64,000 bases of DNA from positions 11,611-75,610 of the forward strand of contig GG745389.1 in NCBI GenBank assembly GCA_000151295.1, in the 5' to 3' direction. Source of the stretch: Allomyces macrogynus ATCC 38327 (Eukaryota > Blastocladiomycota > Blastocladiomycetes > Blastocladiales > Blastocladiaceae). The notes below the pieces were generated by a model. That model was not told where the DNA came from. It searched no databases and saw nothing but the letters and a program-made list of their open reading frames with translations. A program made the translations under genes and the position numbers. Shown piece after piece: positions 1-64,000 of the stretch (the stretch's first letter is position 1; every line of letters begins with the position of its first letter).

Positions 1-2141
1 CTCAACCTGCTGATCCTCGACGACGCCGGCACGCCGACCGTGACGAGCAAGGTCACCTACACGTCGTTCATTACGCCGGGCGTCGACGCGAACCTGTTCA
101 TTATCACGTCGCGCGGCGCACTGTCGGCGGCCGACAAGGCCAAGGCGGTCGCGCACGTGGAACTAGACTGCCCGACGCTCGACGGGTCGGTGGAATTGAT
201 TGCGCGCGCGTGGCACGACCAGTACACGCTGCATGCGGTGTATTGCAAGCAAGAGGATTTGCTGCTGCGCGCCGCGCATTTGCGCCGGTTGATGGGGATT
301 GCTGAGGGGATGCAGCCAGAGAACACGGTACGTTTGCGAACCCGGTTCTGCGCGAGGGATCAACGATGGAGAAACTGATCCTGCTCGTTGCCCGCGTCTA
401 GCTCACGTTCCGCGACAAGCACCTCATGAAGGACCTGGCCGTCGCGCACAAGTTCCCGGTGCCCAAGTACCAACGTCTCGACTCGCCGTCGTGCCTCTTG
501 GCCTTCATCGACCGCGTCGGCCTGCCCGTCGTCGTGAAACCGACGCTCGGTTCCGCTTCCGCGGGCATCCACGTGCTGCGTACCATGACCGACGTGGCCA
601 CCTACCTGCGCACTGTCTACTTCGGGCACCTGGCTTCGGCGTCGGCCGTAGGCCAATTCGATACGGCCGGCCAACTCCTTGCCGAGGCGTACTTGGCCGA
701 CGCGCCCATGTACCACGTGAACGGGTTCGTCGATAACGGCAACATGGTCGCCGTCTGGCCGTTCCAGTACCTGCGCACCAACTTGGAATTCACGCACGGC
801 GCGGCCTACGGGAACGTGTCGTTGCCGGAAACCGACGACATGTACAAGGCGGTCGTGGACGCGGCAAAGCGTGCGCTCGCGTGCTTCACGCTGCCCACGC
901 GGTGCGTGTTCCACCTCGAGCTCTTCCACGTCTCGTCCTCGATCCACAACGACCGGATCGAGCACCCCGCGCGCGGCCAAGACGCGTATTTCGCCCTATG
1001 CGAAGTCGCCGCGCGCCGGCCGGGGGGTTCGATCGCCGACCTGATCTCGCGCATTCTCGGCGTCCCGTTTGCGCCGGTCGAGTTCCGGTTCAATGCCGGG
1101 CTCGACTACACGCTCCCGCACCGTGACGGCCCGGCACCGCGCATCGGCGACCTGCTCGTCCCACTCCGCACGCAATCGCGCGTTCTCGCAATGCCGTCGC
1201 GCGCAACGTTCCCGCTCGGTTCGAACGTGGCGTACATCCCGCTCGCCCGATCCGGGCTCGAGTACCGCGGGTTTTCCGTCGGCACACTGAACACGGCGGC
1301 GCGGTTTGTGGCTACGGGGACCGAGTACGCGACGATGGTCCGGGACCTTGGGATGGCCGAGACGTGGTTTGCGCGGAACGTCGTCTACACGCCCCTTCCC
1401 TCCGAGTCGAGTACGACGACCGTGGTCAAGGCGCGCAAAGCGCACCCGCTTGTACGGAAGCTCGTCGCCCGGGACCAGCGAGTCTACGTCAAGACGCACG
1501 CGATCGTCGTGGCACGGCGCGCGCCCGCGCTGTTGCGCAAAGTCGTGGCGAAAGTGCACGCGCGCGATGCCGAGGAGAGGCAGCTCGTCAAGGCGCGGAC
1601 AGTCTCGGCGGGCCACACGCGCAGACCTGTGGCCGTGGCCTTGGCCGCGCGGATGTCGATGCGCGCGCACGCCGGGGATGCTGTGAAATCGCGCGCGTTG
1701 GTCCGGATCGGCGGCAGCACCGCCCCGAGTTCGGTTGCGGTTTATGCGCGCAAACCCGCGTTCGCCCTGGCGCGGAAGGCGTGGCGGCGCGCGGTCGTCG
1801 CGCACTACCACGCGCTCAAGACCGGGTCGACGAAGAAGCGGGTGTTGATGCTTGAGGCAGCGCCAACCCCCAAGGGGGCGGTGGTGTCGACGCACCCGGC
1901 CAAGTCTCGTGCGGCAACGGCGATTGCGATGGTCAAGAAGGTGCAGAGCAAGCATGGGTCGAGCGGGATTGATTGGATGGGCGGGATGCGGTATGTCGTG
2001 GTGCCGGGCAAGGGCAACGGGATGGCGGCGACGCCGGCGGCCGGGATCAAGAAGGGGGCGCAGACGAACGCGAAGGTGAAGGGCGCGGGTGTGGGGCCGC
2101 AGGCGGCGGAGCGTGTGCACGCGGGGAAGGCGGGGCTGTGA
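1..2141 (+). CDS. ATP-grasp domain protein, 5' end outside the window
   Basis: Two exons are visible (1-327 and 402-2141), joined over a 74-nt intron (GTACGT...TCTAG, phase 0); about 688 residues remain and the start lies outside the window. The middle part reads as an ATP-grasp ligase/carboxylase fold: VVVKPTLGSASAG is the nucleotide-binding loop, HLELFHV supplies an acidic metal ligand and CEVAARRPGGSI matches the second metal-binding strand. The N-terminal part (VAHVELDCPTLDG, then LLLRAAHLRRLMGI) fits the pre-ATP-grasp domain. Such enzymes couple a carboxylate to an amine or thiol through an acyl-phosphate; the substrate cannot be told from sequence. The last roughly 240 residues form an unusual Ala/Val/Lys/Arg-rich tail with no recognised fold. 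ATP-grasp assignment is firm; the specific reaction is unknown. Confidence 0.8.
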
Positions 2142-2754
2142 GTAAGGGATGTGGCGCCGGTGTCGCGGTGGGACGAGGTGGGGGGAGAAGGACGGGCCTG
2201 GCCCGGCGCGACGCGGCGCACGGGGGTGGACTGGGAAGCGACGAGACAACTTGGTTGGGCGAGGGGAACTGATCAGGGGGGGATACGTCTATTCATTGCG
2301 ACCGGCTTGGTTGACAGGGGTCGGCGGGCAGCGTGACCGTGGCAGGAGTCTTCATTTTGTTAGCCTGACATTCGAGGGGCACACCTCTTGAACAAAGCAG
2401 CGGCCGTGGTTCGCTGTTTCGTTCGCGACCTCGTCGAAATCGTCGCTTCGTCGTCCCTGTCGCCGGCACCGTCGCCCACGCTGCACCGCGACGCCTTGAC
2501 GCGCGCGAACTCGCCGCAATCGCGCCGTCACGCCCGTCTCGTCACCGTTCCCCGGCCGCCGCGCCTGCCCGCGCAAAGAGTTTCACGCACTCACTCCCAC
2601 AACGCACTTGGACCCCACGTCCGCACCCGTTTTCCACGTCAAGTCGCGGCCATAGGCTACCCGTTCAACCCACGCTCCCCACGCAACCCCCTCCAATCCC
2701 TCTGCATCGCGCGATTGCCCGTCGACTGTACTTCACCAAGGACCATCAACCACC
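2142..2754. other. Intergenic, no gene seen
   Basis: This stretch lies between the ATP-grasp gene and the choline-transporter-like gene, both on the plus strand. It should hold the 3' UTR of the first and the promoter and leader of the second. I see no coding pattern or repeat in it. The downstream ATG sits in a good eukaryotic context (caaccaccATG). Confidence 0.6.
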
Positions 2755-4940
2755 ATGCCGCGCCGCCCTCCCGCCGCCGCTGCCGCTGCTGCCGGCCCGT
2801 CAGCATCGCGCGGCCCGGCGCCCGCAGCCCTCTACCAAGACGACCTCAACCCTTACGCGGATCATTACGATGACCAGCCCGACGATGACCATGACGACGA
2901 CCACGCACCGCTGCTCAGCAGGGACCAGCACCACTCTCATGGCTACGACACGCGCGCGGCACCGTCCGCGCTCCCACCACCGCCACCGCAACCTGGCCAC
3001 TGGCCGCCGATGAGCAACGGCAGCAGTTTGCAGCTCGATGACGGCGACGATGATGTGGCCGCTCCGAGGATTGAGAAATGGGTGCGGTTCTGTCCCTTCC
3101 AAGCCCTCCATCTCTCACTGCGCGTGCAAAGACTATAGACTGATGCTCTGCGCCCCGCTTAGCTACCCGCGCCGCTTACCGCGTCGAATACGCTGTTCCA
3201 AGCCGAGCACCACGCTGCCGACCACGACGACGTGTATCGCGATTTGATGCCGGATCACGCCGACGACGATGCCTTGGTCCGCATTGCGAAGTTTGCCGCG
3301 CATGGCTCCGGTCTTCTACGATACTGACATGCCGTCCCGGATAGCCTCCACCCAACGAAGCGCCCGCGCCGCCATTCTGGAAACGCAAGTTGTTACCGGG
3401 CACGCTGCCGCAGCACGACGCGTTTTGGGCCGTGCTCTACGTTGTGTGCCTCGCCGTCATGGTCATTATGGGCATCGCGTTACTGTTTTCTGCGCCGGTA
3501 CGGTCCACCCCCTTTCGGACCCCTGATTTCCACGACCCCCGTATTTGACGCCGCTATTCCAATATTCAGCCGTCGAGTCCACCCACCGCCGTCCCACAAT
3601 CCGGACTTCTCCTCGCTATCCGCGACGCCCTCCCCGTCCTCATCTCCGTCTTCCTCATTTCTTGCGTGCTCGGCGCGCTGTGGATCTTGCTCATGGGCGC
3701 GTTCGTGCACGTGATCGTGTGGGCGACCGTGCTCTTCATTCCCGTCTCCTGCGTTGGGCTCACGGCCTGGTCGCTCGCGCTCCTGCTCGCCCCACCATCG
3801 GGCGCAGCGCCCGTCGACCAAGCGGCGTTCCTGATCCTGCTGCTGCTCACGACGGTCGTCACGGGCTCCGTCTTTGCTGTGGTGACCTACTTGCACAAGG
3901 ACCACATCGACGTGACCATCGCGTTGATCCAGCTTGCGACCCATATTTTACGCGCGAACCCGTCGGTCTTTGTCCTCTCCCTCGGCCTGCTCGCGGGGTA
4001 CCTCGCGTTCGTGATTCTCTGGCTCGCCATGGTCGCGCGGTACATATCATGGGCGACCGTCCTCGCGGCCCTGCAGTACGTCGGCGACCCATCTGTCGAC
4101 ACGTGGATCTCTGGTCTCCACTGGGCGCCGACCCTGATCTTCCTCGTGGTCATGCTCATCTGGACGACCGCGCTCGTCGCCAACCTGCACAAGATGGCGC
4201 TCGCATCGATGGTGCACCACTGGTATTTTTCACGCGGGAAAGGGCCGCACGTGGACGGGTCGGAATTGGCCAAACGCGCGCTGCGGAGGACGGCGACCGA
4301 GTTGGTCGGTACCGCCGCGCTGGGCGCGTTGGTGACGACCGGGATCCAGGTCGCGCGCGGGGTTTACCGACTGTACGACGCGCACGTGCGCGAGCGATTG
4401 CCACGGTTCACGACAAACGGTGGGGGAGGGCAGCATCCGGTGGTCATGGCGGGAGCCACGTGCGTCGCGTGTATTACGCACTGGGTGGCCCCGTTCGCGC
4501 GGTATTTGGCGCGACTGGTCGCGGTCGTCAACCATTACACGCTGATTTACGCGGCGATTACAGGACTCGGGTACGCGACGTCCGCCAAGAAGGCCTCGGG
4601 GTTGCTCGCGCGGAACGTTTCCACCGCGCTGTTACGGGACATGTTTGCCCGGATGGTCCTGCTGCTCGGCAACGCGATTCTCGCGACGATCGTCGGTCTC
4701 GGCATTGTCACGGCCGTCCGGGACGACCCCGCACTCGACGGCGGCGCGAGGGCCGGCCGGGGCGGGACGGCGGCGGTCATGGCGTGCGGGATGTGGATTG
4801 CCTGGGGGGTCATGCGCGTCTGGGCCGACGTCTTAGCGCACGTGATTGATGCAGCGTTCTTGTGCTTTGCGATTGATGTTGAGATTCGCGAGTGTCATGT
4901 CCCGGAAGCGCACGAGGCGTTTGCTGCGTTTCGGTATTGA
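2755..4940 (+). CDS. Choline transporter-like membrane protein (SLC44/CTL, PNS1 family)
   Basis: Four exons are proposed: 2755-3081, 3163-about 3276, 3345-3497 and 3570-4940 (about 654 residues). The introns at 3082-3162 and 3498-3569 have clear borders. The one ending at 3344 has a sure acceptor (ATAG) but an uncertain donor. The N-terminal about 110 residues are cytosolic, Ala/Pro-rich, then Asp/His-rich. The first membrane helix is AVLYVVCLAVMVIMGIALL, and about ten more follow. Family hallmarks are MVHHWYFSRG, the segment YAAITGLGYATSAKKAS followed by LLARN, and HVIDAAFLCFAIDVEI near the C-terminus. SLC44/PNS1 proteins sit in plasma or organelle membranes and have been linked to choline or other organic-cation transport; the substrate here is inferred. 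The protein ends shortly after the last conserved segment, as usual. Confidence 0.85.
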
Positions 4941-5668
4941 CGGTCCCGAAGGAGGAAGTGGAGGGGACCGGTTGTGTGTAGCTTGGCTTTGTGTCGGGAG
5001 CTTGCGTTCGCGTTCGCGTTGGTCGGGCACGCGGTTGTTTATATTTTTTCTTCTTTTCGGTGGAGTATGCACGGCAATCCATTCTCTGGCAGATCCTTTT
5101 TTGTTTGTTTGTTTGTTCGATCCTCAGGTCGGTCTGCATTGCGTTGCTCATGCCGATGCTGGACAGGAACACGGCGCAAGTCCCCAGCATGGAGACGACG
5201 GCCATCCGCTCCGACTTGCTCGAGCAGACCGTGTGGCCCACGCTCGACGGCGCGGCCGGCCACGAAACACCACCACCCATATTGATGCGCTGCAATCAAC
5301 TCTCACTTCTCCACCCGGATTAATATGGATGCCTGGATCGGTTCCTTCACCAGGCCGAGTTGCGTGAGCGCCGTCGAGTTGATACGATCACCCAGTTCGC
5401 TCGACATGCGCGCAAGTGCAGAAGCATCAGAACACCACCACTTCGAACAGGAATGGGGCTGCTGCACTGGTGGCCCCTCCTTCTCGGCAGGAATCCAGTC
5501 CCTGGCCCGGCCAGCCAAATGCGAACTTGCAAATGGTGGTGGGACAACGAAGGACGACAGCGGTTTAGGCAAATCAAGACTCCATAATAACAAGCGAGCC
5601 AGAATCAACGTTTTCGCAAAGGAGCGAGGAGGGAGAGAGAGCACGTCACGGCCATGCGCAACGAGTGA
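4941..5668. other. Intergenic, no supported gene
   Basis: This lies between the 3' end of the SLC44-like gene and the 3' end of the broken fungalysin, which converge. The base composition is less CpG-rich than in the genes. A short T-rich run occurs around 5,041-5,120. Small open frames are present on both strands but none resembles a protein I know. Confidence 0.5.
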
Positions 5669-7724
5669 CTACAGGCACTCTGGCGGCACAGAGAACGAGT
5701 CCAGATAAACGTTTGGCCTCGCCGTGGTGCCCAGCCCGCGCTGGGCGAACGCACGCCAAATCAGGCACTTGATGGTGCCGCCCGTGAGCGCCACGTCGGT
5801 GGTCAAGATGATATCGCGCGCTGCAATCATGCTCGGATTGCACGGTTGCATCTTGAGCGCGTCCAGGATCAGCTGCAACCGCAGCGCATTGCCGATGGTC
5901 AAGTTGGCCCACTCAATCGGCCCGCACCTAAATGTGTCACGAGATTCCAGTGGACTTCCCAGAGCATCGACGCCCACACCTCGCCTATCTTGTGCACCTC
6001 CTTAGTCGCCGCGGCCGAGGCACGAGTAGGTACTCGGGTTGACCGTCAAATCGGACCTGAACGGAAACGTGCGCAGTCCCGTCGGATTGCCGGCAACGTA
6101 CGGCACAAACGGCGTGGCCGTGTTGCGCGCGATGGTCTTGTTGTCGAGCACGTTCACGGCAAACGCAAAATGTTGGATCAGCCCTCGCCCATCCCCGCGG
6201 CTTCCTGCGACGACAGACAGTCCGAGTTGGCGGGCCCGCCCGTGAGCCGGTTCGAGACGCCGTGGAAGAACTCGTGGTGCGGGATGACGAGGTCAGAGTC
6301 GCTGTCGCGATTCGGCGTCGTGAAATCAAACAGGAGCATTTGCGCCCTGGGCTGCTGGCTGTCGATTGGCGTCATGAACACGGCGTTATTTATTCCAGTG
6401 GCATCTTGCGAGTGCGCAAGGATCGCATCGTTATCGAGTCCTCCCTTGCCGTAATTGTCCATTTGGAAGTTACCCGCGGCCTGGTCGAGGGTGCGATGGA
6501 TCAGTTTCGCAAATACCAGTTGGTGATGCCGCACGGGAAATCAACCAAAAGCAGTCACGCACCTCGTCAAACCCATACTGGTAACACTAGTCGTGTGCGA
6601 CGTTCATCAATTAGAACAGTTGCACGGCCTACCCGGGCGCGTAATCGTTGGGATTGGTCGATGCAAACACTGGCGCCTTGGAAAAATCCAAGTTGGCCCC
6701 ACCGTCCGGCAGCGTGCCAGCCGTTAGGCGACGCGTTGGTCAGGACGACTGCCGCCAAATCGACAATCACCAGCGGACCATTATCGGGACTCCGCTCGCC
6801 GACAGGGATCACCGTTTATCGGGGCTCCGCTCGCCGACAGGGATCACCGGGTACCGCGCGGCCGACGCCCAGTCGTTGACGGCCTCGACTTCGCCCGTCC
6901 GTCTGCACGTACACGTGGCCGTGGTACCAGTACATCGTCTGCTTGCACGTACGCGTACCGCACGGGCACCAGCGCTGCGGCAATCTCAGACGCGATTTCA
7001 AAGACGGACGCGACGTGCCAATCCAACGCCGCATTGCCCGCTGTGGTCGTGGGTGCAGACACTGTCACGTTGACGGTCATCGGCGTCGGCGCGCCGACAA
7101 ACGACGCGAGCACCCTGAACGCGTCGGCGGGCGACTTGCCCGTCGCGGTCGGTCACGCATTCGAGAGCGCGGCCAAGTCGGGCTGTAATGGGCGCGCGCC
7201 GCGGTAGAAACTGTCGCAAAATGCCACGATCTGGCCGTTCCTAAAATTGGCGCGGGTGAGGTCAGGGCATCAGTTTTCTGGGTGGAGAAGGTCGAGAGCA
7301 TGTCAAGTTAAGGTTTCGTTGCGCACTTGATGTTGATATTCATGTCGGCGTTGACGACTTGAGCCCATTGACCAGCTGCCGCGCTTAGACGGTCGTCGCC
7401 CGACGACGTTGTGACCACGTTCTTGATTACAAACTCGGACGTGGGGAACCTGGTTGTGTTGATCAGGTACGCCGTGGCCACCGCGCGTGCAACGTCCTGT
7501 GAGTCGGCGGCTGGCTGGTTGGCGTCCGAAAGCGGCCACGGCCGTGGGCGCGCTGGCAGTGCCAGTGACGGTCGTGTCGAATGGAGGCAAGATCGTGAAC
7601 GACTTGGCGGCGGGCGTCGGCACCTTGACCTTGCTCTCGAACGAGGCGGAGAGTGCGGCGTGTGCGTGTGGGATCGCGTGCAGCGTCGTGAGCGCGGCAA
7701 GGAAGAGCGCGACCGGCGGCCCAT
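5669..7724 (-). pseudogene. Fungalysin-type metallopeptidase (peptidase M36), inactivated
   Basis: Read on the minus strand this is a secreted M36 zinc metalloprotease in pieces. In order: ATG at 7724 followed at once by a frame break; a signal-peptide-like stretch (VALFLAALTTLHAIPHAHA); a propeptide part; the start of the peptidase region (VYVQTDG, AVNDWASAARYP); the zinc motif HEFFHGVSNRLTGG (about 6,240-6,282); QEAAGMGEG; VNPSTYS; GEVWASMLWEVHWNLV; LKMQPCNPS; and a C-terminus ending VPPECL. Several frame changes separate these blocks. The conserved GEGWSD, which supplies the third zinc ligand region, reads GEG-stop-S-N (stop at 6178-6180), and a 35-bp tandem duplication breaks the frame near 6,781-6,849. 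Introns may explain some frame changes but not the stop. A TATA box precedes the ATG. Confidence 0.85.
6781..6849. repeat. 35-bp-period tandem duplication inside the fungalysin pseudogene
   Basis: Two near-identical 34-bp units start at 6781 and 6816 (ttatcggg[a/g]ctccgctcg...), one mismatch apart, with one extra base between them. The period of 35 is not a multiple of three, so the duplication shifts the reading frame of the M36 gene. On the minus strand both units encode the same short peptide (VIPVGERSPD). Confidence 0.85.
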
Positions 7725-7811
7725 GGTGCGTGCTGGTTGGTGACAGGGGCTTGGCGAGATGCAGAAACGATGTCGATAGCCAGGCACGATCGTGTGCGGC
7801 GATGCGCGCAA

Positions 7812-7817
7812 TTTATA
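7812..7817 (-). promoter_or_regulatory. TATA box of the fungalysin pseudogene
   Basis: The minus strand reads CCTATAAATTG here, about 90 bases upstream of the ATG at 7724. The spacing suits a core promoter element. It is a match to the general TATA motif only. Confidence 0.45.
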
Positions 7818-7824
7818 GGGCGGT

Positions 7825-9059
7825 CGGCATTCTGCCGTCGTGCTGAACGAGCTTGTGGGTGCTATGTCTGCGCGGAACGAGCACGGACCGCGTTGAGGAC
7901 CCGACTGGTGGATTGATCGGCCCGTGATGTCTGGTTGATGTTGATCCCGTTCTCCCCACGCTTCAGTCCAACTTTTACACGGCGAGCAAATTTGAACTGT
8001 TTGCTGCGTGATCGCTTCCGTCCTGGTTCAAATGGGCACCATGACCCACCAGCGACGACAGGCGCGCCATTTCTCGCGGCGCGCGTCGAGACGGGCCCCT
8101 TAGGTCCAACCGCTTCTGTGCACGCGAAAGCGTCTTGAAACCGGTCGACGAGGTTGGCGCGAGAGACATATGCGGCACGCGAGCTGACGAGTGCTCGATA
8201 CACTCCTGTTGCATGGACTGCTCTTGTACGAATAGGGATGGTGCGAACCAACGCGATCCTTGTCGCGACATCCTGGCGACATCCTGACGACATGTCGTTC
8301 TTGCGACGCGGTCTCCAGCTGGTGTGAGGTGTACTCTTGACTGCCACGCGGAAATCACGCGTTTCACGGCGAGGAATGTATGACGGTGACCCGATCCCAC
8401 TTCTCTTGCGACTTCGCGTCCAGAAGATTTGCAGAGTACCTCACTTGATTTGTGGTCACATCACGCACATTGACAGCGCCCATGGCCAGAGAGTATGCTC
8501 CGATCGTCAGGCGTCTGTCCCTGATGGCGTCCGCTTTTACTCGAGGAGTAGATGGACATTTCTTTTGAATCAAAGGCAAGGCGAGCCCGGCGTTGGCCGC
8601 GAACGGGTGGAGAGGATGCGCGCTGGCGCGGCAGTAATGTAGTCATGAATGAAAGTGGAGAACGGCGATGATTTTGCATTTGCAGTTGATGTCATTGGTT
8701 GTCGGGTGCCAGGGCCTAACCGTGGAACTGAAAAGCCTTGGCATTAACAAATGGAACGGCCAAAGCAAAGACCAATCGACCACAAGTCTGCGCACCCACC
8801 TAACCGCGGCCAGCCTGACCATCCATTTGCTGTGATCGCCGTCGCGTTACAGTCATAGTCAACTTGGCTTCTCCCGGTCATGACCTGAATCGGTGAAAAT
8901 GAGCAGTGGAGAGAAAAGGTGAATCAAGACAGCGATGATACAGGAAATGGCCAAAGTCGCGAGTTGACGACGAAGCAACAGGAATATATCAACCGCTTGC
9001 GACGAGACCTGCATTCCAGCACGACTCTCCGCACGGCCGTCTGCGACAATCGTGCACCC
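7825..9059. other. Intergenic, no supported gene
   Basis: This stretch of about 1.2 kb lies upstream of the broken fungalysin and downstream of the family gene ending at 9060. Open frames on both strands are short and overlap each other, and none shows a known motif. I see no tandem repeat or tRNA. It probably includes regulatory DNA or old decayed sequence. Confidence 0.4.
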
Positions 9060-10079
9060 TCACCCTATTACTCCGCCGCGGTACCGCAACCCCACCACAA
9101 AAATGAGGTCCGTCCTGACCGCGCTCCGTGTAATTGTCGGTCGCCACGCGTCGCAGCACTGGCGAGCCGCCTTCCACATGCCGCCACACGTGCACCGAAC
9201 ACCCTTGAACCGGCGCCGGCGCACGCCAATCGACTCCATGAGCGCCGCATCCCAGGGCGTGTTGGCGCCGCCAATCGAAAGACCGAGTGCCGACCGCACG
9301 TCGACCGACCGCACGCCGTCGTCGACGTCGCCCGTGTAGAGGAACGGTGAGGCTGGCGAGAGCAGGAGCGCACCGAGCCGGTCGCGCGCGAGCGCGGCGA
9401 GAACGGTGACGGGAAGTCGCACAAGTGCGTCGGGTGGAGGTGGGAGCGGCGGTGGCGTTCGTCGCACCGCTTTTGCGTCGCGTTGGGGACGGGCGGCGGC
9501 AGAAGCGCGATCCGGCGAGTATGCAACGTCGTCTGAACCTGCGTCGTCACAATCGCCACGACCGCTGCCGTTTATCGCGCCGTTGCTTCTGCCACGGTTT
9601 CGACTTATTGCGCCGTCGTGATCGTCGCGGCGAGACGCCCGTGCGGGGGAATGCGCCGCACCCACGCTGTCTCCCCCGCGATGCCGACGAGCGCCGTCGC
9701 CAGCCAGATTGCGCGCGATGATGGTCGCGACCGTCGTGTCGTCGTAGTCGAGAAAGACGGGCGTAGACTCGGTGCAGAGCGCAGTCGTCTCCGCCTCGAG
9801 TGCCAGGAGCGCAGAGACGACTTCGGGGCTGGCCACGGTGGCGGACATGAGGGCGTCGGTAGCGCGGCGCATATCGGCCGGACGCGCGCAGAGTGCGCGC
9901 TGCGGCCATGTACTCCCGTGGTCAATGCCGACAAGGTCGCATGCTGGCTGCGAGAGAGAGAGCGAGTGCGTGGTCGGGAACTCGACGGGGTCGGCTGGGG
10001 CGAGAGCGGCAGGAGGCGTGGACCGGTGGTGGGCTCTTGGGCCGAGGAGGGCGGCACTAGGAGCTGGTATTGTTGTCAT
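9060..10079 (-). CDS. Multi-copy family protein, intact copy with one C-terminal module
   Basis: An uninterrupted frame of 339 residues starts at the ATG in MTTIPAPSAALL. I do not recognise the family. An N-terminal part (DMRRATDALMSATVASPEVV) aligns with the copy at 11.2-12.1 kb; a linker rich in Arg, Asp, Ser and Pro follows. The last about 120 residues are the conserved module: LLLSPASPFLYTGDVDDGVR, then RSALGL, TPWDAALMESIGV, CTCGGMW, QCCDAW and a terminal FVVGLRYRG. Four Cys in CxCG-x7-CC-like spacing suggest metal binding, which is inference. This copy is CpG-rich like the core genes. It and the next copy at 11.2-12.1 kb are in tandem on the same strand. Function is unknown. Confidence 0.7.
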   Translation of the reverse strand: MTTIPAPSAALLGPRAHHRSTPPAALAPADPVEFPTTHSLSLSQPACDLVGIDHGSTWPQRALCARPADMRRATDALMSATVASPEVVSALLALEAETTALCTESTPVFLDYDDTTVATIIARNLAGDGARRHRGGDSVGAAHSPARASRRDDHDGAISRNRGRSNGAINGSGRGDCDDAGSDDVAYSPDRASAAARPQRDAKAVRRTPPPLPPPPDALVRLPVTVLAALARDRLGALLLSPASPFLYTGDVDDGVRSVDVRSALGLSIGGANTPWDAALMESIGVRRRRFKGVRCTCGGMWKAARQCCDAWRPTITRSAVRTDLIFVVGLRYRGGVIG

Positions 10080-11166
10080 CGCGCGCGGTCGTTGCAGGAA
10101 GTTGGAAATGGCGTGGGTGAATAGATTTGCAGGGAGGTGGAAAGCATCGTTGCTGCTTGATGCTATTTGGAGTTTGGAGGGGCATTGCTGGCCACCTCCA
10201 GCGCGACCTCCCACGTTCGGCATCGCCGTCCATCGGTCATGTACGCCCAAACGACACTCCACCGCGCGGCTCGCCACTCGATACTTTCCACATCGTTCAG
10301 CGCCATTTTGCCAGATGACCGACTTGCCGCGCTCCTTCTGTCCCCCGCACTGCCCTGTGTGCGAGATTCGCGTCGCTGTGCATCGTGAGCCACTCTCAAA
10401 TTTTTAATAATGCTACGGTTGGGATTCCTGCTCATGCATCTTCCTCCAGAGTCGCATTGGGTGCGGAACAGCGGGTGATGTTTAGCTAGCAGTGATACGA
10501 TCCCAGAAGTCTGTCAGCTGACCTGAAATGGTAGTTGAAGTATTGGCTTTTCTGAGCCGTGGATGATACAAAACGCGAGGATACATTTTTGTGTTGAATG
10601 TTGGCGGCTACAATCCGCGATCAATTTCTCGTGATCACGTCAGAGCATAACAGATCAATTATTGATCTGGTCGTGAGTTGAAGCCGTTTGTGGCAATTCA
10701 AACGCCGAGATCATTCATAAAACAAAAAGATGCGAAGACGTTGGCATCGGTGGCCGTTGAAGTCCCTAGATGGCCGGAAACCGCCATGATCACATCATAT
10801 CCTTTGCGGCAACATAGCGCCTGGCACGCCTGGCAGGCCACTTGAAAGATCTCCATCCTTTTGCGTCACCCTTTCGCGTCTTCTCCATGGAAACCGCAAT
10901 AAACATCAGGAAGAATTCATCGATACTGTTTTTCCAGGCACTTCCTCCGTGGCAAAAGCACCAAACTCCGCCTGAGACCATATCGAACAAGATCAAACAC
11001 CTCCATTCGTTGGCGCACTACGGTCTGCCTCCATGCGCCTTCAACAAGCATGAGCACTCGCACACATCCATCAACGCGTCACCACAACCGGCCAGTCGCG
11101 TCGCCGACCCCGTACCATCATGCCGCGCATGACGACATCCTCACCACCTGTCCGCTCCACACTCCC
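10080..11166. other. Intergenic, AT-richer, no supported gene
   Basis: About 1.1 kb between two tandem family copies. The part from about 10,400 to 10,980 is clearly richer in A and T than its surroundings. Only short open frames are found and none carries a recognisable motif. Confidence 0.45.
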
Positions 11167-12107
11167 TCACCGCCGCCGGCGCAACCCCACATAGAACACG
11201 ACCCCACCGACGCGCGCCGCGGCGCCATTCACGGCCACCCACCGATCGCAGCACTGGTGGTCGGGCAGGTACATGCCGTCGCACGCCTGGCACACGCCTG
11301 GCTGCTGGTGCCGCGTCACACCAATTGACTCCATCAAGTCCTGGTCCCATGGGAGGTTCGGCCCGCGGGGCGACGCACCAAACGCGGCGCGCAACGTCGC
11401 ACCGCGTACACCGTCGCGCTTGTCGCCTGTGTACTCAAATTGGCCTGTCTTGGAAAGCAATTGCTGGCCGAGCGGGTCGTGTGCAAGAGCCGCGCGCACA
11501 GGGGGCTGGGAATGACGCAAGGGAACCGGGCGGCGCTCGCGGCAGCCCGATACTGGCCCATTTCCGAGTTCTTGTCGTCGTTGTTGTCATCACTACCGTC
11601 CGACCTGTCGAGTTCGTTGCGGATCGGCAAGTCCCGCGCGCGGTTACGCGTCTGGAACGTCGGCTCAGCGACCGGCGGGCGGTCCAGCGGCCGCTGCGCC
11701 GGCGGCGGCGGCAGTAGCAAGTCGTCCTCGTCACGACTCCGTTTCCCGCGGCGCAACTTCGTCGACCGTTCCGTCGCGGCCGCAGCGGTCGTCCCAATCG
11801 TCTCCAGCACGTGGTCTGGCAAGAGCATCGCGTACTTGTCGTGCAGCGCGAGCACGTCGGCCTTGAGCGCGGTCAGCACCGACACGAGTTCGCGCGCGGC
11901 GTTGCTCGTCGGGTCGTCGGCGAGCACCGCGTCAGCGGCACGGCGCATCTCGGCCGTGTTTGCGACCGCGTCCTCCAGCCATTGTGCGACGTGGTCGACG
12001 ACAAGATTGTGGGCTTGGGCGGCAATCGCTTGTGATTGGGCGAGCATCGACTGGACGCGGTCGGCGGTGCCAGGGACGGCGGCGGGCGGGGGCGCGGGGC
12101 CGAACAT
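11167..12107 (-). pseudogene. Multi-copy family member with a frame break between its halves
   Basis: The N-terminal half starts at the ATG of MFGPAPPPAAVP (12107). It carries the helical segment AQAHNLVVDHVAQWLEDAV and EMRRAADAVLADDP, then a basic cluster (KLRRGKRSRDEDD, nuclear-signal-like) and an Asp/Asn-rich stretch. The C-terminal module is in another frame and ends at 11167: LLSKTGQFEYTGDKRDGVRG, LPWDQDLMESIGVTR, CQACDGMY, QCCDRW and FYVGLRRRR. The change lies between about 11,510 and 11,600. A one-base indel explains it; I found no convincing intron with the right length. If a spliced form exists, the gene could still be active. Confidence 0.65.
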
Positions 12108-12720
12108 CGTGAGGAGAATTGGCTTGCTTGGATGGGCGGAAGAAGCGCGTCGCTTGCAGAGACAGAACAGTTGCTGGAGGCTGGTGCGGCAAGTCTCGCT
12201 GCTTGGAGTCCGTGGCAGGCAGGACCAGAGCGCAGGATCGGGTGTGTGGGCGTCGTGGACGGCTTGCCGCCGTGCGTCGTCATGGAGCGGCAAGCGGAGA
12301 AGAGCTGGTTGAAGGAAGGAATGCGAAAGCAGCGAAACGCGATGCCCATTTCGAACGAGCAGCTCTGACATGGCCACAGCATGCCAGTGACTTGGACAGC
12401 CCGGCGCTGTGCAGGAACGAGGCGAGGTGAAGGAGATTCCCGTGCCTGTCATTGTTCCGCCCGCGTATCCCGCTCACGTTCATGTTCCGCAGCCTGCTGC
12501 CGTGTTGCCCCTTTGTGCTGACGAGGAACACGATGGTCACGTCGATGCACTGGATGGTCATGAGGTCCAGCAGCAGCTGGGCAAGGTGGTCCAGCAAGTG
12601 GATTTTTCTCCCGTGGGGACTGCCTAAGATCTGGGCGGCGTCGACCATTTGGATCGTCGCACCCGCACGGACCAACCACGCCAATCCATGCGTGACCGCG
12701 ATGCGCCGGTCCGCCCTCCC
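12108..12720. other. Intergenic between divergent family copies
   Basis: This lies upstream of the minus-strand family copy at 11.2-12.1 kb and of the decayed plus-strand copy from about 12.72 kb. No recognisable gene is present. It would hold the promoter of the minus-strand copy. Confidence 0.4.
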
Positions 12721-13119
12721 TTCTCGCCGTTGTCATGGCCACCGCGCGATCCCGTGGTCCTTGCGCGCCTCGCCAAGCATCCGATTAGCATGCGGCATTT
12801 GAAATTGGACCTGCAATTGTCGCGACAGGCGATTCACGCGACGTCGTCTTTCCGGCAGAAAACAACCGCACGATTAAACGACCGCGAAATCGACCCCTTG
12901 TTGTGGCCAAACGCCGTGGATTTGGCCAAGTATGGAGTGTTTTGCGACGAGATGTGGTACGTGTGTCGCATTTGCTACCAGGCGTCGTTGGAATTTCGTC
13001 GGTGTTGCGATATTGAGGCGAACAAGGGCGATTGCCTTGTGGGACTGCGACGGCATCCAGAGGCTGCAGATAACTGGTGTGGTGACATGAACCTGGCGTG
13101 TCAGGATATTTTATTTTGA
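12721..13119 (+). pseudogene. Diverged C-terminal module of the multi-copy family
   Basis: The frame reads PPRDPVVLARLAKHP, then a diverged middle, then VCRICYQA, RRCCDIEA and CLVGLRRH. This follows the second module of the 53-55 kb copy (PPRDAALRARLEH..., CCDVC, HRCCGVW). The TG-x3-D loop has lost its usual residues. No N-terminal half is attached, so it is best read as a truncated relic. The stop follows the sequence DILF. Confidence 0.5.
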
Positions 13120-15214
13120 GCTTGTTTGTTTGGCTGGATCGAATGAGATGTGATTTTTGGGGTGATGCTCTGTTCTTCTCCACATTTTTGAATGCTTTTG
13201 CTGAACGTTGATTCTCACACTTGGCGTTTCAATCTGACAGTCCTCTGATTCCTCTCAAAAGTGACCCAATGCTCCATTGTCCACACACCTCATCACCAAA
13301 GGCCAACATGCCCCTTCCAGCACCGCTGCGGATCACATCGATACGGCAGAGTTCAGTTCCCCAGCAGCACTTTCACGCGCGGCATCGGCCACGCGCTGTC
13401 CCTGCCACTACAAGCCTTCATTCGTCAGAAGCGACGAGGAGAATCTCGACGAAAACAGCCGGCCCGAAGCGAACTAGCGCTTCTGTCGCACGTGTCGGAA
13501 TTATGGAGTGTACAGTCTTATGCGCTAATTTCAAGTCCAGCACGAGGAAGCGCGTGTGGTGAGTGCTGTGGGGGAAGCGCATGAAGTGTTGTTGCAGGGC
13601 CGCGCTCCTAGTCATTGTGAGGAGATCAGCGGATCGGGAGGAGCTCGTGGAACATATTGGGGATTGAAAACAGGAATGAAGAGACAGTGAGCCGTTGATC
13701 AGCAACGTATCAGTCTCCGTTCTGGCAGACCAGCAAAGCACGCCAGCTTGGTGACCTTGCCTTTGATGAAGCAAGTCTGGAGTGTATCACAACGAAACGA
13801 TGTACAGGTGTGCGCCGCAGGGGCCCCCAGGCATCGTCCCTCTCTCTCCACCGCCAACACCAGTCGCGGCAAATTGGGCGACCCCAAACACTCCTGCTGC
13901 GTCGCCGAGGCCGCAAGCGCATGCGCACTGGTCGCAAGGCACCATTCATCCTGTCCCGCCACCACCACCGCCGCTGCTGGTGCTGCAGGGGATTGACTTG
14001 ACGACGACCGATGTGATTGGAGTAAGGAGGGTGCTCGCCCTCTACAGTATTGTGCTGGTGCCTTGCTCTCTCGCCCCCACCAACACCTGTCATGGCGGTT
14101 GGGCAACTGTGCCTGCACCTGCCTCTGTTGGGTGACTTTGCCTGCTCCTGCCATACATCGCTGCTGCTGCCGTCAATGTACGTGCACTGGACACAAACTT
14201 CCAGGTTTCGATTTGGTCCAAGTTGGGAGGAACCACGCGCTGCTCCACCATCCCCGCCAGGACAATTTGGCCGCTTCCGACCCACAACATGATGGTGGCC
14301 ATGCTGCAAGTGGCAGGAACAGTCACGCTGAGCGAAAGACTGTTGCGCTGGCGTTGCGGCATCGTGTTGTGGTGGAGAAGGTCAATTGCGACGTGGACGG
14401 TAAAGAGTCATGCGCGCTACTGGATCTGCCATGCCAATGACTGTTCATCCGCGTGGGGAGATTTGTCGTGGAAGTGCATGAATTGCTGTATGCCCTGAGA
14501 TGTGCTGGTGAGCGTGCAAGCAATACATCTGTGGGTGGAGAAGATACATGATGTCGACCACAATTATGCGAGCTTTAAATATGTCTATGTTGCCGTTTCC
14601 AGCCTGGAATGAGCTGACCGCGACCATTGTGTCCCCATCAATCGCAGTATTGCCATCTCTTACTCCAGCGAGCGCTTCCCCTCATCGACCTCGCCCCGAG
14701 TGCCATGAAGTTTGCACATTAACGTCCCATCACCACCCCTCGCTGTGCACCGCGAGCAGCTTCAGCTGCCGATCCTGCAGGTTCTACAACTCGTCGCAGA
14801 GAAAGGCGACGCGGATCAATGCACCATCAAAGAGTAATATGTTGCCAGAAAGCTCCACGGCGCGTAGCAAGTGATTCAGGTCGGACTGAGAGCAGTGAGT
14901 GCTGCGCGCGTCTTCAGCGTTGGCAACGTTGTAAAACGTGCCATAGATCGGGTTCAGCGGGAACACGGACCCTCAACACCAGCGGCGTTGAGGAACAAAG
15001 GAATGGAAGCTGTCCCGGCCATGCAGGATCAACAAATTCTGGCAGGGGTCAAAAATATCTTCCATCACGCCCTTCCAAGTCACCACCACGTCTTATCCAT
15101 TCTGCATGTCTGGCAACTCTCTCCTCGCTCGCTCACTCTCCTGTCACCTTTTGCTTGCTTTGCATCAACTTAACGCCAAGTCACACGCTCGAGCGCATCG
15201 CCCTCCGCTTCATC
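13120..15214. other. Two kilobases without a supported gene
   Basis: CpG content is intermediate between the core genes and the depleted island at 18.5-22.1 kb. Many overlapping short frames occur but none has a familiar motif. Two segments near 13,840-13,905 and 14,065-14,125 look like diverged copies of one another (both encode a PLSPPPTPV-like peptide on the plus strand). The last part, just before 15,215, should contain the promoter and leader of the aminotransferase. The region looks like old, decayed sequence. Confidence 0.4.
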
Positions 15215-16867
15215 ATGTCCACCATGACGACCAAGAATGTGGCCGCGCCCACGACCGCCAAGCCCATCCACGACTACACGCCGTACCTGACCGCGTATTC
15301 GCGCGCGCGCGAGGAATCCGCCATTTCGGCGCTCGCGCCCGTCGCCGAGTTGCCCGGTATGATCTCGTTTGCCGGCGGCGCACCGAACCCGGGCACGTTT
15401 GAGATCACCAACCTCGACCTGACGTTCAAGAACGGCACGACCTCCAAGTTGGGCGAAAAGACGACACAGGCGGCACTGCAGTACGGGGCCACGCCCGGTA
15501 TGCCCGACCTGCTCGCATTTTTCGAACAGCTGCAGCTGCGCGTGCACGGCGCGCCCAAGTACGCCAATCCGCACCTCAAACGGCGGATTCTGATCGGGAA
15601 CGGGTCACAGGACCTGCTTTCCAAGGCCATGGCCGCACTCGTCAAGCCGGGCGACAGCGTTCTCGTCGAGGCGCGCTGTTACCCGGGGATGCTGTCGATT
15701 CTGGACCCGATGGTCAAGACCATGAGCGTCAAGCTCGTGGCCGTCCCGATCGACGAGGATGGGATTGACCCGACGGCGTTGGCCGCGATCTTGGACGCGT
15801 GGCCCGCGCGGAAACGCAAGCCGCACGTACTCTACACGGTCCCGACGAGCCAGAACCCGACAGGCGCGACGACGCCGCTCGCGCGCCGCCGTGCCGTGTA
15901 CGCGATCGCGCAGCGGCATGACTTCCTTGTGCTCGAGGACGACCCGTACGTATACCTGCAGTACACGCTCCCGGCCGATGCCGTTGCCGAGCAGCAGCAG
16001 CAGAAGAAGCAGCCGCTCGTCGACGCGCCGCCGCACCCGGCCTCGGCGCCCTCGCGCAACGAAGCTGACCTGGCCCTCGGCGCGCGGTTCGCAGCGACCT
16101 TGGTCCCGAGCTACATGTCGCTCGACACGGACGGCCGCGTCCTGCGATTCGACTCGCTCTCGAAAGTCGTCGGCGGCGGGATCCGGATCGGGTTTCTCAC
16201 GGGCCCCGCACCCATTTATGAACGGCTCGAATTCGACGTGCAGGCGACCTCGCTGCAACCGACGTCCCTCGCGCAAATCATTGTCCTCGCCCTCGTGCGG
16301 GACGTTTGGCACTCCATGCCGGACTTGTTCCTTGCGCACACGGCACGCCTCTCCGCGTTTTACCGGTCCCGCCGCGACGCGATGCTTCGTGCGATGTCCG
16401 CCGCGCGGCTCGTTGAGGATGGACTGGTCGAGATGGCGAATGTGCCGACGGCGGGGATGTTCTTGTGGTTCAAGCTCACGACAGTCAAGGATGCGCTCGC
16501 GCTCGCGCGCGGGCCGGCCATGGACCGGAAAGTGTTGCTGTTGCCGGGGATTCATTGTGTGCCGAGTGTGAAACCGGGGGAGAAGGACGCGTATGTGCGT
16601 GCGACGTATGCGTTGGCGACCGAGGAGATGATGGTCGAGGGGATGAAGCGGTTGCGCGAGTGTATTGATTTGGCGATGCGCAACGAGTGGTTGCAGCAGC
16701 GGCAGCAGGAAGAGGAGGAGCGTGCGGGCCGTGTGTCACAGTTGACGATAGCGGTCGCGCGCGGTGCGCAGACTGTGGTGGAGAATTTGATGGGGACGCT
16801 GCTGTGCGGCCTTGCGGATTCGAGGGATGCGGACGAGGACGAGGACGTGAAGCGCCCGCTCAAGTAG
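15215..16867 (+). CDS. PLP-dependent aminotransferase, ARO8/AADAT (kynurenine/aminoadipate) type
   Basis: One uninterrupted frame of 550 residues begins at MSTMTTKN. It is a fold-type I (class I/II) aminotransferase. MISFAGGAPNPGTF is the family's N-terminal signature, LQYGATPGMPDL and IGNGSQDLLSKA shape the cofactor site, TVPTSQNPTG and EDDPYVYLQY follow, and Lys317 in DSLSKVVGGGIRIGFL is the expected Schiff-base lysine. The C-terminal domain keeps AGMFLWFKL and the substrate-carboxylate arginine in VRATYALA. An insert rich in Gln and Ala sits after YLQYTLP. Fungal relatives (Aro8p, LysN) transaminate aromatic amino acids, 2-aminoadipate and kynurenine, in the cytosol. Which substrate dominates here is not settled by sequence. 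The last 80 residues, after YALATEEMM, are an acidic/Gln-rich extension. Confidence 0.9.
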   Translation: MSTMTTKNVAAPTTAKPIHDYTPYLTAYSRAREESAISALAPVAELPGMISFAGGAPNPGTFEITNLDLTFKNGTTSKLGEKTTQAALQYGATPGMPDLLAFFEQLQLRVHGAPKYANPHLKRRILIGNGSQDLLSKAMAALVKPGDSVLVEARCYPGMLSILDPMVKTMSVKLVAVPIDEDGIDPTALAAILDAWPARKRKPHVLYTVPTSQNPTGATTPLARRRAVYAIAQRHDFLVLEDDPYVYLQYTLPADAVAEQQQQKKQPLVDAPPHPASAPSRNEADLALGARFAATLVPSYMSLDTDGRVLRFDSLSKVVGGGIRIGFLTGPAPIYERLEFDVQATSLQPTSLAQIIVLALVRDVWHSMPDLFLAHTARLSAFYRSRRDAMLRAMSAARLVEDGLVEMANVPTAGMFLWFKLTTVKDALALARGPAMDRKVLLLPGIHCVPSVKPGEKDAYVRATYALATEEMMVEGMKRLRECIDLAMRNEWLQQRQQEEEERAGRVSQLTIAVARGAQTVVENLMGTLLCGLADSRDADEDEDVKRPLK

Positions 16868-17426
16868 ATGGCGGTGGTGGTTGGGATCGATGGAGGCATA
16901 ACTTAGAAACTGTCACGGTTTGGGCCAGTGAAGGAAGTTCAAAAAGGGATAGATGATCAAACTTGGCGGAGACACTCGCCCCGTCGTCCTCGACACATTT
17001 CGCCTCCATCCAAGTAGCACGTCGTCAACACACTCTAGCCACCACGCTCCGATACAGCTCCACGACCGCAGTGCACGCGGAAGAGCGCGAGAGAGGACGG
17101 ACGCGGCACGTGGTGAGGAACGACCTCATGGCACCAGCAGCCTTTGGTGGAAAATGGCGGTAGGAGGAGAACGAGCAGCAAGAGGAAGAGGAGCGGCAGG
17201 AGGAGGACGAGCGCGTTAGGGTCATCCGAGCCCACTCTCGATCGATTTGTTATGGAAAAGATTGTGGGATTGCGGTGTGCGAAGTAATGTTACGAGAGAG
17301 TATGCATGCATGAGTACCATGGCAGGCGAGCATCATTTCCATCATTCCCTCACAGCCACACAACATTTCTCCATCTTCTCCACCGCTTCTACAACCACGA
17401 CGACGTCAACTATCGCCAGCGACATC
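16868..17426. other. Intergenic, no supported gene
   Basis: This lies between the aminotransferase stop and the start of the next family copy. A purine-rich run (aggaggagaacgagcag...) lies around 17,160-17,215. No gene is recognised. Confidence 0.45.
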
Positions 17427-18088
17427 ATGATCCCCTCCAGACCTGCACCGCCAGCGGGCGCCGACCAGCAACGCGAGCTCGCGCGGTGGCGCGCGGCCAC
17501 TGTGAACCAGGCGCAGCAACTCGTGCTCGACCACGCGCACGACCTTCTCCAGGCGAAGACTTCGCGCGCCAAGGACACGCGCGCCATGGCCGAGACGCTC
17601 GTGGCCGATGTGGCCACCGACACGAACGCATACGATCTCGTTCGCGCGCTCCGCACGCTCGAGAATGATTTGATCTCCCCAGCACCACCGTGCTCGCCAC
17701 CCTGCCCACCCCGTGGTCGCCGCACGCCTCGCTCGACCGGTTCCTCGAATTTCAAACCCCACTCGGCGCGCTTTTCCTCTCCCTGACGTCCCCCTTTATC
17801 GCCACCGGCTCCCCACACGACGGCGTCGCGGCGGCGGCCATTCGTAGTGCGCTCGGACTCGCCTCGCCGCGCACGCGCCTGCCGTGGCCACGGGGCGGGA
17901 CTCTGGAGGCGGCGGGCGTGATGCACGCCGCGGTCGCGCGCCTGTGCTGCTCGGCGTGCGACCAGATGCGGTGGCACCGGCGGTCGTGTCTGTGTGCGCG
18001 CGATGCATTGGTGCGTGGCGACATGCCGCCAACGTGGAACCAGCGGGTGGTTGTGGTTGGGGTGCGGCGTCGTGCCCCGGGAAATTGA
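17427..18088 (+). pseudogene. Short multi-copy family member with a frame break
   Basis: The N-terminal frame starts with MIPSRPAPPAGADQQ and holds the helical segment RWRAATVNQAQQLVLDHAHD, then LVADVATDTNAYDLVRAL. After LENDLISP the reading passes to another frame, which has a TGA just upstream (17,666-17,668). There the module reads FLSLTSPFIATGSPHDGV, IRSALGL, LPWPRGGTLEAAGV, CCSACDQM, and ends VVVVGVRRRAPGN. The second Cys pair is altered (SCLC). The linker seen in other copies is nearly absent. Either an indel or an unseen splice joins the halves. A run of 17 G follows the stop. Confidence 0.6.
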
Positions 18089-18091
18089 GCC

Positions 18092-18108
18092 GGGGGGGGG
18101 GGGGGGGG
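18092..18108 (+). repeat. Homopolymer of 17 G
   Basis: An unbroken run of 17 G lies three bases after the stop of the preceding family copy. Long G or C runs occur at three places in this window and may be length-variable or a sequencing weak point. Confidence 0.9.
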
Positions 18109-18527
18109 CGGGAGTGCGTTGGATCACGGGAGTTAATGAATGAAGATGGGTGCGGCGGCCGACGATGGATGCTGGCTCGTTTGGATTACATGGTGGACGA
18201 GTGGAAGGGCGCTGTCGTTGGCATCTATGGATGTGGGAGGCTGCGAGGCGCGTGCATCGGTCTGGTGGATCGGTTTGTGCTGTGCTTGCATGACAGGAGA
18301 AAAGGGAGCGACGAGAGCGTCGAGGTAGCAGATACAGGTGACATGGCAACAGGCGGTATATGACGTGGATTCCTGCCTTGCTTCTCCTGCTTCTCTCTCG
18401 TGTTCTCACTCACAATCGACGTCAGTCGTCGCCCACAGAAAATAAATAGTTCAGCACCACCGCGTCCACCCAAACCGGACGCATATTTATCCACTTTGCA
18501 TCGTGCCGTGACCACCACCACCACGCC
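18109..18527. other. Intergenic between two tandem family copies
   Basis: About 420 bases with no recognised gene. CpG content falls from here towards the depleted island that starts near 18.5 kb. Confidence 0.4.
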
Positions 18528-19717
18528 ATGCAAGCCCCAGCACCAACAGCAGCCGCATGCGTCCCTGACCTGCCATCACAGTCTGCCAGCATCGACCTGC
18601 ACAAACTGTTTCAGCAATCACGGTCAATCATTCAGCAGGCACACGATCTCGTTGTTGAACAAGCGACTGGCATCTTGCACGACGCCATGGCCTGTGCAGC
18701 TGCTGAATGTGTTGCAGCCAAGGCACTTGTCACTGAATTTGGAACAGATGCAGCTGCCCATTTGGTTGCCAACTTGGACGCTCTCAATGTTGAGTTAACC
18801 ACTGCACCAAAACCTGATCAAGGACAGCAGTGCTGGATTCACCATTCCAACACTCAAGGCTGATCTAGATGCACTGTGTGTCCAGTATGATGCTCAGTTT
18901 CACAGTCACTGCATGGTGCAGCACGTGGCTGCAGCTGCACCTCCACCTTGTCTGGATGAGGAACATGGTGGTGTTTTGGATGCAATTAGTCGGCCAGGTG
19001 GTGTGGGCGGTGTCACATGGGCCTTCCTTGAACCACCAGGTGCCACTGTGGAGGGCCAAGAGGCTGACCTTGCCAAGGCTGTCTGCACTACTTGTCTGAC
19101 AGATGGTGCTGCCACAGAGAATCATCACGTCCATCTCGCCTCGCCAGCAGCCTTCGACAGATTCGGGGTGTGATGATCCTGCCTTCCTTGCTCCTGCTTG
19201 ACCGATTCGGCCACTGGATGCGACTCATCCAGCAAGCCAATGCCACCACATGGCCCAGGTCTGCATCACCCTCGATGATAATGTTTCAGACTCATCTGAC
19301 CAGTCGGAGACCGAGGCTCCTGCTCCTCTTCATCACTCGTGCGATGCACCAATCTCTTCTGCTCTCCCAGCCTGGCCTCCACATGACCTTGATGCACATG
19401 CCCAACTCAAGTGCAATCCCATGGGCCGCCTGCTCTTGCATCCCGACGCACCCTTTCTGGTGACTGGCAAGGAGAAAGATGCGGTACTTGTGGCTGATGT
19501 GAATCGTGCGCTCAAGCAGCAGTGGTACCATTTAGTGCTGTGCCCCAAGCATGCAGTCATGGCTGCATTTGGCGTCTATCACGACGAGCAACCACGGCCC
19601 TGCTGTGACCAGTGCAAGACGGTCTGGTCGACGAGTAGCGTGTGCTGCTTGGCCATGACGACAGTGCGCTCATGTATTGTGGGTCTGTGCTGTCGTGAGG
19701 ATGCTGATGGGTGTTGA
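18528..19717 (+). pseudogene. Multi-copy family member, broken and CpG-depleted
   Basis: Three frames must be joined. The first (18528-18863) begins MQAPAPTAAACVPDLPS and holds FQQSRSIIQQAHDLVVEQAT plus TDAAAHLVANLDAL. The second (from about 18,866) continues LKADLDALCVQYDAQ, as in the copy at 11.2-12.1 kb. The third (19250-19717) holds LLLHPDAPFLVTGKEKDAV, a diverged middle, CCDQCKTVW, SVCC and IVGLCCRED. The sequence is strikingly poor in CpG and rich in TG and CA: I count 3 CpG in 18,841-19,080. The copy is very probably dead. Confidence 0.65.
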
Positions 19718-19994
19718 CACATGGGCTGGTTGTGGGGACGAGCTGACATTGTCGCATAATTTTGGGCTTGGGCATATATCTATTAGCATGATTGGTCGAC
19801 GTTTTGAATATACTTGGTGTGCATTTTGCATGCAGGAGTTGAAACTCCATCCTTGTACCAGTCTCAAGGTCTCTAGAGCTGCTCTCATCTGCTGCTTGGT
19901 TTCTCATTAAGTCGACACTTCCTCCACCACCAGTAAACCACCACTGACTCCTCGTCCTCTAGAACACTCGTCCTTTACAACGCAACACCATCAT

Positions 19995-20160
19995 CAATGC
20001 TGCACCACTGCACCATGCTCTCCACCACTGCCTCTGCCAGCATGCTGGTGGGCACCGACCAAGTGCGCACTATGCTTGGGTGGTCGCGCATTGTTGCCAC
20101 CCTGCAAGCACAGCAGCTCACATTGGACCACACGCATGGGTTCAGGTCAGGTTGGGTCAG
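19995..20160 (+). pseudogene. N-terminal relic of a multi-copy family member
   Basis: The short frame reads VRTMLGWSRIVATLQAQQ and then LTLDHTHG. This aligns with the helical segment of the copy at 17.4 kb (RWRAATVNQAQQLVLDHAHD). No module follows in any frame that I can find; the DNA passes into low-complexity sequence. Confidence 0.5.
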
Positions 20161-22301
20161 CAGCAGGTCGAGACCCGCATAAGTGTGCAGTGACAGCACC
20201 AGTGCGAATTCCCAATGCTCAAGTCAGCATGGCAGGACCAAGGCAAAGGACTAGGCTTGTGATAGTGGTACTGGAACATAGGACAGTGCATGCGACTGAA
20301 CCACCAGCAAGAGGGACTGCACACAACTGCAACACTGATGTGAAGAACCATGCACACAAAGCCAGTGCTATGAGCAAAACCACTTGCACAAAATTGGCAA
20401 TCATGAGCAGGTTAAAAAGCACGAAACTGATGCGCAAGAAGACAGCGCACATGGAGTGGATGCAGGGGAGAAAATACATGAAACTGGCGCCTGCAAGCAG
20501 GGACAAATGCACAGAAGGGGGATAGCAGGCATAGGTCCAACCACTACTGCAGACTAGAGCAAGGGACCATGAGCGCAACCACAGCATTGGCATGAGAGAG
20601 CTGCATGCAATGACTGAATCAGCACAATAGAACTGCACGTGTGACTGTGTCACTTGTGAGGAGGCCTGAGTGCCTGAACTGGCATATGAGGGGAGGGCAG
20701 CACACATGGAACTGGCAATCATGGAGCTAGTGTGCAAGAGTAGGACAGAATGCAAGAGCAGGAAGGCGCGTGGGAGCAGGATGGTGCGTGGGAGCAGGAC
20801 GGCGTGCAGGAGCAGGACAGCACATGGGAGCAGGATGGCATGTGTGATGGCATTGCCTGTGAGCAGGATGGTGTGCATGGGGCCAGCACCAGCAAGCATG
20901 ATGGCATGTGGGCAGCCATGGCACCAACCGGTTGCCAAAACTCGTCTTGCACAGCAGAAATACAAGGAATAAATTCAGCAATACAGTGGGAGGGAAGGGG
21001 TGTGTGTGTGTGTGCCAGCAGGAACCAGCAGCAGTCACATCACCACCCCACCCAGGGTCCCACCCCCAGAACCAACAGCAGCCTGGCGACAGTGCCCAGA
21101 GGTGCGCACAGTCCTCAGCAATGGGCATGCGATTTTTGGGAATGGGGGAGGGCGTGCAGCAGCAGTGTGGCAGTCAGGTGGTGCTGGTGCAGCAGCAGCC
21201 AAATCACACAGAAAATGGCAGTTGAAGGCTGTACAAGTGGTGTGCTAGGTTCTGGGCATTATTCTCTAATTATTGCAGCGCGTTGCAGGCGCAGTGGGTG
21301 GGTATCATGCACACAGTGGTTGGTTGAAAGGTGGGTGGGTGGTGCAGCTGTGGTGTGTGCAAGGCATGGGTTTTGACAGGTTTTGGTGATGAAACATGCT
21401 GAGCCTCACAAACAGTACACACGCTCACAGCGTCCAGTCCCATGATAGTGCAGCAAGTCAAGGAGCTTGCTCTTTGTCAACTGGATCCAGAAGTTGACAT
21501 GACAGCACCCATCCCAAATGGGAATGTGTCAAGCACAGGCACCACAGTGGCCAGTGGACAATATCAGCATGGTGACAGTTCCAATCGCCTGTACCCATCA
21601 TAGTTGCAGATGCAGTGGCTGGTTCCAGGCACCATGTCAGCCAGTAAGGCCATTCATTGCCCCAAGGGGCTCTCAATGATCAAATTGCCATGGTAGCCCT
21701 TGATTGACATGTTGCTGCTCACATCTGGTTTGGTGAAGTTGCAGTGCCAGGCCTCAAGGGCGGCCACACACGCCTGTATTGCCACCAGATCCTGTGCCGC
21801 CTTGCTGCATTTGTTGGCAAGCTCCTTCTTGATGGTCTTGACCTGCTTGTTCAAGATGGTGAGTTCTGTGCACAGCTGGTTGATGATCACACTTGATGGA
21901 GCACTGGCCAGTTGGTGCACACCAGAGTAGTCCAAGGCCACCCACGCGCATATCAGGCACAAGTTGGTCATGCCATCCTCGGAGGCCATCACCACATCAC
22001 CACAGGTCCGATCGGCACGTACAGCTTGCTTTGCAACAAGCGAGAAGCCGGCAAAACGACACACGATGCCGAGTTGAAGAGACGGCGACTGACTGTTCAT
22101 TCTTGCCCACGATGGATTTCTCCAAGAGGAGGTTGTCGCCCACTGCCACTCTTTTCTGCTGAATCAACGACGCGACATCACCCGCACGCACTCCAAGATC
22201 ACCGCTCCATGCCCAACAACTCGCCCAGATTCGACAGCTGCACTAGACCCACCCACCCCACCACCACCACCATCGCCGTTGGCAGCTGCTCTGACGACAC
22301 G
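20161..22301. other. Low-complexity, CpG-poor region without a supported gene
   Basis: The stretch carries purine-rich degenerate repeats on the plus strand up to about 20,970, a TG microsatellite near 21,000, and unstructured sequence to 22.1 kb. A minus-strand frame over 21,654-22,100 contains a possible coiled-coil (LTILNKQVKTIKKELANK), but nothing else supports a gene. The long hydrophobic minus-strand frame at 20,219-20,965 is a by-product of the repeats. Confidence 0.5.
20730..20837 (+). repeat. 18-bp minisatellite, six degenerate units
   Basis: Six consecutive 18-bp units follow the pattern g-n-g-y-g-y-r-n-g-a-g-y-a-g-g-a-n-n, with a core of gagcaggay. They lie inside the CpG-depleted island. 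Less regular copies of the core extend on both sides. Confidence 0.75.
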
Positions 22302-24241
22302 ATGCACCCGTCACCGCTTGTCAGGCCCAGAATGAAGATCCTCGCCCCCAAGTTCACGCCCAACCGGCTCTACATGCGCACCGACGAGCTCGCCAATGCG
22401 CTTGCGCACGCACAAGGCCGCCCTGGATGCGGCAAAGGCGGTCAATGTGGCGTGGAACGACTTGGTCATAATGATGACCGGCCTGCTAGCTGGCGCGCAA
22501 GTCCTTGCCACAGAACATGCAGTCCCCATCAACATCGACCTCGTTGCTGCGATCACAGAGATCAAGCGCAAGCAGGTCGAACTGAACGCTAAGCACGCCG
22601 ATATCATGTGCCTTTTGTATGTCGGCGCCGCTGCGATGTGCAGCCGGTCGAAATCCGGGACGACGTGGGCTAGGACAATGACGAAGACGCGAGTGCCGCT
22701 GAGTGCTCGCCGCGCGCCGACAAGCGCGAGCGTCGTGACGGCGCGTCGTCGTCGAGTGGCGACGACGAGGTCGTGGTCGTGGAACCTGTTCGTCTCGATC
22801 GCGCAGGGGCGCTGGGGACGCCCGACCGCGTCGACAATCGGGTCCACCGTTGCGTGCCGGACGCGCCAGTCGTGCGCGCTGCTGTTGTGGACGACAGCGA
22901 TCAGTTGGTGGCAGCTGCTCGCCACAGATCCGCAACTGTTTGCAGGTGATCACGTTGAGCGACAGTGACAGCGACGAGGCCGAGGACGAGGGCAAGGTTA
23001 TGGACAGCGACGTGGAAATGAACGACTTCGCGCATGTGCCCCTCACCGCGGGCACCGACCACGACGACGAGCGCGAGGAAGAGGTTGAGGACGAGGGCGC
23101 CGCCGATCGTGCAGCGGCTGCGCGGCCGCACGCTTCAACGCCGGCCGCCGCTCGCGCGCGCAGGCGACTGGTCGCGCGCACAAGAAGTCGTCGCCAGCCG
23201 CCCGTCCACCGAGAATGACGCGCATGGCTGTGCGCGCGGCCCTTGCGAACAACGAGTTTGGTACCATCGCATTTGGGCCCGGTTCCCCGTCTCGTCGTGA
23301 CAGGCAGCCGGTGCGACTACAATCTGTTACACGACGTGCGCACGCAATTTGGAGCCGCCATTGGCTCGATGCGTTTGGACCACGCGCTTTTGCGAATGGT
23401 CGGGGTGCACGTCCGGGCCGATAAGGAGGTCTGCCGTGCGTGCAAGAAGGTCTGGCGCAAGACCAATCGGTGCTGCGACAAGTGGGCTCCCCCAGGCGGC
23501 GGTGGCGCGGGAACCAAGAAGAGAACGCTGCTCGTCGGTGTCGCTCATGGCGATTTTGTCGACAATGACGCGCGAGCTGGTTGGCGACGTGGATGAGCCG
23601 CGCATTGACGAGGAGGTGGTCGTGTCGTCGTCGAATTCGGTGCGCGCGTCGCGGCCGCGCCGATCGGCGTCGCGCAAAGAGTACCGGGAGCGGCGAGACT
23701 CGACGGACGATGAGTCGTCGTCGGGCAGCGACGACGAGGCCGATTACGAGAACAGCGCGCTTGAAGGCGAGGAGGAGGAAGAGGCGATGGACAGCCGCAC
23801 GTCATCCCGCGCTTTGTCCCGCGCGTCGCCTGCGCTTCCGCCGCTATTCGTAAAGCGCGACCGTGACATGCCCGACGTTGACGCGACGTGGCCGCCGCGC
23901 GACGCGGCGTTGCGCAAGTGGCTCGGGGGCACGTCGCTAAGAAAGCTTCTCTTGAAGCCCGACTCACCCTTCGTGGTGACTGGCAGCAACCGCGATGCTG
24001 TCGCCGCACCATTCGTGTGGAAGACGTTGAAGATCAATGACAAGGGCCGCGGGGTCAAGTGGTGGGACGAGGCAATCATGGCGGAAATTGGTCTCTCGAA
24101 AAAGTTGCAACAGAAGTGCTGCAAGTAGTGCGAGTAGCTGACGGCGAGCGACCATGGATGCTGTGAGGTTTGGGACCAGACAAACGGAAATCCCGCGACA
24201 TGGCCGTGGTCGTGGTCGGGCTGGCCCAGCGCGCGACGTGA
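22302..24241 (+). pseudogene. Two-module multi-copy family member, multiply broken
   Basis: This is the damaged partner of the copy at 53.0-55.0 kb. Its N-terminus (DLVIMMTGLLAGAQVLATEH) aligns with the partner's NLADLEAGAQLLASEN. The acidic part has ITLSDSDSDEAEDEG and DVEMNDFAHVPL. Module 1 reads ANNEFGTIAFGPGSP, LVVTGSRCDYNLL, RMVGVHV, CRACKKVW, NRCCDKW and LLVGVAH. A Ser/Glu/Asp linker follows, then module 2: LRKLLLKPDSPFVVTGSNRD, MAEIGLS, and KCCK-stop-CE-stop where the partner reads CCDVC. At least four frame changes and two TAG stops (near 24,126 and 24,135) separate these blocks. It converges on intact BOS1. Confidence 0.75.
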
Positions 24242-24622
24242 TTGTGGTGACGGTGTGGTTGGACGAGGACGAAGAGGTCATGGAAATGTATCGGTCGAAT
24301 TGTTCAGACGATTATGTTGTATTTTCAAATTGATGCATGTTGCTCTCTTACTTCCCGATTTCAGTGATGGTGGAGGAAGACCAAGGTCTTGATCCGACAA
24401 AAGCTGTCAGCAATTGTGTCGGAGCTCGATGACCACAACACGGCACCAAAATCCCGGCAACCGCGCCCGACCACGGCGGGAGGGCATTGTCGCAACGAAA
24501 TGGCGCAGCTGACACAGCACGTTCGTGTTGATCCGACCCGCGATTGACCAGCGTTCCCAACGTGCGCAATCCCATTTCTCAACCGACCGCGTCCCAAACG
24601 GACCCGCACTTGCACGCGCCTC
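24242..24622. other. 3' flanks of convergent genes
   Basis: About 380 bases between the dead two-module family copy and BOS1. The BOS1-side part resembles sequence downstream of the dead BOS1 copy at 52.69 kb, which shows that the duplication includes the 3' flank. No gene is present. Confidence 0.5.
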
Positions 24623-25532
24623 TCATCCGCGAAAGTACGCGTACATCCCCCACATCGCCACCACCGACACGACGACCAGCGCCACAAACACCCAGGTATC
24701 CTGTATCCCGCGGCGCTCAATCGCGCCAATCAAACTGCGCGACAAGCCCAACGTATTCGCCGCGTCAAGCATCCGCCGGTGCGTCCTCTTGAGCACGTGC
24801 CGCTGGTCGGCCAAGTCGGCGAGCGCCGCACGACCCGCGGTCAGGAAGTCGTCGAGGTGCGATTCGGTTCGGTGGAGTGCGGCGGATTCGCCGGCGTAGT
24901 AGTCGGTAGCCGAGGAAGAGGCGGCGCCGCCGATGGAGATGGAGATAGCGCCGGGTGCGGTCGGGGTGGTGGAGGTGGGGGCGGTACGTTGGAAGAGTTC
25001 GTTTCGTTCGTCGCCGTGCGTTTGCTGGTGGAGAGAAATGATCGGGATGAGTTTCAGCACGCGGTTGCAGAGCGAGCGTGTCCGGCCTGGGCCAGCGTAC
25101 CCTTTGCGCAGCGCGAGTTTGCGCCCGCGCGTACCGGTCCTTCATGAGCTGAATGTCATCGGCAAATCGTTTCGATCGTCTACAGACCGCGACCGCGACG
25201 CCATTGCCGTCAGTACGAGCCCAGAACCGCCGTGACCGCGCCAGACCAAACGTACAGCGTGGCCTTTTCGCGCTTGGCCAGGTTCGGCTCGGTGCGAGAA
25301 AAATCGACGTAGTCGGCGAGCGACCGGTCGAGGTTGGCGAGCAGCGTTTCGATTTGGCCTGCGCGTGCGTTCAGGGATCACGGTGGCGTCAATTCAGGCC
25401 ACCCCGGCGCAACACAGTGTCGGTTCGGCGTTGCGCACCAGATACTGGTGCCGTCAGGTCCACGTCGGCGCGGTCGAGCAGCTGCGCGAGCGTATCGCTT
25501 TGCCGGAGCAGGTTTTGATAAAGCGAGTTCAT
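24623..25532 (-). CDS. BOS1: BOS1/membrin, Qb-SNARE of ER-Golgi transport
   Basis: Four exons on the minus strand (25403-25532, 25217-25358, 25101-25179, 24623-25024) give 250 residues with closing phases; introns are 44, 37 and 76 nt. The protein starts MNSLYQNLLRQSDTLAQLL, as in Bos1/membrin. The SNARE region carries ADLADQRHVLKRTHRRMLDA, with the membrin-type NTLGLSRSLIGAIERR. A C-terminal anchor follows (WVFVALVVVSVVAMWGMY) with YFRG at the end. Bos1 drives fusion of COPII vesicles with the Golgi, with Sed5, Bet1 and Sec22. The 37-nt intron is unusually short, but its donor context (tc|GTACT) is shared with the dead copy at 51.9-52.7 kb. TSR1 lies upstream in the opposite direction. Confidence 0.85.
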
Positions 25533-26221
25533 GGCGGCGCTGTGCGGGCAGGAGATGGATTCGCGCAGGATCTTGCCGGCTGGTGAATTGGTCGTGATCG
25601 GGTACGGAACGACGTAAAAGACGTGTATTTGCTGAGGAAGAAGAGGTCGGTCGTTGGTTGTGGCAGTGTTGCTTGACGTCGCGTCGCTTGTCACAGTCGG
25701 AAACGGGGCAAACTTGGCTCCAGGCGCGCCGTAGAGCGTCGCTTTCGGGTCGCGGGAGGAGAGCGCGGTCAGCGTTCGGTTGCAGCAAGTTGTACGGCGT
25801 CGTGGTCGTGTTCTTGTCGTGCAAATCGTTGAGCATCGAAGGGATTGTGCCAGCTCGTCAAGTGTCGACAGAGCGTGCGGTGGCAACTGAAGGGAGCGGT
25901 CACGTCTGTCGGTTCTTGCCCGTTGATGCGTGTGACAGCAGGCTGGCTCACTGCATGGCGGAGACGCCACAGCGACAGATCACACGACGACTCGTGACCG
26001 GTACGCAGCCGCTCCTGCTCGTTTGCGCGCTGGCCCTTCCGCCGTCGCCGTTGCCGTGCAAGCCGGAGCCAGCGCATCGCGACGACGACGAATACCGACA
26101 GCGCATTGCCCTCGGCGTGCCCGCGTTTGCCAACGACCGACTGATCGATCCACCCGCTCGAATTCGTGCCGTTCTCCAAGTGATCACGCCCAATCCCGCT
26201 CCCCACCGACCCCTCTCCACC
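25533..26221. promoter_or_regulatory. Divergent intergenic region of BOS1 and TSR1
   Basis: The 689 bases separate the start codons of BOS1 (minus) and TSR1 (plus). Both are housekeeping genes, so a shared bidirectional promoter is plausible by inference. I see no strong TATA box. Open frames crossing the region continue the two genes' frames and are not separate genes. Confidence 0.4.
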
Positions 26222-28937
26222 ATGAGCGCGCCGGGCCACTCGCACCGGTCGACGCTCAAGCAATCCAACAAGCCCTTCAAGGGCGGCCATGCGTCGAAAC
26301 GCACCTTGAAGAACAAGGCCAAGGGTAAAGTCGAGCGCGGTCCCGGCCAGTCGACGCGCGCGTCGGTCAAGGCGCACCCGACGTCCGAGGAGGCGAAAGC
26401 CAACCGCCGCAATGCCGCCAAGCTCGCGCAGCAGAACAAGCGCGCCGAGCATTTGGCCATGACGCGCATGTTCCAGGGCCGGTCTGGGTGCCCGAAAATG
26501 GCGGCGGTCGTCCCGCTCTGCCCTGACGCCGATTTGGATGCGGCACTCGCGGCGCTGTTTGGGTGCATGGATGTGGAGTATGCGCCGTCGCCGCGGCCGG
26601 TCGCCGTGTTGCAGTACGTTTTGGCGGCCTGCATGGGAGTGACAGTGCTCGGAATTCACGCCGTAAGTGCCGTCGGTTAGAACGCGGTTCAAGCAACGCA
26701 TCGAGTTCCTCAAGACGCCGCGCGACCTCATCGAGATCCTCGACGCCGTGAAAGTCGCCGACTTTGTCATCTTTGTCCTGTCCGCCGTCGAGGAAGTCGA
26801 CGCCTTTGGCGAACTTGTCTTGACGTCGATTCTCGCGCAGGGCCTGCCGCTCGCCGTGCCCGTGATCCAGCACCTCGACCGCGCCGCGGGCAACGCCAAG
26901 TACAAGCTCGACGTGCGCAAGTCGCTTGCGTCCTACATGTCCTTCTGGTCGCCCGCAACCGAGAAACTGTTTGCGCTCAACGAAGTCAACGAGTGTGTCA
27001 ATGCCGTGCGGTACATGACCGACCACGTCCCGAAACACCTGTCGTGGCGCGACAAGCACCCGTATATGGTCCCGGACCGCGCCGTGCCCGTGCCGCCCGA
27101 GTCGGGCGAGGCCGACATGGTCGATTTGCAGGTGACGGGCTTTTTGCGCGGGAATCGGTTCTCGGCGTCGCGGCTCGTGCACGTGCCCGGGATGGGCGAT
27201 TTCCAGGTTGCGAAGGTCGTATCGGCGCCGTTGCACGGGGATTCCGACGCGATGGATACGTCCGACGAGGTGCTCGATGTGCCGGACCCAGACGACGCCG
27301 ATGATTTGGTCTCGGAGAACGAGCCAGACGATATGATGAACGAGCAGACGTGGCCGACCGATGAGGAGTTGTCGATGGCCGCGCTCGCGAGTAAGAGCAA
27401 GAAGACCAAGCGCGTGCCCAAGGGTACCTCGGCGTACCAGGCCGCATGGATTGTGGATTCGGATAACGATGACGACGACGAGTCCGACGCTGAGGACTTG
27501 TCGGGCGACGAGGACGAGACGCCGCTCGGTGGAGCCAACGCGAGCTCGTTGGCGCCGCCGGCACTCGACAGGGCCATGGACTGGTCGCACGTCACGGGCC
27601 ACCGGTCGACCAACGGTTCGGCGCACCATGACGACGACATGGACAGCGGCGCCGCCGGGTCCTCAATCGGGTCCCCGAGGCACGCCGCGGACGACGACGA
27701 CGAGTACGAGGACATTGAGCTCGACGACCGCGCGTCCGTGTGGGACACGAAAATGGACGCGGCCGAGCAGGCCAAGCAGCTCGCGCAATACCTCGAGCAG
27801 CGGCGGCGCGAGCGGGCCGAAGCCGCCGACGAGGACCTCGAGTTCCCTGACGAGGTCGAGACGCCGCAGACGGTGCCGGCCAAAGTGCGGTTCCAGCGGT
27901 ACCGCGGATTGAAATCGTTCCGCAAGTCGCCGTGGGACCCATATGAGAACTTGCCTCGCGATTGTGCGCGGCTGTTCCAGTTTGAAAATTTCGGGCGCAC
28001 CAAGCAGCGCGTGATCAAGGACCAGACGCGTGATGCGGCGGTGCCCGCGGGCAAGTACGTGACGGTGCATCTCAAGAACGTACCGCGGCATATTGTCGAC
28101 GTGTATGACTTGGACCCGCTCGCGCCCGTGTTTGACCCGACCGTGCCGCGCAAGCGGCTGTTGTGGATCGTCGGCCTGCTCCAGTACGAGCACAAGAAGA
28201 CGACGGTCAACTTTACCGTGACGCGGCGCGACGAGTACACGGCGCCGATCCGGTCCAAGGACCCAGTCGTGATCCAGGCCGGGTGGCGGCGGTTCCATGC
28301 GGCGCCAATCTACTCGGAGCACGCGCGCGACGGCGGCAACCACGTGTTCAAAATGGAGCGCTTTTTGCAGCCCAAGCGGCCGTCGGTCGGGACCATGTAC
28401 GCGCCGACCACGTTCACGGGCCCGATCCTGATGCTGCAGCCGGGAACTCGGTCGGCCGCGCCAGCACTCATGGCGACGGGCTCGATCCTGTCTGCCGACG
28501 CGAACCGGATCGTGGTCAAGCGGATCGTGCTCACGGGCCACCCGTTCAAGATCCACAAGAAGATTGCCGTGATCCGGTGGATGTTCTTCTCGCCCGAGGA
28601 CGTCATGTGGTTCAAGCCTGTACAGCTCTACACCAAGTTTGGCCGCACCGGCCATATTCGCGAATCGCTAGGCACGCATGGGTACATGAAGTGTATCTTT
28701 GACGGGCCCGTAATGCAGCACGATACCGTGTGCATGCCGCTGTTCAAGCGCATGTTCCCCAAGCAGTTTGCCGAACTGGTTACGCCCGCAGCGTGCGCGG
28801 TCCCGTTCCCGAGTGCCGTGAACAAGGGTCCCGTGGAAGTGCCGGACGCGCTTGCGGGTGAGTGGTGGGGGCCAGTTGCTGGGTCGGGAGCAGTGCAGGC
28901 TGGGGATGAGAGCGATGACGATGCGATGGAGCTGTAG
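26222..28937 (+). CDS. TSR1: TSR1, 40S ribosome biogenesis factor
   Basis: Two exons (26222-26613, 26681-28937) are joined over a 67-nt intron (GTACGT...TTAG, phase 2), giving 882 residues. The N-terminus MSAPGHSHRSTLKQSNKPFK is the Bms1/Tsr1 signature. The GTPase-like domain keeps DAVKVADFVIFVLSAVEEVD but no nucleotide-binding loop, as expected of Tsr1. A long acidic insert with KGTSAYQAAWIVDSDND follows. The C-terminal Bms1/Tsr1 domain has RYRGLKSFRKSPWDPYENLP, TGHPFKIHKKIAVIRWMFF, PEDVMWFKPVQLYTKFGR and SLGTHGYMKCIFDG. Tsr1 joins late pre-40S particles and blocks premature subunit joining. The start is supported by the first motif and a good ATG context. Confidence 0.93.
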
Positions 28938-29518
28938 GTCGGGTAGACGTTGATGGGAGTGGTGGTGTGCTTTTTTTATCTTCTTTCGCGTTGCTGGTTG
29001 GCCGGTTTTGTTTTCGATTCCCGCATTGTCGGGGCCCTAGTTGTATATCATTTTCTGCGTGCCCGTTTGGCGATCACGATGAACGCAACGACAATGGCAT
29101 TGGCAGCAGGAGGAATGGCACATCGTCTCTTCGACAGCAAGGAGCTTCATGGAGCTGGTCATGCGTTTACCACGCGGCATCCGAAAACGTCTCCCTTTTT
29201 GGGCTCAATAATTTATCGCGCCTTTGATTTCGTGCCAACACGAGCACGGAGCAACGCGTTGCGCTCTGCTCGCTCCTCGTCTTCGTTGTCGTGGGGACCC
29301 CGCGCTCCCCTTCTCTCGATCACGGCGCGCAGGCCGCGCAACTTGCTGCACTCGACTCTCCCCTACTCCCAACCCCGCGTGGCCCTGATCCGTTCTCCGC
29401 ACTCTCCGTCCCTCCCCCTGCTCGCTCGGAGCAGCTTCCCCGCCTTGTCGACACACTCCGTGCTCCCCTTGCGACACTCCTTCCCGTTCCTGACGATACC
29501 CTTTCGATCCTATCCACC
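28938..29518. other. Intergenic between TSR1 and the chitin synthase gene
   Basis: It should hold the TSR1 3' UTR (T-rich at about 28,970-29,060) and the promoter and leader of the chitin synthase gene. A pyrimidine-rich stretch precedes the ATG from about 29,350. No separate gene is seen. Confidence 0.5.
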
Positions 29519-32500
29519 ATGGCCCCCCGCACGCCCGCTCCCGGCGGCGGCGGCGCGGCACTGACTCCCACTTCCTCGGCGCACGCGCACGCTCTGCACC
29601 CGGTCGATCTCGTGGACGCGTGCACGGCCGACCCGCCCACGGCGCGCGCGCTCGCCAAGACTTTGCGCGATGTGAGCAAGCAGCTCGGCGAAGTAGCAGT
29701 CGGCGCGTCGGTCGCGCTGTTACCGGACGGCGCGCGGCGCGCGTTGACGGGCACAGTCGACGTGCAGCAAGTGCTGGCCGCGTCCGGGTCACGCACGGGC
29801 AACAGAGTCTCTATCGATCCGGCGCCCGGCGGCAGCGAAAAGGCCGGGATTGCGGCGGTGGTCGCGACGCGCGCGTGGCTCGCGATGCGCCGCACGCGCC
29901 AGGACCAGGTGATTAATTTGCAGTACGTGTTTCTTACATGTCAACGAGTACCAGGGTGGATGGATTGTTAATGGTACCTCGCACTTAGTACGACGGGCCT
30001 CGGCACGCACGACGCCGTGAAGCGCGCGATCCTCGACCAGCTCCTGCGGCACTCGGCGAGTATCTCGACTTCCGCGACGCGCGTGCACACGGACCTCGTC
30101 AAGGCCCATATCTTGCTCGACCTGCTCGGATCCGCGACCAACAGCGCCAGGCGCACGTCGCGCCGGTTCGGTCTGTTCACGGAACTGCAGTACGATGCGG
30201 CAGGCGCGCTCATGGGCGCCAAGTTGTGCGAGTACCATCTCGAGTCGACGCGCGTCAGTAACCCGCCGCCGGGCGAGTCCAACTTTCATGCGCTGTACGC
30301 GGTGTGTGCCGCGGCGGCCGCAGGGGTCCCGGAGATCAAGGCGCTCAAGCTCTTGCCGGACGCGTCCAAGTACCGGCTGGTCGCGCAGGGCGCGGCGGTC
30401 GTGGGTGGGGCCGTGACGGCGACGAGTACGTTTGGCGTCCTCTTTTCTGTTCGGCGACATCGACTCGAATTCTTACCCTCGGCTTCATCTAGCCTACACT
30501 GCCATGACGCGGTGCATGAAGGCGCTTGGCATGAAGAAGCGGTTCCAAACGCACTTCTTTTCGGTCCTCGCTGCACTGCTGCTGCTCGGCAACGTCGACT
30601 TCGAGGCTGACGGCAAGAACAAGCAGTCGGCCGCGTCGATCAAGAACCCCGATGTCCTCGCCGCCGCCGCGCGGCACCTCGGCGTCTCCACGACCTCGCT
30701 CGAGACCGTGCTCACCTGCAAGACGATCGTGCACGGCGACTCGGCATATACCGACTTCCTGGCGCCCGACCAGGCAGCACTCATGCGCGACCAGCTCGTG
30801 CGCGACCTCTACGCGACGCTCTTCGCATACGTCCTTGAAACGATCAACCAGCGACTCAACCAAGCCGCGCACCAGGCGTCCATGATCGGGCTCGTTGACA
30901 TGGGCGGGATCGAGACGGCACCGACCAACGGGATCCACCAACTGTGCCGCAACTACGCGGCGGAACGCGTGCACAACATGCAGATGCGCGCGCTCGAGCA
31001 TCGGCACGCCGAGTGGGCGCGCGAACTCGCGGCCATCCCGCAAGTCTTACCCGCCGACCCGCCCGTCAACGTCATGGACGACGTTCTGTCGGTGATCGAG
31101 CAGCAGACCAAGGCGGCGGCCGCGGCCAAGGCCGGTGCGGCGGCCCCCGCGTCGCCGTCCGCCACGGGCCCGACGGTAATGCCGTCCAGTATGGCGTTGC
31201 TCGACCACCTTCACGCGAAATTCGCGACGCGCGCGCGGTACGCATTGCCCGCGGGGGATTCGGCGGCGGGGTTTGCGATCCGGCACTCGTTGCCGCACTC
31301 GGCAAAGGACACGACGGTCGTGTACTCGCTGGCCGTGACGCTCACACACGTTGACGCTCTCGTGAACCCGGAATTCATCAAGCTGTTCCGGTCCCAGTCA
31401 AGGAACCCCGTCGCCGAGAAAATGTTTGGCGAGCACTTGGTCGAGACGTACGCGGCGCCCGAACGCGCGCGGACGATCGTCGCCGGGCGTACGGCTCTGC
31501 GCCGGAACCCGACGCGGCGCGTGGCCAAGCCGAACAAGGCAGCGTTGGTGAACGCGAAACCGGCGCCGTCGCCCGTGGCGGAAGCCGATGAGGACGAGGA
31601 CGACGACGACGCGTCAGTGCCATTGTCGCGCGTGTCGAATACGGTGCTCGGGCAGCACCGCGTCGCCATGGATAAGCTGGTCCAGTCGCTCGAAGGGTGC
31701 GCGCAGTGGTCGGTCGTGGTGATGCCGCCAGGCGACGTGACCGAGGATCTGTGCACGAGTTTGGAATTGCCGGCGATCGTGTCGATGGCAAGGGCCACGC
31801 CGTTTTGGCAGTTGCAGACGGTCGAAGAAGTGCTGGCGCAGCATAGACGGCACTTGTTTGCGGCGAAAGCTGCCGAGTCGGATCGGGCGGGACCACGTGC
31901 GGACTCGACACTGCCTGGTGGTGCCGCACCTGCGGGTGGGGCCGACGACGTGATCGCAGCGCTGGCCGCGCTCGGGATCAACGTGACGGCTGCGGCATCG
32001 GGTGCGGTCCTGTTCAAGGTGCACGAGTGGCTCGCTCTCGAGGCGCACGACCTTACTGTGAACCCGGACCAGTACACGTTTGCCGATTCGCCGCCGACAG
32101 TACGCAAGGTGCTCGACAAGCTGGAGCGGCCGGAAAAGGACGACGAGACGGCGAGTATGGCGGAAACGGCCAACACGGACGGCGAGCTCGGCGACGAGCC
32201 GCGTGTCGGTCCCGCCGGCGCCGGTGCCGCGCCCGCGAGTGCGAAACCGACGGCACCACCACCACCGCCGCAAGTGAACCTGACGGGGATCCGGCGCCGG
32301 TGGCTATTCACGACCAAGGTCCTGACGTGGTGGATCCCGTCGCGGCTGCTCGAGTGGTGGGGCCACATGGAGCGGCCCGATATTCAGCAGGCGTGGCGCG
32401 AAAAGGTGGCCCTGTGCATCATTATCGGGGCGCTGTCGGCGATCATGCTCTTCTTCATTACCGGGTTCGGCGACCTGCTGTGCCCGCAATCGCACCTGTT

Positions 32501-35465
32501 TTCGGCCAAGCAACTGTTTGCGCTCAACACGGACCCGAGCACGTCCAAGTCGAACGTATTTGCATTGCACGGCGTCGTCTACGACGCGACGGGCTACTTA
32601 CACCCGAACGTGGCCGGCTTCTCGCAGCAAAAGTACCTGAACCTGCGCGGGACGGCCGATGCGCAGGCGTTTTTCCCGCGGTGGGATCCGAGCACGGGCG
32701 CGGCGCCCGCCGTCTGTGGGACGGGGCGCACGTTTGACGTGACGCAAATGGACGCGGCGAAATGCACGACGCGCGCGTTGACGGCCAGCAATTACACGGC
32801 CTATTGCCACGACTACATTTCGCTGGCGAACAAAGTGCTCTACCGGGACCCGAAGCTCGGGTGGGCGCGGTACGGGACAATGGCGTACGCGCTCGGCGAG
32901 ATTTCGCTGCATGCGAGTTCCGAGTCGGCGTGGATCGTGATTCGGGACAAGGTGTATGACGTGACGGCACTGCTCGGGCCGAACTCGCCGCTGCCATCGG
33001 TGCAGGTCGACTTGCTCGCGGCCAATGCCGGCAAGGATATTTCGACGTACGGCGCGACCTACGTGAACGTCGGGTGTCTCGACGCGACAGCCTACATTGG
33101 CGTGGTCGACCGGCGCGACCAGACGGTGTGCATGGTCGGCCAGTACATTTTGATGGGGGTCACGTATATCATGGTCGCAGTCATGGTGATTAAGTTCCTG
33201 TCGGCGTTGCAGCTCGGTTCCAAGCGGCGGCCCGAAGACATTGACCGGTTTGTGATCATGCAAGTGCCGTGCTATTCCGAGTCGACCGAGTCGTTGAAAA
33301 AGACGATCGACTCGCTGTCGCTCACGTCCTACAACGACACGCGCAAACTGCTCTTCATTGTCGCCGACGGCATGGTCAAGGGGTCCGGCAACGATAAGCC
33401 CACGCCCGACTTGGTGCTCGATATCCTCGGCGTGCCCGATGCGGACCGCAACGCGCAGCCGTTCTCGTACCACGCGATTGGCGAAGGGTCCAAGGCGCAC
33501 AACAAGGGCAAGGTCTACTCGGGTCTTTACCGGATCCAAGGGCGCGCCGTGCCCTACATGGTGGTCGTAAAGTGCGGTACGGAAAAGGAGACGGCCAAGG
33601 CTGGTAACCGTGGCAAGCGTGACTCGCAAATGGTTCTGATGCGGTTCCTGAACAAGGTGTTCTTCAACGCACCCATGACCCCGCTCGAGCTCGAAATGTA
33701 CCGGCACATTCGCAACGTGATTGGCGTGCCGCCGGGCAGCTACGAGTTCTTGCTTTGCGTCGATGCCGATACGGAGGTTGGGCCCGAGTGCTTGACGCGG
33801 CTCATTTCGGCCTGCATCAACGACTCGAAGATCATGGGGCTCTGCGGCGAGACCAAGATTGCGAATGAAAAGCAGACGTGGGTGACGATGATCCAGGTCT
33901 ACGAGTACTACATCTCGCATCATCTGGCCAAGGTACGCTTCGCAGTTTTTATCTGAACGATGCCGCGACGCCAACTGACGCAATGCGCTCGATGTAGGCG
34001 TTCGAGTCGCTCTTCGGGTCCGTGACGTGCTTGCCTGGGTGCTTCTGTATGTACAAGCTCTACTCGACGCGCAACGACAAGCGCACGCCGCTCGTGATCG
34101 CGCCGCAAATCATCCAGGACTACTCGGAGCCGAACGTCGACACGCTGCACAAGAAGAACTTGCTCATGCTCGGCGAGGATCGGTACTTGACGACGCTGCT
34201 GCTCAAGCACTTCCCCGAGTACAAGATGAAGTTCACGCCCGACTCGTGGTGCTTGACGATCGTGCCGGAAAAGTTTTCGATCTTGTTGTCGCAGCGCCGC
34301 CGGTGGATCAACTCGACCATTCACAACTTGTTTGAGTTGACGACCGTGAGGTACGCCGTTATTTGATCTTCAACGTCGTTTTGGGTGGGCTCTAATCAGT
34401 TCTTTGGTGCGACCCCCCCCCCCCCCCTAGCGACCTGTGCGGGTGCCTCATCTTCTCGATGCGGTTTGTCGTGCTGCTCGACCTGTTTGCGACGCTCGTC
34501 ATGCCGGCGAGTGTCGGGTACCTAGCCTACATGCTCTACCTGGTCGCGCAGGACTCGGAGGCGCACAAGCAGGCTCTGATTCTCGTCGGCGTCACGTACG
34601 GTCTGCAAGCCGTGATTTTCCTGATCAAGCGCCAGTGGCAGCACATTGGATGGATGATCATCCATATTATTGCGATGCCCGTCTTCTACATGTACATTCC
34701 GCTCTACTCGGTACGCATTTCCCTCTCTCTCTTTCCCGTCGGCGGCCGTCAGCTGACCCGACACGTGTGATTGTCTAGTTCTGGCACTTTGACGACTTTT
34801 CGTGGGGCGCGACGCGCCGGATTGAGGGCGATTCGGGCAAGGGCGGGCACGAGGGCGACAACGACCAGTTTGATCCGGCCACGATCCCGACGGCCAAGTG
34901 GGACGACTACAAGCGGCTCAAGCGCACCGAGGCGTCGCTCATGGAAATTGCCAAGTCGGCCGACGTGCTGAACGCGCCGCCCACGACGACGACCACGAGC
35001 CCGCGCAAGGTCGGCAAAATGAACGGCAAGTCGCCGTCCCTGGCCAACCTGCGCAGTGCCGCGTCGACGACGGCCGACGGCGGGGTCGAGCTCGGCGTCT
35101 ACTCGTCGGCGGCGAACCTGTTGGCGCTGAACAAGAGCATGTCGATGAGCAACATGCTGACGCCCGCAACAGGCAAGATGGGGTCGATGGTCGGCATGTC
35201 GCCGTCGATGAACCAGCTGTTTGCGCCGCCGTCGGCCGCGTCGGCGGCCGTTTCACGTGTCGGGGTGGCTGCGCCGCCAGGGATGCCGACGGATCACGAG
35301 ATTTGGGCGGCGGTGCGCGCGATCATGATGGCGCACGACTTGGCGACGCTGACCAAGAAGAAGGTGCGCGCCGAGTTGGCGGCGCGGTTCCAGGTGGATT
35401 TGGCGAGTCGTCGCGAAGTGATCAATGCGTGTATCGAGGCGGTGCTGGCGGAGATGCCGTGTTGA
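29519..35465 (+). CDS. Chitin synthase with myosin-like head (class V/VII type)
   Basis: Six exons (29519-29922, 29989-30425, 30493-33932, 33998-34350, 34431-34710, 34779-35465) give 1866 residues with all phases closing; introns are 65-80 nt. The first roughly 750 residues match a myosin motor domain ([40 protein letters not shown]), but the P-loop GESGSGKS is replaced by HTTGLGTH. Membrane helices near residue 920, a cytochrome b5-like region ([15 protein letters not shown]) and the synthase core follow: [31 protein letters not shown] and SQRRRWINS. More membrane helices and [13 protein letters not shown] precede a DEK_C domain at about 1808-1862. The enzyme polymerises UDP-GlcNAc into chitin at the plasma membrane. 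Substrate-site motifs are intact, so activity is expected; the head probably does not hydrolyse ATP. Confidence 0.95.
34413..34427 (+). repeat. Run of 15 C directly before a 3' splice site
   Basis: Fifteen C followed by TAG end the fourth intron of the chitin synthase gene. The run takes the place of the polypyrimidine tract. Confidence 0.85.
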
Positions 35466-35741
35466 TTGATTGGCGGGAGAAGGGAGAAGACTTGGGACGC
35501 GGACGGTGGTGGAGGAGACTTGAGCGGGGGAATTAGCTGATAGGTAAGGGCCTCGGATAGGGAATTCACTGTTTGCTCCTTTGCTTCTCCGGTCGTTGAG
35601 TGGTGAACGGCTTCGGCTGAGGGAAGGCTGGTCGACCAAAGCAGAGAAAAGAAGTGATCGTTCCGACGGCACGACTCGGCTCATCCGAATATATATCAAA
35701 TGCTTTTGTGGGAGGTTGTCTCCCACAAAGGCAAGTCAAAT
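35466..35741. other. 3' flank of the chitin synthase gene
   Basis: No gene is seen between the stop and the first tRNA-Gln fragment. Sequence becomes AT-richer near 35,690. Confidence 0.4.
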
Positions 35742-35756
35742 CGGTCCCAGAGTGTA
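35742..35756 (+). repeat. tRNA-Gln 5' fragment
   Basis: The 15 bases ggtcccagagtgtag match the start of the neighbouring tRNA-Gln with one difference. The rest of the tRNA is missing. It lies 94 bases upstream of the complete gene. Confidence 0.55.
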
Positions 35757-35835
35757 GAGACGAGGTTTATTAGCAAACTCCTTATGCCACAGTGCGACAA
35801 GATTGCCACTAGGAGACATAAAATGCGAATCAAGC

Positions 35836-35908
35836 GGTCCCATAGTGTAGTGGTTTAGCACCCTGGACTTTGAATCCAGTAACCTGAGTTCGAATCTCAG
35901 TGGGACTG
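35836..35908 (+). tRNA. tRNA-Gln (TTG anticodon)
   Basis: The cloverleaf can be folded by eye: acceptor GGTCCCA with TGGGACT, D arm around AGTGGTTTAGCA, anticodon stem CTGGA/TCCAG with loop CTTTGAA (anticodon TTG), and T arm CTGAG-TTCGAAT-CTCAG. Length is 73. Compared with the copy at 46.75 kb it has one extra T in the D loop and a G-T first acceptor pair instead of G-C. It may therefore be slightly degenerate. There is no intron. Confidence 0.85.
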
Positions 35909-36519
35909 TTAAAGATGTCCTTGCGCAAGTCGAAGAGATGGTAGGCAACTGATTATTTTTTTGTGAATGCCCTTTTTATCCAGCAAACATCCAGTATTTA
36001 TCTCGTTTTTGTCGATCCGAAAATCTGTTCGCGGTTCGTTTCGCAAATCGGTCGTCGTGATCTGTTGAGAACAAATATGATCGTAATTATCGCATCCTGA
36101 TGCCTGTGACTCCTTTGGCACCATTGCACTTCGTCCATGGAAGGCAAAGAGTGCAACGGATGAACACTCGGAAAGAGTGAACAGTGCTTCCCCTGAGTTC
36201 AAATCTCAGTGGCAGTGAAAGTAAACAGTCGTGCGTTGATGATGAGTCGCAACTTGCGGCCGTCTGGCTTCGGTAATGCCACGATTCCAATGTTTTTGAT
36301 CGTGTGGATTCCATTGTGCTCGTCCGCCAAGTGGGCTCGTGGTTAATCCTGATGTGACTTGCTTGCAACTCATGCAACCTTCACCTCTTTATCAGTGAAC
36401 GGAGCGGACGTGCACTTTTTGCTGCAACAGATGGAGTGCTGACCGAACATTAATCCATAACCCACGTTTCTACCCCTGGTGTCCATGCAAGAACAAGTTC
36501 TTCGAGCCATTGACCAAAC
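35909..36519. other. AT-richer intergenic DNA with a tRNA fragment
   Basis: About 600 bases without a gene. It includes a run of T after 35,955 and a 3' tRNA-Gln fragment at 36,191-36,217, annotated separately. Confidence 0.45.
36191..36217 (+). repeat. tRNA-Gln 3' fragment (T arm)
   Basis: The sequence ccctgagttcaaatctcagt plus ggcagtg repeats the T arm and 3' acceptor strand of tRNA-Gln with few changes. The 5' half is absent. It is one of four such fragments within 4.2 kb. Confidence 0.65.
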
Positions 36520-36936
36520 TCAGCGACAGTTGGCTGGATCGTAACAGAACCGACCGTCCAAATGCACGCTCATCCAATTCAAAAAACACGACGCGAACTT
36601 CCGCGACGACCGTACTGGATCACGACCATGGTCGTGGCGCGTCGCGTTGGTAAATATCAGCGTCAGCAGTGGTACATCACACGCGCGACCCACACTCGTT
36701 AGCCTCGCCGCTGGCACACGCCGGAAACGGCAGGGGCCGTGATGCTTGCCAGGTCGGCGACCACGCGCAAAATCGTCGACCGCGTTCTTCATGGGCGTGG
36801 CAGCCGCTTCGGCGCGTCGGGCGAGGTGCACGCGCGCGTCCATATTGCGCTCTTGGGCATGTGCGACGAGTTCTTGCAGCCGCGCGTCGACGTTGGCTGC
36901 GAGCGTGGGTGGCGGCGGTGCGCGTGCGTCGGCCAT
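36520..36936 (-). pseudogene. N-terminal half of a multi-copy family member
   Basis: The frame starts MADARAPPPPTLAANVDARL and continues QELVAHAQERNMDARVHLAR, then RRAEAAATPMKNAVDDFA. This aligns with the N-termini of the copies at 37.2-38.2 kb (ALVAQATDHTTAARAQLVSR) and 50.26 kb (ALVTHAQAHHQATRRFLVER). After about 60 residues the similarity ends and no C-terminal module is found. It is a 3'-truncated copy, in tandem with the next two. Confidence 0.6.
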
Positions 36937-37202
36937 GGTGTTGCGCAGTCGAGGATGGTCGAAGAGGGTCCATCAAGGATGGTCGAGGAGCGATCGAGAA
37001 AGAGAAGACAAAGAGGTGGACAGCAGACAAGGTCGGCACTCTCACGCCTCTTGTGTTCCAGTCCAACGATCGACCAATCATGGATGAGACATGAATATTA
37101 ACAGTGCGACCACGCTCCAACGTCATGGTCGATGCTCTCCATGGCCGCGCGCACCATTCCACCATCTGCGTTCCCCATCAATCGAGTTCCGCGCCATGCT
37201 CC

Positions 37203-38230
37203 TTAATGCCACTGGCGCACGCCAAACACAAACCCGCTCTCGGCTTCTGGCTCCTCGTAACCATGACAGCACGGTCCGTGCGTCACGCCCTGCGCAAGGC
37301 CACACGTCCGGCAGGACCACCCAAACTCCTTGGACACGCCGACCTTGGCCATGAGCTCGTCGTTCCAGACGAGTGGGCGCACGCCAGGGCAGAGGCGGGA
37401 TAGGAGCGCGCTATCAATGTCGCGCAGCAGCACCATATCGAACCGGCTCTGCGTGATCTCAAACAGCATCCTGCGCGCGTAGCAAAGCGTGCAGTAGTCT
37501 TCGTTCAAGAGCGCGAGCAGGGCCTCGTCAATCGCGTAAGCCACTGGCATGCCATTGGCAGGTTCGCATGGTGTTGGCGCGCGGCCAGGAACAGCGGCAC
37601 CATCAATGTCGCTCGCGTCTCGCATCATCATCGCGCTCGCCGTGAGCTTCCTCATTCCGGACCTCCTCAAACAGCTCGTCTTCTTGGCAGTCGCTGCCGT
37701 TGAACTCAACCTGGTCCTCCATGTCGTGCTCCTCGTCATCGACCTCCTCCTCCTTATCGTCAGCGGCTTCGTCGACTTCACACCGATCAGGTAATACTGG
37801 TGCCTCCTCCACTTGAACCGTGCGTGTTCGCGCGGCCTGGTCGGCGGCCACCGCCATTTGATACTCAGCAACAGCCGCCACCACCTTGGCATCCGTGAGC
37901 GCCACGACGTTGACAGCCACGCTCCATTCTGTCTCAAAATTCGCCTGGACGGCGTGCGCCTGTGTGTGCATGTCGCACAAAACGTGCACTAGTGGGGTCA
38001 GCCCAAGTACGATCATGGCCATGGTCGCGACCAGATAGATCCACGACCGCGTGCAAATCGTCGAGCGTGTGAGCCATGGCTGAGACGCTGTCCTTGGCGC
38101 GTGAAACAAGCTGCGCGCGCGCGGCGGTCGTGTGGTCGGTCGCTTGCGCGACAAGCGCGTGCAAGTGCGCATCGTCGATGGCGGCAGCAGCGGCGGCGGC
38201 GGCGGGCGGTGGGACGCGTTCGTGGGCCAT
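37203..38230 (-). pseudogene. Multi-copy family member with two frame breaks
   Basis: The N-terminal frame (from 38230, MAHERVPPPAAAA) has ALVAQATDHTTAARAQLVSR and AKDSVSAMAHTLDDLH. A shift near 38,030 leads to VLCDMHTQAHAVQANFETEW and a Glu/Asp-rich linker. Another shift near 37,640 leads to the module: CYARRMLFEITQSRFDMV, LVWNDELMAKVGVSK, CRTCGLA, PCCHGY and FVFGVRQWH. The subfamily FEITQ variant of the F-x2-TG loop is shared with the copies at 38.5 and 50.26 kb. Probably dead, unless the breaks are spliced out. Confidence 0.6.
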
Positions 38231-38512
38231 GATGGTGGTGAGTAGGGTCGGGAGAAGAGTTCAACGAAAAAGAGAGAGAGGGCGTACACTGGGAGAGAAA
38301 GGGAGGAGCTTGACGACGGGAATGCAGCCCATAAGAGTTCTGGGGCTAGGTGCTAGTCAACTCTGAGATTCCTCGTCCATCGCAACATGGTTCAACCACG
38401 CATTCCATTTCACAAAATAGAAACACGGCCGCACCGGATACAATTCATGGTCGCGGCGCGTCGTCTTACCCAGCTCGTCGGCCGTCATCCAGCACCGCAT
38501 TGCCTGCACCCA

Positions 38513-39274
38513 TCAGCGCCGCCGCCGGCGCACGCCAAACACGACGAGCCCGCAGTCCACAGCTGTCGGCCGCCGACTCCAATCGTCGCAGCACGCCGTG
38601 CGCGTCGAGTAGGGCGCGTGGCCGCACGCGATGCAGAACCGCGCATACTCCATGGTCACGGCGACGTGGGCCATGAGCGCGTCGTTCCAGCAGCCAAGCC
38701 GGATCGTGCGGCCGGCGCCAGAGTCGGCGAGTTGAAAGTGCTGGCACTTGTAACTGCAGCAAGGGCCGAGTGCCAAATCGAGGTCCTGCAAGGGCACCGT
38801 GTCGCGATGGTCCTGCGTGATTTCAAACTTGGCCGCTGGTCCGCACATGAGCTTGTCATACTCGTCCTCGACGAGCGACGCGAGCAAACTCGCGTTGATT
38901 GCGGGCACTGGCACGTCCATCGGCGCACACGCGGGCACTCCAGGACCTTCGTCATCGCTCGTGTCGCTGTACTCGCTCGCGTCGTCGCTATCCAGGTCCT
39001 CGTCGGCCGTGTCGCTGTCATAGTCGATGTCGTCGTCGCTATCCTGGCCCGACACATAGTCCTTGTCGTCCTCGTCGTCCTCGTCAAGGTGCTCTTGACT
39101 GTTGAAGACGCTGCGGTCCTCATTCCTGCCCTCCACATCGGCCTCCTCGTCGCCGTCGCATTGGCTCCGCTTACGGGACGGCGGCCGATCAGGTTCATCG
39201 AGCGCAAGTGGGATCAGCGGCGCGTCCACCGTCGGTGCTCCACACGCTGCTGTTGCACGACTGCCAAAGGTCAA
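38513..39274 (-). pseudogene. C-terminal part of a multi-copy family member, no start codon
   Basis: A single frame of about 250 codons has no ATG near its beginning. It carries an NLS-like PPSRKRSQ, a long acidic stretch (DEDDEDDKDYVSGQDSDDD and more), then the module: AKFEITQDHRDTVPLQDL, CWNDALMAHVAV, FCIACGHAPY, TACCDDW and VVFGVRRRRR. The N-terminal helical segment is missing, so it looks 5'-truncated. A decayed IWR1 fragment lies just upstream (39.48-39.72 kb). Confidence 0.6.
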
Positions 39275-39475
39275 GTTCGTTTAAAAAGCACCGTAGGAGA
39301 TAGTTGGAAGTGAAGCGCATTGTTCGCGGAAATCGGAATCTGCTCCAGAAAAATTGTCTCATCGCTTTGTTACTCAAGATCTGCTGCCGTTTCACTTTTC
39401 TCAGAGCCGATGCTGAAGAACGCTTGCATTGATCGATCACTCGACCCGCACACGTCCTCCTCATCCGGTGCCAGA

Positions 39476-39661
39476 TTAATACGACTCACCATTCGAATCG
39501 TCGCCTGAATTGGCCCCATTGTGCGCGACATTCCCAACCGCCACTGTGGCCGGCCACCAGGATCGCATCTTCGACTGAATCGACAAGGCGGCGGGAACTT
39601 GTGTCATGGTCGCGTGCGTGTCGTTGGTCCTGCGAATGATCAGACGGCTGGTGGTGGGCAC
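39476..39661 (-). pseudogene. Decayed duplicate of the C-terminal part of IWR1
   Basis: On the minus strand the frame reads MPTTSRLIIRRTNDTHA and later AHNGANSGDDSNGESY. This aligns with DLPTTGRVIVLGTDYTDA and GNDSDDDSNAESYY of the intact IWR1 gene 0.8 kb away. Nucleotide similarity (cgactc..cattcgaatcgtcg) extends over about 220 bases. The homology stops abruptly at a tRNA-Gln fragment. Confidence 0.75.
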
Positions 39662-39702
39662 GTCCGTCGTGGACGATGGCTATAGGACGGATAGGGACGA
39701 GT

Positions 39703-39732
39703 ACCCTGAGGTCGAGTCTCAGAGGCCCCATT
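39703..39732 (+). repeat. tRNA-Gln 3' fragment
   Basis: The sequence ccctgaggtcgagtctcag followed by aggcccc is a diverged T arm and acceptor strand of tRNA-Gln. It lies at the edge of the IWR1 fragment. Confidence 0.5.
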
Positions 39733-39863
39733 ATCGCGTTTTACCACACTTCCTTGCCTGCGGGTAGTTTTTGGCATGGCCAGCGTGAGCCAATAGCTTT
39801 CCCTTACACGTCGCCCTTGTCAGCTTCCAAATATTAAATAGCGAGGAATGCGCCAGTTGATAT

Positions 39864-39900
39864 CTTTGAATTCTGGAACCTCGGTTCGACTCTCAGCAGG
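39864..39900 (+). repeat. tRNA-Gln fragment (anticodon and T arms)
   Basis: The sequence ctttgaattctggaacctcg followed by gttcgactctcagcaggg follows tRNA-Gln from its anticodon loop (CTTTGAA) through the T arm. The 5' half is lost. It is too damaged to be functional. Confidence 0.55.
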
Positions 39901-40222
39901 GCAAAAACGGTGAGTTGAACAAGACTGGTCGGATCGTCTTGCCAAAGTCGTCGAAATTTTGTTCCCGGTTGTAACTCTCAAGAATCTTTGTGTTGCCGTT
40001 AACGACGTCTTTCCAAACGACCTGCATCCCAGCCTTGTTCCAATGTCGTTCGTCTCCACTGCGTTGGACCTGAATTCGTACGCGCCAGCAAATCAAGCGG
40101 CAGCACCAACGTGGGCCGATTCTCCTTACCAAGGCGGAACGTTTTGAGAACGAGACAGAGCTCCAAAGGTCGCAGAAAACATCATACGAACACGGCACAT
40201 TTCTTGCTCATACTCATAACCA

Positions 40223-41439
40223 TCAGTCCTCATCCTCATCCTCCTCCCTCATCCACGGCCACCCCCGCCCAGCACCATTTCTCCCCGCCGCCGGGACCAC
40301 GCGCCGCGTCGGCCCAAACCCGCTCGGCCGATGCCACGCATCGTCCTCCCTTTCCCACTCATCCCCCTCCTCCTCGTCCTCGTCACCCCCAAACCCCCCG
40401 TCGCCCTCCTCGCCCTCGCTCCACCACGCGTCCTCCTCATCCGGGTAATCATTGCCGTAATACGACTCGGCATTCGAATCGTCGTCCGAATCATTCCCAT
40501 CGTGCGCGTTGTTCCCGCCCGCGGCCGCGGCGAGGATCGCTTCTGCCGCGACCGGATCAACCAGGCGCCCCGAGTTGGCGTCGGTGTAGTCGGTACCGAG
40601 CACGATGACGCGGCCGGTGGTCGGCAGGTCGTCGACGAGGTCGGTCACGTCGTAGGACAGTTTCAGGACGGTCGAGGTCGGGGACGGGTCGGTCGCGGAG
40701 GACGCGTCGGCGTAGTAGTAGTCGTAGACGTACTCGTCGTCGTCGTCGTCCACCTCGGGCGCGGTGCGGGTCGGTGCGGCGGCGGCGGTGGGTGGGGTGG
40801 TGGCGGTGGTGGCGGTGCCGGCAAGTTCGGCGGCCGCATGCGGGTCGGTGACGTGAAGGTACTGGTGCAGCATCGCCATGAACCCGTCCATGTCCAGGTG
40901 CACGTCCGGGTTCGCGGCAGTCGGCTGCACCTCGGCCGCCCGGCGCACGCGCGGGATCCCCAAACTCGTCCACGTCCTGCCCCCTCCCCCTGTACTTGCA
41001 CCTTCCTTGTCGTCGCCGTCGGCGCCGTCGCCACCCTTCTTGTCTCAATCTCAATACACTCCCCGGCCACCGCCGACGCCAAATGGTACACGCGCGGCGC
41101 GACGGCCGTCGGCGGCTGCGCAACCGCGCTGGGTGTCGGCGGGCGGCGTGGCGGGACGAGCGTCGCGGAGGTCGATTCGGTCCGTGCGCGACGGTAGACG
41201 ACTTGACGGACGCGCGCGCGCTTGGCGGCAGTGCCGAGGTCCTGGTCCGCAGTGCGGGGCGCCATGACGAGCACGTCCTGTGGTTCTTCGCGCCGCTTGC
41301 GCTTGACACGGAGCATCGGGGCCGTCGCGTCGGGGCCGGGGATGCCAACGGTCGGGCTCGCGCCGGCGGCGGCGGCGGGCGCGGGCGAGGGTGCGGCAGT
41401 GGTTGGCGGCATCGTGGAAGGACTGGGAGTGCCGATCAT
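40223..41439 (-). CDS. IWR1: IWR1-like factor for RNA polymerase II assembly/nuclear import
   Basis: Two exons (41058-41439, 40223-40989) joined by a 68-nt intron (GTATTG...TACAG, phase 1) give 382 residues starting MIGTPSPSTMPPTT. The N-terminal motif MLRVKRKRREEPQDVLVMAP is the Iwr1 signature, KRARVRQVVYRRARTES follows, and the C-terminal acidic core has YVYDYYYAD and DSDDDSNAESYYGNDYPDEE. Iwr1 binds RNA polymerase II and carries it into the nucleus using an N-terminal import signal; that role is known from the yeast protein and inferred here. The C-terminal tail is very acidic and ends EEDEDED. The intron choice is the only one I found that restores phase, so its borders are tentative. Confidence 0.8.
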
Positions 41440-41997
41440 GGCACACACGCGCGGGGACGACGAGATCGTTTTGGAACGAGCGGTTGGGCGGAACGACGAG
41501 CGGGAGCTGGGAGCGTTCGATTGCAGGCAGCCGCGGGCGGGTCGCGCGCGATGATATGTATGGGGATGAACGAGCTGCGGTTGTGCGACGTGGTGCAACG
41601 GCGCCGTAATCCTGCTGGCGCTGCTGACGACGAGCGGGCGGCATGCCACCTGCCGCCGTTGCGGTTCGCTGCGGTGGCCTGCGGTGGAGCCGTGCGCGCC
41701 GACGTCCACCTGACGGCACGTTGGACGTTGCGGGGTGGCGGAAGGCGAAGGAGACGTGTCTGCGAGACGGCTGGCCCGGCGCGAATGGGAGCCAGGTCGC
41801 CCTCGGCAATCAGCGGGAGGACCGATGCGTCGGCCCTGATCTCAACGAGGGCGCGTCCTCCCAATGCGCCCACTCCCCCAAGGTGCGCTGGTAACGATGT
41901 ATACTCGAGTGGCAATAACGACAACTCCGGCAAAAGCAACGTCAAAACAAGATCTCCGCGCACTTTCCTCCCTCCCTCCCATCCGCGCGCGCGGTCT
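41440..41997. other. Intergenic between IWR1 and UPF0658
   Basis: Both neighbours are on the minus strand. The stretch should contain the IWR1 promoter and the UPF0658 3' UTR. CpG-rich open frames pass through it but none has a recognisable motif. Confidence 0.45.
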
Positions 41998-43758
41998 CTA
42001 ACCCCACCCGCCTCCACTCGCTGGTGGCCTCGGCTGCTGCCCGTGCCCGGTAAACCCCCCGCCATACCCGCCCCCACCAAACCCGCCCGGCGGCGCATTC
42101 GCATACCCGGCCACCGCCGCGGGCGGTGGCGGCTTTTCCAGGTACGCCGGCAACGCGTAGGCCCCACCCTCCGAGGGCGCGGCCGAAACGCGCTTCCCGC
42201 CCGGCTGCGCGGCGAGCGGTGGACCTGGGGGGAATCCATCCGCCGACAGTTCGTGCGCGAGCGTCGGTGCGGGGCCCGTGCGTTGCTGTTGTCGCCGTAA
42301 GTGCGTGGCGAGCCCGGTCCCGAAATTGCGGAAGCAGATGATGGCGTTGGTGAGTGTTGCGAGGGCGAGGACCAAGCACAGCGCGATACTGAAGGACATG
42401 GATTTCTTGACGGCGGCAAAACGCGATCTGAAAAAAAAAAAAAAAAAAAAAAAAAGTACCGGGGCAACGCGTCAGTCCGAGTTTTGGGGGAGCGGAAAAG
42501 ATTACAGCCGAGGGAGAACGCACTCGTGGTTGGCCTGGTAGAGCTTGAGCGTCAAGTAAGCCATGCACGCGAGCGTGCCGCCCATGAACGCAAACATGAG
42601 TTTCGAGCTTTCGCGGCGAGTCCCGCGCACGCACAAGAACCAGAGCACAAAGATCATGACGAGCGACACGGCGATATGGATGATCATGTCGGTCGCGTTG
42701 GGCTTGTCGACAAACCCAATCACGAGAAACTGCAGCGAAAAGGTAAAGTAGAAGAAGACGTCGAGCTTAAGCCTAGATGATGGGTTCGAACAAAGCCATC
42801 GGGGTCAGTTTGAATGGTAGCGGAAACGAACGGCGCCGACCCGCGCCCCAAACTACGGTTCCATCTCTCATCGTGCAAATGTCCCGGCTTGGTGAAACGA
42901 TCCCCCGCCCCGGATCCACCCGCGCGAGAGGAGCAACCCGCACCACCACCCTCCAGAGACGCAAGCGACGACGAGGTAAACCGCAAGGAAGAGTAAGGAC
43001 CAAAAGTACAGCATCATGAGAAAGAAGTAGGCCATCATTTGCCGGCGCAGGCCAATATCGGCGCCGATGCGCTTGTAGATGGCCCAGCCAAACTCCTTGT
43101 GGAGCCGGTACGACGAGTAGACGGTGCCGGCGAGAAACAGCGCCGAGATCGCCATCGACGGGTACTGCACGACGGCCGACGCCGGCTTAAGTTCGGGCGT
43201 GTCGGTGCCCGCAAGCGCAAAATTGATTTTCGCAAACAGGTCGGACGCCTGGATGGCCTGCATGACCGAGTACCCAAACAGGCCCATGTTGAGAATATTG
43301 AGCGAAATCAGCTCAATCGAGTTTTGGTTGAGAATCGCGTCGAGCGTGATGAGTAGTTGCAGGACCGACGCCATCTGTCAAAGGACCGCCGCGTGCAACG
43401 TCAGCCGCTGGGTCCTTCTTGCTGCTGGCTCGCGCGCGCGCTTCCACCTCGCGCACGCGGTCGGCAAGATGCGCGCACTTACCATGAAGATGTAGTGGTA
43501 GACGGTCATGGCGCGGCCGAGCGCGAGGAGTCCGGCGACCGTTGACCCGCCGACGTTTGGTGGGACCTTGTCGAGCGCTCTTCCGTGTGCGAGGGCGACG
43601 CCCGTCTCGAGTGCGAGCTGGATGACTGCCTGTGCGGCCGACGAGATGACGGCCCATTTCGTGACGGGTGACGTGCGCAGCGCGTTGCGTAGGCTCGCGA
43701 GCGTGGATTCGAACCGCGCGTTGCTGCTGTCGGCGGCGCCCGCGCCGGCGCGGGCCAT
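41998..43758 (-). CDS. UPF0658 Golgi membrane protein
   Basis: Four exons (43483-43758, 43010-43374, 42524-42772, 41998-42427) give 439 residues with closing phases; introns are 108, 237 and 96 nt. About seven membrane helices are visible. Family landmarks are TKWAVISSAAQAVIQLALE, YHYIFMASVLQLLITLDAIL, the join LMMLLKLDVFFYFTFSLQF, ESSKLMFAFMGGTLACMAYL and VKKSMSFSIAL, followed by LTNAIICFRNFGTGL. A Gly/Pro-rich cytosolic tail closes the protein. UPF0658 members are described as fungal Golgi membrane proteins of unknown role. The start at 43758 (MARAGAGAADS) is one of several in-frame ATGs; an upstream one at 44034 is possible. The last intron ends in a run of 25 T before its AG. Confidence 0.85.
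42431..42455 (+). repeat. Run of 25 A (25 T on the coding strand) at a 3' splice site
   Basis: On the minus strand 25 T precede CAG, the acceptor of the third UPF0658 intron. The run acts as the polypyrimidine tract. Confidence 0.9.
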
Positions 43759-44762
43759 CGCGCGAGTCGAGCTGGTGCGTGCGGCGGGCGTGGGTCGGAC
43801 GGGCTCGTGCGCGCCGTGGACTGCAGCGAGTTGGTGCGTTTGGTCCTTGTCGTCGACGATGGTTCGTGGCCTCGAAAGTGGTTGGTGGTGGCGAAAGGGC
43901 TGCTGGAATGAACGAATGAACGTGGGGCCAACGGTCCCTCTTGTCGCTGCGCCAAGCGCTCTCCGTTGCAGGTTTTCCCAGGCGAAAGTCGGCGATCGCC
44001 ACCGAGAACACAAGAAACTGAGGAAACCTGCCATTTCATTTAGTCATGAAGCCCCTTTCGCCACCGTGTTTCGACTTTACGCCCCTGGCGTGCATCGCAA
44101 ATCGGCGCTCGCCACCTGGGCGTGGCGTGACGCGGCGCATCGTGGCGCAGCCTCTCCGCGCGTCACGTGCAGCGGCAGCGGCCACGTGCGTGTGCGTCAG
44201 CGATCGCAGCGAGTCTCTCGCGTGTCTCTCGCGTGTCTCTCGCGTGTCTCTCGCGTGTCTCGCACTACTGACAAGACGGCTCGTCCCGGCGGGAACTTCC
44301 GGTGAAGTGTGGCCGCGGGTTGCGCCGCGATCCTGGGAAGCGTCTGGAAACCCTGCAGAAGGCAGGGACCTGCCTGCTTGAGCGCGATTTGCACCTGCCA
44401 GAACTGTCAGTGCTCCAGGCGGGCGAAGCCGGGCTTCCCGACAGGCGTGACATGATCAAGTGGCGAGAGCTGGCTGCGAAATCGTCCCGCACCCGACATC
44501 CAAACTGCACCGCACGCCGCGCAGGCCGACGGCGCGGACCGGCACTTGTTTGTGCGCCAACAAGGTGCCCCACACCCGTGTCTCCGCCCCACCACGCCAA
44601 GGCGGACGACGGACGCTACGCTGCCGTGGGCACGCCCTGGTCCACCACCACCATGTCGCCTCGACGCTCCAAGTCCGCCATGCCCGCCCTGCCGCGCCGC
44701 CGAACCGCTCTCTCTCCCCGCACTGGCACCTCCTCGTACCAACCAACGATCCGTCAACCGCT
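43759..44762. other. Intergenic, about 1 kb, with a short tandem repeat
   Basis: This is the divergent region between UPF0658 (minus) and the glutamate carrier (plus). Besides the 11-bp repeat at 44.21-44.26 kb I see no feature. Open frames here lack known motifs. Confidence 0.45.
44211..44262 (+). repeat. 11-bp tandem repeat, about 4.5 units
   Basis: The unit gtgtctctcgc is repeated almost perfectly four to five times. It lies in the divergent intergenic region, about 500 bases upstream of the carrier start. Confidence 0.85.
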
Positions 44763-46195
44763 ATGACCCCAGCACCAGCACCACCAGCAGCAGCACTTGC
44801 CATGACGACCATGTCGACGACGACAAAGACCGCGCCCGCACCCGCTGCACCGGCAGTACCCGCCAAGTCGAGCCCAGGGTAATAATGATCCACGCCGTCT
44901 TCACTGAGTACTTCCGCGCACGGCCATCGCTAGCACGACGTTGCTGACGACGACAATACCAACCGCGACCACGACCACGTTCTCTAGCCTCCTCGTCAAG
45001 CTCGCGTGCGGCGCGTTTGCTGGCATCACTGGGACACTCATGTCCGTGTCCCTGATTCCATTCCATTCCGATTCCGACCCGACCCGTCACCCGCAGTCTC
45101 CACCCGCCTGACCACGATCATTCCTCCCTAACCTCGGAACGGACCGCACCGTACCAACAGCATCTACCCGATCGACATGGTCAAGACGCGCCTGCAAAAC
45201 CAGTCCACCAACCAGTACCGCGGCATGGTCGACTGTTTCCGCACTTTGGTCCGCACCGAAGGCGCACGCGGCCTCTACCGCGGTCTCGCGGCCAACCTCG
45301 TCGGCATCACGCCTGAAAAGGCCATCAAGCTTGCCGTTAACGATACGGTTCGCGCACGACTCGCCGCGCGGTTGGGCGTGCACGAGGACAAGTTGCCCGT
45401 TGCCTATGGGATGCTCGCTGGCGCGACCGCGGGCATGTGCCAGGTAGTCGCGACTTGTCCCATGGAATCGGCCAAGATCAATATGCAGCTCGCAGCGACT
45501 CGCGCAGTCGCGGGACAGCCGCCAAAGTCGCTCGCGCAGGTTGTGAGCGAACTGGGGATTCGCGGGTTGTATCGCGGAACCGCAGCAACGTTGATGCGGT
45601 CCGTGCACGCTTTTTTCCGGTTCAATTTTCAGGTGCAATTGCTGACGGTGGCCACCTCCCTGTTCTTGTTCTTCTTGTTCTTTCTTAGCGACGTGCCCTT
45701 CTCCATCATGTTCTTCCCGCTCCACGCCTGGCTTAAGTCGCAACTCGCAGCACCCGATGGTACCGTCGCGTTTGGCAGCGTGTTTGGGTCCGGGCTCGCG
45801 GCCGGATGGATTGCGGCTGGTGCCGTCACGCCAATGGACGTGATCAAGACGCGGTTGCAGGCCAAGGCCGCCAACGCGCCGGCCATGTCGATTCGCGAGT
45901 GCTTCACGTACGTTGACTGCAGACAGATGATTCCGATCAACCATGCAGCTCACCAAAATGTGTTGTTGTTGTTGCAATTGAACAGGACGATTGTGCGCAA
46001 CGAAGGTGCCGGCGCGCTGTTCAAGGGCTGGTTGCCGCGATGCATGATTGTTTCGGTTCGTACCATCGCGTCGCGCTCGTCTATGAACGGAACGATCTCA
46101 ACTCACACTTGCTTCTCCACCTCGCCTAGCCATTGTTTGGGATCACGTTGCTCGTCTACGAAGCGCAGCAGCGATACCTGAGCCACATTGGCTAA
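44763..46195 (+). CDS. Mitochondrial glutamate carrier (SLC25A18/A22-like)
   Basis: Six exons (44763-44878, 44934-45041, 45161-45598, 45689-45907, 45986-46055, 46130-46195) give 338 residues; every phase closes. Three mitochondrial-carrier repeats are present with signatures YPIDMVKTRLQ, CPMESAKINMQ and TPMDVIKTRLQ. Matches typical of the glutamate/H+ symporters are LYRGLAANLVGITPEKAIKL, LYRGTAATLMRDVPFS and PLFGITLLVYE. The N-terminal 60 residues are Ala/Pro/Thr-rich and variable. Such carriers import glutamate across the inner mitochondrial membrane, in line with the family; aspartate/glutamate carriers are related, but the calcium-binding N-terminal domain is absent. The second signature reads CPMES-AK, with Glu-Ser where many carriers have acidic-x, as in glutamate carriers (PMEMLK). 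Confidence 0.88.
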
Positions 46196-46751
46196 CTGCA
46201 GCTCGTTGTCGCTTTCGTTTCCGTTACTCAATCCCATTTGCCGTGTTGTCTTTGGCCCGAAATCTGCCAACTTGGCAGCATTGGGCAGCGTGGTCATAAA
46301 CGGACCGCGTTTATTGTTGCGCCTTGTCTTGCCCCCACCCCACCCTTGTTTTCTGCTCTTTTCTCTTTGCTTGCTGCCGCGTTGCTGGATCCGTCCTCGG
46401 TTATATATACATAGCGCTCTGAACTGTGACTTCGCAGCCATCACCGCGATTCCGCCGTCCCTCGTGCTGGATATTATATTTTTGGGATTGGCAGGGAATG
46501 TCCGACGTGGCGATTGCAGTTCTTGGCTCTACATCATGAAGTGGGCGCTGCTGGCTGTCGCGTTCTTTAGAAGCGTCATATGGGCGATATTGTGACGGAT
46601 CGAACAGCTGAGACTTGCCAATCTGCATATCTTTCATCACGGTAGCAAACGCGCGGGAAGCAATGAATTAATGTACGCCGCAGCAAACCTGCAAAAATCG
46701 ACCGAAGACGGACGCTACATTTGTATTGTGCATGGAATTCCTGCGAGACGA
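46196..46751. other. Intergenic, no supported gene
   Basis: Lies between the carrier stop and the tRNA-Gln on the opposite strand. A TATA-like tatatatac occurs near 46,401. No coding signal is seen. Confidence 0.4.
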
Positions 46752-46823
46752 CGGTCCCACTGAGATTCGAACTCAGGTTACTGGATTCAAAGTCCAGGGT
46801 GCTAACCACTACACTATGGGACC
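46752..46823 (-). tRNA. tRNA-Gln (TTG anticodon)
   Basis: Read on the minus strand, the acceptor GGTCCCA pairs fully with TGGGACC; D arm AGTGGTTAGCA, anticodon stem CTGGA/TCCAG with loop CTTTGAA (anticodon TTG), and T arm CTGAG-TTCGAAT-CTCAG follow. It is 72 bases long with discriminator G and no intron. This is the cleaner of the two copies in the window. Confidence 0.93.
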
Positions 46824-47082
46824 GGTTCAATCACCCAAATGGGAGACAGTCTCGCAGAAAACACATGCAATTATATTACGGTAAGTCAATTGATGCCGTC
46901 TCCTGTCTCCAGAGATCTGATCTCCATCCAATGTGCGCAGAGGCAGCGATTCAAGATGCTGACGCTCGAGTGCGCGCATCACGACTGCTGCCGCTCAATT
47001 TGAAACAACTGTACTGGACCAATTGTGTAACACGCGCTCACGCTTCCACTCCAACGCAACCAACCCCACCGCGACTCTCAAC

Positions 47083-49838
47083 CTACTCGCCGTCGTCGTC
47101 CTCCTCCTCGTCCTCATCCTCGACCTTCATCTCCCGCACCGCGCACGCCGCGTCCTCCATCTCCTTGGCCAACTTGGCTGCCTTTTCGCTCTGCATGACC
47201 GCAAACTTCTCGCGCTCCTCATCGCTCAAATACGTGGCCCGGCCTGCCAGCAACCCTTGGAAATCGACGTCTGAGATCACTTCCTCGCCGTCCTCTACCA
47301 CAAGAATCCGGTGCCCGTCCTCCTCATCTAAAAGCGCCGCCAACTCGGCTGCGTCCAACCCAACCTCCTCACCGCCCTCCCCACCCTCGGCGGACCCAAC
47401 CGAATTAAACTGCCCATGGCCAATCACCATCTTTTCCAAGGTCCGTTTCGCCTGCGCGCGCGCGTACATGCGGTCTTCGAACGAGTGCGCGGCGAGCAAC
47501 CGGAACACCGTGACTGGCCGCGTCTGCCCGAACCGGTGCGCGCGATCCATCGCCTGCAAGTCCGATTGTGGGTTCCAGTCCGAGTCGTAGAGGACGACCG
47601 TATCGGCCGCGGTCAAATTGATCCCCAACCCGCCGGCGCGCGTGGAAATCAAGAAAATCTTGGTCTCGGGGTCGTGCTGGAACGCGGCGATCCGGTCGCG
47701 GCGGTCTTCGTGATCGACGTTCCCGTCCAGCCGGACAAACCCCCACGCCGGCCGCAATTCGAGGTACTCCTGCAACACGTCAAGCATCGTCGTGAACTGC
47801 GAGAAAATCAAGATCTTGTGCTGCTGCTCAGCCTCGTCGTCGAGCAACGCGCGCAGCAGGCGGTCCAACACTTGCGTCTTGCCCGACGCGCGCACGACCG
47901 ACTCGGACCGTTCCCAACTTTCGGGCGCGTGCGGCGGGAAGTCTGGGTGCGGGAACAGGTACGGGTGCGCGCACGCGCGGCGTAACGCCATGACCGAGTG
48001 GTTCGACGAGTAGGCCGAGGGTTTCGGTGGCGGGAGCGAGAATGATTCAAAGAGCGATTCCATGTGTCGCTGCAATGCCGTCTTGACGGGCTCGATCGGC
48101 GCGAGTTGTCCGCGCTTGCCCTTGCCGCGGCCGGGACCGCGGACGCGCGCGGTCGGGTCGACCAGGTGCTTGCGGTTGTGCAGGATCGCCATATAGAGCG
48201 CTTTTTGCGACGCGGTCATGGGGGTCATGACGACGAGTTCCTTCTTGGGCGGGATAGCCATGTCGGCGACTAGTGTGGGGAGGGGATGGGGGGAGTGAGC
48301 CCTGGATCGAGGAGGGTCGGAAGAGAGCGGTGAGGCGATGCGCACCGTCGGCCTTGACGCGGCGGAGCATGAACGGCGCGAGAATCTTGTGGATCTTGGT
48401 GACGAGGTTCTCCGTCATCTACAACACGAGCGCGGCGACGAGTGATCGGCGCGGTTCAATAAAACGAGCGACAACGCGAGCAAAATTAAAACAGTACCTG
48501 CATCGACAAGATGCGCGACTTATTCAACTTAGACCCCTCCACCTCGAAATTGAACCACGTCAAGAAATCGTCGACATTATCAAACAGGTACGGCATCACG
48601 AAATGCAGCAGCGACCAGAGCTCCTTGAGATCGTTTTGCAGCGGGGTGCCGGTCAAGAGAATTCTGTGCTCGGCGTGGAACCCACTGAGGTGCTTCATCA
48701 GCTGGCAGTCCATGTTCTTGAGCCGGTGGCCCTCATCGACAACCAGAAATTGCAGAGGCAGGTCTCGAAATACTTTTGCCTCCGCAATCACAGTCTCGTA
48801 GGAGATGAGGACCACTGGCCGCTCCTTGTGATTGCGCCGCCGCATCTTGCCATTCAGCGTCCTCTGCAGCGCCCGCCGGTCGACCTTGGGCGCATGGTAG
48901 ACGAGTACCGGCAAAGTCGGCGCAAACCGCGCAAACTCGGCCTCCCAATTCGCGAGCGTCGAGAGCGGCGCGACGATCATTTGCAGGCCCCACGCGTTGC
49001 GCGACCACAATTGCGTCAGCAACCCGATCGTCTGCACCGTCTTGCCTAGACCCATTTCGTCGGCAAGAATCCCGTTGAGCCCGTTGAGGTAGAGCGTCTC
49101 GAGCCACCGCACGCCCGCGAGCTGGTGCGGCAAGAGCGTGCCGAGAAACACGTCGTGCGGCTCCTCGTCGTCGGCTTCAGTCTCCTCTTTGGCCTTGGGC
49201 TCGAGCTTGGGCGCGGGCTTGACGGGCGATGGTGGGTTGCGGCTGACCGGCTTGCGCGCGCGCGTCGTGCGCCGCAGACCCGTCGTCGATGGCGCCGCGT
49301 CGGGTGCCGGCGGAGCGGGCGCGGGAGCAGGGGCGGCCTCGGCGGCCGGTGGTGCCGCAGCCGTCGCGGTCGCGGCCTCGCTCGCCTCCACCATCCCCTC
49401 GGCCATTTCCAATCATTCGCCCCCGTGGCCGCCGCACGCGCGTCTTGATGCGCTTACTCGTACGCGTCGCGTCGTGCGCGGCGGGCGCTTCCTTGCGCTT
49501 GCGCGCGAGTTTCGCCGCGCGTTCGGCCTTGACGGCCTCCATGCGCTCGTGCGCGACCTTGGCATCGGCAAACCGCGTCGCAATCACTTGAGATAACACC
49601 GTCGATTTCTCGAGCAGTTCCGTGAGCGCGGCATGCGCGCTTGCCTCGCGGCAGCGTTGTGCTTGTGCAGGGATTCGAGCGAGGCCGGGTCGTCGTCGGA
49701 CGTGGGGGCTGGGGACGATGCGGCCGCGGTGGTGAGGTCGCTCAATGGCGCGTCGGCGAGCGCGGTGACGGGCGAGACGGCGGCATTGGGCACGGAGGAC
49801 GCTGCGAGCGCGACGATGCCGGACTCGGACGCGGGCAT
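47083..49838 (-). CDS. HELLS/LSH/DDM1-type Snf2 chromatin remodeler
   Basis: Five exons are proposed: 49702-49838, 49438-49639, about 49397-48498, 48346-48418 and 47083-48269 (about 832 residues). The last two introns (79 and 76 nt) are clear. The first two (62 and about 40 nt) are best guesses. The N-terminus carries LTELLEKSTVLSQVIATRF, then a basic KRIKTR. The ATPase has GILADEMGLGKTVQTIG, VAPLSTLANWEAEF, VVDEGHRLKNMDC, LLTGTPLQNDLKELWSLLHF and RRVKADVADMAIPPKKE. The helicase lobe has ILIFSQFTTMLDVL, STRAGGLGINLTAADTV and DRAHRFGQT. The C-terminal EEVISDVDFQGLLAGR is typical of the Lsh group. In plants and animals these remodelers are needed to maintain CpG methylation; in fungi they are tied to genome stability. 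Confidence 0.87.
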
Positions 49839-50259
49839 GGTGGTGGCGGTCGTGGTGGTGGGTGCGAGTAGCGTGGTTGGCACAAATTCGAGCGTCGACG
49901 GTACGGACGCGCGTCGGTAGGGGACAAGGGTCGGGAAGTAAGAAGGGCAGCTGGGCCTGGAGTCTTCGTCTCGTTGTATTGTCGACGTCTCGTCGTCTTC
50001 GTCTTCCTGAAGTCGTCGTTGCTCATCGCGTCGTCGTCCCTGCCGCCTCGGCGTGGTCGTGATTCGGTCGTCGCGTGCGGTAGAAGAGTGCGCCGTCTTC
50101 ACGTGGCGTGTTGCCCTGATGACTTGACCGCAACGTGGATTAATTCCGCCTTGATCACAATCGCGTCTCTCACTTCCTCTCACAACCCGCAAATTGCAGT
50201 CGACGGCACCAATTCCACTCCATCCCCGCGACCCAGTCCGCTCCAGCAACCCAGCAACC
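49839..50259. promoter_or_regulatory. Divergent intergenic region of the remodeler and a family gene
   Basis: About 420 bases separate the HELLS-like start (minus) from the intact family gene (plus). It should hold both promoters. No clear TATA box is seen. Confidence 0.4.
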
Positions 50260-51492
50260 ATGGCCGACGCCCCCGCACCACCAGCCGCCATGGCGCCGCT
50301 GCTCGCCGGCGGCGGCGCCCGCCCAACACCAGCCGCAGTCGCTGACCAACTGCGCGCGCTCGTCACACACGCGCAAGCGCACCACCAAGCGACCCGGCGC
50401 TTCCTTGTAGAGCGCGCCAAGGACGCGGTCGCTGCCGTGATGAGATCGCTTGCGGAACTGCACGAGATTTCGACCATGGTTGGCGATACGGCCGCCGTCG
50501 TTCCGGGTTTGCACGACTTCGCCGACGTGTTGCGTGTGATTGATACACGGTCGCACGCCGTGCTCGACGAGCTCAAGACGAGGTGGAATGCGGCCGCTGA
50601 CGCCGCGGCGAGCGCGGAAGACGAGGAGGCCGATGTCGCGCAAGGTGCTGGTCGAGCTGCACTCCCGCCAGCGCAAGCGGTACCGCGGAAAAACGGCGCA
50701 CGTCGCGTACCTGTTCCCGCCATTGCCGCACCGCGACCGCAACCTGTAGATCGCGCCGCCGTCGCTCCGGCCCGTTTGCCGCAGCGGCCGCAACCTGCCG
50801 ATCGCTCCGCCGTCCCACCAGTTCCTCCTCCACCGCGGCCGCAATACAGGAGCGGGCGCGCCGCGGCCGCATTGTTTCGATCTACGCCGCCGCGGCCACG
50901 ACCCGCGACTCCCGCGTCACCAGAACCTGCGGCGGGTCCCACACGGCCCCGCAAACGGCCTCGTCCCGACGACGACGGCAACCGCCACCGCACCCTCTCC
51001 CGCACCCGCAGCGGCTCCAGCAACAGCGACGACGACGGCGCCAATGCCGTGGGCGGCGGCGGCGGTGGTGCTCCCCGCGCACATGGCCGCATGCCGGTGC
51101 GCCCGATCGACGCGGCCGTTCTTGCGCAACTCGCGCTCACCGACCTCGGCCAGCTACTTACCAGCGACTACGAGATTACGCAGGACCCGAACGACACGGT
51201 CCCGCTTCGCGAAATGCGTACGGCGCTCGGTCGCCACTATAGAAATGGCCGACTGCCCTGGGACAATGATTTTCTGGAAAGTGTTGGCGTGACCAAGGAT
51301 CGGGTGCGGTTTTGCACGTCCTGTGGGCACGCGCCGTATACGGTGCGCACGCGGTGTTGCGAGGGGTGGGCGAGGGGGAAGAGTGGGGTACTTGAAGGGA
51401 TGGTCGTGTTTGGCGTGCGTCGGCGGCAGCAGGAAGCGGCGGTGCCAGTCCAGGACAGGGTGGAGATTGGTGCGGCCGAGAACGCGGATTGA
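50260..51492 (+). CDS. Multi-copy family protein, longest intact single-module copy
   Basis: An uninterrupted frame of 410 residues starts MADAPAPPAAMAPLL. I do not recognise the family. Residues about 25-110 are helical and Ala-rich (ALVTHAQAHHQATRRFLVER, HAVLDELKTRW). A Pro/Arg-rich linker contains PQPVDRAAVAPARLPQRPQP-type repeats and a nuclear-signal-like TRPRKRPRPDDD. The C-terminal module (about 290-390) reads SDYEITQDPNDTVPLREM, LPWDNDFLESVGVTKD, FCTSCGHAPY, TRCCEGW and VVFGVRRRQ. The F-x2-TG loop is replaced by the YEITQDPND form, as in the copies at 37 and 38.5 kb. It is as CpG-rich as the core genes. A DNA- or chromatin-related role is only a guess from the NLS-like and Cys motifs. 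Confidence 0.75.
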   Translation: MADAPAPPAAMAPLLAGGGARPTPAAVADQLRALVTHAQAHHQATRRFLVERAKDAVAAVMRSLAELHEISTMVGDTAAVVPGLHDFADVLRVIDTRSHAVLDELKTRWNAAADAAASAEDEEADVAQGAGRAALPPAQAVPRKNGARRVPVPAIAAPRPQPVDRAAVAPARLPQRPQPADRSAVPPVPPPPRPQYRSGRAAAALFRSTPPRPRPATPASPEPAAGPTRPRKRPRPDDDGNRHRTLSRTRSGSSNSDDDGANAVGGGGGGAPRAHGRMPVRPIDAAVLAQLALTDLGQLLTSDYEITQDPNDTVPLREMRTALGRHYRNGRLPWDNDFLESVGVTKDRVRFCTSCGHAPYTVRTRCCEGWARGKSGVLEGMVVFGVRRRQQEAAVPVQDRVEIGAAENAD

Positions 51493-51858
51493 GCCGGGAA
51501 CGAGCTGACGCGGCGAGTTGCTCTGGGCGGGAAAGGGCGATGGGTGGGTGTGCCATATCGGAACCGCAGTCAAAATTGATTTTATTGTGTGAACAAACGC
51601 GTGGCACAAGAAACAGCTATCATCTCCACGCTGGACTGCTGAAGTTATCCGAGTACGTGAGGCTGCTGCGAGTTCATCCGGGCGCGAGATGCGGGGAGGG
51701 GGAGCGAGCGATACATGAGCGTCGCGCCAGGTTCGCGAGTGGAATGAAGTTGAAGTTGATTCGAACGCCGTCGGCGACATGATTGATTTTGCCGGCGTTC
51801 GCTCGTTTCTCAAGAGCCTTTCCGATCTCGTCCATATTCTTCCCTTCCCATTGCCGTC
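51493..51858. other. Intergenic between the intact family gene and the dead BOS1 copy
   Basis: No gene is seen. The inverted duplication with 22.3-25.5 kb appears to end near 51,859, because I find no similarity to the BOS1 upstream DNA here. Confidence 0.4.
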
Positions 51859-52690
51859 ACGAACTCGATCCCGTTCTGGCGGAGCGACTCGCTCGCGCAG
51901 CTGCTCATCTGCACCACCTACGCCGACGCGACGCCACCATGCCCTGTGCTCAATCAACGTTGCGCTGGTTCCGAACGGCCCGAGTCGCACTGTGACCGTG
52001 ATTGTCGGCCTTTCTCGCACCGTGCTAAGCCCGCCCAAGCGCGAAAAGGCCATGCATATGGTGCACGCTGGGATCTCGTACTACCGCGACTTTTCGATTG
52101 CGCTCGCTCGCGGCGACGATTTCGCGGTCGCTCGACGGTAAAGACGCCTTGCCGATGTTATCCTGTTCATGAAGAACCGTTACGCGCGCGCAACTTCGCA
52201 CCGTGCAAAGAGTACGCTGATCTGATTTTTGCTCACCGATGCGCTCACCAACCGCGCGCGGATCCTCACCTCGGCCCCCCTATATTCTCCACCAGAAAAC
52301 GGACGGCGACGATTGATTCGAACTTGCCCAGAGCACCGCCCCGACCGCCACCAGCCTTCTCCACCACACTCGGCGCCATTTCCATTTCCATCGGCAGCAT
52401 CGCCGCCCCCTCGTTCACGACCAACTACTACGCTGTTGAGTCGGCCACACTCCACCGGACCGAATCGCACCTCGACGACTTCCTGACCGCGGGCCACGCG
52501 GCACTCGCCGACCTCGCCGACCAGCAGCACGCGCTCAAGAGGACGCACCGGCGGATGCTGGATGCAGCCAATACGCTAGTTGTGTCGCGCAGTTTGATTG
52601 GGGCGATTGAACGTCGTGGGGTCCAGGATACTTGGCGCTCGTCAACGTGTCGGCATTGTTGGCGTGGGGGATGGATGCGTGTTATCGCAG
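51859..52690 (+). pseudogene. Dead duplicate of BOS1
   Basis: The sequence follows intact BOS1 from its start codon, here changed to ACG, through SLAQLL, PKREKA, MKNRYARA, the SNARE block (HRTESHLDDFLTAGHAALAD, THRRMLDAANTLVVSRSL, GAIERRGVQDTW) and a diverged anchor. Frames change several times. DNA resembling the BOS1 introns is kept (for example gacgccacc from intron 1 and ctcgtact at the second donor). It was therefore copied as DNA and not from mRNA. It is followed by the two-module family gene in opposite orientation, mirroring the 22.3-25.5 kb arrangement. Confidence 0.85.
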
Positions 52691-53031
52691 GTGGGGGGCG
52701 CGCATACGGGTCCGTTGCGCTGCGATTGGGGAAATGGAATTGTATCCGTTGGGAATTCTGGTCGGCGGAGTGAGTTAGGGGGGAGGCGACAATGACGGAC
52801 GAGTCGCGAGATTTGATTGTCGAGGTTCGGTCGGCGCGATTCAATCGTCAAGACCTAACGCAAACGCAAACGCTGACCACGATCTGCCAGCCGAAGACAC
52901 AGAATCGATCAATTTCAAAGTACAACGGCTCTCTGAGCCGACCCGTATCCACTTCCAGCATCATCACCTCAACGTCCTCCCCCCCCCCCCCCCCCCACAC
53001 ACACACAGCGAGCCTGAACAACACATCACGG
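52691..53031. other. Duplicated 3' flank plus a C/CA run
   Basis: The first 80 or so bases resemble the DNA downstream of intact BOS1. A run of 18 C followed by a CA repeat lies at 52,979-53,008. No gene is present. Confidence 0.5.
52979..53008 (+). repeat. Run of 18 C followed by a CA microsatellite
   Basis: Eighteen C are followed directly by about six AC units. The element lies 24 bases beyond the end of the two-module family gene. Confidence 0.9.
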
Positions 53032-54953
53032 TCACGCCGTGCGTAGGACCAGCCCTGCCACGGCCCTGCACCGTCGCTTGGCTACTTTGCCATTCATCTC
53101 GTCCCAAACACCACAGCACCGATGGCTGCTCGTTGTCGCCTGCAAGCACACATCACAGCAGGGCAGATTGGCTCGGGTTAACCCGATTTTTTCCATCAAA
53201 GGCTCGCCAGGCCACCACTTAACGTACTTGCCCTCGAGCCCCATGATCGTCCGGATGGCAATCATCGCAACGGCGTCGTCCATCTTCCCCGTCACGATGA
53301 ACGGGCTGTCCGGCGCCACGAGGAGCCGCCCAAACTTGGTGTGCTCGAGCCGCGCGCGCAGCGCCGCGTCTCGCGGCAGCCACGTTGGCGCCGTGCCAAC
53401 GGCGGGCATGTCGCGGTCGCGCGCGACGCTCGGCGGCTGTGGTGGTGGCGACGGCGGCAAGGAACCGCGGCGACCGTCAAGCCCTTGGCCGTGGTCAGGA
53501 TCCACCGCGTCGTCGAGTTCGGCCAAAACCTCGTCGTTGCCATCGTCGGCCTGCCGGGCCACTGCGCCGTGCAGCTTCTCGTCACTGAAGAGGGCGGCGA
53601 TCAGAGCGACCGCGACGATCGCGCTGGAATCGGCGACGACGCGACCACGGCCTCGACCACGCGCGGCTCGCCGATATCGCCGTCGTCCTCCTCCTCGTCG
53701 TCGTCGTCATCAACAAACTCGTCGCGCCGAGCGACACCAACGAGCAACGTCCTCTTCTTGGTTCCCGTGCCACCGCCGCCAGGCGGCGCCCACTTGCCAC
53801 AGCACCGATCGGTCTTGCGCCAGACTTTCTTGCAGGCACGGCAGACCTCCTTACTGTCCTGGACGTAGACCCCGACCGTTTGCAGCAGCGCGCGGTCCAA
53901 ATGCACCAAGGATTGGCCAAAGTGCATGTGCACATCGCGCAACAGAACGTAGTCGCACAGGCTGCCCGTCACGACGAACGGGGAACCAGGGCCAAAGGCG
54001 ATGGAACCAAACTCGTCGTCTGCGAGGGCCGTGCGCACGGCCGCACGCGTCAGTTTCGGCCGATGAGCGGCCGACGGCGACTTATTGCGCACGCGACCAG
54101 TGGCCGGCGACGAAAAGCGCGGACGCGCGGCAGACAGTGACAACGTGCGCAAATGTGTGGCCACATCGTGACGCTCAGCGGCGCGCTCTTCCTCGACCTC
54201 CTCCTCGCGCTCGTTGTTGTGGTCGGTGCAGGCGAGGGGAACATGTGCGGCGCCGTTCATTTCCACGTTGCCGTTGCCATCCAGATGCTTGTCGGCCTCG
54301 TTCTCGTCTTCATCCTCTTCGCTGTCTGAAATGACGATCAGGTTCCGACCACGCAAAGGTTCGTCGTCTTGCTGGTGAGCGCGCGAGCTTGGGCGTCTGG
54401 CCATCAAGTGATCACCAAAGTCCACGGCAACAGCGCGAACAACCAGCGCGTCCGACGTCACGCAGTGACGGCCAGGTTCCTCGGCACGGTCGTGCTCGTC
54501 GAGACCCGCACGCGTCGCGCCTGCGCGATCGCGATCAACGTCCAGGGCCTCACTGTCGTCGTCCACGCCCATGTCGAGTTTGCCCATTGTCATCGGCAAT
54601 TCGTTTTCCGCCCTGTCCAAAAGCGGCCGAAACTTGGCCGCATGCTTGGCCATCACTTGCGCCAATTCGTTCTTCATGTCCACGATCACGGTGACCAGTT
54701 CTTGGTGAACCGCAGTGGGATTTTCGCTGGCCAACAACTGAGCGCCCGCCTCCAGATCAGCCAAGTTTTCGAGCAGGTCGCGTTGGATCTCGTCAGCCAC
54801 ATCGAGAATGACCTTGCGCGCGAGGTTGAGCGCAAAGGCGACAGCGCGTGTGTAGAGCCTCGAATAACTCCACTGCGGTGCGAGGATTGCAGCAATTCTC
54901 CTGGCGAGCGGCGACTCGCGCGCGGGTGCGTCGGACTGGCCTCCAAAGGCCAT
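53032..54953 (-). CDS. Two-module multi-copy family protein, nearly intact
   Basis: The frame from 54953 (MAFGGQSDAPARES) runs 450 codons to 53601; a second frame continues to 53032. The N-terminus has ALNLARKVILDVADEIQRDL and NLADLEAGAQLLASENPTAV. An acidic stretch has VISDSEEDEDENEAD and DGNGNVEMNGAAHVPL. Module 1: FGSIAFGPGSPFVVTGSLCD, LLQTVGVYV, CRACKKVW, DRCCGKW and LLVGVARRD. Module 2, in the second frame: RLLVAPDSPFIVTGKMDDAV, PLMEKIGLTR, CCDVCLQ and HRCCGVW. The frame change lies in the Asp/Ser-rich linker at about 53,590-53,620. I found no intron there that restores phase, so a one-base indel or sequencing error is likely; as drawn, the product would contain module 1 only. Its damaged twin is at 22.3-24.2 kb. 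Confidence 0.65.
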
Positions 54954-56065
54954 GATGGCGGCAATGTGCTTGGTGCAAGATCAGTCGAGGCTGGAAGAAC
55001 AGTTGGGTGGATCGTGTGGAGTGCGCGGTGTTGATCCAGATGCGAATGGCGAGCGATTGTGAGTCGCAAGTTAAGGCGTCTTCTTATATGCTTGTTGGTC
55101 GACAAGAAGAAGGAACTGTCATCCCACCGTCTCTTTGTCTCGACTCTCAAGTGCCGCGTCGGTTGTGCAGACCCTTCCCCTGCTTTGCAAAGCCATGGGG
55201 TCGCTGATCGTCGATCGGGCTTGTGGTGGCGATGCTCGGCGACGTGGACGCGCGTGGAACCAGGGTGCACGAACGCCTTGATCGAGCGGATGTATGACAG
55301 GGAAGAACCAGACCGAGAAGATTTAGAGGTGTCCACCTGGCCGTGTTGAAGCTGAGCGTGGAAGCCGCACCAGCCCGCACGCCCAATGCACGCGTGAAAG
55401 AATGCAATCGCGCTGAGCCAATGAACCCCATGGATACAGCTTGTTGCCGCAGCGTGCCAGGGGACTTGAAACGAACTCGCAACTTGGTTACATGGTGTAT
55501 TTATACTGCAATTATATACGCCGCGGAACGTGGTCTGGCGACTTTTGGCAACCGCAGCGCGCGCTGTCACGTCTTTTGATCAACAATCCCCCGCTGATGG
55601 GTCCGCATGCGGCCGCACGACGACGAGGCTCTGGGCCGTGGGGATAAGGACGACAACAAGGACGAGGGCGACGAGGACCGGCGCTATGCAAGTGATGGCG
55701 AGGGCGACGATGGCGACGCGTCCGGAGGCGACGAGCATCCATGTAGCGTGCTCACTCCGACGCGACGGAGGTCAAGGAGCGCTGATTTGCTTGGTTCATG
55801 GTGTGAGTGGCGGTGGATCAGAGGTCCATGAATGGATTTGTGTGAATAGTCGTAGATTGAAATTGATGGCGGCTTGGCCGTCGAACGGTCAGAATGCAAG
55901 GTGCGCTGAAGCCTGCTCCTCCAATCTTGTACACCCGAAAGTTGCGCTTTCTTCCCCATCATGATCTGTCGCATTTCAGTTCCAAATCGTTGTGTATTTA
56001 CAGAAGCAACGCGTCGGGGGTAATAAAAGCGAGACTGCAAAATTTGGTCAGGCAGCGAACCCATC
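54954..56065. other. About 1.1 kb without a supported gene
   Basis: Upstream of the two-module family gene. A TATA-like cttatatgc (55,084 onward) lies about 130 bases before its ATG on the minus strand. A short plus-strand acidic stretch at 55,620-55,740 (DKDDNKDEGDED) recalls the family's linkers but has no module attached. Confidence 0.4.
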
Positions 56066-56774
56066 TTACAGCAAGGTCGCGCCGTTGACGAGCTTGGCCG
56101 TGACCGTGGCAAAGTGCTTGCCCTGCGCCGTGGCCGTCTCGAGCTCCTTGGCCGACGGCTGGCGCGAGCCATCACCACCAGCAATCGTGCCAGCACCCCA
56201 CGGCGAACCGCCCGTCATTTCGTCAATCCCGTTGGGCGAAAGCGCGCCGAGCGGCACGAAGATGAGTCCGAGGTGCGCAAAGTAGGGCAGCGTCGCGAGC
56301 GCCGTCGTCTCGTGCCCGCCGTGCTGCGTCGCCGTCGACACGAAAATACTGGCCGGCTTGCCCTGCAGCGCGCCGGTCGCCCACAGCTGGCCCGTCGAGT
56401 CGAGGAAGGCCTTCAGCTGAGCAGGCAGCATGCCGAACCGCGTCGGGATACCGAACACATAGCCGTCGTGCGAGGTGAGCGTCTCGGGCGTGGCAATCGG
56501 CAGCTCAGGCGCGGCCGGCGCGTGCATCTTGGTGAGCACCTCGGCGGGGAGCGTCTCGGCAACGCGGAAGATGGTCGCCTCGGCGTGGCCCGTCGCGTCG
56601 ATGCCGGCCTTAACCGACTTGGCGAGCGTGTAGACGTGGTGGTAGAGCGAGTAGATGATGATGGCAATCTGCAGGTGGTGGGGGCGCACGGCAGTCAGCG
56701 TCGTGGTCGGTCGAATGCGCGTGCAGAGCGACATGGCCGCGTGAGAGGATGCTCACCTTCGCCTTCTGAGCCAT
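56066..56774 (-). CDS. WrbA/Pst2-like flavodoxin-fold NAD(P)H:quinone oxidoreductase
   Basis: Two exons (56757-56774, 56066-56668) are joined by an 88-nt intron (GTGAGC...CTGCAG, phase 0), giving 206 residues starting MAQKAK. The flavodoxin fold is clear: IAIIIYSLYHHVYTLAKSV is the first strand and FMN-phosphate loop, DGYVFGIPTRFGMLPAQLKA contains the second FMN loop, and STATQHGGHETT and GALSPNGIDEMTGGSPWGAG follow. The family reduces quinones by two electrons with FMN and NAD(P)H and protects against redox stress; fungal members (Pst2, Ycp4, Rfs1) are membrane- or eisosome-associated. The first exon encodes six residues only. Confidence 0.92.
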
Positions 56775-56886
56775 GGTTGCGAGAAGTTGGGGGTTTGTGG
56801 AGGGGGGAAGAGAGGTCGAGGGAGTGCAAACGAGCGTGTCGTCGTCGGGTCGATGAAGGAGAGAAGAGGACGCGGGCGCGCGCGCG

Positions 56887-56893
56887 TTTTATA
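56887..56893 (-). promoter_or_regulatory. TATA box of the WrbA-like gene
   Basis: The minus strand reads CGTATAAAACG here, about 110 bases upstream of the ATG at 56774. It is a strong TATA match in otherwise GC-rich DNA. Confidence 0.55.
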
Positions 56894-57395
56894 CGCGACC
56901 CCGCGCAAGGAAGACTCGTGTTTCCTTCCATTCCCTCCGCAACACGCGTGAACGCATGCTGCGCAAGGGTTGCACAGCTATCGCGATGCGGTGCGTGTCG
57001 CCCGGCTCTGCTTGCAGCTGATGCCGACGGCGCGCGGCGACATGCCAAAGGGGAAAACAGAATGAGTGATCAGGCAAAATGAAGTGTGGGACCGCAGTGG
57101 GAGACGCGCGGAACGCTTCGGTTCCTAAGCAACACGACAAGATCCGTTTTCCCGCAACGGCCATTTTCTCATCCGTGCGGCTTGCGGCGTGGCGGATGGC
57201 GCAATGTGTCCCTTCACCTCCGCCGACATCAGCGTTTCGACCACCGCGCTGGCCGCTGATCAGCACGCCGACATGCACAAATCACCCACCGGTACGACGG
57301 CGACGGGACGTGCTCCGTCGACGACGGCGGCGGGATGCCTCCGTCGGCGATGGCGACCAAACAATTCATGACCAAATCATCCATTCCTACTGTCT
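56894..57395. other. Intergenic, no supported gene
   Basis: About 500 bases between the WrbA-like promoter and the 3' end of the BCS1-like gene. No gene-like frame is recognised. Confidence 0.45.
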
Positions 57396-59225
57396 CTATT
57401 CCGCGTCACCCTCCCTACTACCGACCACCTTCCGCTGCCGCATCCCACCACTCGCTGCCGTCTCCGCCGCGTCCTCAGCGTCGCCGTCGACACCCTGTCC
57501 CGGCGCCGCCGCCGCACCGCCCCCCATCGCCACAAGATGCGCAACATTCGCGACCGCGGCCGCTGGATCGTGCCGGAATCGCATCAAGTACTGCACGAGC
57601 TGCGCCGGCGACACGCGCGACTCGGCATGCACCAAGTCGTCCCTCACGTGCGAGAGCGCCACGGCCGCGCGCGCGACCGCCAGCGTGTCCTCGACGGGCA
57701 AGTTGGCGGGACCCATATCCTCGTCAACTCCGACCACCGGTGCCGATGCGGGAGCCGCGGCCAAGTGCGGGTTTGCCGGTGCGGCAAACCCTTCACGGAC
57801 AATCTGGTCGGCCAGGGCGCGCGCGAGCGCGGCGGGCACTTTGTCGTCGGCGGCCGGGAAAAACCGCGCGGCCAAGGTCGCGGCCATCGCTGGGGAAGCG
57901 TTGCCGAGGTAGACGTGCCGGTCGACGCGGCCGGGACGGAGTAGGGCCGGGTCGAGGTGCTCGGTCGTGTTGCATGTCATGATGAGCAGGCGGCCCTCGG
58001 AGGCCGTGACGCCGTCGAGGATGTTGAGCAGGGTCGAGAAGGAAATGTTGGAGGTGAGTGACGGCCGCGTGTACTTGTATCCGCCGTTCTCAAGCGGGCC
58101 CGAGGTCGGCTCGGCCGCGGTCTGGTCGACCGGGTCGGCGGGCGGCTGGAAGAGCGCGTGGATGTCTTCGAGGAGCAAGAGACACCGCGGGGGCGCATCG
58201 ATCAGGAGCTCGAGCACGTTCGCGTCATTGAGTGCCTTGGAGGCCAGATTCAGGACATAGACGTTGAGCTGCAAGTGGCCCGCGAGCGCTGCGACCAGAC
58301 TCGTCTTCCCAGTCCCCGGCGGACCGTGCAGGAGGTACCCACGGCGGTACGGGATCCCCGTCTCGGCGTACCACTGCTCCGACGCCAAGAACGCGCGCGC
58401 ATCGGCCACCAAGTCCCGCTTGACGCGTGCGTCCAAGACCACCGAGGCGAGTGGGCGCGCGGGGCGCGAGTATACGCGCCGCCAGACTCCGTACTGGTCG
58501 CCCGTCAGGACTTGCGTGCGCGACTTGTCCCGTGCGAGGTGCAGCGATTGCGCGTCGTGCACTAGGTGCTCAATGATGCGCCGGTCGCGGCCGAGCGTCG
58601 TGAGCCGCAACGTCTCGGCGGGGGCCGCACCGCCAGAGACGGCGCCGGATGCGGGTTGCGCGCGCTTGCGCGTCGCCCAGAAGAGCCGGTTGCGGTACCA
58701 GAAGAAGTGAAGACCTGTTATCGGGAAATCCGGTCACTAACAAATCCCACAATTATGAATCTCGACCGCACATTGTCAATAATCAGTACCGAGTGCCGGG
58801 AAGAAATACACGGGCCGGTGCCCCGTCGCGGCAGCCGTGACCGCCGCTTCCTCGGCAGCATGCGTCGACGTCATGGTGAGCGAGACGCGCGTCGAGACCG
58901 AGACGTGGCGGCAGTCGCGCTGCAGCGATTCGGCGAGCCACGCGAGCATCCACGCGTAGGCATCGTCGCGCGAATCGATATCGGCACGCACGAGAATGCG
59001 CTTCTTGATCAATTCAATGAGCATGTCCCCGAGAACTTTGGCCGCGGCCAGCGTGCCGGCCATGGCCGTCAACGCCAGCGAGCCCGTCGCCAGCGGCGTA
59101 TCGAGACCGGAGAGGCCCGTCATGGCCGCGAGCCGGGCGGGGAACGAGGTCGGGGATGTTGGGTCGGTCGGGTCGATGTCCAGGTGAGGGCCCGAGGCGT
59201 GGAAGGATCGGTGTTGCCTTGACAT
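57396..59225 (-). CDS. BCS1: BCS1-like mitochondrial AAA ATPase
   Basis: Two exons (58790-59225, 57396-58714) are joined by a 75-nt intron (GTACTG...AACAG, phase 1), giving 584 residues. An N-terminal membrane helix (LALTAMAGTLAAAKVL, about residues 49-66) is followed by a BCS1-specific domain (SRDDAYAWMLAWLAES, RHVSVSTRVS, FFWYRNRLFWATRKR, LTTLGRDR). The AAA module has Walker A GPPGTGKTS, Walker B CLLLLEDIHALF, NILDGVTASEGRLLIMTCN and the arginine-finger segment LRPGRVDRHVYLG. Bcs1 moves the folded Rieske protein across the inner mitochondrial membrane during complex III assembly. Fungi often have BCS1-related paralogues of other function, so orthology is likely but unproven. A more upstream in-frame ATG exists at 59396; the start at 59225 (MSRQHRSFHASG) is my choice. 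Confidence 0.85.
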
Positions 59226-59922
59226 GATCGGCGTGGCCACAGTGGGGGAAATGATATGCCGGTCGAGGACGCTTGCTGGAATTGATCGACGGGCGCTATA
59301 TCGTGAACTGGCCAGAGCGGTCGTGACCTGAAACAAATTGCTGGTGCCGAATCGTTGATGGACACCGCTCAGACGGCCAATTACGCTGAAAGACATGAGC
59401 TTTGCAGGAAGTGGTCGACCATAGAAATCGGTTTGGTGCCCACTGCCTGCCGTGGTGGTGGATCAGAGGTCGGCTCTCGTTGTGCACCGTTGTTGATCGT
59501 AGAAGCCATCGCCAGCAAAGAGGCCGAATGTGCAATTGGTAAAAAATGTGACAGAAACGCCAGTGTTCACGTAGATCTGGCGCCGTCATTGTATAGATAT
59601 TTCTGACGCCATTAATGTAGCTGTTAATGTCCCACTCTTTCGAGGAGGTGACCTGGGTTCGGATCCCGAACAGCGCTTGAACAAGTTTACCTTGAATAGT
59701 CTCCAGCCGGAGTATGCGACAAGTTTTTGATCTGTTCTCCCCACACCTGAAGTAGACTCCGCTGCTTCCAGGCCTTAGCCGATATCTTTTACTCGACTTT
59801 TTGAGAGTTTCTGAGCAATTGGCTGCTGAAACGAGAATCGTGATCGCCATTTCAATCCGAGTCATTCAACCCGTGCCTCACATCACCGATTTAGTCGTCC
59901 TGTCGACAAGGCAGGCAACGTC
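59226..59922. other. Divergent intergenic region of the BCS1-like gene and mago nashi
   Basis: About 700 bases, AT-richer than the genes. A diverged B-box-like ggttcggatcc occurs at 59,649. No gene is seen. It should contain both promoters. Confidence 0.4.
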
Positions 59923-61068
59923 ATGAGCGACTTTTACGTGCGATACTAGTATATATCACGCCCCAACTTGCTGCAAAACTATCCAATATGCACTCACGCC
60001 CCGCGACCGGAATTTGATCTGATCGCTGTCGTTTCCGGTTTCCTGCGGTAGCGTTGGCCACACGGGCCGGTACGGCCACGAGTTTCTTGAGTTCGAGTTC
60101 CAGAGCAATGGCAAGCTGCGGTACCGCAACAACTCGAATTACAAGAATGATACGATGATTCGCAAAGAAGGTATGATTTTGGCACGCTGGAGTGATCTAT
60201 TTTTCGGTGCTCGTGGTGATTGGCCGTGTCGGGCGGTCGGCGCGGACGGTGGTCGCTCACTCCACGCGGTCGGTCCTGTGGAGCCGTGTGGTCGACCGCA
60301 GGTGGCCGCCGCGCCGTGGAGTAGGTCGCCACGCGGCGTGGTCGCGATCACCGTGTGGTCGACCGTACTCCCGTCGCACTTCGTGGCCGCCGAAGCAGTG
60401 CAACCAGCCGTCCCACGATGTCGGCCGCGGCCAAATGGTCGGTTCGGGTCTGGTCGCGGGTACAAATCGAACTGACGAAGGGCCATCGTCCGTCCTGTTC
60501 TAGCCTACGTCTCGCCGATGATTCTCAAGGAGCTGCAGCGAATCGTCGCCCAGTCGGAAATCATGAAGTGCGGATTTCTTCACTCGCGAGCGCCAGCGCG
60601 CCCACGATCACGGTGGAGAACTCCTGGACTTTGCGCGCGCCCGAGGTGGTCGCGGCCTCGAGCTCGTGCCTCACTTACTGCTCCTTGTTTCTCGGTGTGC
60701 AGGGAGGACGACGCCAACTGGCCCGAGCCCAACATTGACGGCAAGCAGGAGCTGGAAATCGTGTCCGGTAAGGACCACATTTGCTTCACGGTACTCTTCT
60801 ACCCCATCCATGTCCGTTTTCACACCGACCGTGCTGACCCGTTACCGCGGCACCACCAGACGTCCAAGATTGGGTCGCTCGTCGACATTCAAAATTCGAG
60901 CGACCCCGAGGGCCTCAAGGCGTTCTACTACCTCGTGCAGGACCTTAAGTGTTTTGTGTTCTCGCTGATTTCACTGCACTTCAAGGTTCATTAGTGGTCG
61001 CGTTTGCTTGGCTCAAGTCACCGTCATTCTAACGTTCGGAGCCGTGCTATTAGATCAAGCCGATCTAA
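59923..61068 (+). CDS. Mago nashi homologue, exon junction complex core
   Basis: Six exons (59923-59948, 60052-60170, 60504-60567, 60703-60790, 60860-60985, 61054-61068) give 145 residues, the usual length. All phases close. The protein starts [20 protein letters not shown] and keeps [79 protein letters not shown] and the terminal IKPI. Mago binds Y14 (RBM8A) and locks eIF4A3 onto spliced mRNA upstream of exon junctions. The second intron is unusually long for this window (333 nt) and carries internal G/C-rich similarity. The last exon has only 15 bases. No single open frame covers the gene. Confidence 0.93.
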
Positions 61069-61396
61069 GCTGCACCAAGGACGACGCCGCGCGCGGTCTT
61101 GTCGGCAAGCGTGGGTCGCGACGGTAGACGCGGCATTTGATGCGGTGGTCGCGGCAGCCTGAGCGAATGCCGTGGTTCGTGAACCGAGCAGAGCGGCGGT
61201 TTGTGAATATTTTGGTTTCTCGAATCAACATCATGTTTTGGAGTCTCGGTTTCGCTGGATTTCGCTATCGCAAGCCGTGCATCGCTCAGCAAAACGAGCA
61301 TGACCGCGACAGCTCACACACCTCCAACACAGCGAGACGATGGATCCAAAACTGCGTCAAGTATTCAAATGGCAACCACAAAATTTTCTGCCGTCC
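61069..61396. other. Intergenic between convergent genes
   Basis: Holds the 3' UTRs of mago nashi and prefoldin subunit 1. No gene is seen. Confidence 0.5.
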
Positions 61397-61895
61397 TTAT
61401 GCCGACTGCATTTGCTTGATGGCCTCGTTGAGCGCCGACTGGCAATCCGCAACCGACTTGACCAAGTAGGCCTGCTTCTTGGTGAGCACGGCCACGTCGT
61501 CGGCGAGCGACGCCACCTTCAGTTGCAGCTGGTTCACGATTGTCGGTTGCGGCATTTGTAGGAACCTAGTCGCGTGCGGGTCAGTTGACGATCACAGTGC
61601 GATCACCACCCAGGTTGCGCGCGCACGAACATCTTGCCAACTGAGACAAACGTGTTGGTCTTGGTGCCGGCAGCCTCGAGTTCTCGGATCTGGATTTCTG
61701 AGACTTTGCGCTCGCGCTCCTTGAGCTGGATTTGCGTGCGCACTTGCACGAGCTGCCGGTTGTACTCGGACGACTTGGCCTGAATCTCCTCGAGCATCTG
61801 CAGAGTATGCGCGGTTGTCGTGAGTGCGAGCCGAACAGAACTGAGGTTGGAATGAAGCGAGCCAGACCGACCTTTTGGAACGCGGCTTCGGCCAT
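61397..61895 (-). CDS. PFD1: Prefoldin subunit 1
   Basis: Three exons (61872-61895, 61631-61797, 61397-61565) give 119 residues; introns are 74 and 65 nt and phases close. The protein starts MAEAAFQK and is two coiled-coil helices around a beta hairpin: MLEEIQAKSSEYNRQLVQ and ELEAAGTKTNTFVSVGKMF lead to the hairpin, and VASLADDVAVLTKKQAYLVK and DCQSALNEAIKQMQ form the second helix. TxxxVGKMF is the beta-type prefoldin hallmark. Prefoldin hands nascent actin and tubulin to the CCT chaperonin in the cytosol. A divergent unrecognised gene lies upstream. Confidence 0.9.
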
Positions 61896-62460
61896 GGTGG
61901 AGAAAGAATGGAGGCAGGAGCGGGTGGAGGAGGTTACGGCTACGCGTTGGAAACGGGGCGCAAGTGCGCGGCGGCATGGCGGTCAGCGATACAGTGATCG
62001 ACAGATGCGTCAAGAGCGCAAGGCTGAGCTTGACGAGGGCCTGCGTCCTGCTCGGCGGTTCGAAGCGCCGCGTGGCACGGCAGATCGTGGCGAGCACTCC
62101 GTGGTTTCGATTGACCGTGCTTGCCAAGCCGTGCCCCAAGCACAGGACGCTGCGAAATCCCCGTCGTCGAGCCAACCAGGGTCGCCCTTGTTCACCATCG
62201 CTTGATCGTGGGCCTTCAGAGCCATCTTTGAGCTCGGAAACGTTGGATGCATGCCTTGCGGCCAGTGGCACTCGACTTGTCGTGCTGGAAATCAAGTAAT
62301 TGGCTTCGCACCAAGCATGCACCCGAACGCAGTCGGCGCTGATCACTCTTCAAAACGGTGCACGTGAGCGCGACGCTCTCTGCTGCTGGTACTCTCTCGT
62401 CAGCATCATCCATCGCTTGATCTTGCTCGACCGTCACCACCGCGAGCAACCTGCAGCAAG
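61896..62460. promoter_or_regulatory. Divergent intergenic region of prefoldin subunit 1 and an unrecognised gene
   Basis: About 565 bases between two divergent starts. No gene-like frame is recognised and no clear TATA box is seen. Confidence 0.4.
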
Positions 62461-62992
62461 ATGACCGACAACGCACCGGCACCAGCAAGCGCCTCCGCAA
62501 CCCATCCGCATGACGACGCGGTCGTCAACACCAAACTCCAGCAATTTCTCGACTACTATCATTCCTGTCTGGTGGAGAACGTGTTCGCACGCGTCGCGGA
62601 CCCGACCGTACTTTCTCCGCGCGAAAAATCCGCCGCAAAGCGCGGTAACTGCATCTTGACCACGACGCCACCCGTCGTGCAAGCCATGGTGCCTGCAAGT
62701 GAAGCGGCTGCGATATGTGTTCATGTCGAGCTCGCGTCGCATGGGTTTGTGGTACACTTTCGCTTCTCTTGTTTTGGTTAGGACGAGCGCGTGATCGCCG
62801 ATACTGATCCCGTCCCAGCTCCTCGATCTGTTCCAGATTGATGCTTGCGACGTGGCAAGGCGAGACTCAGATCGCGCGTCGCTTCTCGGTCGCGTTTTTG
62901 AGACCATGGACTCTCTTCTCGATACGGTAGGCGGTGACGCGCACCGCGCGACACTTCATGCCGCGATCCTCGCCAAGCTTGCCGAGGTATGA
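62461..62992 (+). CDS. Unrecognised protein, about 154 residues
   Basis: Two exons (62461-62751, 62819-62992) joined over a 67-nt intron (GTACAC...CCAG, phase 0) give 154 residues starting MTDNAPAPASASATHPHDD. The body looks mostly helical (VVNTKLQQFLDYYHSCLVEN, SLLGRVFETMDSLLDTVGGD). I do not recognise a family. The stop (gag-gta-tga) coincides with a possible GTATGA donor, so further exons may exist downstream. The start has a good context (caagATG) and follows the pattern of neighbours. Confidence 0.5.
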
Positions 62993-63149
62993 GAAATATG
63001 ATGGTTTCTGGAAATGAAATAAGGACCGTTCAACTCGGCTTCGTTTGCCTCGAGGAGCAGGCAGAATGCAACCCCGCTCCTGTTGTCGTTACCAGAACCT
63101 ATTCCAACCAAGTCGTCAAAATCGGCCCATATTGGCCATACATTCCCTC

Positions 63150-64000
63150 CTACGCCCTTGTTTCTGCATTCTCCACCACCTGCTCCTCAACGACCTCGGG
63201 CTGCTCCACGACCAGCCGCCCAAACACACTCGACTCGGGCCCAAACTCGACGCGCACCGCTGGCCACACGATTTGCGGCTCTGCCGCATCTTCACCAAGC
63301 CCCTCTTCGTCGCCCTCCTCTCTCTCCTGTTGCTTGGCCGCGGGCTTCCCCTTCCCCCTCCCGCCAGCACTCGGCCCGCGCTTCTTCCCAGCGGGCCCCT
63401 TCTTCCCGCCCTTCTTCCCGTGATTATGCCGTGCCGGTGCCTTCAGCTGCGGCTGCGGCGACTTTTTGGTTTCGGGCGTCGCCGGGCGCGGGAGGTACGC
63501 GCCAAGCTGTTCGACGGCCGTCTGCGACGCTATGCACGTATCGAGCAAACCCTGCACGACCTGAACGGCGTGCTCGCGCGCCCAGTCGCCCAGGAGCCCG
63601 CCGAGATGCAGCGCCTGTGCGGCGCGCTCCGCGGAGGAAGCGAGCGCAGCCAGGTGCGCGTGCGCCATGGCCAAGTGCGCGGAGGCCGCGGCGAGCGTGG
63701 CCGCCGGGCTTGCGCGCTAGAAACCGCAACGAGCACCATGTCAGTCCTCATCCAGCAACAAAATCAACAAAATCAAGTCCGTACCGCCTGGTTCACATCG
63801 GCCAAATACACGTCCGCCGTTCTCGGCTCGGGCGTGCCCGCGGCATGCAGCGCGCGGAACCGCTGCACATACTGCAGTCGCCACCCGTACCCCTTCCCCG
63901 CTGTTCGCGGCGTATCCCCTTCCCCACCCAGGTCCTCATTTAACGGCTCCCCCGTGACCGCCAAGATCAAAAACATCCCCGCGGCCATGGCCCTACGGGC
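63150..64000 (-). CDS. Unrecognised protein with a Lys/Gly-rich tail, 5' end outside the window
   Basis: Two exons are seen (63785 to the window edge, and 63150-63716), joined over a 68-nt intron (GTACGG...TCTAG, phase 0); 260 residues remain. The first part reads GMFLILAVTGEPLNEDLGG, then GYGWRLQYVQRFRALHA. The second is helical and Ala-rich (LAAASAHLAMAHAHLAALAS, VVQGLLDTCIASQTAVEQL). A basic linker (KKGGKKGPAGKKRG, GRGKGKP) leads to a short C-terminal part (QIVWPAVRVEFGPESSVFG) and an acidic end. I do not know the family. The missing N-terminus may identify it. Confidence 0.55.

Follow-up and report, generated by a model that had tools for sequence, protein, structure and literature searches.

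The KRAB-ZNF genes are clustered zinc-finger transcription factor families of animals, and the gene family of Allomyces macrogynus described in the present study resembles them in the clustered birth-and-death evolution of putative DNA-binding genes, although its domain is unrelated and it has no tandem finger arrays. The DNA-binding domain of RFX proteins provides a second comparison; to our knowledge, the RFX wing has no Cys cluster, and no Pfam RFX match was listed for the family, either at E <= 1 for 8 open frames or at E <= 10 for 10 modules, a scan whose filters drop most matches above 0.1. The closest likeness is to the D5-type (SF3) primase/helicases of giant viruses, phages and plasmids (P4 alpha, pRN1 ORF904, AsfvPrimPol), whose C-terminal winged helix shows the same order of helices and strands as that predicted for the module of the present family, together with a D-x-V-leading helix 2 and a G-[VIL]-R-like last strand. 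However, the family open frames carry no primase/helicase profile (8 of them had no D5_N or primase match at E <= 1), the wing bears a Cys cluster, a predicted N-terminal helical hairpin and a charged linker precede the module, the genes form a multigene family in a fungus, and homology to D5 is not established by sequence. A D5 gene has previously been reported in A. macrogynus (PMC5294986). The fungal SBF/APSES proteins offer the precedent of a viral-type DNA-binding domain, KilA-N, turned into a fungal transcription factor (PMC4862756); the domain is a different one, and KilA-N was not among the Pfam matches listed for family open frames and modules.

The window analyzed herein, a stretch of 64,000 nucleotides, contains several copies of a gene family whose products combine a helical segment at the N-terminus with a Cys-rich module at the C-terminus. 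An earlier note on this DNA had counted about twelve copies. Modules are present at nine of the twelve places (9.06, 11.2, 17.4, 18.5 with the module at 19.4, 22.3 with the module at 23.2, 37.2, 38.5, 50.3 and 53.0 kb), whereas 12.7 kb holds half a module, 36.5 kb only an N-terminal-like segment, and 20.0 kb, with one N-terminal match at E about 0.02 and no module, was not confirmed. Two modules extend that list, one at 23.91-24.13 kb and a second one inside 53.0-54.9 kb. The features are as follows.

9063..10403, minus strand: family copy, single open frame of 447 codons from stop to stop
9078-9404, minus strand: module of the 9.06 kb copy, TG-like, CxC variant (HMM seed; single-sequence E 6.8e-8)
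about 9774-9926, minus strand: N-terminal segment of the 9.06 kb copy (a weak HMM match, E 0.02-0.03; E 3.9e-5 by blastp against the N-terminus of the 11.2 kb copy)
11170..12107, minus strand: family copy; module 11173-11499 (E 1.7e-27), N-terminal segment 11829-12059 (N-terminal HMM seed)
12853..13053, plus strand: degenerate half module (first-pass E 0.0006-0.0015; 5e-11 after iteration)
17427..18088, plus strand: family copy; N-terminal segment 17466-17675 (N-terminal seed), module 17753-18073 (E 1.6e-15)
18528..19717, plus strand: family copy; N-terminal segment 18594-18800, module 19394-19696 (HMM seed; single-sequence E 1.9e-6)
22393..23545, plus strand: broken copy; N-terminal segment 22393-22599, module split between two frames (about 23224-23289, followed by 23297-23545)
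23910..24125, plus strand: second module of the 22.4 kb block (E 1.4e-11); remainder with stops (two TAG)
36775..36936, minus strand: stray N-terminal-like fragment (local score of 69 against the N-terminus of the 50.3 kb copy)
37206..38260, minus strand: family copy, EITQ-like; module 37212-37517 (HMM seed; single-sequence E 3.5e-6)
about 38030-38167, minus strand: N-terminal segment of the 37.2 kb copy, in a different frame from the module (blastp E 1.7e-4)
38516..39280, minus strand: family copy, EITQ-like; module 38522-38887 (HMM seed; single-sequence E 6.8e-18)
50260..51492, plus strand: intact copy, 410 aa from ATG; predicted N-terminal hairpin 50347-50574, EITQ-like module 51115-51426
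53035..53706, minus strand: further TG-like module, 53041-53361 (E 7e-20)
53604..54953, minus strand: intact copy, 450 aa from ATG; predicted hairpin 54639-54896, TG-like module 53724-54041 (single-sequence E 2.0e-9)

A GC content of 61% yields 162 open frames of at least 150 codons on both strands, and the copies might be chance likenesses among such spurious frames; this reading is already refuted by three controls and retains virtually no probability. First, an HMM built from six modules, chosen by hand, found five more modules in the window (best-domain E 1.7e-27, 7e-25, 7e-20, 1.6e-15 and 1.4e-11) and one weak module fragment, and the 19 non-seed domain matches ranged from E 3.5e-8 to 5.5e-37 in the first pass, compared with a best of only 0.17 for reversed open frames; the copies thus align beyond chance in the HMM check that the earlier note had proposed. 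Second, seed modules recovered each other without any HMM when single sequences were searched against the whole genome: the 50.3 kb module retrieved those at 38.5 kb (6.8e-18), 9.06 kb (6.8e-8) and 37.2 kb (3.5e-6), the 53.7 kb module that at 19.4 kb (1.9e-6), and the 9.06 kb module those at 53.7 kb (2.0e-9) and 50.3 kb (3.9e-8). Third, a separate N-terminal profile matches upstream of modules on contigs C12, C57 and C72, and therefore the two-part architecture is real. For the 36.5 kb fragment, which has no accompanying module and is not recovered by blastp at E 0.1, none of 500 shuffles reached the score of 69 (maximum 54).

The state of the copies varies, and at least four look broken. In the 11.2 kb copy, the module and the N-terminal segment are out of frame with each other, reflecting an intron or a frame break, and none of three single GT-AG candidates that would join the frames is convincing. 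The frames of the 17.4 kb copy disagree, the linker is nearly absent and no single GT-AG intron joined them under the rules applied, while stops separate the N-terminal segment from the module at 18.5 kb; both copies are probably degenerate. The broken 22.4 kb module shares 70-74% identity with the module at 53.7-54.0 kb, and the two-module layout of the 22.4-24.1 kb block recurs where the 53.0 kb module lies immediately downstream of the intact 53604..54953 copy. Acidic linkers precede the modules of this intact copy and of the 38.5 kb copy, for which an N-terminal segment was sought and not located, and a Pro/Ala-rich linker connects the predicted hairpin and the module at 50.3 kb. NLS-like linker clusters, described in the earlier note, are weak: they exceed shuffles in two of six linkers, both on C12 (0.002 and 0.012), but not in four linkers of the window (0.10, 0.15 and two without a cluster).

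Of the 26 aligned rows, 7 fall short of 85 residues and were left out; among the 19 remaining modules, 18 have the pattern CxxC-x(6-10)-C-x(0-1)-C, and the 9.06 kb copy carries CxC in place of CxxC. The predicted wing is basic, with a mean charge of +3.7 and a positive charge in 15 of the 19 modules. The proposed division into TG-like and EITQ-like subfamilies is supported by the tree (96/93). The broken 23.2 kb copy sits on a long branch, partly because its alignment row begins out of frame, and no rate was drawn from it.

The family occurs mostly on two contigs, C12 and C14, with few outlying copies; the genome HMM search suggested earlier did reveal 13 places outside the window in the genome DNA searched, but few copies outside these two contigs. 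The recent expansion postulated in the earlier note holds only in part, because module pairs have dS values of 0.34-1.48 and both subfamilies are present on C12 and on C14, and the copies appear mostly old. Between the 50.3 kb module and a C12 copy (70% identity), dN/dS is 0.47. The high divergence, the birth and death of copies and the presence of both subfamilies on each contig, even within one open frame on C12, might suggest that the locus evolves fast and serves recognition, in the manner of a mating-type or self/non-self system whose two subfamilies pair via helical hairpins; however, of ten module pairs, nine have a dN/dS below 1, values without a significance test, and we consider such a locus highly improbable.

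AlphaFold2 models the module as a winged helix (mean pLDDT 79) and places the conserved CxxC...CC cluster in the wing, the Cys loop being the least certain part of the model (59-66). The Cys cluster is thus predicted to belong to a winged helix rather than to a free-standing version of the small zinc-binding fold suggested earlier. The leading Foldseek match is to D5-type primase/helicases (E 2.9e-4, TM 0.46), RFX domains are weak structural matches, and the N-terminal part matched generic helical hairpins (best E 1.1). By sequence, the D5 link is only suggestive: hhalign gave E 0.015 over just 29 columns, with one of 300 shuffles as high, 0.038 untrimmed, and 0.15 against the D5 of C60. The absence of a known domain claimed previously agrees with the searches of Pfam, NCBIfam and PHROG, where no convincing match was found (best E 0.0057); PHROGs searched with five modules gave none. 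A different identity for the module, that of a protein-binding zinc ribbon or RING-like domain rather than a DNA-binding winged helix, might be argued from this uncertain loop and from zf-RING_16, touched by one of six members (E 0.0057), Zn_ribbon_3, touched by one (E 0.15), and zf-DPOE, touched by one of ten (0.18). These values are within chance for scans so large, since NO_synthase was likewise touched by one of ten members at 0.022; moreover, the conserved Cys are only four, the surrounding predicted fold is a winged helix and the structures matched best belong to DNA-binding or replication proteins, and we therefore regard this assignment as quite unlikely. A PDB profile search also gave WD40 proteins (TAF5, WDR61 and similar, E 0.016-0.05, about 30 columns), a kinship rejected because the model has no propeller and the match is limited to "SPF..TG...D..V".

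The predicted fold is common to viral and phage replication proteins, several copies are broken, both strands are occupied, and the genome has one D5_N/Prim-Pol primase-helicase frame, its only D5_N match, on C60 outside the window (Pox_D5 had no match in the genome). The copies might accordingly have been left behind or carried along by a mobile element or endogenous DNA virus that went unrecognised, with the module in a terminus- or origin-binding protein and clustering through repeated insertion instead of gene duplication. Against this, the copies alternate with host genes, and the ordinary setting noted earlier was borne out (choline transporter family, aminotransferase, Tsr1, chitin synthase with myosin head, mitochondrial carrier, SNF2 helicase, SNARE, BCS1-like and, at cut-off, prefoldin). 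The Tsr1/chitin synthase stretch is single-copy in the genome by DNA search, TRF at score 100 reported two tandem repeats in the window, both short, no Pfam transposase, polymerase, integrase or capsid was found in 30 other, longer window frames scanned, and the few copies on contigs other than C12 and C14 (E <= 1e-3) lie on C57, C72, C75 and C20. No relative was found in viral contigs with family queries or with the C60 D5 (mostly single-protein scans, reaching close relatives only), in phage records by tblastn with the 50.3 kb protein, or in one scan of prokaryote genome contigs; plasmids were queried with host DNA only. A mobile or viral origin of the copies is thus unlikely. In the viral, phage, prokaryote and profile collections searched, the family was not found outside this genome, and no report of it was found in the open-licence full-text literature. 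A 10,829-aa open frame on C14 proved to be an N run read through, not a gene.

Herein, we propose, with a probability of roughly 0.47, that these genes encode a family of DNA-binding proteins arising by birth and death among host genes. First, the N-terminal 80-100 residues or so would form a two-helix antiparallel hairpin, probably dimerising, followed by a long charged linker that is probably disordered. Second, the C-terminal part of about 105 residues would be a winged helix like those of the D5-type primase/helicase C-terminus and RFX, in which four cysteines (CxxC...C(x)C) may hold a zinc ion and stiffen an enlarged wing, and DNA may be held mainly by the basic wing together with the last, Arg-rich strand rather than by helix 3. 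Third, the copies would stem from duplications, some old and some young, that recurred at one or two loci of the host, and several of them would be decaying. The folds are predicted, and binding of zinc and DNA, dimerisation and a nuclear regulatory role are inferred. A more doubtful extension would be a second, independent fungal capture of a viral-type replication domain, as KilA-N for SBF, in which a D5-like winged helix from an ancestral DNA virus was fused to a dimerising hairpin, acquired a zinc-stapled wing and radiated into clustered regulators of two subfamilies.

If the DNA-binding reading is true, an early-diverging fungal lineage would have its own expanded class of Cys-wing DNA-binding proteins, a set of possible regulators outside Pfam and missed by present annotation. 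Moreover, if the D5 link is real, this lineage, which has a D5 gene, would offer another example of host DNA-binding proteins derived from a viral replication domain.

Several lines of evidence support the multi-copy family that the earlier note had proposed for this DNA, built on a Cys-rich C-terminal module of about 105 residues (CxxC...C(x)C). A single profile HMM, made from six seeds picked by hand from the translations, found five non-seed modules among all ORFs of the window (best-domain E 1.7e-27 to 1.4e-11) and also picked up a half module at 12.85 kb; the six seeds were also mutually related by single-sequence whole-genome search without the HMM. One pass of this HMM over the window's contig (C14), two C12 pieces and one locus each on C57 and C72 yielded 19 non-seed domain matches (E <= 3.5e-8), against a best E of 0.17 for reversed ORFs; since the C12, C57 and C72 stretches were chosen where earlier searches had matched, the unselected sample is C14 only. 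Modules were located at no fewer than 25 places, of which 12 lie in the window, three elsewhere on C14, eight on C12 (one divided between two frames) and one each on C57 and C72; these counts are lower bounds, as 41,938 bases of C14 and parts of C12 read N and the whole-genome searches scored best candidates only. Weak extra matches were obtained on C75 (8e-5) and C20 (9e-4) in single-sequence searches. The family was not reported in the open-licence papers searched.

The genome holding these copies comprises 54.0 Mb in 75 contigs, and the GC content of the window is 61% overall (54-67% along its length). Pfam identified a choline transporter family member, an aminotransferase, Tsr1, a mitochondrial carrier, an SNF2 helicase, a SNARE, a BCS1-like ATPase, a chitin synthase with myosin head and cytochrome b5 domains (30417-33956), together with a prefoldin subunit that scored at the threshold; we read these genes as fungal in character. 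The Tsr1 stretch is single in the genome by DNA search. Further chitin synthase-like frames were seen by eye in translations outside the window (C14:77913-84185 and 139227-141728), which with the window gene may form a cluster, and the last 240 bases at the edge of C14 look, again by eye, like the terminal part of a copia-like polyprotein. Elsewhere, a C63 frame encodes a rhodopsin-guanylyl cyclase, matching solved cyclases of the same class (best E 3.6e-70), a feature that indicates a zoosporic fungus. Kinase search rows score identically or nearly so on contig pairs such as C73/C75, C26/C32 and C70/C74, suggesting duplicated blocks or unmerged haplotypes.

Second, the two-part architecture described earlier was recovered beyond the window. 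A separate N-terminal HMM, seeded with six C14 segments, matched non-seeds upstream of modules in its first pass on C12 (6.8e-7), C72 (1.4e-5) and C57 (7.7e-5), with a best E of 3 for reversed ORFs; the N-terminal segment, charged linker and module therefore travel together. A single open frame holds both parts on C12 as well as in the window copies at 9.06, 50.3 and 53.6 kb; at 11.2, 17.4, 18.5, 22.4 and 37.2 kb they occupy different frames. No single GT-AG intron bridged the frames at 17.4, 18.5 and 22.4 kb under the rules used; two host introns, in the SNF2 and chitin synthase genes, were read by eye as GTAC...TAG of 60-80 bases. The 23.9 kb module contains internal TAG codons. The copies at 17.4, 18.5 and 22.4 kb, the 23.9 kb module and the 12.85 kb half module are probably degenerate. 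One 818-codon open frame, C12:75266-77719, opens with a TG-like module, followed by an N-terminal hairpin segment and finally an EITQ-like module, which looks like two adjacent genes sharing a frame.

Third, the recent expansion suggested earlier holds only in part. In a tree built from the 20 modules that reach 80 residues (six of 26 rows were shorter and excluded), two subfamilies separated with support of 96/93, in agreement with the two first-loop types previously noted, and each contains both C12 and C14 copies; read most simply, the subfamilies would have diverged before the C12 and C14 clusters separated. By Nei-Gojobori-type counting on ten chosen module pairs, dS ranged from 0.34 to 1.48, and dN/dS, as point estimates, was 0.37-0.76 in nine pairs (two involving broken copies) and 1.06 in the remaining one. 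Two pairs are fairly close: the modules at 50.3 kb and C12:110 kb (dS 0.44), and those at 53.7-54.0 and 23.2 kb (dS 0.34), the second pair belonging to a duplicated two-module block.

As to function, the earlier observation that the module resembles no known domain held in profile searches. Pfam gave no meaningful match to eight family ORFs (best E 0.15) or to single modules (best 0.022 among ten and 0.0057 among six, one member each), PHROGs gave none to five modules, and NCBIfam none above cut-off to four proteins. An AlphaFold2 model from window sequences alone (mean pLDDT 79, pTM 0.73) begins with two helices and short strands, D-x-V opening helix 2, continues through helix 3 and a long strand, and ends with a Cys loop (pLDDT 59-66) and a closing Arg-rich strand (pLDDT 91). 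The module is thus predicted to be a winged helix with its Cys cluster in the wing. The N-terminal segment was modelled as a two-helix hairpin (pLDDT 85), which might serve dimerisation; its structure search gave generic matches only. Because the wing is basic on average (mean +3.7, positive in 15 of 19 modules), helix 3 is not (mean -0.4) and the final strand is positive (+2.0; 17 of 19), DNA binding may be led by the wing. Winged helices of the same replication-protein class, in P4 alpha and pRN1, bind DNA (PMC4234260). The NLS-like clusters claimed for several linkers exceeded shuffles in two of six tested, both on C12, but not in the other four.

Against viral models, the top Foldseek match of the module was a D5-type primase/helicase (E 2.9e-4, TM 0.46), followed among named rows mostly by primases and helicases; against the PDB, RFX domains and the African swine fever virus PrimPol C-terminus matched, all weakly. 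Contig C60 carries, at about 974 kb, a D5-type frame of 839 codons with Prim-Pol and D5_N matches (L058, 568-3087, minus strand), probably an endogenous viral gene, with a GC content of 41% versus 61% in the window; a D5 gene in A. macrogynus has been reported previously (PMC5294986). As an independent check, the C-termini of this frame and nine phage primases were aligned against all 26 module rows; they matched along the full domain, with the register as expected, giving E 0.038 and a probability of 0.7%, compared with controls of 0.86 and 0.87 (reversed) and 0.55 (N-terminal family). Trimmed to eight D5 and 19 module rows, the alignment gave E 0.015 and a probability of 2.9% over only 29 columns, a level reached by 1 of 300 column-shuffled controls, and the C60 sequence alone gave E 0.15. 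The link to D5 is therefore suggestive, being structural and unproven. A viral root of the module is possible; the nearest precedent is fungal SBF, for which an origin from viral KilA-N has been proposed (PMC4862756). Taken together, the sequences point to a real, unnamed multigene family, mostly old and still changing, known here from one genome, whose predicted Cys-winged helix would be a variant on an already recognised type of DNA-binding domain.
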